DNA of 64,000 bases, from contig NZ_CP013926.1 of assembly GCF_001562115.1 (NCBI RefSeq), positions 3,844,001-3,908,000 of the forward strand, written 5' to 3'. The DNA is from Alteromonas stellipolaris (GTDB lineage: Bacteria > Pseudomonadota > Gammaproteobacteria > Enterobacterales > Alteromonadaceae). Positions 1 through 64,000 of this stretch are shown here, piece by piece (within the stretch, counting starts at the first letter, position 1; every line of letters starts with the position of its first letter). A program made the position numbers and the translations under genes. The notes below the pieces were generated by a model. The model saw only the letters and a list, made by a program, of their open reading frames with translations. It ran no database searches and had not been told where the DNA came from.

Positions 1-557
1 TGGAAGTTAAAGTAAGTTCTGGTGTGTATGTGCTAGACAATCAGCCTCAACAAAGTGAAGTACAACGTATTAGTGCTTTTGAGCTTACTCAAGCGCGCGC
101 GCTGGTTGAGGGCGAAGCGGCAGCACTGGCCGCGCTTTCAATAACCGATGAAGAGCTTAATAGTCTTAACGACACCCTTATTGCAATGGAAAATGACGAC
201 GAGCCGGAAAAAGCCGATAGAGAATTCCACTCTATTATCGCCAAGGCTACTCGTAATAACGCGCTGTTGTTATCTATTCAACATTATTGGAAGTTAAGAG
301 AATCTCAACCTCAAATCATATCGTCGTACAAAAGCGTTTGCGGTACCAGTAGTCAAGACCGGCTAGAAGAGCACAAGCGTATATTTATGGCGTTAAAATC
401 ACGTGATTCACAAAGCGCGCGAACCGCCATGCATGGACATTTTAATCGATTGATTAATGCTTTATTTGAAGCCTCAGAGGCCAAAGCCTTGGAAGAAATT
501 AAAAAGAAATCAAGCGAAACCCGAGACCGATACTCTATTACTCATTTAGTCGGTTAA
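1..557 (+). CDS. GntR-family regulator, FCD domain (5'-truncated by window edge)
   Basis: This is the C-terminal part of a GntR/FadR-type transcription factor. The open frame runs in from the window edge with no start codon needed: reading from base 3 gives EVKVSSGVYV, the end of the winged-helix domain. The rest is an FCD ligand-binding domain, with ISAFELTQARAL and a histidine-bearing helix (MHGHFNRLINALF). It is a close paralogue of the complete regulator at 50262-50993, matching it almost residue for residue around ISAFELTQARAL and HFNRLINALF. Known FCD regulators of hexuronate pathways bind sugar acids, and the alginate genes to the right make an alginate-derived ligand likely, which is inference. 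A hairpin terminator follows the stop codon. Confidence 0.9.
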   Translation, partial: EVKVSSGVYVLDNQPQQSEVQRISAFELTQARALVEGEAAALAALSITDEELNSLNDTLIAMENDDEPEKADREFHSIIAKATRNNALLLSIQHYWKLRESQPQIISSYKSVCGTSSQDRLEEHKRIFMALKSRDSQSARTAMHGHFNRLINALFEASEAKALEEIKKKSSETRDRYSITHLVG

Positions 558-590
558 GCCGACAGCTCGAACCTATCACTTAATATTAAG

Positions 591-619
591 CCGTTTAATT
601 CACCTTAAGCGGTTTTTTT
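591..619 (+). terminator. Rho-independent terminator after the GntR gene
   Basis: An 8-bp stem, CCGTTTAA (591-598) with TTAAGCGG (605-612), contains one G-T pair and a 6-nt loop. It is followed directly by seven T residues. Confidence 0.85.
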
Positions 620-680
620 ACGTCTGTACAACCCTCCTTCTAGAAAATATTCAGTAACCAAAACCTTCACACCAGCAGAC

Positions 681-715
681 TTACCAAAGTGTAAGAATAA
701 TAAAAAATTTTGGTA
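681..715. promoter_or_regulatory. Candidate operator: TTACCAAA ... TTTTGGTA inverted pair
   Basis: TTACCAAA at 681-688 and TTTTGGTA at 708-715 form an inverted pair upstream of the PL7 lyase gene. The half-site matches the TTACCAA boxes found upstream of other alginate genes in this window. UxuR/ExuR-type GntR operators carry related TTGGT/ACCAA half-sites. Binding is inferred from recurrence only. Confidence 0.4.
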
Positions 716-798
716 TGACATAAGTGTTGGATAAAACTATCCACGCGCTTATACTTGAAACTTATTAATTACATTGCGTTTACATTAAGGAGTGCGCT

Positions 799-2262
799 GT
801 GTTGTCTCAAAAAGCACTGACCAATCAATCTTACCTTTCCGTTTTTACGAGTTCATTACTCGTTCCACTACTGCTAACCGGCTGTGGTGGCGGTGGAAGC
901 TCCGGCAGTACATCTCCTGTCACAACACCCACTCCACCCGCTGTTGAAACACCTGTAACTGAAGTTTGCGCTAACAAAATACATACCATAGTCAGTGCAA
1001 CCGATGATGGCAGTTCGGCAACAGAGTTTTCGCCTGCGAATGCTATCGATGGAAACACCGCTTCAATATCAAGATGGTCTAGCGATGGGGTAGATAAAGC
1101 CCTCACTCTTGACTTAGGAACAACTGAAACCGTTGGCGCGCTTACCATAAAGTGGTTTGAAGGCGCTGAACGGGTTGCCAGCTTTTCGGTTGAAACCTCT
1201 ATTGATCAGAACACATGGGTTACTGTTCTCACTCAAGCTGAATCAAAAGGTAACCAAAGTGGCTTCGAACTCGTCAATGTCGACTCATCGCAAGCACGCT
1301 ATGTCAGAATTATTGGGTTAGGTAACAGTGAAAACACCAACAACGGTATTGTTGAAGTACAAGTTCACCATTGTGAAGACGCCACAGGGCTATTTACCGA
1401 TGTGTTGCCGAACGAGGTAGGTATTGAACTTGTGGATTGGTATTTAAGTGTTCCAACCGACGAGGACGATAGTGGCACGTCTGACTCTATCTCGGAAACT
1501 GAGCTTGCTGGCGGTTACAGTAACTCAGAGTACTTTTATGCGTCAGGTGATAACGGCATCGTTATGCGCTCACCAAGCTATGGCTTTAAAACCTCAACAA
1601 ACACTAACTATGTACGGGTCGAGTTGCGTGAAATGTTACGAAGAGGCGACCGTGCTATTAGTACCCAAGGAGTAAACAAGAATAATTGGGTATTTGGCAG
1701 TGCATCCGCAGTAGGGCAAGCGGATGCTGGCGGCATAGATGGTGATTTACGTGTAACCCTTGCAGTAAACGATGTGACTACCACCGGTGAAAACTATCAA
1801 ATTGGCCGACTAGTGATAGGTCAAATACATGCCAATGATGATGAGCCAATTCGCTTGTATTATCGCAAGCTACCGGGTAATGAACTTGGTTCAGTGTACT
1901 TTGCCCACGAGAGCCGCGTTGAAGACAGTGAAGGTGATAATATTGAAACCTATGTCGAACTCATTGGCTCAAGAAGCAATTCAGCCAGCAATCCTGTTGA
2001 TGGCATTGCTCTGAATGAGAAGTTTAGTTACCACATAAATGTGAACGTAAACTTACTGACCGTGACCATTAGCCGTGAAGGTAAAGCTGATGTTTCTGCA
2101 CACTATGATATGAGTGAAAGTAAGTACGATGAAGACGGTCAATATCATTATTTTAAAGTGGGTGTATACCACTTAAATAACTCGAGCGATCCTGACGAAT
2201 TTGCGCAAGCTACATTTTACGAGATTAAAAATAGCCATACAGGTTATGTGCAAAGTGAGTGA
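799..2262 (+). CDS. PL7 alginate lyase lipoprotein with F5/8-type (CBM32-like) domain
   Basis: This secreted polysaccharide lyase cleaves alginate by beta-elimination. The start is GTG at 799, preceded by TAAGGAG (786-792) with a 6-nt spacer. A lipoprotein signal ends in LLTGC, so the lipidated residue is Cys29, followed by a Gly-rich and Thr/Pro-rich linker. Residues about 55-190 form a discoidin/F5-8C-like sugar-binding domain (SRWSSDG, ARYVRIIGLG). Residues about 205-487 are the PL7 jelly-roll, with all three signature blocks: RVELRE (273-278), QIH (342-344) and YFKVGVYH (451-458). The last is usually YFKAGVYNQ, a slight variant. It is a paralogue of the PL7 gene at 16298. Placement at the cell surface is inferred from the lipobox. 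A strong terminator follows. Confidence 0.93.
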   Translation: MLSQKALTNQSYLSVFTSSLLVPLLLTGCGGGGSSGSTSPVTTPTPPAVETPVTEVCANKIHTIVSATDDGSSATEFSPANAIDGNTASISRWSSDGVDKALTLDLGTTETVGALTIKWFEGAERVASFSVETSIDQNTWVTVLTQAESKGNQSGFELVNVDSSQARYVRIIGLGNSENTNNGIVEVQVHHCEDATGLFTDVLPNEVGIELVDWYLSVPTDEDDSGTSDSISETELAGGYSNSEYFYASGDNGIVMRSPSYGFKTSTNTNYVRVELREMLRRGDRAISTQGVNKNNWVFGSASAVGQADAGGIDGDLRVTLAVNDVTTTGENYQIGRLVIGQIHANDDEPIRLYYRKLPGNELGSVYFAHESRVEDSEGDNIETYVELIGSRSNSASNPVDGIALNEKFSYHINVNVNLLTVTISREGKADVSAHYDMSESKYDEDGQYHYFKVGVYHLNNSSDPDEFAQATFYEIKNSHTGYVQSE

Positions 2263-2331
2263 ATATAACCAGTAAATCAAACTATCAACTACTCTTCTAA
2301 GCTGAACATTCTATTTGCTGCTTCCCTAATG

Positions 2332-2358
2332 AAAAAGACCGCCTTTGTGGTCTTTTTT
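2332..2358 (+). terminator. Rho-independent terminator after PL7 lyase
   Basis: AAAAAGACC (2332-2340) pairs with GGTCTTTTTT (2349-2358) around an 8-nt loop, and the 3' arm runs into the T tract. Confidence 0.85.
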
Positions 2359-2426
2359 GCATTCGTACAGATTTGTAATTGTTTAGGGAAGTGTTCTACT
2401 CTGTCGCCTTTTTTAAGGAGACATTT

Positions 2427-3149
2427 ATGCGAATCACTCAGCTCCTGCTGTCAATTTCTATTCTTTTTATGCCCAGTGCCCTTGCTGAAGTAAAAATAAA
2501 AGGGTCAGTGATAATTTATACTGGCGAAATAACATCAGAACAAACACAAAAAGCCATTGCACTATTTGAACAGTACCAACATAAGATCACCGAGATATCG
2601 ATGACCAGTGGTGGCGGTAACATAAACGCAGGTATGGAATTAGCAGAATTCATTTTGGCACATAGACTCGACGTACGCATTCCCAGTTTCTGCTTCTCTT
2701 CATGCGCGAACTATGTGTTCGTTGCGGGAAAACACAAATATATTGGCGACAATGCCATTATTGGCTGGCATGGAGATGCAGCATCAGCGCGCTGGCGAAA
2801 TTCAGACATAGATGCCATGGTTACGCATTTAAAAAGCGGTGCAAAAGAAAAACAGTGGCAAGAATATCGAGCTTACTACGACAATGTTATTGAAGAGGCC
2901 GTTAAGCGGGAAACTGCCTTGTATGAAAAGTTACACCTTGATAAAAACATCATGCAAATAGGGCTTAGTGGAGATTTAATGAAGGCCATTATTTCTAACC
3001 GAGCACGTGGCTGGAGTTTCAATATAGAGGCTATGCGGGAATTAGGCGTATCTGGACTACCTATCGATTCTACTTGGTCACCTAAGTACCACAAAAACTT
3101 CCCATTAATAGGAGTAGAAAGCCCCCTCAACACAAATGATAATGGTTAG
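2427..3149 (+). CDS. Periplasmic ClpP/crotonase-fold protein (COG3904-like)
   Basis: The function of this exported protein is unknown. The start chosen is ATG 2427, because AAGGAG lies at 2415-2420 and the product then begins with a clean signal peptide (MRITQLLLSISILFMPSALA). The frame is open upstream to 2379, but that start has no ribosome site. The mature part resembles the ClpP/SppA-like fold of predicted periplasmic proteins: a beta strand (GSVIIYTGEI), a glycine-rich turn (MTSGGGNINAGMELAE) and the segment CFSSCANYVFVAG. In related families the serine or cysteine of that segment sits at the nucleophile position, followed by an IGWHG motif. It could be a protease or a catalytically dead relative. 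It lies 63 nt upstream of the lipoprotein/TonB-receptor/peroxidase unit and may be co-transcribed with it. Confidence 0.7.
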   Translation: MRITQLLLSISILFMPSALAEVKIKGSVIIYTGEITSEQTQKAIALFEQYQHKITEISMTSGGGNINAGMELAEFILAHRLDVRIPSFCFSSCANYVFVAGKHKYIGDNAIIGWHGDAASARWRNSDIDAMVTHLKSGAKEKQWQEYRAYYDNVIEEAVKRETALYEKLHLDKNIMQIGLSGDLMKAIISNRARGWSFNIEAMRELGVSGLPIDSTWSPKYHKNFPLIGVESPLNTNDNG

Positions 3150-3212
3150 CATTTACATTGGCATTTCAAAAAGATAATATACGCGCCTTTGGGAATTCTT
3201 GAGGCGTATACA

Positions 3213-6101
3213 GTGTCAAAAAAAATTATTAGAAATTCATTGTCTTTGCTTATTGCATCGTCATTAGCCGCGTGCGGAGGTGGAAGTGATGGTGGCAACT
3301 CTGCACCAACAGTAGAAAGTTCAACACTTGCATTTCAGCTTAACGAAGATTCACAGCTCACCGGGCAAATTATTGCTTCTGATACTAATGGTGATGTTCT
3401 GGCATTTGGCTTAGGCCAATCTCCTGCAAATGGAAGCCTTTCAATTGATCAAAATGGCGCTTTCATATTTACACCTAACAGCAACTTTTTCGGCGAAGAT
3501 AGCGCACAAATAGTGGTCTCTGATAGCATTGACGAAGTGCGGGTTGACCTCTCTTTTACCATACAGAATATCAATGACTTACCTGAAATTGTGACGTCAA
3601 GCGTAGCTATATCGAGTACTGGCGAAACTGAAGGGAAAATAGAAGCCATTGATGTCGACGACGACGTTTTGGTATTTGAAGTTGTAACCCAACCGAGTTT
3701 AGGTACTGTAGTTATCGACAGCGCAACTGGCGCTTTCACTTACCAACACCCTGGCATCGAAAATGTCTCTGATAGTGTGATTATCAGCGTCAGCGATTCC
3801 ATTGGTGATCCTGTGGTTGCCACTGTATCTTTGTCTCCATCCTATGTCAGCAATGACGACAAACTCGCTTATTACTATGCATCTTCACACTCTCACTTAG
3901 CAAAAGCCGAAAGTTACATTAATAGCGACAGTGCCGACGACACTACTGAAATTACTGATGCAGAGATCACCGCAGATGTTTATAGTGAACTTGCCGTTGG
4001 CTATACAGAAGCAGGGTTCCCCGAGCTTGCTGAATCAAATGCCATTAGCAACATCATAGACCGCCCTACTCGTGCCAGAGCTTATTTGGATAGCGCAGTA
4101 GAACTAGATGCACTAGGTGATACAGACCAAGCGAACGCATTTAGAACCAAAGCGATAGCACAGTACAATGCATATATTGCCGAAATTGGTATTACTAATA
4201 TTCGCTCCACTGATGCTTTGTTTTACTTAGAAGCGGTACGTTCATATGTAAAGGCAGAGCAGAGCGAAGAGGCCACCGACCTATTTTCTGTCATTCGAAT
4301 TTACGCAGATGCCAACCTTGATGAAGAGTCTCCTCACACCAGCGCCTACGGCTATTTCTTACAAGCTGCAAAAGATTATGCCGAAGAGCGCGTGGCCATT
4401 TACCTTGAGGCCTCAACTCAAAATAACTTTGATTTTGCATACGAAGCAATAAACTTTCAACGTTCACTAGCTGAACAAGGAAGCTATCAGGAGCGCCCGG
4501 ATTATCGCTACTATCAAGTTAAAACCTTCCACTTAGTCGATGCTACACGATCAGCTCACTACCTCTCCCTAGTGGGTGACGACATCAATAAGGCGTCAGC
4601 AGAAACGCTTGCAAAATCACTTTTAGCTCTTAGTTTAAGCTTATATAGCGATATTGATTACGACGAAAACTATGCAATGCCAGCAGACGAATACGCGCAA
4701 TACACCCTGCTGCGTTACCCAACGGGGGTTGGTTTGCTATCAGGCATTTTTAATGCGCTTTACCCTGATTATGTCAATGCGAATAAAGATGATGGTTACC
4801 TAGGTAATTTACCCATTAAACTCGTAACTGAAGAAGAGGGAGTCAACGACGCAGATACACTTAGAGCTTACCGAGATCATTACGCCTACCAACTGCTGAA
4901 CGATGCAAAAAATGGTATCGCTCTGGATGAAACTATCAATAAAATTGAGACTTTGTTTACAACCACTTACACCGACACCGAATATGCGGCAGAAGCGTTA
5001 GTCGAACAGGACCACTTGGGTATTCTTGATCAGCGAGCTGCATGGCTGTTGTCTTATGCGGGCTATAACGAGCAAGCAAAATACGTTATATCCGAAGCTA
5101 TTCGCATTGTAAGCACGACGCCTTACCTAGAAGATGTTAACTATAGCCTAGATAAAATGGTCGATGATCAGGGATGTCTTCGTTATGTCAATTTATATCA
5201 AAAGTTCGGGGGAGAAAGTACCGATATCACAGCGCCTCTGGCAGCCTGTGAGAACATACTAACCACGTATTTTAGTGATGACACTTATATTAGTGATGCA
5301 AATCGTGTAACGGGTTTACTGACGGGTGCATCCATTTACGAACTTGGCGGTAAGACCGAAAATGCCATTCAAATATTAGATGATGCAAGCGAACTGGCAA
5401 CTACGTTAGAAGATTTCGAAACCCAGCTAGAGCATCGTATTGAAGTCACGAACACTTACGCCTCTTTGGGTTATCTAGAACAAGCGCTTTCACAGTTTGT
5501 CGCGCTGACGGATGACGCGATTGCATTACTAGACAATACCCCTGATATTACCGAGCGCGTTGAAGCGGTAGACGATATTCTTGGTGAACTAGAGTATGCC
5601 TACGAACCCGATGATGAGAACTCTTTTACCGGAACGTATCAACTGTTTGAAGCGGTTAAACGCCATGCAGGTAACAACACCCAATATGCGCAAGCCATTG
5701 CAGCTTTAAATGAGAAGGCGCAACAGGTACAAGCAGCCATTCTTACCCATACTAGCGACTTTGCAGATAACGAAAAACTATCCGTATATGAACAGCTCAT
5801 TGAACAATATAGTTGGCTTACGTTATTCGATGAGGCAACTGCACTGGCACAAAATGCGATTTATACCGATGCAGATCGAAACTCACTGTTTGCTAACATT
5901 GCTATCCAGGCTGCAACAAAAGACGACTTCCCTGCTTCAACAGTGGCCAACGTAGATACGGATGCTGATGGACTACCTAACTTTTTCTTATCCAATGCTA
6001 CCGAGCAAGACATTATTTTGTCGGGCTTAATTGCAGATACAGATGCCGATGGAGACGGCCTTGTAGATCAAGAAGACCTTAGCCCACTAGATCCAAACTA
6101 A
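3213..6101 (+). CDS. Large lipoprotein: cadherin-like domains, TPR-like helices, Ca-binding C-terminus
   Basis: I do not recognise a specific function. The start chosen is GTG 3213, with GAGG at 3201-3204; an upstream in-frame TTG (3189) lacks a ribosome site. The N-terminus is a lipoprotein signal ending LAAC (Cys21) and then Gly/Ser. Residues about 35-210 hold two cadherin/VCBS-like beta domains (ANGSLSIDQNGAFIFTPNSN; SLGTVVIDSATGAFTYQHPG). The long middle part is helical and rich in Tyr-Ala-Glu patterns, consistent with TPR-like repeats. The C-terminus has two thrombospondin type-3-like calcium loops (DTDADGLPN and DTDADGDGLVDQEDLSP). The TonB receptor follows after 18 nt, so the two are probably partners, with this protein as a surface-exposed capture or scaffold component. 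That role is inference. Confidence 0.75.
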   Translation: MSKKIIRNSLSLLIASSLAACGGGSDGGNSAPTVESSTLAFQLNEDSQLTGQIIASDTNGDVLAFGLGQSPANGSLSIDQNGAFIFTPNSNFFGEDSAQIVVSDSIDEVRVDLSFTIQNINDLPEIVTSSVAISSTGETEGKIEAIDVDDDVLVFEVVTQPSLGTVVIDSATGAFTYQHPGIENVSDSVIISVSDSIGDPVVATVSLSPSYVSNDDKLAYYYASSHSHLAKAESYINSDSADDTTEITDAEITADVYSELAVGYTEAGFPELAESNAISNIIDRPTRARAYLDSAVELDALGDTDQANAFRTKAIAQYNAYIAEIGITNIRSTDALFYLEAVRSYVKAEQSEEATDLFSVIRIYADANLDEESPHTSAYGYFLQAAKDYAEERVAIYLEASTQNNFDFAYEAINFQRSLAEQGSYQERPDYRYYQVKTFHLVDATRSAHYLSLVGDDINKASAETLAKSLLALSLSLYSDIDYDENYAMPADEYAQYTLLRYPTGVGLLSGIFNALYPDYVNANKDDGYLGNLPIKLVTEEEGVNDADTLRAYRDHYAYQLLNDAKNGIALDETINKIETLFTTTYTDTEYAAEALVEQDHLGILDQRAAWLLSYAGYNEQAKYVISEAIRIVSTTPYLEDVNYSLDKMVDDQGCLRYVNLYQKFGGESTDITAPLAACENILTTYFSDDTYISDANRVTGLLTGASIYELGGKTENAIQILDDASELATTLEDFETQLEHRIEVTNTYASLGYLEQALSQFVALTDDAIALLDNTPDITERVEAVDDILGELEYAYEPDDENSFTGTYQLFEAVKRHAGNNTQYAQAIAALNEKAQQVQAAILTHTSDFADNEKLSVYEQLIEQYSWLTLFDEATALAQNAIYTDADRNSLFANIAIQAATKDDFPASTVANVDTDADGLPNFFLSNATEQDIILSGLIADTDADGDGLVDQEDLSPLDPN

Positions 6102-6119
6102 CGGTAGGTGCAAATTACA

Positions 6120-8882
6120 ATGTTAAATAAAGCAGCTCAAAATGGGCTGCTTTTGTCGTTGGTTGCACTGAACAGTGCAGCTTTCGCTCAAGAGCAGTCG
6201 GTCGGTACCCGCAGTGCCATTAGCGCAACTAGCGATGCAAATACCTCCATAAAAACGACTTCATCGTGTGTAAGTAAAGATGCAGTTTCGCGCGAGGCAA
6301 GAGATGATCTGAACGCATGTGTTCTTCAATCAAAAGAAGAGATGGTTACAAAAATAGAAAAAATTGAAGTGTTTGGTCAGTACATTGGTCTACAAGTTCC
6401 CGAGGTCGAAGGGCGTTTTTACCTCGATCGACAACTCATAGACGCTGCCCCTCGAACAGGGGGAGATTTTACGGAACTATTAGAGTTACTACCAGGCATT
6501 GAGTTAGGTAGTGAGCGCTACGACGCAGATGAACAGGGCGAAATTGGGGCACAGCGGGTGTCAATAATGGGAGCGCAGCCTTGGCAAACAGGTTTCTTCA
6601 TTAACGGAGTTAACTTTAATAGCCGACAAGATCCTGAAACCTATCGCGATAATGATGTGCTAGTTAACGATATAGAAGGCACGACACAAGCTTTCAATAT
6701 TAACCAACACATTCTTGAATCGATCACGGTTTATACTAACAATATTCCCGCTCGTTACGGTAGCTTCAGTGGCGGTGTCGTTGATGTTGAAACACGCGAA
6801 GCACGCTCTGATAAAGCGAGTTTCAGTACTTCTTTTCGTACGTCGCAAAGCGAATGGAACAACTATCATGTGTTTCTTGAAGAGGACGTCATTGAAGGTG
6901 ACACAGACGAACCTGTAGAGCCTCAATTCAAAAAAGAAGCACTCAATATTAACGCAGAAATACCACTGGGTGAGCATTATGGGCTATTAATATCAGGCAA
7001 CTATACAACCAGTGAAATCACTAAGCTTTCTCTCAATCAGCCAGTACTCACCGAACGAGAGAATACCAACTTATTGGTAAGCTTAACGCAAAGAAACCTA
7101 GGTGTGGATAAGGTAAAACTGACTTTTAATTATTCCCCCTATGAAAGTCACGATATTGTAACCAATGCGCTAGACAGCGAGTTTACGATTAAAGGTGGTG
7201 GCACCAATGCTACGCTATCTCTCCAACACGCGTTTCAGCATTTCTCTGTCGATTCGCGAGCGAGCTACACAACTAGTGACAACTCTAGGCGCGCTAATCC
7301 ACATTTCTATAAATGGGCGAAAGCCACAGGGCGTGCGTGGGGAATTGGCGACCCGACTGAAGAAACCAGTATTTCACAACAAGGTGGCTATGGTGATCTT
7401 GATAAAAAACAACAAAACATCAACCTAGAAACTACGCTTCGCTTTGACACTTTTTCTGCACTGGGAACCAGTCATAATATCGAATGGGGCGTACAATTTC
7501 AGGATGAAAACCTTACCAGAGAGCGCTTTTACGACACCTATATCTATGAATCTGCGGTCACTGGTGTATCTAACTTGGACTGTAACGGCGCATTATTCGA
7601 TTGTGTAGAGCTTGAAACCTCTATCTCAATCGAAGAATTAGAAGCACAACTGGGTGCACCATTAGATTTCTCTAATCCAAACCATATTCTTGCCTATTCC
7701 GACATTGTTACCGCTTCACCCCAGTACTTTTCTATTCGAGCAGTCTACCCAGAAGAATACTTAGATGTGGGCGTACAAGTGCTTTCAACCTACCTTACCG
7801 ACACTATTGAAGTGGGTAACTTCAATTTGAATTTAGGCGTTCGAGTAGACTATGACGACTTTCTTAAAAACGTCAATATTGCACCACGACTAAGCGGTGG
7901 CTATCAATTATTCGGTGAAACCGACACGCTTCTTACATTTGGTATTAACCGCTACTACGACGCAAACTTGCTTACCTATAAAGTAAAAGAGCAACAAACC
8001 CCATTTATCTATCAGCGACGTGCCATTTCAACCAACGGTGCACTACAAGAATGGCAAAACTTGTCGGCAGCATCTGACACTAGGTATATTTATAATGATC
8101 TCGATACCCCATTCAACGACGAAATTGCACTTGGTTGGAAGCAAGCAACAGCCTTAGGTAACTTTTCAGTAGAATACACAAAGCGCTGGCAGCGCGATCA
8201 GCTTCTTCGGACAGGCTCCCCTGATTACAATCCCGAAGATGGGTTCTATTACCAAAGCCAATCTAATAACGGTAAAGGGCAAAACAGTCGAGTGTCATTG
8301 TCATGGGCGGCACTGTTTGATATTCATAGTCTGTCGTTTAATACCAGCTATATTCTTTCAGAAAGCTATTCTGGGTCTGAGGAAGAAGACATAGAAGATG
8401 CTTTATTGAGCGACCTTATCTTCTTAAAAGATGGGGACGGCGCACTGAAAGAAACTACGCTGTCGAACTTAAACATCATTGAATCAGAGTTTTCTCGGCC
8501 GCTTTCGATAAACTTCATATGGGCAACGAACTGGTCTGAGCAACTGGCCACGAGCGTAACAGGTACCTTTAGAACAAGTTATGAAGACTACACATTAACC
8601 GAGGATGTATCACCTACCTCCCAGTTAGGCAGGTTATCGTCACAAATTAGTGCAGAAGAGACCTTTAATATTCCTATTTACGCACGCGTAGATTATCCAA
8701 GCCGTTTACTTTTTAATGCATCCTTCAAATACTCACCAATGGTATTCGAAGACAACGCGTTGCAGTTCAGGCTTGACCTACAGAATATATTTGACCAGCG
8801 CACCTACGCCGTAGCTCCCGGCAATTCGGGTATCGAAATAGGCCGCTCAGTTTGGTTAGAAGTAGGTTACGAATGGCGATAA
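6120..8882 (+). CDS. TonB-dependent outer-membrane receptor (substrate unknown)
   Basis: This is an outer-membrane active transporter. ATG 6120 gives a signal peptide ending NSAAFA; an in-frame GTG at 6108 is the alternative start. After the signal comes an unusual stretch of about 75 residues with two cysteines, then a TonB-box-like KIEVFGQY. The plug domain follows (LLELLPGIELGSERYD, GEIGAQRVSIMG, GFFINGVNF), with a beta-barrel to the C-terminus. It sits between a calcium-binding lipoprotein and a di-haem peroxidase, with 18 nt to the first and a short overlap with the second, so the three form one unit. It is not of the oligosaccharide type seen at 10060, and its substrate could be a metal complex or a polymer fragment. 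Confidence 0.88.
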   Translation: MLNKAAQNGLLLSLVALNSAAFAQEQSVGTRSAISATSDANTSIKTTSSCVSKDAVSREARDDLNACVLQSKEEMVTKIEKIEVFGQYIGLQVPEVEGRFYLDRQLIDAAPRTGGDFTELLELLPGIELGSERYDADEQGEIGAQRVSIMGAQPWQTGFFINGVNFNSRQDPETYRDNDVLVNDIEGTTQAFNINQHILESITVYTNNIPARYGSFSGGVVDVETREARSDKASFSTSFRTSQSEWNNYHVFLEEDVIEGDTDEPVEPQFKKEALNINAEIPLGEHYGLLISGNYTTSEITKLSLNQPVLTERENTNLLVSLTQRNLGVDKVKLTFNYSPYESHDIVTNALDSEFTIKGGGTNATLSLQHAFQHFSVDSRASYTTSDNSRRANPHFYKWAKATGRAWGIGDPTEETSISQQGGYGDLDKKQQNINLETTLRFDTFSALGTSHNIEWGVQFQDENLTRERFYDTYIYESAVTGVSNLDCNGALFDCVELETSISIEELEAQLGAPLDFSNPNHILAYSDIVTASPQYFSIRAVYPEEYLDVGVQVLSTYLTDTIEVGNFNLNLGVRVDYDDFLKNVNIAPRLSGGYQLFGETDTLLTFGINRYYDANLLTYKVKEQQTPFIYQRRAISTNGALQEWQNLSAASDTRYIYNDLDTPFNDEIALGWKQATALGNFSVEYTKRWQRDQLLRTGSPDYNPEDGFYYQSQSNNGKGQNSRVSLSWAALFDIHSLSFNTSYILSESYSGSEEEDIEDALLSDLIFLKDGDGALKETTLSNLNIIESEFSRPLSINFIWATNWSEQLATSVTGTFRTSYEDYTLTEDVSPTSQLGRLSSQISAEETFNIPIYARVDYPSRLLFNASFKYSPMVFEDNALQFRLDLQNIFDQRTYAVAPGNSGIEIGRSVWLEVGYEWR

Positions 8883-9958
8883 TGCGCAACCTCATTACGG
8901 TATTATTAGTGGTTGCGACCTCTTATGATTTACGCGCAAGCGAACCGGGAGATACGCTACGCCAATGGTATGCATCAAAGCAAGTGGATTGGCCCAAAGC
9001 CATTACTGCCGATGGTAGAAAGCCTATTAGATTGGGCCCCCTTTTACCCAAGGGGCCCCAAGCCAATGAAGAGATTATCGCCTTAGGTAAATCATTATTT
9101 CATGATCCTATTTTATCAAAAGACAATACCGTGAGCTGTGCATCATGTCACGATAGTTCGACATTCTTTCAAGATGGAAAAGGCCAATCGGTTGGGGTAA
9201 GAGCGCAAAAAGGGACGCGAAATGCACCTCCTATTTTCGGGGTAGATCACTGGAAATCCTTTTTTTGGGATGGCAGGGCGGCGTCTGCAGAAGAACAAGC
9301 ATTGATGCCTATCGAAAACCCAATCGAAATGGACTTACCCGTAGCTAAGGCTGTCGAAAGGCTAAATTCTCACACTGCGTACCCAGTAAATTTCAAACAA
9401 GCTTTTGGAACCGACACCATTGACAAGACACTTCTTGCCAGTGCCCTCGTCGCTTTTGAAAGAACCATCCCCGCACCAGATACACCTTATCAAGAGTTTA
9501 TTACTGCGGTAAGTAAAGGCGACACTAATGCTCATTTGATGCTGCCTGATAAAGCCCTCTTAGGGTTGCACCTTTTTCGCACCAAAGCTAAATGCATGAG
9601 TTGTCATGAGGGGCCGTTATTAAGTGATAACCAATTTCATGTAACCGGGTTTCATCTATACGGCCGCCCTTTTGAAGATGTAGGCAGAATAGATGCGACC
9701 GGCAAGATTGAAGATATTGGGAAATTTAGAACCCCTTCGTTATTGGGAGTCACACATACCGCGCCATGGATGCATAATGGGCTATTCATCGAATTTACTC
9801 CATTGATAATGCAATACAATAAAGGAGGGTTCAGGCCTAAACCCAAAGGCCGACTTAAAGATGACCCCCACTTCCCAATAACAACTTCTTTAATAGAACC
9901 CCTAGGGCTTGATAAAGACGAAATAGATGCACTGGTTGTTTTTCTAAAAACACTCTAG
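8873..9958 (+). CDS. Di-haem cytochrome c peroxidase / MauG-family protein
   Basis: This is a periplasmic c-type cytochrome with two CXXCH haem sites: CASCH at residues 89-93 and CMSCH at 241-245, counted from ATG 8873. ATG 8882, overlapping the TAA of the receptor gene by one base, is an equally plausible start. I prefer 8873 because AGTAGG lies just upstream. A signal peptide precedes the mature part. The family includes H2O2-reducing bacterial cytochrome c peroxidases and MauG/MbnH enzymes that oxidise protein side chains. The segment FFWDGRAASAEEQALMPIE is typical of the family. Translational coupling to a TonB receptor suggests a function linked to that receptor rather than general peroxide defence. 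Confidence 0.88.
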   Translation: MAIMRNLITVLLVVATSYDLRASEPGDTLRQWYASKQVDWPKAITADGRKPIRLGPLLPKGPQANEEIIALGKSLFHDPILSKDNTVSCASCHDSSTFFQDGKGQSVGVRAQKGTRNAPPIFGVDHWKSFFWDGRAASAEEQALMPIENPIEMDLPVAKAVERLNSHTAYPVNFKQAFGTDTIDKTLLASALVAFERTIPAPDTPYQEFITAVSKGDTNAHLMLPDKALLGLHLFRTKAKCMSCHEGPLLSDNQFHVTGFHLYGRPFEDVGRIDATGKIEDIGKFRTPSLLGVTHTAPWMHNGLFIEFTPLIMQYNKGGFRPKPKGRLKDDPHFPITTSLIEPLGLDKDEIDALVVFLKTL

Positions 9959-9966
9959 CTTTTCAT

Positions 9967-10006
9967 CAAAAAAAATGGCTGCCCGTCATTACAACGGGCA
10001 GCCATT
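9967..10006 (-). terminator. Strong terminator, shared by converging genes
   Basis: A perfect 13-bp stem pairs AATGGCTGCCCGT (9974-9986) with ACGGGCAGCCATT (9994-10006) around a 7-nt loop. The run of A bases at 9968-9975 reads as a T tract on the minus strand, so it terminates the TonB receptor transcript from 13092. It also follows the peroxidase gene on the plus strand. Confidence 0.88.
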
Positions 10007-10059
10007 CATTTTGCAGTAAGGAGTAGAGTCGCTTAATCAACCCTATCCGTTCACCACGA

Positions 10060-13000
10060 TTAGTACTTCAAGCTAACGCCTGCGAATAAGCGAGGACCGT
10101 AATCGTTCACTTCACCTAGGTTACCTTGTACATAGTAATCCTGTGATTTAGGCGCACTGAATAGGTTAATGGCTTCAAGTTTCACGCGCACATGCTCGTT
10201 AACTTTGTAAGACATACGCGCTTCCCATACACCTACTTCATCTACATAACGTAAACGGGTACCGTTACTAGTGTAAGGTTGGAAGTACTCACTACGATAC
10301 TTGTAGATAATAGCCGTATCTAAATCGCCAATTTGGTAGTAAACCTGAGTACTGAATACGTGCTCAGAGAAACCTGGTACGGAAGCTGGGTCAACAATAC
10401 CTGCCGTTAACTGCGTGGTGTTACCGTCTACGTCAGTGATAAAGGTGTCACCATACAAACTGTCTTCAAACTCGAAGTCTGTGTCTGCGTAGTTGTAGCC
10501 TATTTTAACACCGATGCCGTTGTCCCAACGGTAAGCAATTGACGCTTCTAAACCAAAAATATCACTCTCATCGTCGGTAGTTACAGAGTTGGTCACTGGA
10601 AGTGCGAACTCTTGACCATCAATAACGAAGTTTTCTAATACTGTACGCTGTTGGAATCCACCTTGGAATTGCTTGTAGTACAAGCCAAACGCAAAGATTG
10701 AATCTTCGTTAGGATACCATTCGAAAGCAACATCATAGTTCCACGACATAAGCGGCTGTGTATCAGGGTTACCTGAACCGTTTACACCTACTAATAAATC
10801 TGCAAGTGACGTTGGCGCTAAGTCATCATCGGTTTGGAACGTACGGCTGTAACCTAAATCAGATGGATCGGCACGTGACATACCACGGTATATACCACCA
10901 CGAATAAGAATATCATCGCTATAGTCCACAACTAAGTTGAAGCTTGGAAGCACTTCAGTGTAGTCACCGCCACCTTCAATTCTTTCGAGTGAGTCGCCAC
11001 TCACTAAGCTAATAACACCTAGCTCGTCAGTAACAACGTCGAATGAGTTTCTAAAGCCCACTGAAGTAACTTCGGTATCTACAATACGCACACCAAAGTT
11101 ACCACGAATGTACTTGTTAAACATTTCTGTATCGTAACTGGCCATCACGTATGCAGAGTTAGTTTTTTCAGTTACGTCGATAGTACCACTGTTTTCATAC
11201 TCTACATCTGGGTAGCCAAACTCACCGTTTTGAGATGCAACTACAGCTTGTGAGAAACAAACGTTATCGTAAGTAGCCCAAGAAGAACCGCCACCAATTA
11301 CATTGCCGTCACTATCGACATTTGTAATGAGGTCGCCATCTGACACACCGTCTAAGAAGTCCGATTCAGGAAAGTCTTTCTGACAGCTCTGCAATAACTC
11401 AAGTGCATCTGCATTTGCAGTATCTAGCGTAAACTCGTTGCGTGAACCATTACCTTGGCTACCACCATATTGAATGAAGCTCAGTTCAGATGTTCTCAAG
11501 CCTGCTTGAACACTGGTGAACACATCGCCACTTAGTGCATATTCAAAATCTAAACGTGCAGACTTAATTTCGTTATCGCGTGTATTTTCTCTATCGATAC
11601 GAGTACGAAGGCTATCTGTGTAGTTAGAAATATCAGTAACATCGAAGTCAGTCACGGTGAAATGAGGAATATATTCGCCCATGTCCCAGCTAAAAGATTG
11701 TCTGTCAGCAGTTCTCGCACGGTTAGAGATTTGTAACTCTTCACGTGACGTTTTTGAATAAGCCAAATCCAATTTAACCGTCAGTGCATCAGTCGCATAG
11801 TGCTCGATGTTCAAGCCGTAACCGCGGTAGTTCTCTTCACGAGAGAATTGCTCACCTGAAGATTCAATGCGATCTTGTCCTTCCCAATGCAGAATACCGC
11901 CTACATCGTTTGTCACTAACGTAGGACCAGTAAGCCCAGGAATAGCACGTTTTTGTAAGAAGATTAAATCGTGACGTGATTCTTGTTGCGTTCTATCCGA
12001 CACCTGCGCATCAAAGTTAATATCCCAAGACTCAGAAGGTTGGAATTGAAGCGCTAAGAATAGTGCATCACGTTCATCAGACGTTTCATTTTGACGGTAA
12101 CTACGGCTGCTTCCAGTCCATGCGTACGGCGTACCATCGCTAACCGCTTTGCCTGTTTCAGGGTCGATAGCTGTATTATAACCTTGGTTACTGCTGCCAC
12201 TAACTTGGTCTTCACAGTCACCGGCACTACTACGATAGAAACCTTCGTTAGTGTTAGTTGGGTCGTTCAAACACGCCCACAGTGAAGAACCTGTTGGGCT
12301 TGAACTTCTGTATTCTGCTTCTGGCTGACTGATATCTTGACGTTGCAAACCAAAAGAAATACCTAACGCTTGGCCGTTATCAAATTCAAACTGGTCTACG
12401 TAACTAAAGGTTCCACGAAAACCTAAATCACCTTGAAGTGAGTTGTCTACGTTACCTTCGTCAGGGTTGTAGTTAGTTTTAACTTCACCTTGAATACGTT
12501 GCTTGCCGTAATCTAGCGGCTGTACTGTTTCTAGTGAAATAACACCGGCCACACCACCTTCAATCATGGAGGCGTCTTGGGTCTTATAAATAGCCACTTT
12601 CTTCACAAGCTCTGAAGGGAACTGTGAGAAGTTTACCGAACGGTCACCACTACCATTTGTCGCTTCACGACCATTGATATGTGTAGCACTCAAAAACGGG
12701 CCAAGACCACGAATGGTAATTTCAGTAGCACCACCATTTTCACGGTGGGAAGCTGCACCAGTAATAGACTCTAGTGCTTCACCAATTGAAAGTGCAGGCA
12801 ATTCACCAATATCTTCTGATGATAAACCATCAACAACAGTTGTTGATTCACGCTTGATAGCAATTTGGTCTTGAATTGTCTTTCGCGTACCAACTACGTC
12901 GATAACTTCGACGTCAGCCTGGTCTTCTTCAGTTACATTGGCTTCTTGAGCGTGAAGTGAAAATGCGCTGGTAGTGGCTACGCTGGCAATAATTGCAGTG

Positions 13001-13092
13001 CGTACCCACTTGGCCACAGGGCGAAGAGTGAATTCAGCATTCTCCACGTTATCACCGCTCAAGGTTTTACTCTGTTGTGTTTTCAACGACAT
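10060..13092 (-). CDS. TonB-dependent receptor, oligosaccharide (alginate) type
   Basis: This outer-membrane transporter is inferred to import alginate oligomers. The start at 13092 has GGAG 8 nt upstream. The N-terminus is long, with a hydrophobic signal ending near SLHAQE (about residue 49) and a TonB-box region VEVIDVVGTR. The plug follows (GELPALSIGEALESI, GATEITIRGLGPFLSATHIN, GREATNGSGDRSVNFSQFPS). This pattern is typical of the large Xanthomonas/Caulobacter-type receptors that take up plant and algal oligosaccharides. The barrel ends in GVSLKY, a typical aromatic C-terminus. It lies 51 nt downstream of the PL6/Ig-like lipoprotein gene, so the two probably form one transcript, closed by the terminator at 9967-10006. 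Confidence 0.92.
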   Translation of the reverse strand: MSLKTQQSKTLSGDNVENAEFTLRPVAKWVRTAIIASVATTSAFSLHAQEANVTEEDQADVEVIDVVGTRKTIQDQIAIKRESTTVVDGLSSEDIGELPALSIGEALESITGAASHRENGGATEITIRGLGPFLSATHINGREATNGSGDRSVNFSQFPSELVKKVAIYKTQDASMIEGGVAGVISLETVQPLDYGKQRIQGEVKTNYNPDEGNVDNSLQGDLGFRGTFSYVDQFEFDNGQALGISFGLQRQDISQPEAEYRSSSPTGSSLWACLNDPTNTNEGFYRSSAGDCEDQVSGSSNQGYNTAIDPETGKAVSDGTPYAWTGSSRSYRQNETSDERDALFLALQFQPSESWDINFDAQVSDRTQQESRHDLIFLQKRAIPGLTGPTLVTNDVGGILHWEGQDRIESSGEQFSREENYRGYGLNIEHYATDALTVKLDLAYSKTSREELQISNRARTADRQSFSWDMGEYIPHFTVTDFDVTDISNYTDSLRTRIDRENTRDNEIKSARLDFEYALSGDVFTSVQAGLRTSELSFIQYGGSQGNGSRNEFTLDTANADALELLQSCQKDFPESDFLDGVSDGDLITNVDSDGNVIGGGSSWATYDNVCFSQAVVASQNGEFGYPDVEYENSGTIDVTEKTNSAYVMASYDTEMFNKYIRGNFGVRIVDTEVTSVGFRNSFDVVTDELGVISLVSGDSLERIEGGGDYTEVLPSFNLVVDYSDDILIRGGIYRGMSRADPSDLGYSRTFQTDDDLAPTSLADLLVGVNGSGNPDTQPLMSWNYDVAFEWYPNEDSIFAFGLYYKQFQGGFQQRTVLENFVIDGQEFALPVTNSVTTDDESDIFGLEASIAYRWDNGIGVKIGYNYADTDFEFEDSLYGDTFITDVDGNTTQLTAGIVDPASVPGFSEHVFSTQVYYQIGDLDTAIIYKYRSEYFQPYTSNGTRLRYVDEVGVWEARMSYKVNEHVRVKLEAINLFSAPKSQDYYVQGNLGEVNDYGPRLFAGVSLKY

Positions 13093-13143
13093 TACGAGAT
13101 CTCCGTTGTGTCTTTTAATATGTATAGGGCTGTGTGTGTTGTG

Positions 13144-15861
13144 TTATTCATTTTCTGCTGTCCATGTTGAGCCTACGCCCACATCAGATGCTTGAATGTA
13201 GTAAAGGCCTTTCGCACCAGCAATTGCTTGCGCACCACTTGCGTCTGTTTCGATAAGTGTGCTTTCAGCAACTACAAATTCAGGCACTTCTTTTCCATTT
13301 CCAGCAGGGTCTTGGTCAATGGCGCCATCGGTATCAAACTCGCCATTTCCATCGATATTTCTAATATCTACCCACTCGTCAGAGGTATCACCCGACATAT
13401 AGCTGTCGCTAAAACCAAAGTTATTAGTGAGGGTTGATTCTGTATGGTTGATTAGGTCGCAGTCGTATTCGAAGGAATGGTCACTGAAACCACCGTCGGC
13501 ATTAAGGTATAAACCTTCAGTCGAAGCGTCATTGTTCAAGCCATTTGCAATTAAGTTCGCGTCAAAGTCGATAACGAAAAACTGGTTACTAAGGCCGTAT
13601 AGCGTTGTGGTTTCTGCTAAATCATCACAATCATCAACACCGGCTTTTGAACCAATTTCAGTACTAAAGACGATAGGTTGTAGCGAGTTAAGTACCGTAT
13701 TGTTTGTAACGGTAAGCGATAGGTCGCCAGAACCGTCTAATACTGCTTGGTTACCAGAGTTTGGAACGCCGCCATCAGCTTGTGAGAATGGGTTTACCGT
13801 GAATACGATACCGCCAGCTTCTTTATTGCCGGAGCGAATACCAGCAATATAATTGTTAGTGATGGTGTGGCCTAATGGTGTTACTAACACGCCACTTGGT
13901 CTGTCGTCAGAGCTTGCAATGTCTGTGGTGCGAATAATGACATTATCACTAATGGTATTGAATCCACCGTCTTCTAGCGAAATACCACCACTAGCATCTA
14001 CAATGGTATTGCCTTTAATCGTGGCACCTGACGTTTGAACACGCATTAGGCGGCGACCAGTAGTCACATTGTCAATCAAGTTATACTGGACAGTAAAATT
14101 AGCCATGTCGGCTGAATCGTCACCGGTAGTACTACCTAAGTTGAGTAACAGAAGACTAGAGTTGCCGAAGTTTTCATTCGGGCTTTCGCTAAACAAGTTA
14201 TATTGAATAACGTGGTCTGAACCCGATGATGCCAATTTGATAACAGAACCTTCCGCAGCTTCTGTCCGGCCAGAGAACGTATTACGTTCAATAAGTGCGC
14301 CGCTACCTTTCACTACCATCCAATGGAAAGCGTCATCTGGGTAGTTCAACGTAGCTTGCTCATTACCCATGGTATTTTGCGAGAAAACGAAATTATCGCC
14401 TTCCGAGTAAATCATGGCTTCTTCGCCGCTATCACACGTTGAGCCTGAAAGTGTATCAATATCGGTAAAAGTTAAACCTGTTACCGCAGCGCCGTCAGCT
14501 GAGCTTGCAACGTGAATACAGAAATCGCCGGTAAAGGTAGGGGTTTCACCTTCAACCGCACGAAGTTCAATGCCACTGGTTAATTCAAGGGCTGCCATAC
14601 CTGTATAGGTATTCGTATTTAGGCCTAGTACATCGCCATCAACTAAGCTAACCAGTGCAGATTCTAGTGCTGCAGCATCGCCTACCACTTGGGTATAAAC
14701 CACAGAGTCTAGTGAGTCTGACACCGTGTCGGTGAACGAATCGTTATCCGTATACGCAGCGCTAACTGAAATAATCGCGCCGGCATAGGCAGTAGGTGTG
14801 AAGGTTTTAGTGTTTGAATCGGCAATTTCAACACCGTCCGCCGACCACGTGTATACCACGTTTGCTTCATCAATACCGTTATTGTCAGTAATTTCAGCTG
14901 TCAGAGTGGCACTGGCTAGGTAAGGTGCAGTACCCATAATTTCGATACTACCCGCTTGGTCAACCGCAACACTGGTAACCGGAATTGTTGGCGCAGACGT
15001 AATGTCTTCTTCAAAACCGTTGTCATCTACATAAGTCACTTGTACGGTAACTACTGAGCCCACTAGTGAGGCATCCACCACGTAGCTACTGGTAGTTGCT
15101 CCATCAATGGCCGCATCATCTGCATACCACTGGTAAGAGATATCGCCTGTCGCACCATCTTCATCAGCAATTTCGGCCGTAAGCGTATTGCCTACTGTCG
15201 GCGTACCCGTAATAACAACTGCGCCTTCAGAGTTAACTCGTGCCACTACATCCGTTGCCGCTGAGGTGACAGACTCACTAAAACCACGATCATCTTCGAA
15301 ACTGGCATTAGCAGTAATTACCGTACCGAACTGTGCATCGGTAAGTTCTAATTCTGCAGTAACTTCATCTGCTATTTGCGTATCGTCCGCGAACCATGCG
15401 TAAACGATAACGGCATTTTCAATTCCGTTTTCGTCAGCAACGGTGGCTGTTAACGTTGAACCTACAAGTGCGTCGCCACTAAGCGTAATTGTCGCATCTG
15501 ACGCAATAGCCATTACATCGTCAGTAGGGTCACTGATATGGGACTCATTAATACCACCATCATCGGTATAAAGGCCTTGAACTGTAATTGGTGAACCAAT
15601 CTGATCATCGGTGAGTGTGAATGATGAAGAGTTAGCGCCTTCAATAGCAACACCATCAGCATACCAATAGTAGGTTACGGAGTTAGAAATACCATCTGGG
15701 TCGCTTACGGTTGCATTTAGTGTTTGACCGCTAATTGCTGTTCCCGCAAGGGTTATAGATCCTAATGTATTAGGGTTGTTATCTGTACTAACATCTGTAC
15801 TAACGTCACAGCCTGTAATAGCTGCTGCAACTGCACAAAGTGCGAATGTTTTAAACTTCAT
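13144..15861 (-). CDS. PL6-like parallel beta-helix lipoprotein with four Ig-like repeats
   Basis: This is probably a secreted alginate lyase. The N-terminus is a lipoprotein signal with ITGC (Cys18) followed by Asp19. Residues about 32-395 contain four related Ig-like units of about 90 residues, each with a Y-x-W-x-A-D core (YYWYADG, YAWFADD, YQWYADD, YTWSADG). Residues about 396-800 resemble the PL6/chondroitinase-B right-handed beta-helix, with stacked N-x-(I/V/F) turns such as HVIQYNLFSE, ATIKGNTIVDA and TISDNVII. It is more divergent than the PL6 protein at 18719: the NGGETLRIG block of that protein is not evident here, so lyase activity is less certain. It is followed by a TonB receptor in the same orientation. 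Three TTACCAA boxes lie upstream. Confidence 0.78.
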   Translation of the reverse strand: MKFKTFALCAVAAAITGCDVSTDVSTDNNPNTLGSITLAGTAISGQTLNATVSDPDGISNSVTYYWYADGVAIEGANSSSFTLTDDQIGSPITVQGLYTDDGGINESHISDPTDDVMAIASDATITLSGDALVGSTLTATVADENGIENAVIVYAWFADDTQIADEVTAELELTDAQFGTVITANASFEDDRGFSESVTSAATDVVARVNSEGAVVITGTPTVGNTLTAEIADEDGATGDISYQWYADDAAIDGATTSSYVVDASLVGSVVTVQVTYVDDNGFEEDITSAPTIPVTSVAVDQAGSIEIMGTAPYLASATLTAEITDNNGIDEANVVYTWSADGVEIADSNTKTFTPTAYAGAIISVSAAYTDNDSFTDTVSDSLDSVVYTQVVGDAAALESALVSLVDGDVLGLNTNTYTGMAALELTSGIELRAVEGETPTFTGDFCIHVASSADGAAVTGLTFTDIDTLSGSTCDSGEEAMIYSEGDNFVFSQNTMGNEQATLNYPDDAFHWMVVKGSGALIERNTFSGRTEAAEGSVIKLASSGSDHVIQYNLFSESPNENFGNSSLLLLNLGSTTGDDSADMANFTVQYNLIDNVTTGRRLMRVQTSGATIKGNTIVDASGGISLEDGGFNTISDNVIIRTTDIASSDDRPSGVLVTPLGHTITNNYIAGIRSGNKEAGGIVFTVNPFSQADGGVPNSGNQAVLDGSGDLSLTVTNNTVLNSLQPIVFSTEIGSKAGVDDCDDLAETTTLYGLSNQFFVIDFDANLIANGLNNDASTEGLYLNADGGFSDHSFEYDCDLINHTESTLTNNFGFSDSYMSGDTSDEWVDIRNIDGNGEFDTDGAIDQDPAGNGKEVPEFVVAESTLIETDASGAQAIAGAKGLYYIQASDVGVGSTWTAENE

Positions 15862-15921
15862 AATGGCTCTATTCTCCGAGTTCTTGGTTTTGGCTATTGA
15901 GTAGTGGACCGCACCATATTA

Positions 15922-15953
15922 TTACCAAATTAAAGAGTTATAGGTTACCAATT
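15922..15953. promoter_or_regulatory. Candidate operator: two TTACCAA boxes
   Basis: TTACCAAAT starts at 15922 and TTACCAATT at 15945, spaced 23 nt and in the same orientation. They lie about 60-90 nt upstream of the start codon at 15861, where a repressor site would act. The boxes recur upstream of other alginate genes; binding by the GntR/FCD paralogues is inferred. Confidence 0.45.
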
Positions 15954-16119
15954 GAAATAACAGTAAGACAACATTGTTAACCTGTTGGCACATATAAACA
16001 CAATAAAATAACTTTTGCCACCATTATCATGCCATTGCGATAACATTTGATTCACATTATTAATTTCAGATAGTATCAGCGCGGCTGACACCCTTCCGAC
16101 AATGGTGAACACATTGTTA

Positions 16120-16128
16120 TTACCAATT
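16120..16128. promoter_or_regulatory. Candidate operator: TTACCAATT
   Basis: A third copy of the box in the same intergenic region, about 260 nt upstream of the PL6-like start. Confidence 0.3.
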
Positions 16129-16297
16129 TATTTTTACTGTGAATGTTGGGTATAAAGCGGCAAGATGCACTCGCAAAGTAGTACTAAAAGTAAAGCGTGG
16201 TGCCTTGTGAAGTAGAATCAAGAAAAGTTGAATTGAGCAGAGCGAAGTGAAAAAGAGACATTACTAGGGTTAATAATACAAGCTTGATTACCCCTTT

Positions 16298-17305
16298 TTA
16301 ATGTTGGTTCTCTAGATGATAAAAGGTGGCTTGTACGTAATCTTTATCTGAGCCGCTGTTGTTTTGATTATAAACACCCGCTTTAAAATACATATACTGG
16401 TTGTTTTTGTTATAACCACTTTTGCTCATGTCGAAGCTTTTGGTTAAGTTTTGTTTACCTTCACGGATTAAGGTGACGAATAAAATATTGTTTTTCACTG
16501 TAATTTTATAACTAAACTTTTCGTTGAGGGCTATGCCCTCTTCAGGATTTTCTAACGTGTGAGAGCGACTTCCCACCATGTTGACCCATACATCATCGCC
16601 GCCATTAATTTCATGAGCGAAGTAAATAGAGCCGTTGTCATTGCCCGGTAATTTGCGGTAGTACAGCCTAATAGGCTCATCATCGGTAGCATGAATTTGC
16701 CCAATAATCACTCGCCCTACTTTTTTCTCGTCTCCGGTAGTAGAAACGCGATTTACCGCAAGAGTTGCTTCTAGACTGCCTTCCACTGCCCCTGCTTTAC
16801 GCTTGACTGAACCGTGCGCCGAATTAAGCACCCAATTGTTCTCGGTGATCCCCTTCGTTTTAATGCGGGTGTTACCTCGTCTGAGCATTTCTCGTAATTC
16901 AGTTCGTGCGTACTTGGTATTTTTAGATGTTTTTGCCCCAGCATTAGGGCAGGCAAATACCATTCCTCCGTCTGTAGACGTGTAAAAAAGCGGCTTCAAT
17001 GCAAAACTATCGCTTAACGCTTTTTCATAAATGATGTCGGCTTTTAAATCTTTATTTAAATCGGTAGGGAGGCTAAGAGTCCAACTTAATAAATCAAAAT
17101 TCTCACTTGGAGATTTTGAAGGGTCAAGTGAATTAAAATCACCAAGCAACTCCCCTTGGGGAAGTGCTTGATGTGATTCAGGAAGTATATGGGTAGTAGC
17201 CAGCGTTTCAGCCAGTGAATGGTTTTCTACAAGCGCACTACCTAGTGCTAATACCGTAAAAACCACACTGCGTAATAACCCTTTTGTTGCTGTTATCATA
17301 TTCAC
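16298..17305 (-). CDS. PL7 alginate lyase, single domain, secreted
   Basis: This secreted alginate lyase is 335 residues long and mostly catalytic domain. The start shown is GTG 17305; ATG 17299 two codons on is an alternative, and neither has a strong ribosome site. A Sec signal peptide (KGLLRSVVFTVLALGSALV ...) ends near HSLA-ET, with no lipobox cysteine, so the protein is probably periplasmic or released. PL7 signatures are all present: RTELREM, GQIHATDDEPIRLYYRK and YFKAGVYNQN, the last being the canonical form. It shares long identical blocks with the PL7 lipoprotein at 799. It is the third gene of a minus-strand operon, after the PL6 lyase and the MFS carrier, with 42 nt to the latter. 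Confidence 0.92.
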   Translation of the reverse strand: MNMITATKGLLRSVVFTVLALGSALVENHSLAETLATTHILPESHQALPQGELLGDFNSLDPSKSPSENFDLLSWTLSLPTDLNKDLKADIIYEKALSDSFALKPLFYTSTDGGMVFACPNAGAKTSKNTKYARTELREMLRRGNTRIKTKGITENNWVLNSAHGSVKRKAGAVEGSLEATLAVNRVSTTGDEKKVGRVIIGQIHATDDEPIRLYYRKLPGNDNGSIYFAHEINGGDDVWVNMVGSRSHTLENPEEGIALNEKFSYKITVKNNILFVTLIREGKQNLTKSFDMSKSGYNKNNQYMYFKAGVYNQNNSGSDKDYVQATFYHLENQH

Positions 17306-17347
17306 TATCTACCCATTCGACTCAACCCAATTAACGCTGAGTGACGA

Positions 17348-18643
17348 TTATCGCTTAGCTTCAACCGGTTCAATTTTCGGGCATAACACCCAAATACTCA
17401 GCGCAGCAATGATGGCAAGTGCCGCACCAATAACAAAGACCACTGTGTAACTGCCATCAGCAGTTAATGAAGGTACTGCGTATATCAAAAGCCCTGCCGC
17501 CAACTTGGCCGCCATACCCGCAAAACCAGCCAACGTACCCACCGACTTTCCGCCGAATAAATCGCTAGGTAAGGTTTGCACGTTTCCAATTGCCGTTTGA
17601 AAGCCAAATAGAATGGTGGCCATAATTAACACAGCAGCAACTTCACTGTTCGGGTTAGATAACATCAACAGTGCTGGCAACATAATTAAGCAACCCAGCG
17701 TAATCACTAACTTACGCGCTTTGTTTACCGACCAACCTGCTCCCAGTCTGTTTTGTGCAAGCAGTCCACCGAACCAAGCACCTAACATGGCACCTACATA
17801 AGGTACCCAACCATAAATAGCCAAGCCCTTCACATCCATGGCGTAAACTTCAACCAAATAGGTGGGGATCCAAACAATAAATAGCCACCAAATAGGGTCG
17901 ATTGCCGCAGTGGCAATAATTACGCCCCAGCTTTGTTTATGTGATAACAACTGTCCAGTGGTAGGGGTGTATTCAGCAATAGCACTGCCATCTGCGTTGG
18001 TCGCTTCGTTTCTTTGACCTGTAAGAATGTACTCTCTTTCTTCATCTGTGATCCAAGGGTGTGAACCTGGCGGCGATTTAACCACGATGATCCAAGGAAT
18101 AAGCCAAAGTAGCCCCGTGCAACCCACTATCACAAAGATTGCTTTCCAACTAAAAAACAAAGCAAGATAGGCAATGAGAGGAATGGAAATAATGCCGCCA
18201 ATAGCTGCACCAGAGTTGAATATACCTTGAGCTAAAGCACGCTCTTTGGTGGGAAACCACTCAGCGTTAGCTTTTGCTGCACCTGGCCAGTTTCCTGCCT
18301 CTGAAACACCTAAAATGGCGCGGAACACACTGAATGTGAGTATTCCTTGTGCAAAAGCATGCAGCACGGTAGCCACAGACCAAATACCAATAGAAAGAAC
18401 AAAACCTATGCGCGTTCCAACCCAATCAAACACTTTACCAAAAATAGCTTGACCGAAAGCATAGGAAAAAAGAAATACAATACTAATGATGCCGTACACT
18501 TCTTTTAATTCGGCATCTGTTTTATTGGGGTAAATTTCCTTTCCCATAAACGGCCACAATACACTAAGCGATTGTCTATCTATGTAGTTAATCACTGTTG
18601 CAAGTGCAACCAGTGCAATTACCCACCATCTCAAATTCTTCAT
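17348..18643 (-). CDS. MFS transporter, hexuronate (ExuT)-type; likely alginate monomer uptake
   Basis: This 431-residue inner-membrane carrier has about 12 membrane segments. The N-terminus RWWVIALVALATVINYIDRQ is the hallmark of the anion:cation symporter family that includes ExuT and GudP. Further family features are the WVGTRIGF loop and GVSEAGNWPGAAK. In known alginate degraders such carriers import unsaturated monouronates or DEH, and this role is inferred from the flanking PL6 and PL7 lyase genes. It is a close paralogue of the carrier at 24621, sharing blocks such as SIVFxFAYAFGQAIFGK and NAEWFPTKERALAQGIFNSG. The gap to the upstream PL6 gene is 75 nt. Confidence 0.9.
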   Translation of the reverse strand: MKNLRWWVIALVALATVINYIDRQSLSVLWPFMGKEIYPNKTDAELKEVYGIISIVFLFSYAFGQAIFGKVFDWVGTRIGFVLSIGIWSVATVLHAFAQGILTFSVFRAILGVSEAGNWPGAAKANAEWFPTKERALAQGIFNSGAAIGGIISIPLIAYLALFFSWKAIFVIVGCTGLLWLIPWIIVVKSPPGSHPWITDEEREYILTGQRNEATNADGSAIAEYTPTTGQLLSHKQSWGVIIATAAIDPIWWLFIVWIPTYLVEVYAMDVKGLAIYGWVPYVGAMLGAWFGGLLAQNRLGAGWSVNKARKLVITLGCLIMLPALLMLSNPNSEVAAVLIMATILFGFQTAIGNVQTLPSDLFGGKSVGTLAGFAGMAAKLAAGLLIYAVPSLTADGSYTVVFVIGAALAIIAALSIWVLCPKIEPVEAKR

Positions 18644-18718
18644 GTTACTACCTTACCTAATATTACTTTGTCGTCATTTTTATAAACCGTACTGTCTAAA
18701 GCGTAAGCCCGCAGGGTG

Positions 18719-21040
18719 TCACTTCGACTGGTTCCCTTTTACCGTTGCCGTTGATGCCCCTTTAGTAAAGGTTTCGGTCACTTCAGGAAGTGGCGTAGAA
18801 TCAAAGGTGTTATTAAGAATTTGTGTTTGTGGCTCACCTACCGTGTGATCGATAGTTACTAGCTTGCTATCCACAAACGTATTGCCACTAATTAGGCTTT
18901 GTTGCACACCCAATAGAAAAATAGAAGACTTGGATTTATTGCGTTTCCCCTTTCCAACATTCGATACATTACTGTCGGTTAGGGTGAAGTGCGGACCAAA
19001 GGTACTTTCATCTGTGCCGCCGCGATAAATTTTTGCAATGGCACCTTCAATGTTTGAAAAAGTAGAGTTTTTGATGGTGACGTATTCGGCATTGTAAATG
19101 CCTAAATCATCTTGCTCTTTGTCTAAACGCAGTACGTCACCCGTAATGTTTTGAAATACACTGTCAGTTATGTCGATGTTGTCGGCTAAGCTTCTGTAAC
19201 CCGCATCGAATACATGAGAGGAGTGGTTCACGTTTAAATCGGTAATGTGCGTATTATGAATGGCAAGCTTGTGATTAAACAAGGTAGGCAACTTGGTGTT
19301 GCGGATAAGCACATTGCCTGCACTGTCAGGCGATTTTTTACCTGATATATTCAGCCCATCCAGTTTCAAGCTTCCCCCATCTTCAATTTCAATCATTAAA
19401 GAACGCATGGGGTACAGGGTAACTGAGCGAGGTGACTCTGCTTTTAGTGTTACTACACTTTTAACCTGCATCTGTTTGTTTAGTGAGTAACTTCCCGCTT
19501 TAAGCAGTATCGTGCTTCCGCTTTCTGCTTCGGCCACGGCACGGTAAAGCTCATCAGCAGAACTCACGCTAACGGTTTTACCGGAGTCAAAGTCAATGGG
19601 TAAGCCTGCTTTGTCATACCAGTTTACACCTGTGTTTTCTTTTAGCGTTGGGTTTAAAGATGCGGGTGCGCCAACCTCTAATTGCTGCGCTTGTTTACTT
19701 TGCAACAACCCATTTTCGCCTCGTACTAATTCGATATCTTTAACATCGAAACCTTCTGCTAATTCATCTTGCGGTAATTGGCTGGCAAGGTTATTTTTGA
19801 AGCTAATTCCTGACACATCGTCAAAAATTTTAAATGGATTTTCGCCGCTATTATTTACCACTAAGTTGTTCGCGAAACTACTATTGATAGGCGTCGCCGA
19901 GCGTTCTGCATCACTACCAGCGGCTAGGTTGATATTGTCCAAGTTCACTAAGGTATTGTTATCAATTTTGGCATTGTTAACTTGATGGTAGCGGTTAATA
20001 GATGAATTCGGCACACCATTCATAACGGTAAAACCACCACCAAATCTTATGCCTGTTAACCCTTCCATGTAGTTATTGCGAACCGTTTGGTCGGCATTGA
20101 TAATGCGGATACCACCGGTGTGGTGTTTGCCATTACCAAAGAACACATTCCCTTCCACTAGGTTTCCATTGCCGTGGCGAAGGGTAAGCGTACCTCTGCT
20201 TTCAAAAAATACGTTATTTAAAAATTGGTTCTTGCCCGATTTATTCGAAATAATTTCTACTTCGCCATTACATCTGTCGAAATAGTTATTTTCAACAATC
20301 GTAAATGAGTCACTTAATGAGTATTTACTGGTACCAATGCGAAGGGTTTCACCACCATTAGAGCCCAAAATTGGACGAGGGCCAAAGTAGTTGTGATCGA
20401 TACGATGATGATTTTGTTGGCTATCTTTCGTATTCAAGCGTACCGCCATCGTCACGCCCGCGTTACTTTTCCCTTCTAAATGACTGTGGTCAAAGCGGTT
20501 GTGTTTACCATACATAACAACCCATTTATCAGAGTTGAATTTGTCTGGATTACTGAACCCATCAATAACCACTTGAGTAACTCGGGAATGGTATGCAAGG
20601 TTATTGTCGTTCTCCTTAAACGATACCACTTCACCGGTAGGACTATATCCGTCTTTAAATACTAAGCCTTCTACGACAAGATACTCGCCCGCTAGTCGAA
20701 GGTTAGATAACCCTGATAATACGACACCACCGTTAGTCTGCGCTTTTAATGTAATGGGCTTTTCTGGTGTACCGACACCTTTGAATAAAATTTCAAAATC
20801 TTCCCAAACGCCATCAGCAAGTACAATGGTATCACCCGCTTTTAACGACTCAGCTTGTTTGAAAAATTGTTTCTTATTGGCAACTAAAATGCCATCCGAA
20901 TGAGCTGCTTGTATCGAAGGGTTGGTGACGTCAGTGCCGGCATCATTTGCGCCAGCTTGTGGAGAAGTTGTATTACAGCCAGCAACAAATAGTAAGCTAC
21001 AAGTGACTAAAACAGGAACAGAAAACACACTAGCATTCAT
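18719..21040 (-). CDS. PL6 alginate lyase, lipoprotein (AlyGC-like two-domain)
   Basis: This polysaccharide lyase family 6 enzyme, 773 residues, has a lipoprotein signal ending VAGC (Cys22). Two right-handed beta-helix modules are visible. The N-terminal one (about 45-450) carries the PL6 blocks NGGETLRIGTS, EVEIISNKSGKNQFLNNVF and TLTLRHGNGNLVEGNVF. These correspond to the strands that in the characterised enzyme AlyGC bear the catalytic Lys and Arg and the calcium ligands. A second helix (about 500-760) starts at SADELYRAVAEAESGSTILL. AlyGC is an exolytic poly-guluronate lyase that releases monomers, which would fit the KdgF and carrier genes nearby; specificity here is inferred. It is the first gene of the PL6-MFS-PL7 operon. 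Confidence 0.93.
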   Translation of the reverse strand: MNASVFSVPVLVTCSLLFVAGCNTTSPQAGANDAGTDVTNPSIQAAHSDGILVANKKQFFKQAESLKAGDTIVLADGVWEDFEILFKGVGTPEKPITLKAQTNGGVVLSGLSNLRLAGEYLVVEGLVFKDGYSPTGEVVSFKENDNNLAYHSRVTQVVIDGFSNPDKFNSDKWVVMYGKHNRFDHSHLEGKSNAGVTMAVRLNTKDSQQNHHRIDHNYFGPRPILGSNGGETLRIGTSKYSLSDSFTIVENNYFDRCNGEVEIISNKSGKNQFLNNVFFESRGTLTLRHGNGNLVEGNVFFGNGKHHTGGIRIINADQTVRNNYMEGLTGIRFGGGFTVMNGVPNSSINRYHQVNNAKIDNNTLVNLDNINLAAGSDAERSATPINSSFANNLVVNNSGENPFKIFDDVSGISFKNNLASQLPQDELAEGFDVKDIELVRGENGLLQSKQAQQLEVGAPASLNPTLKENTGVNWYDKAGLPIDFDSGKTVSVSSADELYRAVAEAESGSTILLKAGSYSLNKQMQVKSVVTLKAESPRSVTLYPMRSLMIEIEDGGSLKLDGLNISGKKSPDSAGNVLIRNTKLPTLFNHKLAIHNTHITDLNVNHSSHVFDAGYRSLADNIDITDSVFQNITGDVLRLDKEQDDLGIYNAEYVTIKNSTFSNIEGAIAKIYRGGTDESTFGPHFTLTDSNVSNVGKGKRNKSKSSIFLLGVQQSLISGNTFVDSKLVTIDHTVGEPQTQILNNTFDSTPLPEVTETFTKGASTATVKGNQSK

Positions 21041-21267
21041 GCAAACAACCTAAGTTATCTGAAAGACGACAATCGCCTTTATATGATTAAAGAAGGGGCT
21101 CTTCAAACACTTAACACTTGCATGAAACATAGCAGCGATATCAAATAAAGAGGTGCTGATTAGCGTCATGCCAAAAGTCAAAAATGTTTCAACTTGAGCC
21201 GAAAGATATTAGGTATCAATGTAACCAACCCCACAACACAATGTCAACCAGTTGTTAACTTTCTATA

Positions 21268-21300
21268 TTACCAATTAATATACCTATTGATATTACCAAA
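21268..21300. promoter_or_regulatory. Candidate operator: two TTACCAA boxes
   Basis: TTACCAATT starts at 21268 and TTACCAAA at 21293, 25 nt apart and in the same orientation. They are about 230-260 nt upstream of the PL6 start codon at 21040 in a very AT-rich stretch. Confidence 0.45.
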
Positions 21301-21367
21301 GCTAAAAATAAATCTAAGGACATGATTTAATGAAATTATCTTAACTTCACAGTTGTAAACCAAGCAA

Positions 21368-21399
21368 AAATAAAAGCCTCTCAGAGGAGGCTTTTATTT
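21368..21399 (-). terminator. Rho-independent terminator of the SDR gene
   Basis: A perfect 13-bp stem pairs AAATAAAAGCCTC (21368-21380) with GAGGCTTTTATTT (21387-21399) around a 6-nt loop. It lies 55 nt after the SDR stop codon, and on the minus strand the A-rich left arm reads as a T-rich tail. Confidence 0.85.
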
Positions 21400-21454
21400 A
21401 ACTATCGGTAATAATTTATCAACATCTGAGTTGATAAAGTTTACTTGTCAACTG

Positions 21455-22201
21455 CTAGGAGAAAAGTAAACCACCATTAATATCCACATTATTGCCGGTC
21501 ATATAAGACGCATCATCACACGCCAAGAATGCCACCAGCTTAGCGACTTCTTCAGATGTACCTTCTCGCTTAATACAGGTGGCTCCTGCTACATTTGAAC
21601 GTACATTGTCTGGAGTGAAGGTGTCATGAAATCCGGTGGATATCATACCTGGGCAAACTGAATTCACGCGGATATCTGGCCCTAGCTCTTTCGCTAAGCC
21701 TCTTGTGAAAGTAGAGACAGCACCTTTAGATGTTGCGTATGGGATAGCGCCACCGCCACCGCCATCTCTTGCGGCTTGTGACGAGAAGGTAACAATTGAA
21801 CTACCCGGTTTCATGTGGGGGATAACCCCTTGCACCATAAGGAACAAGGACGTTAAGTTTACGTCGAGTACTTTATGCCAATGTGCTAAGTCCATTTCTA
21901 CTATCTTTTTACGTTCTACCAACCCCCCCGATACGTGGACTAGGCAGTCTATTGCCCCATAAGTCGACAATGTGGTTTCAACCGTATTATAAACATCAGC
22001 TTTTTGAGTGAGGTCGGCATGAATAGCAATGGCATTTCCTCCCGCAGCGACTATCCGCTCAACAGTGTCTTTCGCCCTGTCGGCACTTGCCTGATACGTA
22101 ATAACAATATTAGCACCACGAGCAGCAAGCTCTACTGCACAAGCAGCACCAATATCTCTGCCACCACCCGCTACAATTGCAACTTTACCTGTCATCGACA
22201 T
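21455..22201 (-). CDS. SDR-family oxidoreductase, likely DEH reductase
   Basis: This cytoplasmic NAD(P)H-dependent short-chain dehydrogenase has 248 residues. It has the cofactor-binding glycine motif GGGRDIG (residues 12-18) and the catalytic YATSK (Tyr155, Lys159) with serines at 140-141. A glycine-rich insert (DGGGGG) precedes the catalytic Tyr. GGAG lies 9 nt before ATG 22201. In alginate catabolism SDR enzymes such as A1-R of Sphingomonas reduce 4-deoxy-L-erythro-5-hexoseulose uronate (DEH) to 2-keto-3-deoxygluconate (KDG). The setting between lyases and the downstream pathway supports that role but does not prove it. A second candidate reductase is divergently encoded at 22973. Confidence 0.85.
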
Positions 22202-22400
22202 TGTCTTATCTCCCGAAATTCATGTTTCTAAGTAAGTAGATATTCACGCGATAGGCTCGTTGATAGTAAACCAGTGAACTGGATGACTCGAATCTGTGGC
22301 GAAAACTGCTAGAATGAATATCTGAATCTGGTTTAACCCTCAACCTGTTCAAAGACTAACCAACCCAACCATAGTCGTCAACCCTCTACCAAGCCACTAG

Positions 22401-22420
22401 TTACCAATTAAAATTACCAA
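22401..22420. promoter_or_regulatory. Candidate operator: TTACCAA boxes spaced 13 nt
   Basis: TTACCAATT starts at 22401 and TTACCAA at 22414. The 13-nt spacing recurs exactly at 51246/51259. Confidence 0.45.
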
Positions 22421-22743
22421 ATAGATCAAGATATTCACGGTTATTAAACATTTCAAAAGCGTTATTATCGATTAATAAAAACCCATATATTTCAACTGGA
22501 TGAATCAATTAAACTTTGTAATATGCAATTTTACGGCAAAGAAAACCGTTAACAAAAAATTCAAATTAAAATTAAAAAACAAACCAAATTAGTACCATTT
22601 TTTAATTATTGGTTGACAATATGGCATGATACTAATAATGTTTTTGATATGCTGATTGGTTCAAGAAGCAAAATGGACTGTCATCATACTAGTCGATAAG
22701 AGACACGAATTAAGTTTGGCATTGGTTAATGGTGAATATTTAA

Positions 22744-22750
22744 TTGGTAA
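22744..22750. promoter_or_regulatory. Candidate operator half-site TTGGTAA
   Basis: Reverse-orientation copy of the TTACCAA box, about 220 nt upstream of the start at 22973. Confidence 0.3.
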
Positions 22751-22972
22751 GTGGTCTTTTGATAGGAAGAATGTATTGCCCCTTCAATTTTAGCGGGTAC
22801 ATCTATCATCAGTCACTCTGTTCAATACAGAGCCCAGTTATTTAGCGAGACGTTAATCTTAAGCTCAAATTACTTATTAAATTAATTAGAAGCAAGATAG
22901 CGCACTCGGCTATGAAGTGAAGTTCACATCACTCTCATCACAGCCTGTGCCATGATATTTTAGGAGTTATAC

Positions 22973-23851
22973 ATGTCAAAACCTGTCATCGGTTTCATCG
23001 GTCTAGGCCTTATGGGCGGCAATATGGTCGAAAATTTACAAAAGAAAGGCTACGAGCTTAATGTAATGGACCTTAACAAAGATGCGGTAGCAGCATGTGT
23101 TGCAAGAGGTGCTAGTGCAGTTTCTTCAGCTAAGGAACTAGCTGAAGCATCAGATATCGTTATGCTTTGTTTAACTACTTCAGCCATTGTCGAAAAAGTA
23201 ATGTATGCAGAAGACGGCATTCTTGCAGGCATGAAAGAAGGCTCTGTATTGGTAGACTTTGGTACTTCAATTCCTGCATCTACTCGCAAGATTGGTGCTG
23301 ACCTAGCAGAGAAAGGCGTTGGTATGATTGATGCACCTCTTGGTCGTACACCAGCTCACGCTAAAGATGGTTTACTTAATATTATGGCTGCGGGCGATAT
23401 CGAAACCTTCAACAAGGTTAAGCCTGTACTAGAAGACCAAGGCGAGAACGTTTTCCACCTTGGCGCATTAGGCGCTGGTCATACAACTAAGTTAATCAAT
23501 AACTTCATGGGTATGACAACAGTATGTGCAATGTCTCAAGCATTTGCTGTAGCTGACTTAGCTGGTGTAGATCGCCAACAACTTTTCGATATTATGTCGA
23601 CCGGCCCATCTAGCTCACCATTCATGCAGTTCTGTAAGAACTATGCGGTTGATGATGTAAGTGATCTAGGTTTCTCAATCGCAAATGCGAATAAAGATCT
23701 TGGCTATTTCTTACAAATGGTAGAAGACTTAGGAACACAGTCTAAAATTGCAGAAGGTTCATCTTCTAACTTGCAGGCTGCGTTTGACGCTGGCATGGGT
23801 AACGGAAACGTACCAGAGATTTTTGATTACTTTCTAAAATTAAAAAAGTAG
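22973..23851 (+). CDS. Beta-hydroxyacid dehydrogenase family reductase (HIBADH-like), candidate DEH reductase
   Basis: This 292-residue cytoplasmic NAD(P)-dependent enzyme starts at ATG 22973 after TAGGAG. The Rossmann motif GFIGLGLMGGNM is at the N-terminus, and the catalytic lysine is Lys173 in GAGHTTKLINN. The usual substrate loop of this family (DAPVSGG followed by a small-residue run) is replaced by DAPLGRTPAHAKDG, so the substrate probably differs from 3-hydroxyisobutyrate or tartronate semialdehyde. DEH reduction to KDG is inferred; from memory, the DehR reductase of Vibrio splendidus belongs to this general family. The 421-nt gap to kdgF carries a large hairpin just after the stop codon. 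Confidence 0.8.
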   Translation: MSKPVIGFIGLGLMGGNMVENLQKKGYELNVMDLNKDAVAACVARGASAVSSAKELAEASDIVMLCLTTSAIVEKVMYAEDGILAGMKEGSVLVDFGTSIPASTRKIGADLAEKGVGMIDAPLGRTPAHAKDGLLNIMAAGDIETFNKVKPVLEDQGENVFHLGALGAGHTTKLINNFMGMTTVCAMSQAFAVADLAGVDRQQLFDIMSTGPSSSPFMQFCKNYAVDDVSDLGFSIANANKDLGYFLQMVEDLGTQSKIAEGSSSNLQAAFDAGMGNGNVPEIFDYFLKLKK

Positions 23852-23869
23852 ATCCTGTCTGAACTACTT

Positions 23870-23923
23870 GGGTGCTTGATGCCAACCAATCGCTTTATTA
23901 ATATTGGTTAGTATTAAGCACCC
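23870..23923 (+). terminator. Large hairpin after the reductase gene, no T tract
   Basis: A 21-bp stem joins 23870-23890 and 23903-23923 around a 12-nt loop, with two G-T pairs and one C-A mismatch. It begins 18 nt after the stop codon. The absence of a T tract makes it a weak candidate for intrinsic termination; mRNA 3'-end stabilisation is an alternative. Confidence 0.5.
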
Positions 23924-24219
23924 CGTTACACCTCAATTTACAAAGCAAATAACTAGACTACTGTGATTTTTGGGGTTACTAGGCTATAACGAAAGCACAC
24001 ACCTGTAGTTAACGTGCTGTGAAGTTAACCGAACTCTTACTGTGTTAGTAACTGAACTGTTTCATTAACAATAAAAAGGTGAGGTAACACCCTATGTGCT
24101 TCTTATCCTACATCACACAAACAATACCCCTTCCTTCTACCGAATTTGCTTCGTTTACTAACAACACATCTCTGAATGACACTCGTTTCAAATTCACATA
24201 AGAATTCAAACCCTATTTG

Positions 24220-24242
24220 TTAAATGGTAGACCGCCATTTAA
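24220..24242. promoter_or_regulatory. Inverted repeat upstream of kdgF
   Basis: TTAAATGG (24220-24227) and CCATTTAA (24235-24242) form a perfect 8-bp inverted repeat with a 7-nt centre, 29 nt before the kdgF start. It may be an operator or a leader hairpin. Confidence 0.35.
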
Positions 24243-24271
24243 GAGCTATTTAATTATTAGGAGCAAGTAAA

Positions 24272-24616
24272 ATGCAAAAGCAAAGCGCACTTTTTTTATC
24301 AGGCAACGAAACTGAAATAGAAGATATCGGCGGCGGGCTAAAACGCCAAATGCTTGGGTATAACGAAGAATTAATGATGGTTAAAGTCTTTTTTGACAAA
24401 GGCGCAGAAGGGTACGTGCACGCACACAGACACTCTCAAGTTACTTACGTTATCGAAGGTGAATTCCATTTTAGTATTAACGGCGAAGTAAAAGTAATGA
24501 AGCCGGGTGATAGTTGTCTTATTCCACCGCATGCAGACCATGGCGCAGTTTGTCCTACTGGCGGCATATTAATTGACACCTTTAGTCCTCCTCGCGAAGA
24601 CTTTTTAGAGGAATAA
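24272..24616 (+). CDS. kdgF: KdgF-like cupin, uronate linearisation
   Basis: This 114-residue single cupin domain matches KdgF. That protein converts the cyclic 4,5-unsaturated monouronates released by alginate or pectin lyases to the linear keto form (DEH or DKI). The metal-binding region is HAHRHSQ (His50, His52, His54, Gln56), and a later histidine lies in the IPPHADHG stretch (His87/His90). There is no signal peptide, so it is cytoplasmic. TAGGAG precedes the start at 24272. It is followed after only 4 nt by the MFS carrier, an arrangement that couples import of unsaturated monomers to their linearisation. Confidence 0.9.
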   Translation: MQKQSALFLSGNETEIEDIGGGLKRQMLGYNEELMMVKVFFDKGAEGYVHAHRHSQVTYVIEGEFHFSINGEVKVMKPGDSCLIPPHADHGAVCPTGGILIDTFSPPREDFLEE

Positions 24617-24620
24617 AACT

Positions 24621-25928
24621 GTGAAATTAAATGGCTTACGTTGGTGGGTAATCGCATTAATTGCGCTTGCCACCGTGATTAACTATATCGACCGTCAGGC
24701 GCTTAGCGTGTTATGGCCTGATATTGTTGAAGAGTTATTTCCGGATGAATCAGCGTTAGAACGCAAGCAAATTTACGCTAATATTTCCATTGTGTTTGTA
24801 TTTGCTTACGCGTTTGGGCAAGCCATTTTTGGTAAAATTTTCGACTGGGTTGGTACCCGTTTAGGCTTTGTATTGTCTATCGGCGTATGGTCGTTAGCCA
24901 CCATTGCTCATGCATTTGCACAGGGTCTATTAACCTTTAGCATCTTTCGCGCCATATTAGGTGTTGCTGAAGCTGGCAACTGGCCAGGTGCAGCAAAAGG
25001 AAATGCAGAATGGTTTCCCACCAAGGAACGTGCGCTTGCACAGGGTATATTCAATTCCGGCGCTGCCATTGGCGGTATTATTGCCATCCCCTTAATAGCA
25101 TTTTTAACCGTTTATTTTAGTTGGCAAATGTTGTTTGTTGTTGTGGGTGCAGTTGGATTACTGTGGTTAATTCCTTGGTTAATTCTGGTGAAAGCACCAC
25201 CTGGTGCACACCCTTGGATTACTGACGAAGAGCGTGAGTATATCCTTACTGGCCAACGTCAAACTACTATGTCAGCAGACTTAGTTGAGACAGAAGTAGA
25301 AGAATACAACCCTTCCACTGGTGAGCTACTTAAGCGCAAGCAAAGCTGGGGCGTAATCATAGCCTCTGCCGCTATCGACCCTATTTGGTGGCTGTTTGTA
25401 TTTTGGATCCCTATTTACCTAAATGAAGTTTATTCAATGGATGTTAAATCTATTGGTATTTACGGATGGGTACCTTATGTGGGCGCAATGTTCGGTGCTT
25501 GGTTTGGTGGGCTTCTTGCCCAAAATAGACTTAAAGCCGGATGGGATACAGATAAAACCCGAAAGCTAACCATCACCCTTGGTTGCTTAATTATGCTTCC
25601 TTCGCTGTTGGCTATGTCGCAGCCTGGTTCCCCTACTATGGCGGTGATTATTATGGCCGTTATCTTGTTTGGTTTTCAAACCGCTATTGGTAATGTACAA
25701 ACACTACCTAGCGATTTGTTAGGCAAAAAAGCCGTAGGCACCTTAGCGGGCTTTTCAGGCATGGCTGCAAAGTTAGGCGCGGTTGGTTTAACTGCATTGG
25801 TCCCATACCTTACCGCCGATGGTAACTATGCTCCTGCATTTATCATTGGTGCGACACTTGCCATTGTGGCAATGGCAGCAGTATGGGTATTAATCCCTAA
25901 AATTGAACCACTGAAAAAGCTAGACTAG
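24621..25928 (+). CDS. MFS transporter, hexuronate type, paralogue of the 17348 carrier
   Basis: This 435-residue inner-membrane symporter of the anion:cation (ExuT/GudP) family has about 12 membrane segments. The start is GTG 24621 with GAGG 10 nt upstream, only 4 nt after kdgF. The N-terminus RWWVIALIALATVINYIDRQ is nearly identical to that of the other carrier in this window. The two differ mostly in the loop after the first membrane helix and in the central cytoplasmic loop. Pairing with kdgF suggests that it imports unsaturated monouronates or DEH. Why two carriers are kept is unclear; different substrates or induction are possible. Confidence 0.9.
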   Translation: MKLNGLRWWVIALIALATVINYIDRQALSVLWPDIVEELFPDESALERKQIYANISIVFVFAYAFGQAIFGKIFDWVGTRLGFVLSIGVWSLATIAHAFAQGLLTFSIFRAILGVAEAGNWPGAAKGNAEWFPTKERALAQGIFNSGAAIGGIIAIPLIAFLTVYFSWQMLFVVVGAVGLLWLIPWLILVKAPPGAHPWITDEEREYILTGQRQTTMSADLVETEVEEYNPSTGELLKRKQSWGVIIASAAIDPIWWLFVFWIPIYLNEVYSMDVKSIGIYGWVPYVGAMFGAWFGGLLAQNRLKAGWDTDKTRKLTITLGCLIMLPSLLAMSQPGSPTMAVIIMAVILFGFQTAIGNVQTLPSDLLGKKAVGTLAGFSGMAAKLGAVGLTALVPYLTADGNYAPAFIIGATLAIVAMAAVWVLIPKIEPLKKLD

Positions 25929-25953
25929 GCTTAGACTAAGATAAGCACTGACG

Positions 25954-25984
25954 ATGGCTACAACACATAGGTTGTAGCCATTTA
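25954..25984 (+). terminator. Terminator after the kdgF-MFS unit
   Basis: An 11-bp perfect stem, ATGGCTACAAC (25954-25964) with GTTGTAGCCAT (25971-25981), has a 6-nt loop. The T tract is short (TTT). Confidence 0.7.
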
Positions 25985-26028
25985 CATGCCTTATGAAGTA
26001 ACAACCTCAAGCAGTACTTCCCCCATGT

Positions 26029-26051
26029 AAATGTAAAGCTGCTTTACATTT
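26029..26051. promoter_or_regulatory. 23-nt palindrome upstream of the DUF2780 gene
   Basis: AAATGTAAAGC (26029-26039) and GCTTTACATTT (26041-26051) are perfect inverted arms around a single T. The near-continuous symmetry favours a dimeric repressor site over a terminator hairpin. It lies about 175 nt before the start at 26226. Confidence 0.35.
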
Positions 26052-26225
26052 TATTTCAGGCAATAGCACTAAATTTACGTTAGGATAGCGCTTCAGAATA
26101 CCGCCTAAATTTCACCTATTTCACTATCTTTAACACTATCGAGCTAGACTAGCGCTAACCTTGCTTCTTAGTTTGCTGAGATACTTGCTACAGCCCGGTA
26201 GATTTTTACTTCAAAGGAAAATCTT

Positions 26226-26789
26226 ATGAAAATTTTATCTTTATTCGTTATCGCTACATTATCATTTTCGGCACACGCTTCTGCCAACGACACGCTTAAC
26301 AAACTAAAAGGTATGTTGGGTGATGCCAGTACATCCACTTCACAAACCACAGAAGCGGCTGTGGCTAGCTCGTTGGATGTGTCTAGTTTGGTAAGTATGG
26401 TGTCAGAAAATTTAGGCGTAAGTGAAACGCAATCTGAAGGTGGTTTAGCATCTATTTTTGATTATGCTAAAGGCAACCTCACTACTGCTGATTATTCAGA
26501 ACTTGCCAGTGCCATCCCTGGGCTAGACTCTTTGTTAGAAAACGTACCCTCTGTTGCGGCAGATTCTACCAATGGCGGTTCAACCATATCAGGCTTACTA
26601 AGCAAAGCCTCTGAATACAGCAGCTCTCTAGGTTCTATAAACGAATTGAAGCAACAATTCGATGCACTGGGTTTAGATGCAGATATGATAAGCAGCTTTA
26701 TCACACAAATTAACACTTACCTGAACAGCAATGAAGAAACACAGACTTTACTTCAGTCTGGTTTAGGTAATTTAGCCTCAATGCTTTAA
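26226..26789 (+). CDS. DUF2780-family secreted protein
   Basis: This 187-residue protein has a signal peptide (MKILSLFVIATLSFSAHASA), so it is predicted to be periplasmic. It matches the layout of DUF2780 proteins: a helix with LGVSETQSEGGLASIF, then LTTADYSELASAIPGLDSLL, and a C-terminal helical part (LDADMISSFITQINTYL). The function is unknown. The ATG at 26226 follows AAAGGAAAATCTT. It lies about 90 nt upstream of the DUF748 gene in the same orientation. Confidence 0.8.
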   Translation: MKILSLFVIATLSFSAHASANDTLNKLKGMLGDASTSTSQTTEAAVASSLDVSSLVSMVSENLGVSETQSEGGLASIFDYAKGNLTTADYSELASAIPGLDSLLENVPSVAADSTNGGSTISGLLSKASEYSSSLGSINELKQQFDALGLDADMISSFITQINTYLNSNEETQTLLQSGLGNLASML

Positions 26790-26879
26790 TATTTATTTTA
26801 GCGGCTGTATGAGTGATTGATCTATGCCATCACTTATTCGCCGCTTTTTCCTCTTCTTTTTAATACGTCTAGAATAATT

Positions 26880-29800
26880 ATGCCCATAAAAAACTTAACC
26901 ACTTCATTTAAGCAGCAACCTAAATGGCGGCGTATTGCTACCTACTTTCTGTTGGCATACTTATTCTACGCGTTAATACTGGGCCTAATTGCCCCCTTGG
27001 TTCTTGAATCTAAAGCGCCCAAAATATTAAGTGAAAAGTTAGGGCGAAATGTCAGTATCGACAGTATTCGCATTAACCCTTTCTTATTGCGCGCCAGGGT
27101 GTCTGGGTTTTCTATTGAAGAAGCGAGTAGCAACGAAGCATTTATTGCGTTTACACTGCTTGAACTTGATGTGGGCTTTTGGCAAACCCTATTCAGCTTT
27201 ACCCCTACCCTAGAGCACTTTTATTTAAATACGCCTTATGCGCATATTGCTAGGGTATCGGACGTTGATACTTCACCTACAGCTGGTCAAGAATCTACAG
27301 TATTTAATTTTTCTGACATTATCGACACGCTCGCTAAAGCAAACGAAAACAGCCCAGAGCCTGAAGCGCAAGAGCAAAGCGAAATACCTCATATTCGTTT
27401 GGGGGAATTTCGCCTGAGCAATGGTCATATTTCAGTGGCCGATCATGTCACCGACACACAACTTGATTATCCAGAACTGTCATTCACATTAACCAACCTT
27501 GATACCCTCGCCACCGGCTTAAACGCAAATGCAGACAATAGTGCAGGCAATAGCTCTACTAGTGCCGCTGATAATAGCAGCGAAAAAAAGTCTGCTAATC
27601 ACTATGCGTTCACCTTAGCGACCAACGAAGGCGGAAGCGTTCAATTTGATGGGCAGTTTCAGCTGTCTCCTATAGATATAGCGGGTAGTTTTGAGGTTAG
27701 CCAAATTGCGCTAGCGCCGCTGTGGCCATTGTCTGATGACGTGATTGATGCAAAAATAACAGACGGCGTCCTAAGCTTCTCACTCAATTATCACCTATCA
27801 GAAGACAACAACGATTTTCGCTTTCAAGCCAACGATGCGAAGTTATCCCTATCTCATTTAGTTATCTCTGACAAAGAAAGTCCTAGAATTAAGCTAGCTG
27901 AATTACGTGTTAGTGACATAAACCTAGACACAAAAACACAGCAGGTTGATGTGGACAATTTTAGCCTACAGCAACCTTGGATAAGTGCTCAAATCGACAA
28001 ATCGGGGGTAGATTTAGTCTCAATATTTACCCCAAAAGGGCTTAATGAAAAAGCGCCGCAAGCGGCCTCGCGTTCTCTTTCTACAACAGCCCCGTCTACA
28101 ACAGCCCCGTCTTCTACAGCAGCCGCAGAAGCTTCGCCTACGCCATCAGATTCTAGCGCCAGCGCAGCGTCAAACACAGGGAACTCAGCTTCTGTTGACC
28201 CCACACAAAGTGATAAAGCGGCTTGGCGCGTAATATTGCAAGAGTTCGCGTTGAACGATGGCGATATAATTGTACAAGAAAGTATGGTTTCTGACGGGGT
28301 TAACTGGCGAATATTTCCGCTAAACGTAAGCACAGGCGTGATTGATTCTACCCTGACTACGCCTATCGATTACGCTATTGATATGAAGCTCGGTGGCAGC
28401 CTAGTGCAGTCTTCACCTTCAAGCCTATCAGACACTTCATCGATAGCCCCACCCGCTTCATCAATAGGCAGTAAAGGCACTATTTTAGCCAATGAGCAAG
28501 CCGTCTCGGGTACTATTGATGTCAGCCAGTTCGGCCTTTCACAACTTCAGCCTTATGTAGGACAGTACTTAAATCTTGCTCTTAAAGAAGGTAGTGCAGC
28601 CCTTTCAGGGAGTTTCGAAGCGGATAGTGACAGTAAAATAGTATTTAATGGTCAGGCGGATATAGCGTCACTCACAATTATCGATGGCTTAAAGCAAGAG
28701 CCTTTATTGCAATGGGCAGACTTTCAAGCAAAGGGTATTGAGTATAGTTCTACTGACAGCACCTTTTCCTTAGAAAAAATTACGCTGGATAAACCTTACG
28801 CGAAGCTTTTAATCGCTGAAGATAAGCAAACTAACTTTAGTAATATTGTGGTGGAGCAAACAACCTCGACAACTAATACGCCCGAAGGTGTCCAATCTGA
28901 ATCTAATCAGGAAGCTCAACCCGCCTCTACTGAAGAAGCCTCTGAACTTGTTATTCGCATTCAAGAAATAGTCTTTAATGATGGTAGCGCCTACTTTGCA
29001 GATAATTCTTTGCGCCCACGCTTTGCGTCCGGTATTGAAAGCCTAAACGGCAGTATTACTAAGCTTTCATCCAATGCCGACACCGCCGCGGATGTAGACA
29101 TAAAAGGCAAAATAGATGGTTACGCGCCAGTCGCTTTATACGGTTCTATTAACCCGCTAATAGAAGATATCTTTTTAGACCTCACGTTCACCGTAGAGGG
29201 CGCTGAATTAACTTCAGTAAACCCTTATTCTGGCACTTACATGGGCCACTTTATCGACAAGGGTTTATTGTCACTTGATATACAGTATTTGCTAGAAAAC
29301 AATCAATTAGCGGGTAATAACCACGTGGTCATCGACCAGCTAACCTTGGGTAGAAAAACAGACTCTGACCAAGCGCTTAGCTTACCCCTTGGGCTCGCCA
29401 TTGCATTATTAGAAGACTCGAACGGTGTTATCGATCTTGGTCTTGAAGTGTCTGGCGATTTAGATAGCCCAACCTTTGGTTTTGGCTCTATCATATTAAA
29501 AGCAATTGGTAACTTGATCACGAAAGCTGTGACTGCCCCCTTTTCGTTATTAGCGAACTTAGTCGGCAGCGACGACGATGAGCTTAACGAAATTGACTTT
29601 ACGCATGGCTCATCACAGTTAACTGACACCGCTTCAAGCAAACTCGCTACCCTTGCCGATGCACTATCAAAACGCCCAGGGCTTCGCGTAAACATTGAGG
29701 GTACAGTAGATGAAGTGCCAGATACCTATGAACTGGCAGAACAGAAACTGCAACAACAGCTGTTAGCACTTTCTGGCCAAGAGACATTACCAGTAGACTT

Positions 29801-30236
29801 GTCGCCAAGTACCATGCCGGTGAGCGGCCCTCTAGCTGACGCATTAAGTGAGTTATTCATTAACACCACCGGCAAAACTGTGGAAGAAGAACGTGTAGTG
29901 GTCATCGCTAAGTTGCAGCAAAACGCGGACGGTGAAGGTTCACTTGGTGATACACGTGAAGATACTGGGAATAGCGAAACAACACCTACTCAAGTAACAC
30001 CTGATGCATCACTAGTTGAACAAGCACTCTATATCGCCATGTACAACCAAGTTAGAAGTGGTATTGATATACCGAAGCGAGAACTTGCACACTTGGCCGA
30101 TGCACGCGCCAAAACCGTAAAGAACGTTTTGGCAAATGACCTTCAGATTGACGCGAATCGTCTGTTTTTGCTGAATAGCAGGCAACACTTACAACTTAAA
30201 AAGAGCGGTGTAGCACTCACCCTTGAAGCTAACTAG
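26880..30236 (+). CDS. DUF748 / AsmA-like inner-membrane-anchored protein
   Basis: This very large envelope protein has about 1118 residues from ATG 26880. The frame is open from 26817, but the upstream start has no ribosome site and would add an unlikely hydrophobic leader. A membrane anchor (YFLLAYLFYALILGLIAPLV) is followed by the family opening (LGRNVSIDSIRINPFLLRARVSGF) and long periplasmic beta-rich repeats. Two low-complexity Ser/Thr/Ala linkers interrupt the repeats. The end has an OmpA-like segment (GSSQLTDTASSKLATLADAL, RVNIEG). AsmA-type proteins take part in lipid transport and outer-membrane maintenance; the exact role here is unknown. A weak stem-loop (30310-30336) overlaps the end of the converging vWA gene. 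Confidence 0.85.
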   Translation: MPIKNLTTSFKQQPKWRRIATYFLLAYLFYALILGLIAPLVLESKAPKILSEKLGRNVSIDSIRINPFLLRARVSGFSIEEASSNEAFIAFTLLELDVGFWQTLFSFTPTLEHFYLNTPYAHIARVSDVDTSPTAGQESTVFNFSDIIDTLAKANENSPEPEAQEQSEIPHIRLGEFRLSNGHISVADHVTDTQLDYPELSFTLTNLDTLATGLNANADNSAGNSSTSAADNSSEKKSANHYAFTLATNEGGSVQFDGQFQLSPIDIAGSFEVSQIALAPLWPLSDDVIDAKITDGVLSFSLNYHLSEDNNDFRFQANDAKLSLSHLVISDKESPRIKLAELRVSDINLDTKTQQVDVDNFSLQQPWISAQIDKSGVDLVSIFTPKGLNEKAPQAASRSLSTTAPSTTAPSSTAAAEASPTPSDSSASAASNTGNSASVDPTQSDKAAWRVILQEFALNDGDIIVQESMVSDGVNWRIFPLNVSTGVIDSTLTTPIDYAIDMKLGGSLVQSSPSSLSDTSSIAPPASSIGSKGTILANEQAVSGTIDVSQFGLSQLQPYVGQYLNLALKEGSAALSGSFEADSDSKIVFNGQADIASLTIIDGLKQEPLLQWADFQAKGIEYSSTDSTFSLEKITLDKPYAKLLIAEDKQTNFSNIVVEQTTSTTNTPEGVQSESNQEAQPASTEEASELVIRIQEIVFNDGSAYFADNSLRPRFASGIESLNGSITKLSSNADTAADVDIKGKIDGYAPVALYGSINPLIEDIFLDLTFTVEGAELTSVNPYSGTYMGHFIDKGLLSLDIQYLLENNQLAGNNHVVIDQLTLGRKTDSDQALSLPLGLAIALLEDSNGVIDLGLEVSGDLDSPTFGFGSIILKAIGNLITKAVTAPFSLLANLVGSDDDELNEIDFTHGSSQLTDTASSKLATLADALSKRPGLRVNIEGTVDEVPDTYELAEQKLQQQLLALSGQETLPVDLSPSTMPVSGPLADALSELFINTTGKTVEEERVVVIAKLQQNADGEGSLGDTREDTGNSETTPTQVTPDASLVEQALYIAMYNQVRSGIDIPKRELAHLADARAKTVKNVLANDLQIDANRLFLLNSRQHLQLKKSGVALTLEAN

Positions 30237-30321
30237 TTCTTCAGGCAGATTTTCATACTTTTCAATGTTAGATGTTACAGACTACTTAAAACATGCCACT
30301 TATCACAGCTTAGCCGCTTCA

Positions 30322-31287
30322 TTAAGATGCGGCTAACACTGCAATAAGCAGCATAGAGAGCATTTCAGAAGGCTCTTCAGAATAGTGCCCATTATCCGCA
30401 CCACCTTTCTTGGACACAGCTTTAAAGAACGGGATACTATGCGGTTTAGTTAGCGCAATAATATTGTACGAACTGTCACCCCGCCGAGTCGCGTTCCCTG
30501 TGTACATGGCCATCACGCTTCGCAGTTTGTTGCCTGAGATAAAACTGCTTACGCTGTTTAATATTTCAGCCTCATAATTTTTGCTCACTTGTACTCCTCT
30601 ACCTGAGTTAATCAATATATTGGCCTGGGCTTCAGATATTGCATAAATATCAAAACTTCTAGAGCCAATCATTTCATAAGGACCTACATCACCGATAAGT
30701 ACGTAAGCTTTGCGCACTTTGTCATTGGGGGGCGAGAACATCGCCATGGCATTCGATACCGCTTCTGGTACATCGGTTTCACCTGGTAAAAGCTCAAGCG
30801 CATCTATCTGCTGAATGAAGCCTGCCCGAGATGCCTTTGTAATAACAACACTTGGCACAGTGATAAACTTGCCATCGCCACCATAGGCCACCACACCAAT
30901 CTTAAACTCCCGAGTAACCTTCGGCACTTCAATAGTGAGCCGTTTAATGGCATCTTTTAATCGTTGTAAAGGCACTGCCATCGAGCCACTGATATCAATG
31001 GTGATCACCAACTCTATCGGGTATTTATTTATGCCTTCTGCAAGTTCTTGCTTGGCTTCTTCTAAGCTTTTTTGCGCAGAAGCTAACTCTTTTTTAGTTT
31101 GAGTAGACTCTGCTTTAGCCGCATCAAGTTCTTTTTTAATTTCACTTATAGATTCGGGAGAAGAGCCCGTGTTGGGGAAAAAAGGCAGTGCAATAATGGC
31201 TAAAAACATGAATGCTCCCATCGCTGAGGCAAAGAGATCAAGTGCAGACATGCTAAATACGTTGACTTCCCTGTTACGTAGTTTCAT
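30322..31287 (-). CDS. vWA-domain protein with TolR/MotB-like membrane helix
   Basis: This 321-residue protein starts at 31287 with AGGTG 8 nt upstream. The N-terminus has one membrane helix (ALDLFASAMGAFMFLAIIAL), opening with Asp17, where ExbD, TolR and MotB carry their proton-handling aspartate. A coiled-coil stalk follows (about 45-85), and then a von Willebrand A domain. The MIDAS metal site is complete: DISGS (98-102), Thr171 and Asp200. With N-in topology the vWA domain lies in the periplasm. A TolQ/MotA-like gene is four genes upstream in the same operon (34495), which supports an ion-driven channel pair. It is the last gene of the nine-gene minus-strand unit, 22 nt after the previous one. 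Confidence 0.85.
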   Translation of the reverse strand: MKLRNREVNVFSMSALDLFASAMGAFMFLAIIALPFFPNTGSSPESISEIKKELDAAKAESTQTKKELASAQKSLEEAKQELAEGINKYPIELVITIDISGSMAVPLQRLKDAIKRLTIEVPKVTREFKIGVVAYGGDGKFITVPSVVITKASRAGFIQQIDALELLPGETDVPEAVSNAMAMFSPPNDKVRKAYVLIGDVGPYEMIGSRSFDIYAISEAQANILINSGRGVQVSKNYEAEILNSVSSFISGNKLRSVMAMYTGNATRRGDSSYNIIALTKPHSIPFFKAVSKKGGADNGHYSEEPSEMLSMLLIAVLAAS

Positions 31288-31309
31288 TTGCTTTCACCTG
31301 TTCTTTCAC

Positions 31310-32821
31310 CTAAGACGGCAAAAAATGAACCGAAAAAGTTACCGTACCAATTCGAAGGGTATCGCCATTTTCTAGTTCGGCCTTCGTATTTGGCGCTAAG
31401 TTTCTATTATTTATTGCAGTTCCATTTACGCTTCCTAAATCTTCAATCATTACCTTATTGTCTATCAAAATAACGTTTAAATGCTCTCGTGAAACACCCG
31501 GCACATTAATAACGTAGTTTACTTTTTGTGCCGACCGTCCTATTAGTATGCCGCCTTCGGTTCTAGCCAAAGTAGACCCAATAACTTTAATGCGATGCTC
31601 ACCACCTGCTTCATCTTTGCCATCGAGAACAATGTCGTCAAAGTTTGCAGACGCTTTGCTAAGCGCTTCTTGAGCCGATACGACTTTGGCTTTCTCTGCC
31701 GACAGTTGCTGCTTGTTTTCTGAGGCCTCTTGCTCCACTTCAAGCAGTTTTTTCCTACGGCGGCTTAAAACAATAAGCACCACAACCAGCACTAGAATGA
31801 TTGGAATGGCATAGTAAATCATTTTTTGTTGTTCACTTTTCTTTTCTTCTTCAAATTCCAGCTCTTTTTGCTTACTCTTCGCTTCGGTTTCTTTTACTTT
31901 TTCTTCTTGTTCTTTAATCGCTTTTTCAGCATCTTCTAGCTTTTTCTGTTGCTCAATAGTCTGTTGCCTAGCTTCTTCTAGTGCCTCTTCGGCCTTTTGA
32001 CGTTCCGCATCTTGGCGGGTCGTATCAGCTTTAGCTTCTTCTAGCGCTTTTTTCTTTTCTTCTGCTTCCTTCTTTAACTTTTCAAGCTCTTCTTCCACCG
32101 CCTTGCGTTCAGCTTCTTGCTTCTCAAGTGTTGCTTGCTGCTTTTTCTTTTCTTTTTCTAACGCGGCCAATTGATCTGCTTCAGATAGACAACTATTTTC
32201 TGACTCTTTGAAATCTATGTTTTGCTTAGTAAGAAACGTTTTTAAGGTGGTTAGGCTGGTCGCTGCTGAAAATGATGAAGACAGTTTAAGGCGCTTATCG
32301 AAAACCCCTTTGATATCGCTAACACTCACCCCCAATAGCTCTTGGCAATTGTTCACCAGCGGTGCACCAAACTCTCCTTCACTCAGCAATGCCGTGTGCT
32401 GCCACCGCTGTTCAGGGTGGTTTTTATCTGCCGGAAGTATAGAGTGAAGTGTGCCTGCCGTTGACAGATCATTTAGCTTCAACAAGTAGATTTTACTTCC
32501 AATGGAAGTATCCTCCTTAGCCACTACCGCAGGATTACCCGTTAACCCGTTCACATGTAGAATGGCTAAATCTAAGCCTTCATCATTTGCTGATAGGTCA
32601 GCAATCAACCTCGCCTTGCTGGTAGGGTCGGTAACAACATACTGATTTCCTTGTGCCAGCAGTTTTTGGTTGATAATGACGGTTTCGTTTGCGACCAGCG
32701 TAGCGATACCTGTTTGCTCAACTTTTCCATCATCAAGCACCTCTATAGTAACCGTAGTAAAGGCATAGGATGGCAAAGTAAAAAGTACCCAAAGTGCAAT
32801 AAACATCCCTACTCTATACAC
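31310..32821 (-). CDS. Type-I membrane pseudo-trypsin with coiled coil and cytoplasmic FHA domain
   Basis: This 503-residue protein starts at GTG 32821, with AAGGA 8 nt upstream. Order of parts: signal peptide (1-20); a trypsin-like domain (about 24-200); a charged coiled coil (about 213-330); a membrane helix (334-353) followed by RRRKK; and an FHA domain (about 405-500) with IGRSAQ, GVSREHLNV and DLGSVNGT. The protease fold appears inactive. The usual GNSGGP is GEFGAP (149-154), which replaces the nucleophilic Ser with Phe, and no histidine occupies the expected TAxH position, although DLAIL (Asp84) is kept. It is probably a periplasmic sensor or ligand-binding module that signals through the membrane to phosphothreonine recognition. 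Confidence 0.82.
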   Translation of the reverse strand: MYRVGMFIALWVLFTLPSYAFTTVTIEVLDDGKVEQTGIATLVANETVIINQKLLAQGNQYVVTDPTSKARLIADLSANDEGLDLAILHVNGLTGNPAVVAKEDTSIGSKIYLLKLNDLSTAGTLHSILPADKNHPEQRWQHTALLSEGEFGAPLVNNCQELLGVSVSDIKGVFDKRLKLSSSFSAATSLTTLKTFLTKQNIDFKESENSCLSEADQLAALEKEKKKQQATLEKQEAERKAVEEELEKLKKEAEEKKKALEEAKADTTRQDAERQKAEEALEEARQQTIEQQKKLEDAEKAIKEQEEKVKETEAKSKQKELEFEEEKKSEQQKMIYYAIPIILVLVVVLIVLSRRRKKLLEVEQEASENKQQLSAEKAKVVSAQEALSKASANFDDIVLDGKDEAGGEHRIKVIGSTLARTEGGILIGRSAQKVNYVINVPGVSREHLNVILIDNKVMIEDLGSVNGTAINNRNLAPNTKAELENGDTLRIGTVTFSVHFLPS

Positions 32822-32857
32822 AAGCGTATTCCTTAAATTATCTGTCAGTTAATTTTG

Positions 32858-33676
32858 TTAGTGGGTAGATGGCTCTTCTAATATTTCACCCGCTTCCGGC
32901 TGCACCGTAGCGGGCTCATTTACCACAGGTTCTTTTACCTGCATGACAATAAGTGTCGCGTTATCTTGTTTAAGCCGTTCTTGTGCTTTAACTGCGTTTA
33001 ACAGTGCCATTGTTAGCTCATCAGTATCATTTGAAGACTGGTGACATACCTCAATGATGGTTTCATCACTACAACTTTCCACCCCATCGCTAGCCAAAAT
33101 AAGTAAATCGTTTGGTTTGAGTTCTCTGGAGTGGTCTGGCGCATCAACTCTCTCAATATTTTCGCCCATTACGGCCTCAAGTAATTGAGAGCGAATCGGT
33201 GATGTCCTTGCGTCTTCACTAGAGATTTCGCCTAACTCAACCTTTCTAGCCAAGACTTCCGACATAGAATGGTTTTCGTTGAGTCGCACCAGCGTCTTAT
33301 CACGTAGCAACCACATTGGGCTGTCTCCCACGCTTAGCCATTGCAGATATAGGCCATCAAAAACCGCCGCGATTAACGTGGTTCCCATACCTGATAACTC
33401 AGGCTTTTCCTTTACCTGATGATAAATCGCAAGGTTAGCCGCATCTAACGCGTTAATTAAACGCTGCTTAATATCCTGCTCATCACTTTCAATAAAGTGC
33501 TGTTTGAATGTATCGATAACCAAGTGACTGGCGATATCTCCTCCTACATGCCCTCCCATTCCATCAGCTAACAGCAACAATCGGAAACCATTAGGCCAAG
33601 TTACTACTGAGGCGCTGTCTTGCTGACTTTTACGAGCACCTATTATTTGAGACCACGCCACCTGTACCGAATACAT
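32858..33676 (-). CDS. PP2C-family Ser/Thr phosphatase, stand-alone
   Basis: This soluble cytoplasmic metal-dependent phosphatase has 272 residues. The start chosen is ATG 33676 (MYSVQVAWSQ), with AGAGGA just upstream; the frame is open to 33721 without a better site. All PP2C motifs are present: an Asp in QQDSAS, ADGMGGHVGGD, GMGTTLIAA, SVGDSPMWLL, LASDGVE and QDNATLIVM. It starts 2 nt after the FHA gene and probably reverses phosphorylation by the kinase encoded at 37123. The same set of kinase, PP2C and FHA regulates type VI secretion in some bacteria, but no secretion genes are present here. Confidence 0.9.
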   Translation of the reverse strand: MYSVQVAWSQIIGARKSQQDSASVVTWPNGFRLLLLADGMGGHVGGDIASHLVIDTFKQHFIESDEQDIKQRLINALDAANLAIYHQVKEKPELSGMGTTLIAAVFDGLYLQWLSVGDSPMWLLRDKTLVRLNENHSMSEVLARKVELGEISSEDARTSPIRSQLLEAVMGENIERVDAPDHSRELKPNDLLILASDGVESCSDETIIEVCHQSSNDTDELTMALLNAVKAQERLKQDNATLIVMQVKEPVVNEPATVQPEAGEILEEPSTH

Positions 33677-33678
33677 GA

Positions 33679-34485
33679 TTAATCCTCTTCCATGCTTTCC
33701 CAAGTAAAGTTTTCGCCACACAAAGGAACAAACCTCAATGTAGTTTCGCCAATGGAAATGTGACTAAAAGCGGGTAATATCATAGGCTGCAGCACCGGTG
33801 CGGGCTGGTTATCTAAGTAAGTCATATTGGTACCTGAACCCGGCTGAATATAGAACTGATTACCCCGAGGATCGTAAGAGATTGTGGCATGATTAACCCT
33901 AGATACTTGGCCATCCCCGAAATCAACACAAACCCTTTCTGATGCACTTCGACCGATACTATTTTGCCCAAATCCCAATTTTAAAAAGTGCCCTTTACCT
34001 GGCCCTTTTACCACCACTAGCCACCCAGAGATGGGGTCTTGCATAGGATCAGGCATCGAATGTGGTGACTGCGCGGCGGTTTCAGTCGTACTGACTGGCG
34101 GCGCGCTAGGTCTTCTATTTCCCCCTATCACAGTGGGTAATGCATCAATGTCATCGTGTTCTGATATTCCAGCGTTTTCTCGAATATCAACGAACTCGTC
34201 AGGTGTTGTCGATGGATGCCGGTTGGCCGGTGTTGTTGGAGGCTCATCAAATATTAAACCCGAGGTTGCAGACCTTGATGGGCTGGTGCTGGAGGGCACA
34301 GTATTAACGGGGGTAGCGTTAGAGGGTGTGGTCACTGTTGGCCCGTCATTAGCGGTATTGCTACCCATACCACTCGCACGAGTTTCAGGTTCGGTTGGAG
34401 CTGTATCTTTAGAAGCTGTATCTCCAGAAACTATGACTGACGGCATATCAACTGGAACGCCATCAGGGCCTCGTTTAATCGCCAT
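33679..34485 (-). CDS. FHA-domain protein with long disordered N-terminus
   Basis: This 268-residue cytoplasmic protein starts at 34485, with GAGGTG 5 nt upstream inside the end of the channel gene. Residues 1 to about 145 are low complexity (Thr, Pro, Ser and Asp rich) with many possible phosphorylation sites, including TAPTEPET and DALPTVIGG. Residues about 155-260 form an FHA domain (NSIGRSASERVC, SRVNHATISYD). The usual SxxH phosphopeptide-binding segment reads SRVNHA. The disordered tail could be the kinase target that this or other FHA domains of the cluster read, which is inference. Confidence 0.85.
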   Translation of the reverse strand: MAIKRGPDGVPVDMPSVIVSGDTASKDTAPTEPETRASGMGSNTANDGPTVTTPSNATPVNTVPSSTSPSRSATSGLIFDEPPTTPANRHPSTTPDEFVDIRENAGISEHDDIDALPTVIGGNRRPSAPPVSTTETAAQSPHSMPDPMQDPISGWLVVVKGPGKGHFLKLGFGQNSIGRSASERVCVDFGDGQVSRVNHATISYDPRGNQFYIQPGSGTNMTYLDNQPAPVLQPMILPAFSHISIGETTLRFVPLCGENFTWESMEED

Positions 34486-34494
34486 GGTGCACCT

Positions 34495-35328
34495 CTATTT
34501 GTTTTCGTAAAGTCTATTAATTAAATTATCCATACAATATTGACCGGCATTATTAAGTGCCATTTCTTCTCTGGCCTGCACGATATGCAGTAAGAAAACC
34601 AATACCGCTGACATGATCAGCGCCACTAACGTGGTATTGAACGCTAAGCCTAAATCTGTGGTAAGTAGCCCTAGCCATTCTCTAATCGCGTCGGTGTCTG
34701 ATACATCGGGCATATCTGCCGCCGACGATAAGGCTAATGCAATACCCACCACCGTGCCGATAAACCCCAGCGTAGGTATTAACCACACAAGGTATCGCAA
34801 CATATTAAATTTGAGCTCTATTTCATGCTGCATTAACTCAAGGCTGGAATTCATTAAAGAGTTGGCTTGGTCAGCTGAATTACTGCCCTGGAATTGCAGG
34901 ATCACCCGTTTGGTGAGCCGTTGAACAAAGAAGTGTTGAGCAACTTTACGCTCGCATATACCGGTATAAATAGGTACGAGATCTTTCGCCCTCAGCATAA
35001 CGTCATCTTCTTCAGGCAATATATAAAGCTTAAGCTGCTCTAACTCTTTGGCGGAACGATTGTGCCTAACCCACATTTCGCCTAGCCCTATAAAGAACAT
35101 GAGCCACATTAGGTTTTGTAAGGTAGCGGGAAACATACCACTACTGCGATCGAACAATACATCGCCCACGTTTATTTGACCGGTTTTGGCTTCGCTGACA
35201 GGAAGAATTAATGCAAATACGCCAACCACAAATATGGTGATAAATATAGCGACTAAAGCCACAATGACTCGATATTTCTGCTCGTCTGATTCCAATAAAT
35301 TCATAACGTTTATCAATCCATGTTTCAT
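34495..35328 (-). CDS. TolQ/MotA/ExbB-like ion-channel protein
   Basis: This 277-residue inner-membrane protein has hydrophobic segments at about 22-43, 70-86, 182-203 and 226-250. The last two carry the MotA/TolQ/ExbB signature (LVWLIPTLGFIGTVVGIALA, then LGLAFNTTLVALIMSAVLVF), in which the threonines and glycines line the ion path in known members. A cytoplasmic loop of about 95 residues lies between the second and third helices. The start at 35328 lacks a good ribosome site, so Met9 is possible. Its likely partner is the vWA protein with a TolR/MotB-like helix (30322). Homologues power Ton/Tol work, flagella, gliding and Zorya defence; what this pair drives is unknown. Confidence 0.85.
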   Translation of the reverse strand: MKHGLINVMNLLESDEQKYRVIVALVAIFITIFVVGVFALILPVSEAKTGQINVGDVLFDRSSGMFPATLQNLMWLMFFIGLGEMWVRHNRSAKELEQLKLYILPEEDDVMLRAKDLVPIYTGICERKVAQHFFVQRLTKRVILQFQGSNSADQANSLMNSSLELMQHEIELKFNMLRYLVWLIPTLGFIGTVVGIALALSSAADMPDVSDTDAIREWLGLLTTDLGLAFNTTLVALIMSAVLVFLLHIVQAREEMALNNAGQYCMDNLINRLYENK

Positions 35329-35337
35329 GTTAGCTAT

Positions 35338-35706
35338 TTACGAGGACGATTCAATTTCACCCGTAGCAGAGTTGCGAATAGGCTTGAATGACATAGGCTC
35401 GACATCTTCATTCACGTCTTTTTGCTTTGAAAAGCTAGCCACTGCAGGGGAATTTATAATGCTACTGAACTTAATTTTTTTCGTTCCCAATACGAGGGAA
35501 TCGGCTCCGTCTATGTAGCCTTGCTTAAGCGGCTTCCACTCGCCGTTTTTATTAAAAAAAGTGCCGTGGGAAGACCCATGATCGGCACAAAAATAACGCC
35601 CACCACTGGTAATAGTGATTTCCATGTGAATGCGAGAAATACTTGGGTCGTTTACGCAAATGTCAGCTTGACTCGACCTGCCTACGGTATAGGTTACAAA
35701 CGCCAT
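35338..35706 (-). CDS. Small FHA-domain protein
   Basis: This 122-residue cytoplasmic protein is little more than an FHA domain. The start chosen is ATG 35706 (MAFVTYTVGRSS), with GGAAG upstream, 1 nt after the preceding stop codon; the frame is open to 35745. FHA features are VGRSSQADICV, SISRIHMEIT and DHGSSHGTFFN. The last 35 residues are Ser/Glu rich and end IESSS. It lies between a lipoprotein gene and the channel gene with gaps of 1 and 9 nt. It probably acts as an adaptor that recruits phosphothreonine-bearing partners to the membrane complex. Confidence 0.85.
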   Translation of the reverse strand: MAFVTYTVGRSSQADICVNDPSISRIHMEITITSGGRYFCADHGSSHGTFFNKNGEWKPLKQGYIDGADSLVLGTKKIKFSSIINSPAVASFSKQKDVNEDVEPMSFKPIRNSATGEIESSS

Positions 35707-35707
35707 A

Positions 35708-36235
35708 TTATTCTTCCAATGAGTAGCGGGTTCGCATGGCCACAATGTCTTTTATACCTGTAGATACAATACCCACCTGCTTTTCCACGCTGTCTACTTG
35801 TGAGTCTAATTGCTTTAAATCTTTAACCAGTTCATCTTGGCTACCTTTTTTCTCGCGAAGCTGCGCATTTTTATTTTCAATGAGCTGAGCACTGTCTTTG
35901 TTCTGTTGATCAAGTGCGAGGGTTTGCTGTTCAACTTGCGCTATTTCCTGTTTTAAATCGGCAAGCTGCTGCTCGGTGAGTTCGTAGGTAGATAACTCTT
36001 TTTTAACTAAAAAAAGCTGACTTTTATAATAATCTACTTCTTCATCTACCCCTTTCACTCGGCTGTTTAAGGTATCCAGTTTTTCCTGCATACTCGCAAT
36101 GGTTTTTTCATCGAGCCCGCTAACACTTGCCCAAATTCGATCCGCCGTGCTTTGTTCTCTAGGATCAGCAGATACTGCACAGCCCACCACCATTACACTT
36201 AACATTACCGCAGCGACTTTATTAAAAGGGTTCAT
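35708..36235 (-). CDS. Coiled-coil lipoprotein
   Basis: This 175-residue predicted lipoprotein has a signal ending VVGC (Cys19). Residues about 45-160 form an almost continuous coiled coil with heptad-like Leu/Gln spacing (EKLDTLNSRVKGVDEEV and LKQEIAQVEQQTLALDQQ). No enzymatic motif was seen. It lies 11 nt after the glycine-zipper lipoprotein gene and shares a similar coil, so the two may pair in the periplasm and span toward the peptidoglycan or outer membrane. The family was not recognised. Confidence 0.75.
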   Translation of the reverse strand: MNPFNKVAAVMLSVMVVGCAVSADPREQSTADRIWASVSGLDEKTIASMQEKLDTLNSRVKGVDEEVDYYKSQLFLVKKELSTYELTEQQLADLKQEIAQVEQQTLALDQQNKDSAQLIENKNAQLREKKGSQDELVKDLKQLDSQVDSVEKQVGIVSTGIKDIVAMRTRYSLEE

Positions 36236-36246
36236 TTCTAAGCTCC

Positions 36247-37053
36247 TTAGCCTGCAATTAGGCTAGTAAGTGCGGTACTTTGCTCATCGAGTTGTGACGA
36301 CTGAGTTTGAATAGAGGCCAGCTGCATTGAAAGTTGATTACGCTTAGCCAGTAGCTCTTCATGCGCCTGTTGAGTCTTTGCCTTATCTTCTGTTAGCGAC
36401 GCAATTTCTTCTTCGCTGTCTTCAAGTGCACTGTCTAAATACACAAGCGTTTCTTCGTACCGAGTTTCAAGCATTTTATTTTTTTCTCGCAGTGCTTTAA
36501 CTTCAGTTAGAAGTGCTGTTGCCTCAGCAATTTCAGCTTTAGTTAACGATGCTTTACTTTTAAGTAATTCAACCCTATCTTCCATGGTGGTAATATTTAA
36601 TTTGGTTTGTGCTAACTCGTCTTCACGTGTTTTAATCGCGTTTTCAGACGCTTCAATTTCTGACTCTAAGAACTCGTAATTACTGGCATAATTCATTCGT
36701 CTTATGGCTATCGCTTCACCTATGTATTTTCCCAATTTATCGCCTGCTATCCCTCCGATCGTGGCACATCCCGCCATAAGCAGCGTGTTGCCGTTAAATT
36801 TCTTATAGCACGCGAATCCTCCAACAATAGCGCCAATAACTTGGCCAACAGTCCGAGCAGTACTGATGTCCTCTTTGCCTAATTCTTCAACTGGCGAACT
36901 CACTTCAAATGAGCTGAAGTCCATACCACCTTCACTACTTCCCTGATTACTCTCTGGCGTTAAAGCCCCCATCAAACTTTCTGCTGTATTTGCGCATCCT
37001 GTTAAGAGTAAGCATGCAATGCTAGCTGGTACTACTTTGTTTAACGTATTCAT
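36247..37053 (-). CDS. Lipoprotein with glycine zipper and coiled coil
   Basis: This 268-residue predicted lipoprotein has a signal ending LLTGC (Cys20). An acidic/Ser-rich linker is followed at about 68-115 by a small-residue segment (VGQVIGAIVGGFACYKKF, MAGCATIGGIAGDKLGKYIG), resembling glycine-zipper membrane-inserting motifs. The rest (about 125-262) is a long coiled coil (EIEASENAIKTREDELAQ and further heptads). Nothing catalytic is visible. It is the second gene of the kinase operon, 69 nt after the kinase stop. Acting as an envelope scaffold for the channel/vWA pair is an inference from context. Confidence 0.75.
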   Translation of the reverse strand: MNTLNKVVPASIACLLLTGCANTAESLMGALTPESNQGSSEGGMDFSSFEVSSPVEELGKEDISTARTVGQVIGAIVGGFACYKKFNGNTLLMAGCATIGGIAGDKLGKYIGEAIAIRRMNYASNYEFLESEIEASENAIKTREDELAQTKLNITTMEDRVELLKSKASLTKAEIAEATALLTEVKALREKNKMLETRYEETLVYLDSALEDSEEEIASLTEDKAKTQQAHEELLAKRNQLSMQLASIQTQSSQLDEQSTALTSLIAG

Positions 37054-37122
37054 CGTTTAAATCCCTATTAAATTGATAGACGTCTTTCAAGTTTGTATTT
37101 CGTATGTATCTCGTACGTAGTC

Positions 37123-38889
37123 TTAACTGCAATCTGTCGGGGTCACCGTGATGCGCTTTTCGAGTAACGCGGTGATTTTAGATTTCTCACTTAACAACGA
37201 TGCTTCTTGAATAAGTGCTTTTAGCGACGTGAGATAATCAGCTTTATCGTATTTCCCGCGCTGTTGATTTGTACTAATCATGTCGTCAAAGACACTGTCA
37301 ATTCGGCTTGACGAAGATTGATGACGAGTCACCAAATCGAAAGCTCGCTCTCTGGCTTTGGCTAAATTCTTTTCAATGTTTAAAGTCCGATTTTCAATAC
37401 CTGAGCGAAGCAATTCTATATTTCGCTCCCCGGCTTCATCCATATCATCGATGTCTTGCATCGCGCATAACATTCTCTTTTCAATAGTATTACTGTCGTT
37501 ATCCATCTCTGCCTTAGTGACCAAAGAATAGATAATATCTATCTCTTCGTTCACTAATACTTGCGTAGATGCGGTACTACTGTCAGTCGACTGCAAGCCA
37601 TAAAAGACACCAAGCAACACCACCACAGCCAAGCAAAGTGCGCCAACCCATACTTTGAAACTATTATTTTTAGATGCTGGAGCCCGATGGTGAGGTTGAT
37701 TTTGATAAGACTGTGGCTCAGCACCATTAGTAGTCGGCCCTGTCTGGTAGCCGGTATTACTGCTCACGGGAATAGGGGCGGAACTAATAGGCCCAGCACT
37801 AGAACTTACATTCGAAGTCGGCGGTGAAGTAGCATGTGAGGTTTGAATATGCGCCACATGAGGCGGATAACTTGTCGATGAACCAGGTGTCGAATGAGCC
37901 GACGAATCAGGTGAATCTATTCGCGTGGTTTGTTGCTCATCCAACCCAACGCCCGTGCCCTCATAAACATCTGATGAAACCGGTACACCTTGCAGCGCTG
38001 CGATAACCTCGTTAGCCGTTTGGAATCGCTCACTTACCCTTATCGCGATCGATTTTTTAATCGTATTAATAAAATTTTCAGAATACTGGCCTTTAACTTC
38101 ATCAATACGTGTTAATGCAGGGTCTGCTTGCCCTTGAAGCACCCGAGCAGTGCGATCCTCCACACGTGGTGGGTTAGCGTTAAGAACGATACGCCACATC
38201 ATGGCACCCACAGCATGAATGTCAGTCCATGGCCCTAGTTCACCTTCAGAGCCGACTTGCTCTAAAGGTGCATATCCATAAGTTTGCATCTGATTTTCAG
38301 ACTTTTGAGTATGACCGAAGTTTTGCTTCGCCGCGCCAAAATCTATCAGTAGCGGGCGCTCATCTATTGAACGAACAAAAATATTAGCAGGCTTAATATC
38401 TCTGTGTAAAACACCTTGTTCGTGTATGTATTGCAACCCTTCTAACACTGGAATCATCAACTTTGTAATTTGCGCTTCAGTGAGTGGACTGCCTTGTGCG
38501 GTATGGGCTTTGAGTATTTGAGCGAGCTCTTTCCCTCGCTCCAAATTCATCACTAAATACGCCGTTCCATTGTGCTTAAAGAAATCCTTGCAGCGAATAA
38601 TATTAGGATGGTCATCAAACTGAACAAGCTGCTTTGCTTCATCGAGAAATTTTTGAATGCCTGTTTCAAACTCTATTTCATCAGACTGGCTGAGGGGGTA
38701 AACCGTTTGACCTTCGCGGGTAGCACAGTGCTGTGGCATGAACTCTTTGATCGCCACCAAAGATTCAAGGTGTGTATGGCGGGCTTGATAAACAATACCG
38801 AAGCCTCCAACCCCAAGGACTGACTCAATTTGATATTGTTGAAGTTGCGTGCCAGCTGGCAACGCCAGTTTGTGTACCTTACTGCTCAT
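37123..38889 (-). CDS. Transmembrane Ser/Thr protein kinase (PknB-type)
   Basis: This 588-residue membrane kinase starts at 38889, with GAGG 6 nt upstream. The kinase domain (about 15-300) has every key element: GVGGFG (26-31), the VAIK lysine (Lys48), HRDIKPAN (162-169) and DFG (183-185). The activation segment ends YGYAPLEQ. A proline/serine-rich linker with TTRIDSPDSS follows, then one membrane helix (about 415-435) and a helical periplasmic domain of about 150 residues. It heads the minus-strand operon that encodes two FHA adaptors, a PP2C phosphatase and a channel, and is the obvious source of the phosphothreonines those domains read. Confidence 0.92.
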   Translation of the reverse strand: MSSKVHKLALPAGTQLQQYQIESVLGVGGFGIVYQARHTHLESLVAIKEFMPQHCATREGQTVYPLSQSDEIEFETGIQKFLDEAKQLVQFDDHPNIIRCKDFFKHNGTAYLVMNLERGKELAQILKAHTAQGSPLTEAQITKLMIPVLEGLQYIHEQGVLHRDIKPANIFVRSIDERPLLIDFGAAKQNFGHTQKSENQMQTYGYAPLEQVGSEGELGPWTDIHAVGAMMWRIVLNANPPRVEDRTARVLQGQADPALTRIDEVKGQYSENFINTIKKSIAIRVSERFQTANEVIAALQGVPVSSDVYEGTGVGLDEQQTTRIDSPDSSAHSTPGSSTSYPPHVAHIQTSHATSPPTSNVSSSAGPISSAPIPVSSNTGYQTGPTTNGAEPQSYQNQPHHRAPASKNNSFKVWVGALCLAVVVLLGVFYGLQSTDSSTASTQVLVNEEIDIIYSLVTKAEMDNDSNTIEKRMLCAMQDIDDMDEAGERNIELLRSGIENRTLNIEKNLAKARERAFDLVTRHQSSSSRIDSVFDDMISTNQQRGKYDKADYLTSLKALIQEASLLSEKSKITALLEKRITVTPTDCS

Positions 38890-39424
38890 TCGTCCCTCTG
38901 CAGTGGTAAAATACTTACCTGTATACTCACAATTCTTGTTTTAAATTTTTATCGTAAAATTTTGTTAGATTGTGTGGCGCCTTATAGCGCTAATTTTGGA
39001 AACTTTACAAAATACGAAAGCCCTTATCGATCATTTTTTAAACAACCCTAAAAGGTATACACCAAAGAAAATGACGGTGCAATAACTTCCCCGCCCATAA
39101 TATGTTTATTTTTTAAACGCTAGCCACGGTACGAAAAATGATCAATACTCGTAGTTAGTAGTGAAAAGAATTTGCCTCTTTTCGTCGTTCTACGCAGTTA
39201 TGAAATATATAAAAAATATATATAAATGCGACATTGACGACACCAAGGACAGGTAAAAATATGAAAACTACATCTCCCCTCGCACTACTCACTACTGTGT
39301 CTATCTATCCGATTTACCGGCAACAACCAAACCTAATGTCCTTATCTGCCATCGTGTGATGGATGTTTAGCGATGCATTATTAATAACGCCATTAATCGC
39401 TGTGTTGCTTTATGGGAGGGGAAT
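38890..39424. other. Divergent promoter region of the phosphosignalling cluster
   Basis: This 535-nt AT-rich gap separates the kinase operon (minus) from the phosphatase/peptidase/ABC unit (plus). It includes a short possible ORF (39261-39359) and no clear operator. Joint control of the two units from here is likely from the layout alone. Confidence 0.5.
39261..39359 (+). CDS. Possible small ORF (32 residues)
   Basis: ATG 39261 is preceded by AAGGACAGG and the frame runs 32 codons to TGA at 39357. The product would start MKTTSPLALLTTVSIY, weakly signal-like. It has no recognised family and could be a chance frame. Confidence 0.2.
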   Translation: MKTTSPLALLTTVSIYPIYRQQPNLMSLSAIV

Positions 39425-41257
39425 ATGCAAAACCAATATCGCGTTTTCTCAGCTAGTCATATCGGCCAGCGAAATGAAAACCAAGATGCATTTGCCGTTT
39501 TAACACACTCTAAGTGTGATGAGTTACTGTGTGTGGTGGCCGATGGTATGGGTGGGCATGAAGGGGGCGCGTTTGCCGCTAAGAAAGTTGTTGAAACGTG
39601 CAAGGTTAAATGGGAGGAATCTGAAAGTGTTATCGACCCCGACACTTTCCTTAACGAATTAGCCTTCTGTGCTCATGAGGCAGTAATAGATTCTGGAAAT
39701 GCAAAATTCGACCAAGCGCAATCTCTGGTGAGTGTGCTGTATATTCATTTAGAAAAAAGCATCTACGTCTCTATGCATGTGGGTGATTGTCGAACTATTC
39801 AGTTTGCCAATAAAAACTTCATTAAGCGGACCATCGACCAATCTCTCGCGCAACTCCACGCTTTGAAAGGCGACATTTCAGATGATGAAATTGCCTCTCA
39901 TCCAGATCAAAATAAAATTTATTCGAGTATTGGCGGTAGTGAACCTCCTTCTCCCATTATTGAGCATTATAGCCCTGACGGAGACACTTTTTTGATTTGC
40001 TCCGATGGGTTTTGGGAGCTTTTTAATCAACATGCGTTAGGCGTTGCAATAGAAAAAATTGAGAGTGCGGAAGCGTTAGAAGAACTGATAGAACAGCAGG
40101 TGTCAGGTAAGACGCACCACGATAATACCACCGCAATTATTGTGAAATTACCTCCGAGTGAAGATAGTTCTTCCATGTTCGTTCCCCCATCCCTTGCCGC
40201 GGGGCACCAAGAAAGTGAAGTTGAGGGATCTTTACGTACTGAAGGCGCTTTGCCAGCTGAAAGCTCTTTATCCGCTGAAAGCTCTAAACCCGCTGAAGGC
40301 GCTTTATCCGCTGAAGGCTCTAAACCCGCTGAAGGCGCTTTATCCGCTGAAGGCTCTACGTCATCGAATGACAAGAATACATCAACCAAATTAACCACTT
40401 ACCACTATAAATTTTTGCTAGGTTTGGGAAGCATCATTTTTGTTATCGCTCTGACGTATTACTTTCTAAGTAGTACTGATAGCACGCATGATTTACCTGA
40501 GCCCTTGCCCACATCGGGGAAGACTTCTCCCTCTAAGCAGTCATCAGAGCAACCATCAGGACAGGCGCCCGACCAAAAACCTGAACAGACAAGTGAACAA
40601 AATAAAACCACGCCTTCTGAACCCCAAGGAAAATCATCAAAAGAGGCTATAGGCACTCAAGCTTCTACGGGCGAATCAGGGAATATAGAAACCCGTAGAC
40701 AGACGCCTAATATCCCTATATTGAATATCGATGATGCTATCGAAAAAACCGAAGACGTCATAAGGCAAAAAGGAGGTTTAGGTGAAAACGACACGCTTAA
40801 AGTCACTACCCGAGGTAATGTTATAGGTAATAGTCAGGTTATTAAATTTCAACAATTTTATAAAGACTTACCTGTATATGGTGCCCAAACCATCACCTTA
40901 GTTCGAGATGGCAAAATAGCCAACATAGACAGTAAGACACTCAATGATATCGACATAGATATTTCTCCTACATTATCTGCAAAAGAAGCGGTCATATTGG
41001 CTGAAGATGAAATTGGCACTCGCTTAAATGTACTTGAAGCCCCTCAGCTAATTATCTTTAAAAAAGAAGATAGCTATTTACTCATATGGCGAGCAGAAGT
41101 CGAAAAAGCAAGTGGCGAACGAGTCATGTTATTTCTAGACAGTACTAATGCCCTGATTGTCGAAGAAATTAGCCTGCATATCTCTGGGGGCCAAGAAGAG
41201 ATAAGCTTTGAGGATATTGCCTCTGAAGATGAAGCTTCAGAAAATGAAAAAGACTAA
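39425..41257 (+). CDS. PP2C phosphatase - membrane helix - M4-type propeptide (FTP/PepSY) fusion
   Basis: This 610-residue protein begins with a PP2C domain (about 1-245): ENQDAF, ADGMGGHEGGAF, HVGDCRTIQ, ICSDGFWEL and HHDNTTAIIV. Residues about 270-310 are Ala/Glu/Gly/Ser repeats coded by near-perfect DNA repeats. A membrane helix (330-349) and a Pro/Gln/Ser linker follow. The C-terminal part (about 428-590) matches the two-part propeptide of thermolysin-type peptidases. It has an FTP-like unit (IKFQQFYKDLPVYGAQTITL) and a PepSY-like unit (SAKEAVILAEDEIG, then YLLIWRAEVE and MLFLDSTNALIVEE). There is no peptidase domain. With a single helix the phosphatase is cytoplasmic and the propeptide periplasmic. 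The next gene encodes an M4 peptidase, the natural partner of such a module. Confidence 0.85.
   Translation: MQNQYRVFSASHIGQRNENQDAFAVLTHSKCDELLCVVADGMGGHEGGAFAAKKVVETCKVKWEESESVIDPDTFLNELAFCAHEAVIDSGNAKFDQAQSLVSVLYIHLEKSIYVSMHVGDCRTIQFANKNFIKRTIDQSLAQLHALKGDISDDEIASHPDQNKIYSSIGGSEPPSPIIEHYSPDGDTFLICSDGFWELFNQHALGVAIEKIESAEALEELIEQQVSGKTHHDNTTAIIVKLPPSEDSSSMFVPPSLAAGHQESEVEGSLRTEGALPAESSLSAESSKPAEGALSAEGSKPAEGALSAEGSTSSNDKNTSTKLTTYHYKFLLGLGSIIFVIALTYYFLSSTDSTHDLPEPLPTSGKTSPSKQSSEQPSGQAPDQKPEQTSEQNKTTPSEPQGKSSKEAIGTQASTGESGNIETRRQTPNIPILNIDDAIEKTEDVIRQKGGLGENDTLKVTTRGNVIGNSQVIKFQQFYKDLPVYGAQTITLVRDGKIANIDSKTLNDIDIDISPTLSAKEAVILAEDEIGTRLNVLEAPQLIIFKKEDSYLLIWRAEVEKASGERVMLFLDSTNALIVEEISLHISGGQEEISFEDIASEDEASENEKD
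40239..40359 (+). repeat. In-frame tandem repeat in the phosphatase linker
   Basis: About 120 nt of 18-nt units alternate (GCTGAAGGCTCTAAACCC and GCTGAAGGCGCTTTATCC), giving a 36-nt higher-order repeat. They encode Ala-Glu-Gly/Ser-Ser/Ala runs (AEGSKPAEGALS). The low divergence between copies suggests recent expansion, and the copy number probably varies between strains. Confidence 0.85.
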
Positions 41258-43607
41258 TTTTTCATTTAGCAAGCGCCGAATAGCGGGCATGTTATGGCTT
41301 GGGCTTCTTTTCTCCTTTCAGCTAGAACCCACGCTTGCAGCAGAGAAAATAGGTGTAAATCGTGCACCAAAGCCACTAGAGAACCAATCTATACTTTCTT
41401 CGGCAGCTGAAAGAAAAGCCTGGGTAAAAAATGCTTTATCTGCACAATTTAATTTAGATGAACACAACACCCTAGATACAAAAGACCAAGAACAGCTTTT
41501 AAATAGCTTTCGTGTAGTGTCTGTTTTCCAAAAATACAACAAGGTTCCTGTGGTGAATGGGGAGTCCCGTTTGCTTTTGAATGAGAAGAATCAGCCGGCT
41601 TATGTTCTGGGTAAGCACGGTAATATTTCTTCAACAAGCACAACAGTTCCAATGCTTAGCGAGGCAGATGCACTCTCAAGATTGCAAAGTGCCAAAGAGA
41701 CTGATGTTGCGTCTAGGTTAGTGTATTGGCCATCGCCAGAAGGTCACCACGTTCTGGCTTATGAATTCGAAGGTGAGTTTACAACTAAATTGGGGTTTGC
41801 CCCTTCACAGCGTGTTTTTATTGATGCATCTACCGGTGAAGAGTTAGACCGAATACCTTTATTTCACACTGCAATGCACCGGCAGGTAAATAACTTTGTA
41901 GCAGCGTGCAACGAATTTAAAGTTAAATTCCCTCTTATCCCCCCCCTCACCGATCGCGTTGAAGCGCGAGCTATGAAAATGCATGCGCGAACCGAAGGCA
42001 GCACCCCAAGTAATGATGCCTCTGTTGAAACTGCATTTACACTATTAGGTGATGCCTATGAATTTATAGATGCCGTACTGGGTATGGATAGCATTGACGG
42101 GAATGGTTTACGATTGAACATGTTTATCAATGTGCATTTTTTAAAGGGCATGCCCACTATTCAGTGTTACGGCGATGTGTTCAATGCCATGTGGATGTCG
42201 CGGAAACAGTCTTTATATGTGCCAGAGGAAGGCCTTCATTTTATTGAGATTACTATGCATGAACTGGCTCATGGCATAGTTTCAAATGGCAGTAATCTTG
42301 AATATTCATTTCAGTCAGGGGCGTTAAATGAATCGATTGCTGACTCCATCGGCATTGCATTTCGAATTTGGCTAGAGCATGCAAATAAACAAACCAATTC
42401 AATCAAAATTCCCAGGGAGTACTGGATATTACGGATGCCTTCTGGTCCAGAAAGGGATTTAGCCGACCCAAGTTCTCTTGATTTTGGACAAGGCAGTTAC
42501 CCCGATCACATGGATGATTTTTTCAGTTGGCCAATTAAAAAAGATCGGGGGGGCGTGCATATAAACTCTTCCATAATGAATATGGCGTTCTATTTAATGG
42601 CCAATGGTGGGCCGCATCCACGCCATTCTGGGACGGATAAGGTAGTGGCTATTGGGCTATCCTCGGCAGTGCACATAGTTGCACAAGCAGCATCTAAACT
42701 TCTGGTGCAAAGTTCCAATTTTGAAGACGCTCGCTTTGCCTACGCATTGGCCGCAGAGGCATTACATGGGAAAGGCTCAAAAGAATGGATATCGGTGCAC
42801 CAAGCAATGGATGCCGTAGGCGTATCCGGTGCGTGGAGTATGCCTCAAGAAATTCCAGAAATAGAGCCTGAACCTGAAACTACTCCTATACCTAAACCAG
42901 AGCCAGAGCCAGCTCCCCAGCCAGAACCAGAGCAAAAACAAACCGAAACGGTGCCTGCTCCTCCTGCACCTGAAAAAAGGCCTGAACAAACACCCGCCCC
43001 TAGTGAAACACAACACGACAATCAACTCATCATTATATTGGTGTTAGGCGGTGTAGGCCTTTGTATTGCATTGCTCGCGCTATTTAAATTGAAGCCTGCT
43101 TATAGCAAAAACGAAGGGCCTGTAGGGTATGGCGCTTATATTTCGGCAACTAGAGCTTCATCGACCAGTACTTCAGTGCATGCAAGCCGAGCGTCAAGTC
43201 GAACAGCTAATGAAACCACTAGCGGAACTGCCAGTTCAGCTTCTAAGCAACCTGAAAGGCAATCCTCCCCTTCTCTAACGTCGGTGTCACTCGCGTCGCC
43301 TTGTTACTTACAATCGCTTGCGGGCAGCCAAAAACTTGATATTTCTGTTGCTACCGCGGCTAAGGGTGAAGGCTTTGTGATTGGCCGAGCTTTGGAGTTA
43401 GTGCATTTGCAGCTTAGAGATGAACGAATATCCAGACGGCATTTAAGAATTAAATTAAAAGGCAGCAGTTTCACGGTTGAAGATTTAAATTCAACACACG
43501 GTACTTTGCTGGACGGTGAGCGACTCCAGGCTTTTACACCAGCACCCATTAGGCACGGACAGCTTCTTCGTATTGCTGACTTTAGTTATGTTTTCAAAGT
43601 AAATTGA
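41244..43607 (+). CDS. M4 metallopeptidase - membrane helix - FHA fusion
   Basis: This protein has about 787 residues from ATG 41244; the frame is open to 41208, but 41244 gives a proper signal peptide (KRRIAGMLWLGLLFSF ... TLA-AE). It overlaps the phosphatase gene by 14 nt. Order: its own FTP/PepSY propeptide (about 35-205), then an M4 peptidase domain. The zinc motif is HELAH (339-343), the third ligand Glu363 in NESIAD, and the transition-state His439 in GGVHINSS; the 20-residue spacing from the second His to Glu363 equals thermolysin. A Pro/Glu-rich linker, a membrane helix (LIIILVLGGVGLCIALLALF) and a cytoplasmic FHA domain (FVIGRALELV, RISRRHLRIK, DLNSTHGTLLD) follow. A thermolysin-like enzyme tethered to an FHA domain is not an arrangement I know. 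Confidence 0.88.
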   Translation: MKKTNFSFSKRRIAGMLWLGLLFSFQLEPTLAAEKIGVNRAPKPLENQSILSSAAERKAWVKNALSAQFNLDEHNTLDTKDQEQLLNSFRVVSVFQKYNKVPVVNGESRLLLNEKNQPAYVLGKHGNISSTSTTVPMLSEADALSRLQSAKETDVASRLVYWPSPEGHHVLAYEFEGEFTTKLGFAPSQRVFIDASTGEELDRIPLFHTAMHRQVNNFVAACNEFKVKFPLIPPLTDRVEARAMKMHARTEGSTPSNDASVETAFTLLGDAYEFIDAVLGMDSIDGNGLRLNMFINVHFLKGMPTIQCYGDVFNAMWMSRKQSLYVPEEGLHFIEITMHELAHGIVSNGSNLEYSFQSGALNESIADSIGIAFRIWLEHANKQTNSIKIPREYWILRMPSGPERDLADPSSLDFGQGSYPDHMDDFFSWPIKKDRGGVHINSSIMNMAFYLMANGGPHPRHSGTDKVVAIGLSSAVHIVAQAASKLLVQSSNFEDARFAYALAAEALHGKGSKEWISVHQAMDAVGVSGAWSMPQEIPEIEPEPETTPIPKPEPEPAPQPEPEQKQTETVPAPPAPEKRPEQTPAPSETQHDNQLIIILVLGGVGLCIALLALFKLKPAYSKNEGPVGYGAYISATRASSTSTSVHASRASSRTANETTSGTASSASKQPERQSSPSLTSVSLASPCYLQSLAGSQKLDISVATAAKGEGFVIGRALELVHLQLRDERISRRHLRIKLKGSSFTVEDLNSTHGTLLDGERLQAFTPAPIRHGQLLRIADFSYVFKVN

Positions 43608-43648
43608 GCGAAGCACTGCAAGCGCCAACCTATGTTAAAGAGAACAAA

Positions 43649-46153
43649 ATGGCAGAGTTACAAGCAGTAAGCGTTACCATAACTTCCTTGAGTGGGGTTG
43701 AGTCGGAATTTGTCCTGTCGCAAAACGGTGAGTTCGATATTGGTCGTTCTGACACTTGCTATTCAAGCATTAATGCTGAGTTATTATCGCGGCGGCATTT
43801 AACGTTGCGCTACACAGATGGGCAGATTTTTGTTACCGATAATAACAGCTCTAATGGCAGCGCTATTGGCGACGTGAGATTGATTGGGGGGCAAACCTAT
43901 GCAGTACAACTGCCCAGTACTATTTTATTGGCCAATGGCAGCATTCACGTTCAGCTTTCATCTGTTGCAGAGCAACTAGCTTCAAATTCACCACCCAATA
44001 CACTAAAACCGACTACGTCATCGCCTTCATCGACTTCACATTTAACCGGACAGGGCTTGAATTTGGCGTCTAATTTGGATGCTGCACCGCAAGGGCCTAT
44101 AACCCACAGCGGATCAGGAAATGACGAGCTTCATCAACTGTTGTTAACCCACGGGCAAGTATTAATTGGTCGTTCTTACGACTGCAATTACGTAATTGAT
44201 TCGCTACAAGCTTCACGCAAACATGCGTTGCTTACGCTTTCTAATAATCGCATTACCCTTAAAGATCTTGATACAACCAATGGCACCTTTGTAAACGGCG
44301 AAAGAATAGCTGGCTCAGTAAACATCACCGCCACTGACGAAATTACTATTGGTACTACAACGTTTGCGATTCAAACCGGAACTGTAGAACTCAAATATGC
44401 CATTGTGGCAGATAATATTGAAAAGGTTTATGCCAAGGGGATAGTTGGCCTGAACACCATGAGTTTGAAAATACCCAGTCAGCAATTTATTGCCCTAATG
44501 GGCCCTTCTGGATGCGGTAAATCAACCCTTTTGAAAGGCTTAAATGGCGCCAATCCTATTACGTCAGGTGCGATTACTGTTCAAGGCTTAAAGCTTAATA
44601 ATAGTAACTACAATACCCTTAAGAAATACATTGGCTACGTGCCCCAAGACGATATTGTGCACGGTGAATTAAGTGTGGAAAAGACCCTTTTTTACGCGGC
44701 CAAATTACGCATTTCAGACGACGTAACAAAGCAGGAAATCAAAAATAAAATTAGTACGGTATTGGCAAGTTTAAACTTAGATACCGACGCTATCAGAAAG
44801 AGTAAAGTGAGTGATTTATCCGGCGGGCAAAGAAAACGAGTATCTATTGCTGTAGAACTACTTAACGATCCTAAAATACTGTTTCTTGACGAACCCACCT
44901 CCCCTTTAGATCCCGAAACTATTGAAGATTTTTTATCGTGTATTAGGCGACTAGTGAGTAAAGGCCAAACGGTTATTATGGTAACGCATAAACCCTCGGA
45001 TTTAGACTATGTTGATCAGGTTATCTTTTTGTCGAAGGGGGGATATCAGACCTACTACGGCGATAAAAACCAGCTGCTTAACCACTTCGAAAAAGACAAT
45101 ATCATTGAAGTGTATTCTATGATGAAAAATCCTAATCAAGGCAAGCGTTGGTACGATCACTGGGTGAGTCAAAACCCGGCTTCTGAACTTAGCGTTAAGC
45201 AGGAAGTACTTGCGAATAAGTCGAATACCGCGCTTTTAGGGCAATATTTCTGGCTATGTGTTCGCTATTTTAATATCAAACTTAACGACCACGCCAATTT
45301 GCTTCTACTGCTTGCTCAGCCTCTTATTATTGGGGGGTTATTGGTCTTCATATTTAGCAAGTTACAGGTCAGCGTAATGTTTATGATGGCGGTTTCCGCC
45401 GTGTGGTTTGGCGTAAGCAACGCTGCCAAGGAAATAGTATCAGAACTGCCCATTTATGAACGAGAACGCATGTATAACCTAAACATCTTTAATTATATTG
45501 CATCTAAATTAACGGTACTGTCGATTATTGCCTGCATTCAAGTTGCCATATTCATCGGGATTACTCATTTAGCTTACAGCGGCGGTAATAGCGTTAATGG
45601 CATTAGTGAAGAGACACAATTATGGAGTATAAGTAGCACCGCGCTCTTTATGCTGCTGTTATCGGTTTCTGCCACCCTATTCGGATTGTTTCTATCAGCA
45701 GTTTTCACTACAACCGAAAAAGTCATGACCTTTGTACCTATCGCCCTTATGCCTCAGATTATGCTTGCTGGTATTATTGCGCCATTAGATAACAATATAA
45801 AAATTCTACTTAGCTATTTAACGTTAGGTCGCTGGGGAACGGAAGGGTTTGCCCACATTCAAGATGAAGCCGCTAGAGAGCTAGGTAAATGGACAAATGA
45901 AAAAGCCGATATTCCTGCTTCGGTTATGCAACGCGTGTTAACTCCACCCACAACGGGAAACGAAAATAATGCCGCAGAATTCACCACACAAGGCGCAATG
46001 CAGCAACTCAATTTATATGACGATAAGTCAGGGATGGTGAGCTTATTTCCTGAAAGTTTTACAGGAGTAATTATTGCCATCACATTGATAAATATATTGG
46101 CTTTCTGTGGATTGTTACTTGCACTTCGAAGCAAAGATAAACGCTTTATTTAG
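43649..46153 (+). CDS. FHA-FHA-ABC transporter (ABCG-type half transporter)
   Basis: This protein has about 834 residues from ATG 43649; a TTG at 43604 overlapping the previous stop codon is the alternative. FHA 1 (about 1-100: FDIGRSDTC, LSRRHLTLR, NNSSNGS) and FHA 2 (about 165-255: VLIGRSYDCNYV, ASRKHALLT, DTTNGTFVNG) precede an ABC ATPase. The ATPase has GPSGCGKST, the LSGGQRKR signature and Walker B (ILFLDEPTSPLDP, where family members usually have SGLDP). About six membrane helices close the protein. Mycobacterium tuberculosis Rv1747 has the same FHA-FHA-ABCG layout and is controlled by the kinase PknF. Phospho-control by the kinase at 37123 is therefore a reasonable inference; the exported substrate is unknown. 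Confidence 0.9.
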   Translation: MAELQAVSVTITSLSGVESEFVLSQNGEFDIGRSDTCYSSINAELLSRRHLTLRYTDGQIFVTDNNSSNGSAIGDVRLIGGQTYAVQLPSTILLANGSIHVQLSSVAEQLASNSPPNTLKPTTSSPSSTSHLTGQGLNLASNLDAAPQGPITHSGSGNDELHQLLLTHGQVLIGRSYDCNYVIDSLQASRKHALLTLSNNRITLKDLDTTNGTFVNGERIAGSVNITATDEITIGTTTFAIQTGTVELKYAIVADNIEKVYAKGIVGLNTMSLKIPSQQFIALMGPSGCGKSTLLKGLNGANPITSGAITVQGLKLNNSNYNTLKKYIGYVPQDDIVHGELSVEKTLFYAAKLRISDDVTKQEIKNKISTVLASLNLDTDAIRKSKVSDLSGGQRKRVSIAVELLNDPKILFLDEPTSPLDPETIEDFLSCIRRLVSKGQTVIMVTHKPSDLDYVDQVIFLSKGGYQTYYGDKNQLLNHFEKDNIIEVYSMMKNPNQGKRWYDHWVSQNPASELSVKQEVLANKSNTALLGQYFWLCVRYFNIKLNDHANLLLLLAQPLIIGGLLVFIFSKLQVSVMFMMAVSAVWFGVSNAAKEIVSELPIYERERMYNLNIFNYIASKLTVLSIIACIQVAIFIGITHLAYSGGNSVNGISEETQLWSISSTALFMLLLSVSATLFGLFLSAVFTTTEKVMTFVPIALMPQIMLAGIIAPLDNNIKILLSYLTLGRWGTEGFAHIQDEAARELGKWTNEKADIPASVMQRVLTPPTTGNENNAAEFTTQGAMQQLNLYDDKSGMVSLFPESFTGVIIAITLINILAFCGLLLALRSKDKRFI

Positions 46154-46257
46154 CCTTAACTGTTGCAGTGAATTAGTAGCAGAGGATTAGCCGCGAGAAA
46201 TTTTTGATAGTAAAGTTTGCACAAGAAAATGGCAGCGAGTAGTTTGCGGTTAGCCAT

Positions 46258-46284
46258 TAGCGGCAGTAGTCTTACCTGCCGCTA
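46258..46284. other. Hairpin between converging genes
   Basis: TAGCGGCAG (46258-46266) and CTGCCGCTA (46276-46284) form a 9-bp stem with a 9-nt loop, between the ABC gene end and the helicase stop. No T tract is evident on either strand, so termination is uncertain. Confidence 0.35.
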
Positions 46285-46292
46285 TGATAATC

Positions 46293-47684
46293 TTAAGCTT
46301 TACTCGTTGGCGCTCTACGCGAGCTAGGTTTGCCAGCGTTTGAACGACCTGAACCACTAGGTTTTCCAGAGCCGCCTGGCTTGCCAGAACCGCCCGGTCT
46401 GCCCTGCCCACGAGGTCCATTTCGGCTACCTGAACGACGTGCGGGCCTGTCACCTTGGCTATTACCGTTACCATTGCCACCTTGAGATTGGCGCGGACGC
46501 TTAGGCTTGTTTGGCTTTTTAGGCGCTGACAATGTAGTTTCTGGTACTTTAGCTTGAGGCTCGAAACCTTCAATAACGTGGCGCGGAAGCAGTTGTTGAA
46601 TAAGGGTTTCGATATCTTTAAGTTGATCTAGTTCATCAATACTAACGAAAGACCATGCTTGACCACTCGCCCCTGCTCTACCAGTTCTGCCAATTCGGTG
46701 AACGTAATCAGCTGGCGTGTTTGGCAAGTCGATATTAATAACAATCGGTAGCTCGTTGATATCGATACCTCGGGCAGCGATATCAGTTGCTACTAGCACA
46801 TCAATGTCACCACTTTTAAACTCAGACAGCGCCTTAGTACGTGCACCTTGGCTTTTATTGCCATGGATTGCTGCACTGGGAATACGCGCTCGACTCAGTT
46901 TGTCTGCAATACGGTTAGCGCCATGCTTAGTTCTACTAAACACTAACACCTGCTTCCAACCATTTTTCTTAATTAGACTAATTAAGGCTGCTGTTTTTTT
47001 AGACTTGTCGATAGGCACTAAATGCTGCAGAACGGTTTCAACAGTAGTATTAGCAGGTGCCGTAGACACTTTTTCAGGGTTGTTCGTAATAGTTTGCGCC
47101 AGCGTGGTTATTTCAGACGAGAACGTGGCTGAGAACAATAGAGTTTGTCGCTTAGTTGGCAACAATTTAAGAATACGCTTTATGTCATGGATGAAGCCCA
47201 TGTCTAGCATTCTATCCGCTTCATCTAACACCAAAGTTTCTAGTTGGCTGAATTTCACCGCGTTTTGTTGGTAAAGGTCAAGCAAGCGGCCTGGGGTGGC
47301 GATAAGTACATCAACACCTGAGCGTAGCGCTTTCATTTGCGGGTTAATACCCACACCACCAAACACCACGGCGGTTTTAAGTGGCAAAAATTCACTAAAC
47401 GATTTTACGTTTTCTTCCACCTGAGCCGCGAGTTCACGGGTTGGCGTTAAAATAAGTGCGCGAACACAATTAGATGCAGCGGGTCTGCCATCCAATAAAC
47501 GGTGTAGCAAAGGTAAAGAAAAGCCCGCGGTTTTACCTGTACCTGTTTGTGCTGCTGCCAGTATGTCTTTGCCTTCAAGAATAATGGGAATAGCTTGCTG
47601 CTGAATTGGCGAAGGCGTTGTATAGCCCTGTTTTTCAATAGCTTGTAGTAGCGGGGCAGCTAGGCCCAACTCAGAAAAAGACAT
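46293..47684 (-). CDS. rhlE: DEAD-box RNA helicase, RhlE-like
   Basis: This 463-residue ATP-dependent RNA helicase carries the family motifs in order: the Q-motif region ([19 protein letters not shown]), [33 protein letters not shown] and [10 protein letters not shown]. The tail is basic and Gly/Arg/Ser-rich ([20 protein letters not shown]), typical of RhlE-type RNA-binding extensions. The start is 47684, after AGGAG. A small hairpin in its leader (47710-47726) may matter for control. It converges with the ABC transporter gene and marks the right edge of the phosphosignalling cluster. The subtype name is by resemblance. Confidence 0.9.
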
Positions 47685-48194
47685 GGATAACTCCTGGAAA
47701 TAAAAATTAGGTTACGCAACGTAACCGGTCTGCGCTGAAGGGTTATCAGTCTGAAGCAGGTGTAAAACGGTAAAGTTCGTAATGTGAAACGCGAGAGGGA
47801 CTTGCAATAGTAATTATAAAAGCAGAAACAATTATCAAATTAAAATAGTACCTACAAAATGCGGGCGCATATTACCACTGTTTAGCCTCACTCGCTAGGT
47901 TAATTTTTAACCTTGATCGTTAAGCTCGTATGCATAGATACAAGAAATGGTATAACGGTGATTCTATATTTCCGTTTTCAATACGTAATTATCGAATTCG
48001 CTTGAAAGCGCTTATTCAAAGTTGCGTGCAAAACAGCCTATTATTGACTATCTCATTAGTGAAAACGCAGTGGTTTACACCATTTTGCCAGTAAGTTAAG
48101 AGAAAAATCATTTGCAGTAAAAAAGACGGGCTACCAGAAGTAAGGGTAAGCCCCTTACTCTGGCAGCAACTTGTAGAATTGACGGTTTTCTTGA
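47685..48194. other. Helicase leader/promoter region and eda terminator
   Basis: This 510-nt gap holds GGTTACG/CGTAACC (47710-47726), a 7-bp hairpin with a 3-nt loop, 25 nt before the helicase start. It also has AT-rich promoter-like sequence and, at the far end, the eda terminator. No ORF is supported. Confidence 0.5.
48119..48168 (-). terminator. Rho-independent terminator of the kdgK-eda unit
   Basis: On the minus strand a long stem forms between CCAGAGTAAGGG (48163 leftward) and CCCTTACTTCTGG, with a single bulged base. It extends through GCT/AGC pairs and leads to a T6 tract (A bases at 48119-48124). Confidence 0.75.
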
Positions 48195-48809
48195 CTATTT
48201 AACGTCTAGGCACGCATCAGTAATAGCTTGCCAGTTTTTCGCTTCAACCCACTCAGGCTTTGCTACCCACGTTCCACCCACAGCAAAGATATTGCTCATG
48301 GATAGGTAGTCTTGGTAGTTACTTTCCGATACACCGCCAGTTGGACAGAAACGTGTATCTTTAAATAGACCACCAACGGCTTTTAAGAATGCAGCACCAC
48401 CTGAAAGTGACGCTGGGAACAACTTCATTTCACGAAAGCCATGTTCTCTTGCTAATACAATATCAGCAACGGTGGAAACGCCTGGTAATACAGGTAATCC
48501 ACAAGCTGTTAATGCTGTGAGTAAGCGCTCGGTGACGGCTGGCGTCACTATGAAATCAGCGCCCGCGTCTTTAGCAATTTTCAATGAAGCTTCATCGATA
48601 ATCGTTCCCGCGCTTACAATCATTTCAGGTAGAGCTGCTTTTATCGCTGTAATGGCTTCGGCAGACTTTTCTGAGCGAAGTACCACTTCTACCGTGCGCA
48701 AGTTCGCTTCATACATCGCTTTAGCGATATCTACACCATCGTCTGCGTTATTGACTTGGATAATAGGTAAAAGCTTCTGCTCTCCCATAATTGAAGATAT
48801 AGAATTCAT
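48195..48809 (-). CDS. eda: KDPG aldolase (2-dehydro-3-deoxy-phosphogluconate aldolase)
   Basis: This 204-residue class I aldolase splits KDPG into pyruvate and glyceraldehyde-3-phosphate, the last step of alginate breakdown and of the Entner-Doudoroff route. The Schiff-base lysine is Lys129 in KLFPAS, and the catalytic glutamate is Glu41 in VEVVLRS, where the usual form is LEVTLRT. FCPTGGV is the phosphate loop. It lies 29 nt after kdgK in the same orientation, so the pair forms a KDG-to-triose unit. The slightly variant Glu-loop suggests the catabolic-cluster paralogue rather than a core copy elsewhere in the genome, which is inference. Confidence 0.92.
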   Translation of the reverse strand: MNSISSIMGEQKLLPIIQVNNADDGVDIAKAMYEANLRTVEVVLRSEKSAEAITAIKAALPEMIVSAGTIIDEASLKIAKDAGADFIVTPAVTERLLTALTACGLPVLPGVSTVADIVLAREHGFREMKLFPASLSGGAAFLKAVGGLFKDTRFCPTGGVSESNYQDYLSMSNIFAVGGTWVAKPEWVEAKNWQAITDACLDVK

Positions 48810-48838
48810 AGTTTTCTCTGTGTAATTTTGCGTAAGGA

Positions 48839-49768
48839 TCAGGTTAAATTTTTACTAAAGAGGCTATAAGCGGTGGCATCCACAATGGCGCCTTTGTGCT
48901 GGATAACAAATCCCGCGCTTTTGGAGGCTTTCTCGACCGCTTCTTTTTGTGACGAATCTTCTAGTCTTGCCCCAAGATAAACGCCGTTGAAGGCATCTCC
49001 TGCAGATGTTGTATCGACCACATTCTCAACGGGCGTAAGCGGGACTTGAGATATATCGCCCTGCTGGTTGATAACGGTAACAGCGTCACTGCCATTTTTT
49101 ATAATCACTTCGTCGAAGGTGTAATCACTTAAAAATTTCAGTGTTTCGTCAATAGTGTCTATGCCATATAAGAAGTTGAAGTCTTCAATACCAGGAAGAA
49201 TAATATCTGCTAGCTCATAAGCTTTAGCATAGAGACGCTTGGCGTCGTCTTTACTTTTCCACAACGAGGGGCGGTGATTGATATCAAAGACTAACTTAAC
49301 GCCAGCCGACTTTAATCGGGTTAATAAAGAAAAATACGTCGAAAGGTCTTCTTCGTTTATTATCGCTAAGCTAATGCCACTAAACAACACCATGTCGAAG
49401 GCGGTCATTGCGGCAATATCGTTGCTGTCGAGGGTTTGCATCATGCTTTTTGCAGCAGAATCCGAACGCCAATAAACAAACGAGCGTTCACCAGTATCGT
49501 CAGTATAGATACGGTAAAGACCTAGGTGCTTCTCTTCATGTCTGCCAATAAATCGTGGATTTATTCCTTCATTGACAGCATGCATGACCATTTCATCACT
49601 TAACGCATCCTTGCCAACGGCACTGATGTAATAAACATCATGTTGAGGAAATGTACGTTTCATATAAACGGCTGAATTATACGTGTCACCTGCGAAACCT
49701 TGAGAGAGTAAGCCGTTTTCGGCTTCTCTAAGCTCTGACATACATTCGCCAATAAAACCAACTCTCAT
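48839..49768 (-). CDS. kdgK: 2-keto-3-deoxygluconate (KDG) kinase, PfkB family
   Basis: This 309-residue sugar kinase phosphorylates KDG to KDPG with ATP. PfkB features are the N-terminal GECMSELRE and FAGDTYNSAVYMKR (substrate side), FDINHRPSLW, and the C-terminal anion-hole motif DTTSAGDAFNG with its catalytic Asp. The DINHRPSLW block is characteristic of KDG kinases within the PfkB family. It is the first gene of the kdgK-eda unit and is divergent from the complete GntR gene; the shared 493-nt region has two TTACCAA boxes. Confidence 0.92.
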   Translation of the reverse strand: MRVGFIGECMSELREAENGLLSQGFAGDTYNSAVYMKRTFPQHDVYYISAVGKDALSDEMVMHAVNEGINPRFIGRHEEKHLGLYRIYTDDTGERSFVYWRSDSAAKSMMQTLDSNDIAAMTAFDMVLFSGISLAIINEEDLSTYFSLLTRLKSAGVKLVFDINHRPSLWKSKDDAKRLYAKAYELADIILPGIEDFNFLYGIDTIDETLKFLSDYTFDEVIIKNGSDAVTVINQQGDISQVPLTPVENVVDTTSAGDAFNGVYLGARLEDSSQKEAVEKASKSAGFVIQHKGAIVDATAYSLFSKNLT

Positions 49769-50114
49769 GCTACACAGACTCCAATTTAATATGCACTGTC
49801 TACTTAACGTAGTAGCCGTTCAATCCGAAGGCCAGCGAAAGGTTGATTACAGATAGACTTCGCTTACCTAATCGCCACTTTTATGGGACTATCGTCGATA
49901 TCGTTCACTGCTATCCAGTATAACTAGATATGACAGCTGTCTCGCCTAATCGCACTGAACCTATACTGATTTCACTTTTTGCTCGCCAACCATGGCCATA
50001 TAAGCCATTTACGATGTTCATTTTGTGTAAAAGAAATGTCACACGAAAAACACAATCTAACCAATTGGACGACCAAATACAACCAATTTATTTTACCAGA
50101 GCAATGACCAGTTA

Positions 50115-50121
50115 TTACCAA
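50115..50121. promoter_or_regulatory. Candidate operator TTACCAA
   Basis: This box lies within TTATTACCAAG in the shared kdgK/GntR promoter region, in the same orientation as the box near the regulator start. Confidence 0.35.
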
Positions 50122-50232
50122 GCATGAATATCTAGAAATTTAATCATGCTTTTATTTGTGATTAGCATTGCGATATTTGTCGCACTTTGCGAATAGACAC
50201 ACTTTCAGGCTACAATCTGTGTAACAGCGACG

Positions 50233-50240
50233 TTACCAAT
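50233..50240. promoter_or_regulatory. Candidate operator TTACCAAT next to the GntR start
   Basis: It ends 21 nt before ATG 50262, overlapping where the promoter or ribosome-binding zone should be. Autoregulation is inferred from position. Confidence 0.4.
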
Positions 50241-50261
50241 ATATGTAAATAAGGTTAAAAC

Positions 50262-50993
50262 ATGAAATCTCGCCGGCTTTTCTGGAGTATTGTAGAAAAA
50301 CTCGAAGACTTAATCGATCAAGGTATATGCCCAGCTGGGAGTCGACTGCCAGCGGAACGAGAGCTAGCACAGACCTACAACGTGAGCCGCCCTACTATTC
50401 GTGAAGCAATAATCGCACTAGAGGTTCGCGAACGAGTGGAAGTGAAAACTGGATCAGGTGTTTATGTAATAGCGCAAAAAAATCCCCAGCACACAGTAAA
50501 ACCTATTAGTGCTTTCGAGCTTACTCAAGCCAGAGCATTGATTGAAGGAGAAGCTGCTGCGTTGGCCGCATCTACGATAAGCGACGACGAGGTGACTGCG
50601 CTTAAAAAAGCCTTGTCAGATATGGCCTCCCCCGCTCTTGCTGATGAAGCGGACCAACGTTTCCACCATATTATTTCCCAAGCCACACATAACCATGCAG
50701 TGCAGCTTTCGGTTGAAAATTTATGGGAGCTTCGTCGTTCAACACCTGAAATAGTGGCGGCCTATAACGATGTCTGCTCTCAAGGTATTGACCAACGAAT
50801 AAAAGAGCACACGGAAATTTTCAACGCAATTGCTAGCAACGACACGGCAGCGGCTCGCAAAGCCATGCACAGCCATTTTAACCGTTTAATAAATGCATTA
50901 TTTGATGCTAGTGAAGCAAGAGAGTTAGAAGAGGTTAAACGCAAGACGGATAAGACGAGGGGCTTATATTCAATTTCTCATCTAAGTAAATAA
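50262..50993 (+). CDS. GntR/FCD transcriptional regulator of alginate genes (putative)
   Basis: This 243-residue regulator starts at ATG 50262 after AAGG. Residues about 1-75 are the winged helix typical of GntR proteins (GSRLPAERELAQTYNVSRPT, IREAIIALEVR). Residues about 85-230 are an all-helical FCD ligand domain with conserved metal-site-type residues (FHHIIS, HSHFNRL). It is highly similar to the truncated regulator at the left edge. It is divergent from kdgK and near TTACCAA boxes, so it probably senses an alginate-derived keto-deoxy acid such as KDG or KDPG. Both the ligand and the regulon are inferred. Confidence 0.92.
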   Translation: MKSRRLFWSIVEKLEDLIDQGICPAGSRLPAERELAQTYNVSRPTIREAIIALEVRERVEVKTGSGVYVIAQKNPQHTVKPISAFELTQARALIEGEAAALAASTISDDEVTALKKALSDMASPALADEADQRFHHIISQATHNHAVQLSVENLWELRRSTPEIVAAYNDVCSQGIDQRIKEHTEIFNAIASNDTAAARKAMHSHFNRLINALFDASEARELEEVKRKTDKTRGLYSISHLSK

Positions 50994-51045
50994 ATCACCT
51001 GTCTCGCTTAAATGGTGAAAATCCTTTTGCGTTTAGCACAAACAA

Positions 51046-51069
51046 AACAGGCTTCTTTCGAAGCCTGTT
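51046..51069 (+). terminator. Hairpin after the GntR gene
   Basis: A perfect 10-bp stem, AACAGGCTTC (51046-51055) with GAAGCCTGTT (51060-51069), has a TTTC loop. There is no T tract on the plus strand, so efficiency is uncertain. Confidence 0.6.
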
Positions 51070-51245
51070 ACTTAGTAGGGTACTCAGAGTATTTTTATTT
51101 TTCTTGATATGAGTTTGTATTTGAGTAAATCTGTTTTTACTAATACGGATGTCTAAAAAGTAGCGCGTCAGCATTAGTCGCGTTAACTTCAGCTCAAAAT
51201 ATATAAACATCACGCCACTTTGTCAACCACAAACAAGAAAAGATA

Positions 51246-51266
51246 TTACCAATAAGCATTACCAAT
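51246..51266. promoter_or_regulatory. Candidate operator: TTACCAAT direct repeat, 13-nt spacing
   Basis: Identical boxes start at 51246 and 51259, with the same 13-nt spacing as the pair at 22401/22414. They lie upstream of the MscS gene, which has no evident link to alginate. Confidence 0.4.
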
Positions 51267-51439
51267 AAATAATGAGCGCCTATAACGTTAGGTTCATCAA
51301 CCAGGATAGTTTTGTATAAATACGTATTCTGTGTACGAAATTGCTTTACGGCATGCAAAAATCAGTTTAAAAAGCGCGCTATTGTTTAGTCTATAATTTC
51401 GAGTATTCTGCTCGTCATGGTTTTGCGAATTATAATCAA

Positions 51440-52765
51440 ATGATCCTAAATACGTTTTTCGACTTCATACAAGAAAAATGGACCCTGATACAAGCATCGG
51501 TGTATACCTCGACGTTTCTCATTCAAGTTTTGCTCATTGCGGTGATATACGCGCTTGCCTTTATTCTAGCAAGGCAAGTTAGAAAGCCTTTTAAGTTTAC
51601 ACGGGAAGCGCCAAAAAGCGGGGCACATACATTACACAACATGCTATTCAAACTTGGCGGTACACTATTCCCCGTCATTACCATCAGCATACTAAAATTG
51701 ACTACGGTGCTAGGTGAGCAATTTCAGTTCGATGCTTGGGTGCTTGAAGTAGCAGTTGTTGTGGCAGTCATGTTATTTGTTGCTTCCATGATTAGCGGTT
51801 TTATAGACAACCCCGTTTTCGCTGGTTTCATGCGATGGATAGGCTTACCTATTTTATTTCTACACCTAGTCGGTGTATTACCGGTTGTTACCGGTGCGTT
51901 AGAATCGATGTCGTTATCCATTGGTAATGTCGATATTTCAGCCTATGGAATAACAAGGGTATTCCTCTTCGGCGGCTTGTTGTTTTGGTTAGGCCGAGCA
52001 TCGAATACCCTCGGAAAAGACATTATTCGCAGCCACACCACGCTAGATGTGTCTACGAAGGAAGTGTTCGCTAAACTCTTTGAAGTTGCCTTATTTTGCA
52101 TTGTATTCCTGCTACTACTCAACGTAATGGGAATAAACCTAACTGCCCTGGCGGTTTTCGGTGGTGCACTGGGTGTGGGCTTAGGCTTGGGACTGCAATC
52201 TATCGCTTCAAACTTTATATCAGGCATTATTATATTGCTTGATAGATCGCTTACGGTAGGTGATTTCGTAGAACTTGAAGATGGCCAAAAAGGTATAGTG
52301 CGGGAATTCAAAATGCGCTACGCGGTGCTGGAAACTTTCGACGGTAAAGACATACTCGTACCTAACGAAAAGTTTATTAGCTCATTACTTATAAACTGGA
52401 CCCACAAAGATCCGAAACAGCGCTACCGCATCGATTTTTCAGTTGCTTATAAAACTGATATTCGAGCAATGGTAGAAATTATAAAAGATGCAGTGGCCCA
52501 ACATCCTCAAGTTATTAGCGGCGAAGGCATACCCTTTGAAGAACTGCCTGATTGCGAAATTGACAGTTTTGGTGACTCAGGCGTTAATATGTTCGTTGAG
52601 TTTTGGATGGATGGCGTTGATGATGGAAAAAACCGCGTTGGCGGCGACCTTTTATTAACCGTGTTCGAAACACTGCGAGAGCACCAGATTGAAATCCCCT
52701 TCCCTCAACGTGAAGTGCGTGTGGTCAACGAAAATGGTATTGGTATTCGAAATACCACGCCCTAG
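51440..52765 (+). CDS. MscS-family mechanosensitive channel
   Basis: This 441-residue inner-membrane channel releases solutes on osmotic downshift. About five N-terminal membrane helices precede the pore helix and beta domain, recognisable by FGGALGVGLGLGLQSIASNF and ISGIIILLDRSLTVGDFVEL. The cytoplasmic part has LVPNEKFISSLLINWTH. It is longer than E. coli MscS (286 residues), so it belongs to the group with extra membrane helices. Its stop codon overlaps the stop codon of the converging gene at 52762. Confidence 0.9.
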   Translation: MILNTFFDFIQEKWTLIQASVYTSTFLIQVLLIAVIYALAFILARQVRKPFKFTREAPKSGAHTLHNMLFKLGGTLFPVITISILKLTTVLGEQFQFDAWVLEVAVVVAVMLFVASMISGFIDNPVFAGFMRWIGLPILFLHLVGVLPVVTGALESMSLSIGNVDISAYGITRVFLFGGLLFWLGRASNTLGKDIIRSHTTLDVSTKEVFAKLFEVALFCIVFLLLLNVMGINLTALAVFGGALGVGLGLGLQSIASNFISGIIILLDRSLTVGDFVELEDGQKGIVREFKMRYAVLETFDGKDILVPNEKFISSLLINWTHKDPKQRYRIDFSVAYKTDIRAMVEIIKDAVAQHPQVISGEGIPFEELPDCEIDSFGDSGVNMFVEFWMDGVDDGKNRVGGDLLLTVFETLREHQIEIPFPQREVRVVNENGIGIRNTTP

Positions 52766-53247
52766 TAGCGAGAAAGTAACACATCCCACTGCCATTGGGC
52801 ATCACGCAGATTTAGCAGGTCGATAAAGTTTTGATAATCGGCCTGCCCCATAGCATGGGCCACCGTTTTTAGTTGAGCCTTGGCTCTTATGGCTTTTACT
52901 TGTAGCAACTCTAAGCGTTTGTCGGCATTTTCACCAAAGTTACTGTCTAATATTAGATTGGCTTTTTGATTTGCATCCCAAAAGGTGAGCACGTAACCAA
53001 TGAGTTTTAGATGTACACCTATCATCTGCTTACTTTCCAGAACGTGGGCTAACGTAGATGTCGCCAGCCTTTTTTTAAAACCACTTTCCGTTTCTGGTTT
53101 GGCACTATCTGATAAGTGGTCAAGGGCTTCTTTGTATTCTTCAATGAGCCTAATATGCTGCTCGCCCCCATACTGTTCACTTGAAAGTGAAGCCAAATCT
53201 TCGGCTAGTATTTCGAGGTTCACAAGCTGTCGCTGTATAGTTGCCAT
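52762..53247 (-). CDS. Hypothetical helical protein, 161 residues
   Basis: I do not recognise this protein. It has no signal peptide or membrane helix and appears mostly helical, with heptad-like patterns (LVNLEILAEDLASL, RIRLIEEYKEALDHL-like spacing) and a C-terminus with several tryptophans (AQWQWDVLL). It converges on the MscS gene, and the two stop codons share two bases. The reading frame is uninterrupted and no better frame exists here, which supports a real gene. Confidence 0.6.
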   Translation of the reverse strand: MATIQRQLVNLEILAEDLASLSSEQYGGEQHIRLIEEYKEALDHLSDSAKPETESGFKKRLATSTLAHVLESKQMIGVHLKLIGYVLTFWDANQKANLILDSNFGENADKRLELLQVKAIRAKAQLKTVAHAMGQADYQNFIDLLNLRDAQWQWDVLLSRY

Positions 53248-53635
53248 GATTATTTATTAAATACTTAGGTATGCTAGGTGGTTTTATGGGTTATTAGCTG
53301 ATGCATCAGTATCAATCACTACCTTCTCATCACGACTTTGCAGATATTTTCTGCCTTCAACATATCGCTTTCACTACCTGACTTCACTGCTCTGACTGTC
53401 ATGCCTTCATAGTCACTTCTATGCAGTTGCTTCTCTGGCAACGCAAGGAGGTAAATTACAACATTGCTAGCGCGTATTGTTTTTTATCTTAGCTATTCAG
53501 TGTATAGAAAGTTTGCGGCAGGTGCAGCGTTAATCTTTGGTATCTTTCTTACTTCTTTCACGTAGTGTTTAATTTCTTAGCAATAAAAAAACGCGGGCAT
53601 GCCCGCGTTCTTAATAAGTAAGTTAATCTTTAACT
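53248..53635. other. Intergenic region, katG terminator
   Basis: This 388-nt gap holds only the katG terminator at its right end; nothing else was recognised. Confidence 0.5.
53584..53609 (-). terminator. Rho-independent terminator of katG
   Basis: A 20-nt perfect palindrome (53590-53609, arms AACGCGGGCA/TGCCCGCGTT) is preceded on the plus strand by a run of A bases, giving a T tract on the minus strand. Confidence 0.85.
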
Positions 53636-55936
53636 TTAGCGCTTCAAAGGACTGCTTAAGTCATGACGTAAATCGAAGCGGTCTAGTGTCATCACTTTTG
53701 TCCACGCATCTACAAAATCCTCGACGAATTTAGTTTTTGCATTGTCATAAGCGTAAACTTCTGACACGGCGCGCAATTCACTATTTGAACCAAACACTAA
53801 ATCAACAGGTGTAGCTGAGTAGAGCACTTTACCGGTTTTACGGTTTATGCCTTCATAAACCGCAGCGTCGTCTGTTTTTCTCCACTTAACATTCATATCA
53901 AGCAATGTAGTAAAGAAATCGTTGTTCAGCGTACCCACATTACTTGTGAACACACCATGAGTACTATTGCCATTATTTGCACCTAAGGAACGCATACCAC
54001 CAATTAACACCGTCATTTCTGGAACGGTTAAGTTCAGTTGGTCGGCTTTATCTACCAACATTTCTGCAGGTGAGCGATAGCTAGTCTCTGCATTGTAGTA
54101 GTTTCGAAATGCATCAGCTGTTGGCTCTAACAGTGAGAACGAGTTCACATCAGTTTGCGCTTGCGTAGCGTCACCACGCCCTGGAACAAACGGTACCGAA
54201 ACTTCAACGCCTGCATCGGCAGCCGCTTTTTCAATAGCGGCTCCACCTGCCAATACAATGAGGTCAGCCAACGAAATTTTAGGGCTTGATGCTTTACCGC
54301 CATTAAAGTCTTTTTGTATCTCTTTTAACGTAGATATAACAGCTTTAACGGTTTCAGGTTCATTTACCGACCAATCCATTTGTGGTGCAAGTGCGATACG
54401 CGCACCGTTTGCGCCCCCTCGGTAGTCTGATGCTCTAAAGCTTGCTGCAGAGCCCCACGCTGTTTTAACCAACTGTTGTACGCTAAGGCCCGAATCTAAA
54501 ATAGCCGCTTTTAACTTTTTAGCATCGCCATCACTTACCAACTTGTGATCAGTGTTAGTAACCGGGTCTTGCCATACAAAATTTTCTTCAGGAATATCGT
54601 TTCCAAGATAACGAGCTTTAGGGCCCATATCGCGGTGAGTTAACTTGAACCAAGCTTTCGCAAAGGCGGTTTGATATTCTTTTGGATCAGCAAGAAAGCG
54701 TTCCGCTATCTTGCGATATTCAGGGTCGTACTTAAGGGCGAGGTCTGCTGTTGTCATCACTGGCGCGTGTCGCTTCCCTTCTACATGAGCGTCTGGCACT
54801 GCGGTTTGCGCCGACTCATCAGTAGGTATCCATTGAATAGCGCCTGCAGGGCTACGAGTTTGTTTCCACTCAAAACCTAATAGATTTTGTAGATATAAAC
54901 TGGTCCATCGCGTTGGAAGCTGCGTCCACGCCCCTTCTAAACCACTCGTAACTGTATCTTCAGAATGCCCCTTGCCGCAGTTGTTTTTCCAACCTAAGCC
55001 TTGTTCTTCAAGACCTGCACCACCAGGCTCTGCTTCTAAACAGTCGGCAGGCTTGTGAGCGCCGTGCATCTTACCAAAGGTATGTCCACCTGCGATTAGC
55101 GCCACTGTTTCCTCATCGTTCATGGCCATACGATTAAATGCGGTACGAATATTCTTCGCTGATCCCATAGGATCAGGTACACCTTTAGGCCCTTCTGGAT
55201 TAACGTAAATTAAACCCATGTGAGTCGCGCCTAGTGGGCGTTGAAGCTCACCGCCTTTTTCTTCGCGATCACTCGCCAACATTTCTACTTCTGGCCCCCA
55301 ATAAACCATATCAGGTTCCCAGTCATCTGTTCGACCACCGGCATAACCATAGGTATCAAAACCCATGTTTTCCATACCTACCGTGCCGGCAAGTATCATG
55401 AGATCTCCCCACGATAATGCTTTACCGTACTTTTGCTTTATTGGCCAAAGTAATCGGCGTGCTTTATCTAAGCTTGCATTATCAGGCCAGCTATTAAGCG
55501 GGTCGAAGCGCATTTGACCACCGTCGCCCCCGCCTCGACCATCTAACGTACGGTATGTACCTGCACTGTGCCATGAAAGTCGAATAAAGAAAGGGCCATA
55601 GTTTCCATAATCTGCTGGCCACCAATCTTGCGAAGTGGTCAGTAATTCATTCACATCAGCTTTAACTTGGTCTAAATCAAGTGAGGAGAATGCTTTTGCA
55701 TAGTCAAAGTCGTCACCAAGTGGGTTTGAGCGGCTATCGTGGTCTCTAAGTTGAGATAAGTTTAATTGTTCTGGCCACCAAAAATTATTCGTTCTTGCTT
55801 GAAAAGGTTGAACCATGCCAGTCCCTTTTGCGCCGGCTGGCTTGCTAATTTCATTGTCAGCAAATGAATGCGAAGTACCTAGCGCCAACGAAATCAGACC
55901 TGCTAATGTAGCTTTGCGTACCCTGGTAATTTTCAT
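53636..55936 (-). CDS. katG: Catalase-peroxidase KatG, Sec-exported form
   Basis: This haem enzyme has catalase and peroxidase activity. The start chosen is ATG 55936, with GGGA 8 nt upstream, giving 766 residues; the frame is open to 55972. The first 26 residues are a signal peptide ([20 protein letters not shown] ... SHSFA), so the enzyme is predicted to be periplasmic, unlike typical cytoplasmic KatG. The cross-linked cofactor triad is intact: Trp122 (in [11 protein letters not shown]), Tyr244 (in GLIYVNPEG) and Met270 (in FNRMAMND). Proximal His285 is in GGHTFGK. The spacings 122 and 26 equal those of the mycobacterial enzyme. Both the N-terminal and C-terminal peroxidase halves are complete. 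Confidence 0.95.
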
Positions 55937-56443
55937 GTTGTTGTCCCATTTTAGTGTGTTTACCCGCCGCACGTGAATAGGTACGAAAAGTCACCTACCC
56001 ATAACACTTCGCGGTTAACAATTATTTCACATAACTAAGATAGTTAGAGGTTAGCTTAAAAGACAGTTAATAAATTGAATGAACCCGATAGGAAATACTG
56101 ATTAAGATATTTTGTGCTTAGACATCGCATCCCCAAAAAGTATTTTGTTCACATTAGTCTTGAAGGAAGATATTGCGTATTTAAGGCGCTATGTACTCTT
56201 TTCATACTGTAAGAAAGTTATGCCGTACAACTTTTAATCGGCGGCTAAAACTTGTTCAATACCAATCAAACATTAAGTTAGATCGTGAAACTCTTTCCCA
56301 CTATTTCCCTCATTTAAGACAATTTTACGCTGGCACGCCGATTGAATAGTCAGTGTTATCAAACGTGAAGCATTTCATCTTCACGTGGATCTTCCTTTAC
56401 TGGAAGCTAATGGAACGTTGGAAATTAAAACGAGGATGTCATT
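55937..56443. other. Divergent region katG / outer-membrane protein
   Basis: This 507-nt gap has an 8-bp hairpin (ACGTGAAG at 56363-56370 with CTTCACGT at 56379-56386) in the leader of the outer-membrane protein gene. No ORF or clear OxyR site was seen. Confidence 0.5.
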
Positions 56444-57022
56444 ATGAAAAACACACTTACAGCACTTGCAGGTATTGCAGCACTTACATCATTCGGTAGT
56501 TACGCTCAGTCGAATGACTACTCCGTCGACGAAAGTGGCTTTTATGTCGGTGGTAACTACGGATACCTTCGCGTAGAAGGTGAAGACGATTTTGATGACG
56601 ACAAAGATGTATGGCAGGGATTACTAGGCTATAAATTTAACGAGTGGGTTGCGGTAGAAGGTAGTTTCATCGATTTCGGTGACTATGGCAACGATATCGC
56701 TGGCGGGGATACCGATGGGTACACGGCAGCAATTAAGGGTATCCTTCCGGTAACAGACCGTTTCTCTTTGTACGCGAAAGTAGGTCAATTATGGTCAGAA
56801 ACTGAATACAATTTAGGTGGTATTTCTAGCGACTACGATGACGAAAGTCTTTTCGTTGGCGCAGGTTTAAGCTACGCCATTACTAAAAACTTTTTGGTTA
56901 ACGCCGAATACACAGTGTACGACGCAGAGCTAGATGCGGACGAAGCAGTAGATGATATCGACGACACTAATTTCGAGACAGACCTGAAGCAGGCAAGCAT
57001 CGGTGTTGAGTACCGATTCTAA
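56444..57022 (+). CDS. Small outer-membrane beta-barrel protein (OmpA/OmpW-like)
   Basis: This 192-residue protein has a signal peptide (MKNTLTALAGIAALTSFGSYA). The mature part is a pattern of alternating hydrophobic strands with acidic loops (FYVGGNYGYLRVEG, WVAVEGSFIDFGDYG, FSLYAKVGQLW, LFVGAGLSYAI) and ends in YRF. The terminal Phe is the signal for barrel assembly, and eight strands fit the size. Loops are rich in Asp and Glu, as in many marine outer-membrane proteins. The specific role is unknown. A strong terminator follows. Confidence 0.85.
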   Translation: MKNTLTALAGIAALTSFGSYAQSNDYSVDESGFYVGGNYGYLRVEGEDDFDDDKDVWQGLLGYKFNEWVAVEGSFIDFGDYGNDIAGGDTDGYTAAIKGILPVTDRFSLYAKVGQLWSETEYNLGGISSDYDDESLFVGAGLSYAITKNFLVNAEYTVYDAELDADEAVDDIDDTNFETDLKQASIGVEYRF

Positions 57023-57050
57023 ATACCAAAGTTAATTGAGTTATACCTAA

Positions 57051-57078
57051 ATGCGGCGCTGCAAAGCGCCGCATTTTT
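57051..57078 (+). terminator. Rho-independent terminator after the barrel gene
   Basis: The stem ATGCGGCGCT (57051-57060)/AGCGCCGCAT (57065-57074) has a GCAA tetraloop followed by TTTT. Confidence 0.9.
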
Positions 57079-57195
57079 ATTTGCATCCCTTGCTATAAAC
57101 AGTTACCTCAAAAACAGATAAATGATTATCAAGCTAACCACATGTTTTTGAGATAGCATAAATAATTCATATAACCGAATAACGGCAGAGACTCC

Positions 57196-59046
57196 ATGCT
57201 AACACTTGCTCTTATCTACCTTGGTGCTGCGCTAATTGCTGTACCTATTGCTAAACGATTGGGTTTGGGCTCAGTGCTAGGCTATCTCATTGCCGGCATT
57301 CTTATAGGACCATTTGTTTTATCGCTAGTAGGCGACCAAACCGAAGTCATGCATTTCGCCGAGTTTGGAGTAGTAATGATGCTGTTTCTTATTGGGCTGG
57401 AGTTGCAACCTTCCCGCTTATGGACGTTACGCCATTCCATAGTAGGCCTAGGTGGGCTGCAAGTGCTACTTTCTACTGGGGCTATCTTTGCCATTACCTA
57501 TTACGGATTAGGGCTTGCTTGGCAAAGCGCATTAGCAATTGGCTTGATGTTAGCCCTCTCATCAACCGCTATTGTTATTCAATCATTGGAAGAGAAAGGC
57601 TGGTTAAAATTAGACGCAGGGCAAAATAGTTTCTCGGTACTGTTATTTCAAGATATCGCCGTTATCCCTATTTTGGCACTTATGCCGTTACTCTCATTTC
57701 TTCCCGCCAGTGCCGTTGATGGTTCGAGCCACTCTCTAGTATCGGATTGGTCAGCCATGGGTAAAGTGGGTATTTCTATTGCCGTGATTGTTACCATTAT
57801 CCTAGCGGGCAAATACATTTCCACCCCTATATTCAGGTACATATCCCAAACCCACATGCGAGAAATATTCACGGTTTTCGCGCTATTCTTAGTGATTGCA
57901 ATAGCACTACTCATGCAGACCGTGGGCCTTTCTCCGGCTCTAGGCACTTTCTTGGCGGGCGTGGTGCTTGCAGAAAGTGAGTTTAGGCATGAACTAGAAG
58001 CTGATATTGAACCCTTCAAAGGGCTGCTACTAGGGCTATTTTTCGTTACCGTTGGCGCATCCATTGATTTCGGATTATTAGCTGAGAACAGTTTACTTAT
58101 TTTGCTGCTGGTTGTTGGCCTTGTCGCTATTAAAGGCTTAGTACTTTATGGCTTAGCCCATCTGTTTTCGATAAATTCTCGTCAACGATTGTTATTCACG
58201 TTAGCCCTAGCACAAGGCGGGGAATTTGCCTTCGTGTTGCTTTCGCTATCTCGAGAATTAAGTATTTTAAGTTCTGAGGAAGCTAATATTGTCACCTTAG
58301 TAGTGGCGCTTTCCATGGTTATTACCCCATTACTGTTAATGATTTACGACCGCGCACAGAAATTTCAAAAGTCATCAGCACCTGCATTTGATAAACCTGA
58401 GGAAATAGAAGCTTCTCGACACGTGATTATTGCGGGCTACGGTAGATTCGGACAAGTTATTGGACGACTGTTGAAAGCCCAAGGTTATGAAGTAAGTGTG
58501 CTTGATCATAGCCCTAGTCAAATCGACTTGTTGAGACGATTTGGCAACAAAGTTTTCTACGGCGACGCCGCCAGAAAAGAATTATTAGAAGCAGCAGGGG
58601 CGAACACCGCCGATCTGCTTGTTATCGCCATTGATGATCCACACAAAACAATTGAAATTATCGACATTGCCCGTAAGCACTATCCAAACTTGAAGCTAGC
58701 GGTTCGTGCTAGAGACCGGCGACATGCTTATGAGCTTATCCGTATGAAGGTCGGCACGTTTAACCGAGAGACTTTCGACTCAGCATTGGTACTTGCGGTT
58801 GAATCGTTAAAATTATTAGGGAACGATGATATCGACGCCGAACGTGCAGGAAGATTATTTAGAGAACATGATGTTGAGTCTATGAATTTACTTGCTGAGT
58901 TGTGGGGCGACGACCACTCTTATGGCGTAGCAATTAAACAGCGGATGGATGACCTCACCCAAGTATTAGCACAAGATACTGAAGCAAAAGATAAGTTTAA
59001 TACCTGCGACAGTACCGTTAATCCCAACCAGGCTAAAGAAGAGTAA
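57196..59046 (+). CDS. KefB/KefC-type monovalent cation:proton antiporter (CPA2)
   Basis: This 616-residue inner-membrane protein has about 12-13 membrane helices in residues 1-390, including the CPA2 segments LGSVLGYLIAGILIGP and LSPALGTFLAGVVLAESEFR. A cytoplasmic RCK/TrkA-N domain with a nucleotide-binding turn (VIIAGYGRFGQVIGRLL) then runs from about 410 to 530. Kef proteins are potassium efflux systems gated by glutathione adducts. No ancillary KefF/KefG gene is next to it, so glutathione control is not shown. It is a single gene by layout. Confidence 0.88.
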   Translation: MLTLALIYLGAALIAVPIAKRLGLGSVLGYLIAGILIGPFVLSLVGDQTEVMHFAEFGVVMMLFLIGLELQPSRLWTLRHSIVGLGGLQVLLSTGAIFAITYYGLGLAWQSALAIGLMLALSSTAIVIQSLEEKGWLKLDAGQNSFSVLLFQDIAVIPILALMPLLSFLPASAVDGSSHSLVSDWSAMGKVGISIAVIVTIILAGKYISTPIFRYISQTHMREIFTVFALFLVIAIALLMQTVGLSPALGTFLAGVVLAESEFRHELEADIEPFKGLLLGLFFVTVGASIDFGLLAENSLLILLLVVGLVAIKGLVLYGLAHLFSINSRQRLLFTLALAQGGEFAFVLLSLSRELSILSSEEANIVTLVVALSMVITPLLLMIYDRAQKFQKSSAPAFDKPEEIEASRHVIIAGYGRFGQVIGRLLKAQGYEVSVLDHSPSQIDLLRRFGNKVFYGDAARKELLEAAGANTADLLVIAIDDPHKTIEIIDIARKHYPNLKLAVRARDRRHAYELIRMKVGTFNRETFDSALVLAVESLKLLGNDDIDAERAGRLFREHDVESMNLLAELWGDDHSYGVAIKQRMDDLTQVLAQDTEAKDKFNTCDSTVNPNQAKEE

Positions 59047-59168
59047 GGTTAAAAAGGATGAGGCTAAACAAGGGTGATACTGAATAAGGGCAAAACTTCA
59101 ACGAAAGATTAGCCATAATAAAGTATAGGATTTAATAACTTTATCTAATTTACAATACCAGCCTTAGG

Positions 59169-60395
59169 ATGAGTGCCCTATTGCACTTTTTATACTTTGG
59201 TATAATTCTGCCTCGAATCAATCTTAAGGGCTGTGTGTTGTATTTTTTTCTAGCCACCTGCATTCTTGTTTCTATCTCGGTATGTGCGGCACTTTGCGGC
59301 TACTTCACGATAAAAACGGTATATCAGAAAAAGACAATATTCCGCTACTGGTCAATTGCCAGTGGCTTGCTTTGCGGTAGCTTAGTTACTCGCCTTTGCG
59401 ACACCCTATTTGCACTCCCCTCTTCTTTTTTTATTTTAGGGCTGATTGCTCTTTTAGTAGGCTTCTATCAGATATTTTTGGGGTTAGAGTCGCTTCAAAA
59501 GCACAAAGACTACAAACTTAACCGCCATGCACTTCCTGTACTCGGGGTGGGTGTAAGTGGAATTTGCGTGTTATGGACAATGCCTGCACTGGCCGAATCT
59601 GTGGCCATGTTTTTTTGTGCTGCGCTTGTGCTGTTGAGCGAGGGCGTACTGTATAACGATAATAGAGTAAAAGAGGAAAGGCGCGCCTTACTCCGCCGTT
59701 TGCTGCTTATCTCCTCTTTTTCGCTTTTCTTACATGGCACGGTATCGGTGGTAAATTCTATTACCGGCGGTATGGATGATTTATCGTTGCTGTACCAATT
59801 CACTTCTATGCAAATGGTGATAAGTGCAGCATTAATTGTTTTATCGTTGATGCGATGCAGCACAGAGCCAGCTTCTCAATCACGTTATGCTCGTTCGCTT
59901 AGTCGCTCTGGTGCAGTGGTACTAACCCGTGACGATTTTATTCAACAAGCCATAAAGAAACTTCAACACACTGATAAAGATGAAAACGTGCTCTTGCTAG
60001 TTGAAATAGATGGCTATCAGGAAGTTATCGATAACTACGGTGCAAGTGCCGGTGAAAGCGCCAGTTATCAAGTGGGCCAGTCTCTCATTCATTTTACCCG
60101 CTCCAATGATATAGCAGGGCAAATAAGTGAGAGTAAATTTGCGATTATGCTAAGCGGTGTCACCATTGATTCGGTTCATGTAGTCGCAGATAGATTAGTG
60201 AAACAAGTGTTCTCTAAAAATGTCCAAACACTGGAAAGCGCCCCCATGTTTACTGCCAGTATTGGTATTGCGCCTTCATCTGATATCGTATTTTCGTGGC
60301 AACAAGGAGAGCCCTTCGATGTAGCCAGCATTAAACGGCAAGATGGAACCAGTTTGGTTTACATGCTGCCATCGCTTTTAACGGCTACGCTGTAA
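59169..60395 (+). CDS. Membrane protein with degenerate GGDEF domain
   Basis: This 408-residue protein has about six to seven membrane helices in residues 1-225, followed by a diguanylate-cyclase-like domain (about 250-390). The fold marks are present (ENVLLLVEIDGYQEVIDNYG and a helix with GQSLIHFTRSNDIAGQI). The catalytic GGDEF signature reads SESKF, so it should not make cyclic-di-GMP. It could bind GTP or another ligand, or act as a structural sensor. The first ATG (59169) has no strong ribosome site. Confidence 0.75.
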   Translation: MSALLHFLYFGIILPRINLKGCVLYFFLATCILVSISVCAALCGYFTIKTVYQKKTIFRYWSIASGLLCGSLVTRLCDTLFALPSSFFILGLIALLVGFYQIFLGLESLQKHKDYKLNRHALPVLGVGVSGICVLWTMPALAESVAMFFCAALVLLSEGVLYNDNRVKEERRALLRRLLLISSFSLFLHGTVSVVNSITGGMDDLSLLYQFTSMQMVISAALIVLSLMRCSTEPASQSRYARSLSRSGAVVLTRDDFIQQAIKKLQHTDKDENVLLLVEIDGYQEVIDNYGASAGESASYQVGQSLIHFTRSNDIAGQISESKFAIMLSGVTIDSVHVVADRLVKQVFSKNVQTLESAPMFTASIGIAPSSDIVFSWQQGEPFDVASIKRQDGTSLVYMLPSLLTATL

Positions 60396-60636
60396 ATTAT
60401 ATGCTTTAACACCCCATCTTTAGCTCATCCGTTCATTACGCCTCAATTACTCTATTTCTGTGAAAAAGTTACACTTTAAAATTTTAGCCAATTGAAAAAT
60501 TTTCACTGAAAAATCCTTAAAACCAATAATATTAATAAGTTAGCGTTCAAACTTACCACTACAGTGATCCGGAACGTTTCCTGCAACTTCTCACGTATAT
60601 TTACTTTATTACACGGAAGCGATTTCGGGAGACGAC

Positions 60637-62838
60637 ATGGTTGATAACAATAATATATTCAAACCAGGTGAAAACTGTTGGGTTAGCAGCAAAGCTAATT
60701 TTGTTGCACCACTGATAGACTGTGGAAACTATTACAAAGCGCTACACAGCGCTATTGTAAAAGCCAAGCACAGTATTTTTATCATTGGGTGGGACATTGA
60801 TAGTCGCATACGCCTTTTAAGAGGTGATGATGAAGCAAACAGTGAAGCCCCAAGTGTTGTCAGCGATTTACTTGCGTGGAAGGCAGAAAATAACCCCGAC
60901 TTAAATATTTACCTACTACGCTGGGATTCTTCTCTCGCGTTTTTTTCTAAACGAGAAATGTGGGCAAAAGAAGTGTGGGAAGAGAAGACGCCAGATAACG
61001 TGCAAACCGAGCTTGATGACACCATTCCTATGGGCGGCAGTCAGCACCAAAAAATTATCGTTATAGACGATGAACTGGTTTTCTCTGGCGGCATGGATAT
61101 TTCAACGAACCGTTGGGACACCCGTGACCACCCTGTTGAGTCAGAAGAGCGAGATGGCCCAGACGGTGAGTATGCACCACTACACGATGTGCAAATGGTC
61201 TCTTCAGGCCCCGTAGTGGCCGATTTTTCTAAATTAGTGCGCTGGAGATGGCTGAGGGTTGCCGAAAGTGAACCAGTAGAGATTCGCGAGCAAGCGGATA
61301 CGTCTTTAGATGGCCCTATTCCCGACACGTGGCCGGAGGGTTTCCCGCCTATATTTGAAGAAGTCGATTGTGCGCTAGCCAGAACCATTCCGTTTATGGA
61401 CGAAGTTGAGCCCGCGCAAGAAGTACGCACTATGCTGCTTGATTTGATTGGTCAAGCCGAGTCGCTTATCTACATCGAGAACCAATTCACTACTCGTCAG
61501 GAAATTGCTGAAGCGCTGAACAAACGTATGAAGGCGCGCCCTGATTTACACGTTATCATTGTGAGTTCTTACGAGCCTAAAGGTAAGTTCGAATGTGAAG
61601 CCTTCTGGGCAAGCCGTATTGAATTTAAATCTATTCTTGAAAAAGACATCGACCCGAAAAGAGTAAAATTGACTTACTCGTCGTGCGAAGACTTACAAGG
61701 CAGGAAAGCCTACAAACGCATTCATTCTAAAGTTATGACCGTTGACGACAAATACTTAGTGATAGGTTCGTCTAACCTAAGTAACCGTTCTATGACGCTT
61801 GATACCGAAATTGACGTTGTACTTAGCGGCAATAGCGACTTAAACCGAGCGGCCATTTTGAACGTTCGTAATGACTTGCTTGCTGAGCATACGGGTAGAG
61901 ACATCTCAGATATGCCTGCATTGTTCGCTGAAGAATATCCTGTTGAAGCATTAATCCATGGGCAAATTGCTCACGGGTATGTATTAACAGAGGTTCGTGA
62001 TGAAGTATTCACTACGCAGTCAGTGAACAACGTATTTCGTTCTTTGTCAGATCCAGAGGAGCCATTGATTTCTATGCCTTCATTCGATGGCGGGGCACTA
62101 CCCGCGCGTAACCCAAGACGTCGAACTATCATGATCATGCTGGGGGTGGCCGTTATTGCTCTGCTCGGTGGCCTGATGTTTTGGGCTAGCCAATCCATTT
62201 CATGGTTAAGTGGTGAAAGCATTAATGCGTTTCTTGAAAAGAGTCGAGGAACTTATTTTGCGCTGCCTACGGTACTATTAGTTTACGTAGTGGGAGGCAT
62301 ACTCTTCTTCCCGGTTACTGTATTGTCGTTAGCGGTTGCCGCTATTTTTGGACCCATTTGGGGGCCAATATACGGCATCATGGGTGCACTGCTAAGCTCT
62401 GCAATTTTATTTGCTATCGGTAAACTTTCTGGTGACGCTGGTCTTCGAAAAGTAGGTGGACCCAAAGTAGAAGCCTTGGATGAGAAGCTTAAACAAAGCG
62501 GGATAGTGGGTGTTGCTGCCATCAGAATGCTGCCTATTGCGCCGTTCAGCCTAGTGAACTTAGTCGCCGGTATTTCGTCTATTGGTTTACTACAGTTTCT
62601 AATCGGTACCTTCTTTGGCATGTTCCCTCCAATGATTGCGAAAGGACTGGTAGGCGACTCTATCACTCAAATCTTCCGCAACCCGTCGGTTGAAACCATT
62701 AGCTATTTAGTGGGTGGTATCGTGCTGTGGGGATTAATGATTTGGGGTTCTCAAAAGTTCGCTCGCTATTATCAGGAAAACCGTCAAAAGCGTGCATCAG
62801 ATAATGAAGCGTCGGAAAGTAAAGAATGTGCCGCATAA
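60637..62838 (+). CDS. Phospholipase D-family protein fused to a VTT (DedA-like) membrane domain
   Basis: This 733-residue protein has two HKD motifs of the PLD superfamily: HxKxxxxD at His137/Lys139/Asp144 (HQKIIVID) and at His363/Lys365/Asp370 (HSKVMTVD). Both are needed for catalysis in known members such as cardiolipin synthases. The C-terminal 240 residues hold about six hydrophobic segments of VTT/SNARE-associated type (VLLVYVVGGILFFPVTVLSL, AIFGPIWGPIYGIMGALL, LPIAPFSLVNLVAGIS). Fusion of lipid phosphodiesterase and DedA-like parts points to phospholipid synthesis or remodelling, with lipid handling at the membrane. The next gene overlaps it by 13 nt. Confidence 0.88.
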   Translation: MVDNNNIFKPGENCWVSSKANFVAPLIDCGNYYKALHSAIVKAKHSIFIIGWDIDSRIRLLRGDDEANSEAPSVVSDLLAWKAENNPDLNIYLLRWDSSLAFFSKREMWAKEVWEEKTPDNVQTELDDTIPMGGSQHQKIIVIDDELVFSGGMDISTNRWDTRDHPVESEERDGPDGEYAPLHDVQMVSSGPVVADFSKLVRWRWLRVAESEPVEIREQADTSLDGPIPDTWPEGFPPIFEEVDCALARTIPFMDEVEPAQEVRTMLLDLIGQAESLIYIENQFTTRQEIAEALNKRMKARPDLHVIIVSSYEPKGKFECEAFWASRIEFKSILEKDIDPKRVKLTYSSCEDLQGRKAYKRIHSKVMTVDDKYLVIGSSNLSNRSMTLDTEIDVVLSGNSDLNRAAILNVRNDLLAEHTGRDISDMPALFAEEYPVEALIHGQIAHGYVLTEVRDEVFTTQSVNNVFRSLSDPEEPLISMPSFDGGALPARNPRRRTIMIMLGVAVIALLGGLMFWASQSISWLSGESINAFLEKSRGTYFALPTVLLVYVVGGILFFPVTVLSLAVAAIFGPIWGPIYGIMGALLSSAILFAIGKLSGDAGLRKVGGPKVEALDEKLKQSGIVGVAAIRMLPIAPFSLVNLVAGISSIGLLQFLIGTFFGMFPPMIAKGLVGDSITQIFRNPSVETISYLVGGIVLWGLMIWGSQKFARYYQENRQKRASDNEASESKECAA

Positions 62839-63554
62839 TTAGTTACAACATTCACAGTGGGCTGGGCAGAGACAAGTTACAAAACTATCAGCGAATTGGG
62901 CAATTCCTAGCTGAATCGGGTGCCGATATTGTACTGTTACAGGAGATGGACACACGTCCTTCAGAGCGTGCAATTGAGCGAGATATTGAAGATATTTGTG
63001 CTAAAAATGTCTACAACTTGGTGTCTTCTCCAGCGCTAAACGAGCCAAGCGGATGGTATGGCAATGCCATACTTTCCCGTTTCAAGGTTCTTGAACAAGA
63101 AACCTTCGACGTAAGTCAGCATGGGCGACAGCCCAGAAATGTACAAGTAGTGGTATTACAAACTGACAAGGGGCCACTTACCGTAGTTAACACCCACAAA
63201 GGGCTGAAACGATTAGAGCGCCGCTCGCAATTTGCCTTATTGCATGATTATCTTGAACAAAGGCTGCAAGCTAATCCAATGCCATTGGTATTGGCCGGAG
63301 ACTTCAATGAGTGGCAATTCTTTTCTCGGGCTTTCACCTCGTTAAATCAGCTTTTGAATCAAAAAAAGGTAGGACCGACTTTTCCTAGTCAATTTCCTAT
63401 TTTTTCTTTAGATCGTGTGTGGGTAAGTGATGACATCACTGTTTCACAGTGCAAAAAGCTCACATCTAAAAAGGCAAGGGTCTTTTCTGATCATCTGCCA
63501 GTTCAACTAGACATCAAACTTCCAGAAGCTAATACCCCTTTCATTTCTGACTGA
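62826..63554 (+). CDS. Endonuclease/exonuclease/phosphatase (EEP) family protein
   Basis: This 242-residue metal-dependent phosphodiesterase/phosphatase fold starts at ATG 62826, overlapping the PLD-VTT gene by 13 nt, so the two are translationally coupled. EEP motifs are SYNIHSG, LLQEMD, NTHKGL, GDFNEW and SDHLPV. In E. coli the EEP protein YbhP is encoded next to the cardiolipin synthase ClsB, a similar partnership. The substrate here could be a lipid headgroup phosphate, which is inference. The 3' end overlaps the converging LysR gene by 52 nt. Confidence 0.88.
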   Translation: MCRIISYNIHSGLGRDKLQNYQRIGQFLAESGADIVLLQEMDTRPSERAIERDIEDICAKNVYNLVSSPALNEPSGWYGNAILSRFKVLEQETFDVSQHGRQPRNVQVVVLQTDKGPLTVVNTHKGLKRLERRSQFALLHDYLEQRLQANPMPLVLAGDFNEWQFFSRAFTSLNQLLNQKKVGPTFPSQFPIFSLDRVWVSDDITVSQCKKLTSKKARVFSDHLPVQLDIKLPEANTPFISD

Positions 63555-64000
63555 TCAGTAAATGCCAAGGAACCTCGCCAGTGTTGCAGCGCTTGCTCAC
63601 TGGCGACAACCTGCTTTATCACTTTAAGCATTTTTAACACGGCCTCATTCAACGGACTCGTTTTGTTTGTGGCAGCCAGCACCAGACGCTGCATTTCTGG
63701 CTCAACTATTTTTAAGGTTGAAACCAAGCCCGATTCTTCAAGATGAAAAATGGCCGACGTCGGTAATATCATCACCCCCTCACCTTGCATAACTTGTCGC
63801 AAACCTGTCATTAACTGCCCCGAATAGGCTAGATTATGCTGCAAACATACCCCTGTGGCATTTTCATAATGTTCGATGAGTTTACCTAAAGCATCTTTAT
63901 TTCCAGGCGATAGCAAAGGGAATTGGCTCAATGCCCAAAACGGAATACTTTCTCTGCCCGCTAGGTGGCTGTATTCACTGGACGTTGCTTGATTGGCCAT
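63503..64000 (-). CDS. LysR-family regulator, C-terminal part (cut by window edge)
   Basis: The visible 165 residues match the periplasmic-binding-protein-like effector domain of LysR regulators (IPFWALSQFPLLSPGNKDAL, MQGEGVMILPTSAIFHLEES, LVSTLKIVEPEM, and a C-terminal helix LNEAVLKMLKVIKQV). The DNA-binding N-terminus lies beyond the right edge, so the Met at 64000 is internal. The 3' end overlaps the EEP gene on the other strand by 52 nt. The target genes are not visible. Confidence 0.85.
   Translation of the reverse strand: MANQATSSEYSHLAGRESIPFWALSQFPLLSPGNKDALGKLIEHYENATGVCLQHNLAYSGQLMTGLRQVMQGEGVMILPTSAIFHLEESGLVSTLKIVEPEMQRLVLAATNKTSPLNEAVLKMLKVIKQVVASEQALQHWRGSLAFTDQSEMKGVLASGSLMSS

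Follow-up and report, generated by a model that had tools for sequence, protein, structure and literature searches.

The 5:2 motors MotAB, TolQR, ExbBD, ZorAB and AglRQS have mechanical, transport or defence outputs. To our knowledge, none of them is gated by a dedicated set of Ser/Thr kinase, phosphatase and FHA proteins, and the literature searched yielded neither a 5:2 motor gated in this way nor control of a TolQ–vWA motor by kinase, PP2C and FHA proteins. Threonine phosphorylation across the envelope is the basis of the H1-T6SS pathway (PpkA, PppA, Fha1 and TagQRST), which combines a membrane kinase, a PP2C phosphatase and an FHA protein, and in which TagR is of the FGE type. In the Myxococcus Agl–Glt machine a TolQ-family motor is linked to an FHA protein, the interaction between GltG and AglR having been seen in two-hybrid analysis, and Agl has two ExbD/TolR-type partners (AglQ and AglS). 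Inside-out control, in which a cytoplasmic signal decides periplasmic proteolysis, is known from LapD–LapG. A TolQ–vWA motor of the type considered here has already been predicted, and the available portion of that paper proposes force transduction by rotation for TPH-vWA/TolQ pairs (PMC12204202; Mol Biol Evol 2025); the text of this portion, figures apart, contains neither the word ‘kinase’ nor an FHA domain, its sole ‘fha’ being FhaC. Kinase, PP2C and vWA genes also adjoin in the GAP1-N2 GTPase conflict systems (PMC7159879), which are centred on a GTPase and in whose text, as far as it is available, ‘TolQ’ and ‘MotA’ are absent.

The locus described here lies in a 64,000-nucleotide stretch of the genome of the marine bacterium Alteromonas stellipolaris (NZ_CP013926.1, positions 3,844,001 to 3,908,000), hereafter the window, whose numbering is used throughout. 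A first-pass annotation had placed twelve ORFs with assigned domains at 30322–46153, with six FHA domains in five of the proteins, and both statements are borne out by the ORF list and Pfam; indeed, a genome-wide search returned six FHA matches, every one of them inside the block. The whole block (30233–46290, some 16 kb) is missing from two near relatives: blastn of these two close Alteromonas genomes (L105 and L106) against the window found a 52-bp spacer with a hairpin in its place. ORF coordinates define two divergent units separated by an intergenic region (38890–39424). A simple script using hydropathy and charge agrees with the topologies predicted earlier, and the domains together with this consistent topology sustain the description of the locus as a transmembrane phosphosignalling unit. 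Gaps of 1–36 nt, given earlier for most of the minus unit, had been taken as support for a single complex, which is at most a possibility; the spacing needs correction, as the listed ORFs within units are −50 to 69 nt apart, overlaps counted. Some listed ORF starts are apparently too early, and most aligned homologues of the TolQ-like protein begin at residue 9. Matches to sigma-70-type promoters are fewer than in shuffles (15 vs 30) and terminator-like sites are near expectation (21 vs 16.3), and therefore no claim is drawn from either.

The TolQ/MotA-like protein (34495–35328, minus strand), an ORF of 277 aa, matches MotA_ExbB at 1.7e-10 (Pfam), and its Thr is invariant (80/80, in the best 80 of 418 relatives). 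The vWA protein (30322–31287, minus strand; PF00092/PF13519, 7e-8) has a DISGS motif and an N-terminal MotB/TolR-like transpore helix, which makes it the candidate axle; the helix region, residues 10–37 (31177–31260, minus strand), contains FSMSALDLFASAMGAF, and its Asp17 is found in 63/63 aligned rows. None of the twelve proteins of the block matches the ExbD/TolR family (PF02472, Pfam). The earlier label ‘ion channel’ gives way to a better reading, in which the TolQ-like protein would form the wheel, and the vWA protein the axle, of a proton-driven 5:2 motor. A TolQ-like wheel without TolR/ExbD, a vWA transpore helix with a conserved Asp and a ring of TolQ Thr residues are shared with the motors in the available part of PMC12204202. 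The vWA pairs described there are predominantly heterologous; a single vWA gene is present in the window and in L016, two are present in L101 and L102, and other loci have one or two. At E 0.01 the A1 profile retrieved no PDB chain, an hhalign comparison with the MotA of this genome failed (E 0.83), none of the Foldseek rows for the TolQ-like protein fell below E 0.009, and from rank 21 onward the VIA list for TolQ contains unrelated helical chains. Alteromonas genomes also carry a sister type, marked by two FLDxxxCxxGA helices together with an FGE/PEGA protein. PMC12204202 used a query from Idiomarina; in an Idiomarina-like genus the sister-type query matched 8 of 26 genomes, with 66% identity in one, 36% in two (the carriers of L024 and L027) and E 2e-4 or weaker in five.

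The membrane Ser/Thr kinase (37123–38889, minus strand; PF00069, 1.6e-39) keeps the HRDIKPAN and DFG motifs and has a transmembrane segment at residues 411–429 (hydropathy script) and a periplasmic domain; on the kinases of relatives L017, L021 and L082, FGE-sulfatase domains are found. The soluble PP2C phosphatase (32858–33721, minus strand; PF13672) has conserved metal-site Asp residues, and it matches NF033484 at 6e-45, yet under that model's curated cut-off. The soluble FHA protein (33679–34485, minus strand; Pfam FHA) has a Thr-rich N-terminal linker, and motif counts in its family point to DALPTVI (34126–34146, minus strand) as a candidate phosphothreonine site: the linker motif occurs 72 times in 51/54 family sequences, against 7.3 in shuffles, which overstate the significance because the sequences are related. 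Kinship likewise inflates the weak enrichment seen in kinase linkers (13 vs 4.2 in shuffles), and no enrichment was found in PP2C tails (4 vs 4.3) or in the linkers of PP2C–FTP proteins (1 vs 1.9). The motif is of the same kind as that in Agrobacterium TssL. A small FHA protein (35338–35745, minus strand; Pfam FHA) adjoins TolQ, and this adjacent pair was counted 56 times in 80 loci (the best 80 of 418 relatives); its conserved C-tail motif (35350–35376, minus strand) includes R124 (53/64), T128 (51/64) and G129 (54/64). The best NCBIfam match of the small protein is GltG, far under the cut-off (42.9 vs 650 bits).

The distribution of these genes was studied in the best 80 loci from 418 relatives, and co-occurrence in the 42 of them that were well covered, loci with less than 7 kb on either side of TolQ being excluded. 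L018, a near copy of L017, was dropped from the conservation and motif alignments, the tree, and the motif and co-occurrence counts, and the alignments for residue conservation took one best member per locus, kept only if it fell in the cluster of the window gene. The recurrent core consists of the small FHA protein, the TolQ-like wheel, the linker-FHA protein, PP2C, pseudotrypsin-FHA, the vWA protein with the MotB/TolR-like helix and the membrane kinase, and among the best 80 of 418 relatives it is found in this or a permuted order across six or more phyla. Of the 42 well-covered loci, 34 combine kinase, PP2C, motor helix and FHA. The placing of kinase genes is looser than that of FHA genes (raw counts: 11 within 3 kb, 33 at 3–6 kb and 7 at 8–10 kb), and in three Rhodospirillaceae loci neither a kinase nor a PP2C was found in the stretch retrieved. 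Independent scattering of the genes in relatives had been named as the observation that would speak against a system; in the relatives examined the core is not scattered, and for the core the proposal thus withstands this objection.

The remaining genes are less widely shared, and the idea of a fixed twelve-gene system has to be given up. The FHA-FHA-ABCG half transporter (43604–46153, plus strand; FHA-FHA-ABC_tran-ABC2_membrane, Pfam) keeps its Walker A, signature and Walker B motifs, and was found in 3/42 well-covered loci, all three from Alteromonas. In Rv1747–PknF, as far as the available account goes, two N-terminal FHA domains are likewise followed in one chain by an ABC ATPase and an ABC2 membrane domain, with a kinase encoded nearby; the exporter here differs in being an addition to a motor cassette, confined to Alteromonas among the loci examined. 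Apart from weak P-loop matches of this ABC protein, no GTPase family was found in the twelve window proteins (Pfam), unlike the GTPase-centred conflict systems. The small coiled-coil lipoprotein (35708–36235, minus strand; lipobox VVGC) has blastp matches in Alteromonas loci only, among the loci compared, and the large one (36247–37053, minus strand; lipobox LTGC) gave 7 protein clusters at E 0.001 in a database of 5.8 billion, the sensitivity of this search being limited. Nothing in the relatives' loci or in that search pointed to a conserved role for the ABC protein or for either lipoprotein, and all three seem to have been added locally.

Tethered proteases and a pseudo-protease form the third group. 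The pseudo-trypsin protein (31310–32821, minus strand; FHA with sub-threshold Trypsin_2) joins a periplasmic pseudo-trypsin, which is without the GxSGG and TxxH motifs, to a coiled coil, a transmembrane segment and a cytoplasmic FHA domain. On the plus strand, a second PP2C (39425–41257; PF13672, PF07504) is followed by a transmembrane segment (330–348) and a periplasmic thermolysin-type propeptide domain (FTP), and the neighbouring protein (41208–43607, plus strand; PF02868 4.6e-34, FHA 4e-16) consists of a propeptide, an M4 peptidase, a transmembrane segment and a cytoplasmic FHA domain. In the latter the M4 N-terminal and PepSY matches are both sub-threshold (Pfam); the HELAH and NE..AD motifs are kept, with HExxH and Glu375 in 16/16 rows. 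A Pseudomonas gene (L022) is a natural fusion of PP2C, propeptide, M4 and FHA, and this suggests a concrete route by which proteolysis might be controlled from the inside out; in a model of the fusion the domains are confident and the pTM is 0.52, and therefore no claim is made that the propeptide docks on the protease. The M4-FHA/PP2C-FTP pair is clade-specific, the M4 label being confined to loci on a single side of one TolQ-tree branch, and in 16/80 loci (the best 80 of 418 relatives) the distance from TolQ to M4-FHA is under 10 kb; M4-FHA has no match in the genomes of 7 Bacteroidota/Rhodothermota carriers. In L029 the M4-FHA gene is on a different contig from TolQ, whose contig of only 5.9 kb is uninformative on linkage. 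Elsewhere there is an active trypsin-FHA (14/42 well-covered loci, in many of them beside the vWA gene within the core run) or neither protease type (14/42); the active-trypsin label denotes two sequence motifs, the FHA part not being required on the tree and not found in L042 and L068. No locus has both M4 and active trypsin in the gene listing and co-occurrence counts. Repeated replacement of one by the other was considered and rejected: a single change on the TolQ tree suffices, and because of this the exclusivity is not repeated independent evidence.

We consider the chances about even that the core is a pmf-driven 5:2 envelope motor gated by Ser/Thr phosphorylation, with the same code controlling periplasmic proteolysis from the inside out. 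A pentamer of the TolQ-like protein would surround a vWA dimer whose transpore helix would bind a proton at its Asp, and the vWA domains would hand torque or pull to a partner in the periplasm or outer membrane. The membrane kinase would sense the periplasm through its lineage-dependent domain and phosphorylate linker Thr residues of the soluble FHA protein, a step that the soluble PP2C would reset. The FHA proteins, above all the small one beside TolQ, may read phospho-Thr and so serve the wheel as a clutch from its cytoplasmic side. Tethered periplasmic proteases would read the same code through their FHA ends in the cytoplasm, with the M4 peptidase opposed by the PP2C that bears the extra periplasmic propeptide-like domain, such that the phosphorylation state inside would decide proteolysis outside. 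This would differ from LapD–LapG in that the signal is phospho-Thr read via FHA and the protease is itself membrane-tethered with its own FHA domain. What the analysis shows is the gene content and synteny, the conservation of catalytic and presumed ion-path residues, the hydropathy topology, the predicted fold of TolQ and the natural fusion; the motor's stoichiometry, the flow of protons, the clutch, the propeptide as inhibitor and the direction of control are what we infer. Counting against this reading are the PDB, hhalign and Foldseek outcomes, the looser placing of kinase genes, the Thr motif's lack of enrichment in PP2C tails and PP2C–FTP linkers and its weak enrichment in kinase linkers, the loci with neither protease type, the carrier genomes without an M4-FHA match, and the Rhodospirillaceae loci without kinase or PP2C in the stretch retrieved.

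Other arrangements of the same parts can be envisaged. A membrane kinase, a PP2C and an FHA protein that work with envelope partners, and the FGE-sulfatase domains on relatives' kinases, would also suit a defence or retaliation sensor like the H1-T6SS threonine phosphorylation pathway. The kinase would then sense envelope damage and the FHA proteins would set off a weapon or an exporter, and in Alteromonas the ABC exporter and the lipoproteins would make up the sensor arm. We think this improbable. TssB/VipA has 0 matches in the genome itself (the E. coli control was positive) and was found in 3/30 carrier genomes, which makes control of a T6SS by the block unlikely; the ABC and lipoprotein genes lack conservation, and the presumed output is a TolQ-type motor with tethered proteases. 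The pairing of a TolQ-type motor with an FHA protein recalls M. xanthus, in which GltG binds AglR, and GltG is the sub-cut-off best match noted above; a machine for surface motility, adhesion or polymer transport of the Agl–Glt type, whose vWA domain would be a head that transmits force or adheres, is nevertheless doubtful, as the block has no PF02472, TPR or outer-membrane barrel match. Here wheel and FHA protein are encoded by adjacent genes, and in place of AglQ and AglS there is a vWA transpore-helix protein, plus a kinase and PP2C.

There is a similarly small chance that two independent modules sharing FHA, a phospho-gated TolQ–vWA motor and a separate phospho-regulated protease/exporter, merely travel together. 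The M4/PP2C-FTP unit, limited to one clade, is transcribed divergently here, the FHA-ABC gene is restricted to Alteromonas among the 42 well-covered loci, and a third of these are without either protease (14/42), all of which fits such a division. Against it stands the active trypsin-FHA, which often lies inside the core run beside the vWA gene, and the tethered protease is therefore part of those cores; M4-FHA, too, is at most 10 kb from TolQ in the 16 loci already mentioned. An anti-phage defence system related to Zorya is the least probable alternative and, in our estimation, a very remote one: the 277-aa TolQ-like ORF is without the long ZorA tail, its membrane core aligns only in part, and PADLOC, run on 10/12 proteins, gave weak ZorA matches and otherwise only hits to kinase and ABC/ATPase models and weak coiled-coil matches.

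The phospho-gated motor remains the reading we prefer. Tentatively, and with somewhat less confidence than in that reading itself, we suggest that the core may represent signalling machines of a new class. In these a proton-driven 5:2 motor of the envelope would be fitted with a phosphothreonine clutch, and FHA domains would couple a sensor kinase to torque inside and to tethered periplasmic proteases outside, one phospho code serving both force and proteolysis; the protease slot would have been refilled with trypsin and M4 types, and the kinase sensor domain would be exchangeable. Because the cassette spans several phyla, its presumed ion-path residues are invariant and a candidate phospho-site is conserved in it, phospho-gating of the motor can be tested directly.

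The block at 30233-46290 of this Alteromonas DNA holds twelve ORFs (30322..46153), and the first-pass annotation of twelve genes in two divergent units was borne out by an ORF listing and Pfam. From its start, the minus unit encodes a membrane kinase, two lipoproteins, a small FHA protein (35338..35745, -), a TolQ/MotA-like putative motor wheel subunit (TolQ; 34495..35328, -), a soluble FHA protein with a Thr-rich N-terminal linker (linker FHA; 33679..34485, -), a PP2C, a pseudo-trypsin-FHA and a vWA protein bearing a transpore helix (30322..31287, -). Across a 535-nt gap, the plus unit encodes a PP2C joined to a thermolysin-type propeptide domain (PP2C-FTP; 39425..41257, +), M4-FHA (41208..43607, +) and FHA-FHA-ABCG (43604..46153, +). 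All six FHA matches in the whole genome lie inside the block, as does one of its four kinase-domain matches above cut-off.

The left-neighbour protein, which is DUF748-like, was matched in 30 of 59 Alteromonas genomes, own included. Within these 30 fetched loci, the vWA gene comes next after it in four (L104, which is the own genome, and L107, L108 and L109) and the right-hand helicase lies inside the flank in three (L105, L106 and L124). In L105 and L106, blastn alignment to the window stops at 30232 and restarts at 46291, leaving 52 bp where the window has 16.06 kb; the two divergent units are thus jointly present or jointly absent in the compared genomes. Judged from these alignments, the block appears to be one evolutionary unit. 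Its edges are sharp, and relatives carry a 52-bp hairpin spacer at the same place. No integrase or transposase family was found among the twelve proteins. A near-identical TolQ occurs in 3/36 Alteromonas genomes, own included. Two other Alteromonas genomes (L101:4179-6057 and L102:14894-16771) have two adjoining transpore-helix vWA genes, the window one.

At E 0.001 TolQ has 1853 relatives, a set of which 120 were listed and which will include more distant types; at E 1e-40 the close type is found in 6 of the 369 genomes sampled from the class, own included. Scanning GTDB species genomes yielded 418 relatives, the closest named loci being A. lipotrueae L015 and Alteromonas sp. 1_MG-2023 L016. 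In the best 80 of these 418 loci and the window, a run recurs of small FHA, TolQ, linker FHA, PP2C, (pseudo)trypsin-FHA, vWA and kinase, with the trypsin-FHA and vWA genes placed first in Latescibacterota. When same-strand neighbours spaced -60 to 100 nt apart were counted over the best 80, small FHA-TolQ pairs occurred 56 times, TolQ-linker FHA 50, linker FHA-PP2C 44 and trypsin-FHA to transpore-helix protein 38. Among the 42 loci with at least 7 kb on each side, near-identical Alteromonas rows included, kinase and transpore helix were each present in 40, small FHA and linker FHA each in 36, PP2C in 35, pseudotrypsin-FHA in 32, PP2C-FTP in 13 and FHA-ABC in 3; M4-FHA, active trypsin-FHA and neither protease accounted for 14 each. 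By titles and tree labels, carriers include Pseudomonadota, Rhodothermota/Bacteroidota, Latescibacterota, Acidobacteriota, Gemmatimonadota and Binatota, and because many are MAGs, isolated odd placements could be binning errors. Three Rhodospirillaceae loci (L062, L065, L067) combine small FHA and TolQ with a transpore-helix protein and a further FHA protein, which in L065 bears Sel1 repeats; no kinase or PP2C was found in the fetched stretches, and these loci are possibly a minimal form of the system.

The N-terminal part of linker FHA, disordered by composition, bears acidic-x-[PKRLA]-T-x-[VIL] motifs. They occur 72 times, spread over 51 of the 54 sequences; shuffling the residues gave 7.3 (sd 2.7), and none of 300 shuffles reached 72, a contrast inflated by kinship among the sequences. 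The site is of the same kind as that in Agrobacterium, where Fha binds phospho-TssL DLPpTVVEI with a millimolar-range Kd (ITC). The PP2C metal residues are kept across aligned relatives. The periplasmic domain of the window kinase had no Pfam match above cut-off; those of four scanned relatives vary, with FGE-sulfatase in L017, L021 and L082, PEGA in L021 and L100, and beta-helix in L100, differences that fit exchangeable sensors. The small FHA ends in a conserved tail (35350-35376; 64 aligned rows), which reads RRNPxTGEI(I) in many relatives and resembles RNPxTGE, a motif in the arms of HU/IHF proteins.

The window pseudo-trypsin-FHA lacks catalytic motifs. Over the best 80 of 418 loci, an active trypsin protein (by motif) was labelled in 23, often adjoining a pseudo-trypsin, M4 in 16 and none in 41; M4-FHA and active trypsin were never seen together in any of these loci, a split that needs only a single change on the TolQ tree (branch support 96/85). 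M4-FHA retains HExxH and Glu in 16/16 aligned rows, and a PP2C and/or FTP gene adjoins it in 17/17 loci. In Pseudomonas sp. WN033 (L022:6375-9461) a single 1028-aa protein reads PP2C-TM-FTP-M4-TM-FHA, its PP2C and thermolysin-type parts confirmed by Foldseek and PDB sequence matches.

A sister system was observed in the same genus (L095:6380-12769, L096:4573-10958, L097:4802-11184) and order (L099:5296-13574), comprising a TolQ-like protein, a pair of transpore-helix proteins of the FLDxxxCxxGA type, and large membrane proteins, of which that of L096, when scanned, showed FGE-sulfatase and PEGA domains. Blastp of these gene runs with the window's twelve proteins gave no match except TolQ.

No paper evidently joining TolQ-type motors to FHA, PP2C and kinase was found by full-text searches of an open-licence library, nor such a joining in passages of PMC12505986 and PMC7159879; subscription papers, preprints or further listed papers may hold one. 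We read the system as a putative 5:2 motor of a type already predicted in 2025, and found the phospho-control and protease layer upon it to be apparently undescribed within the open-licence literature searched.
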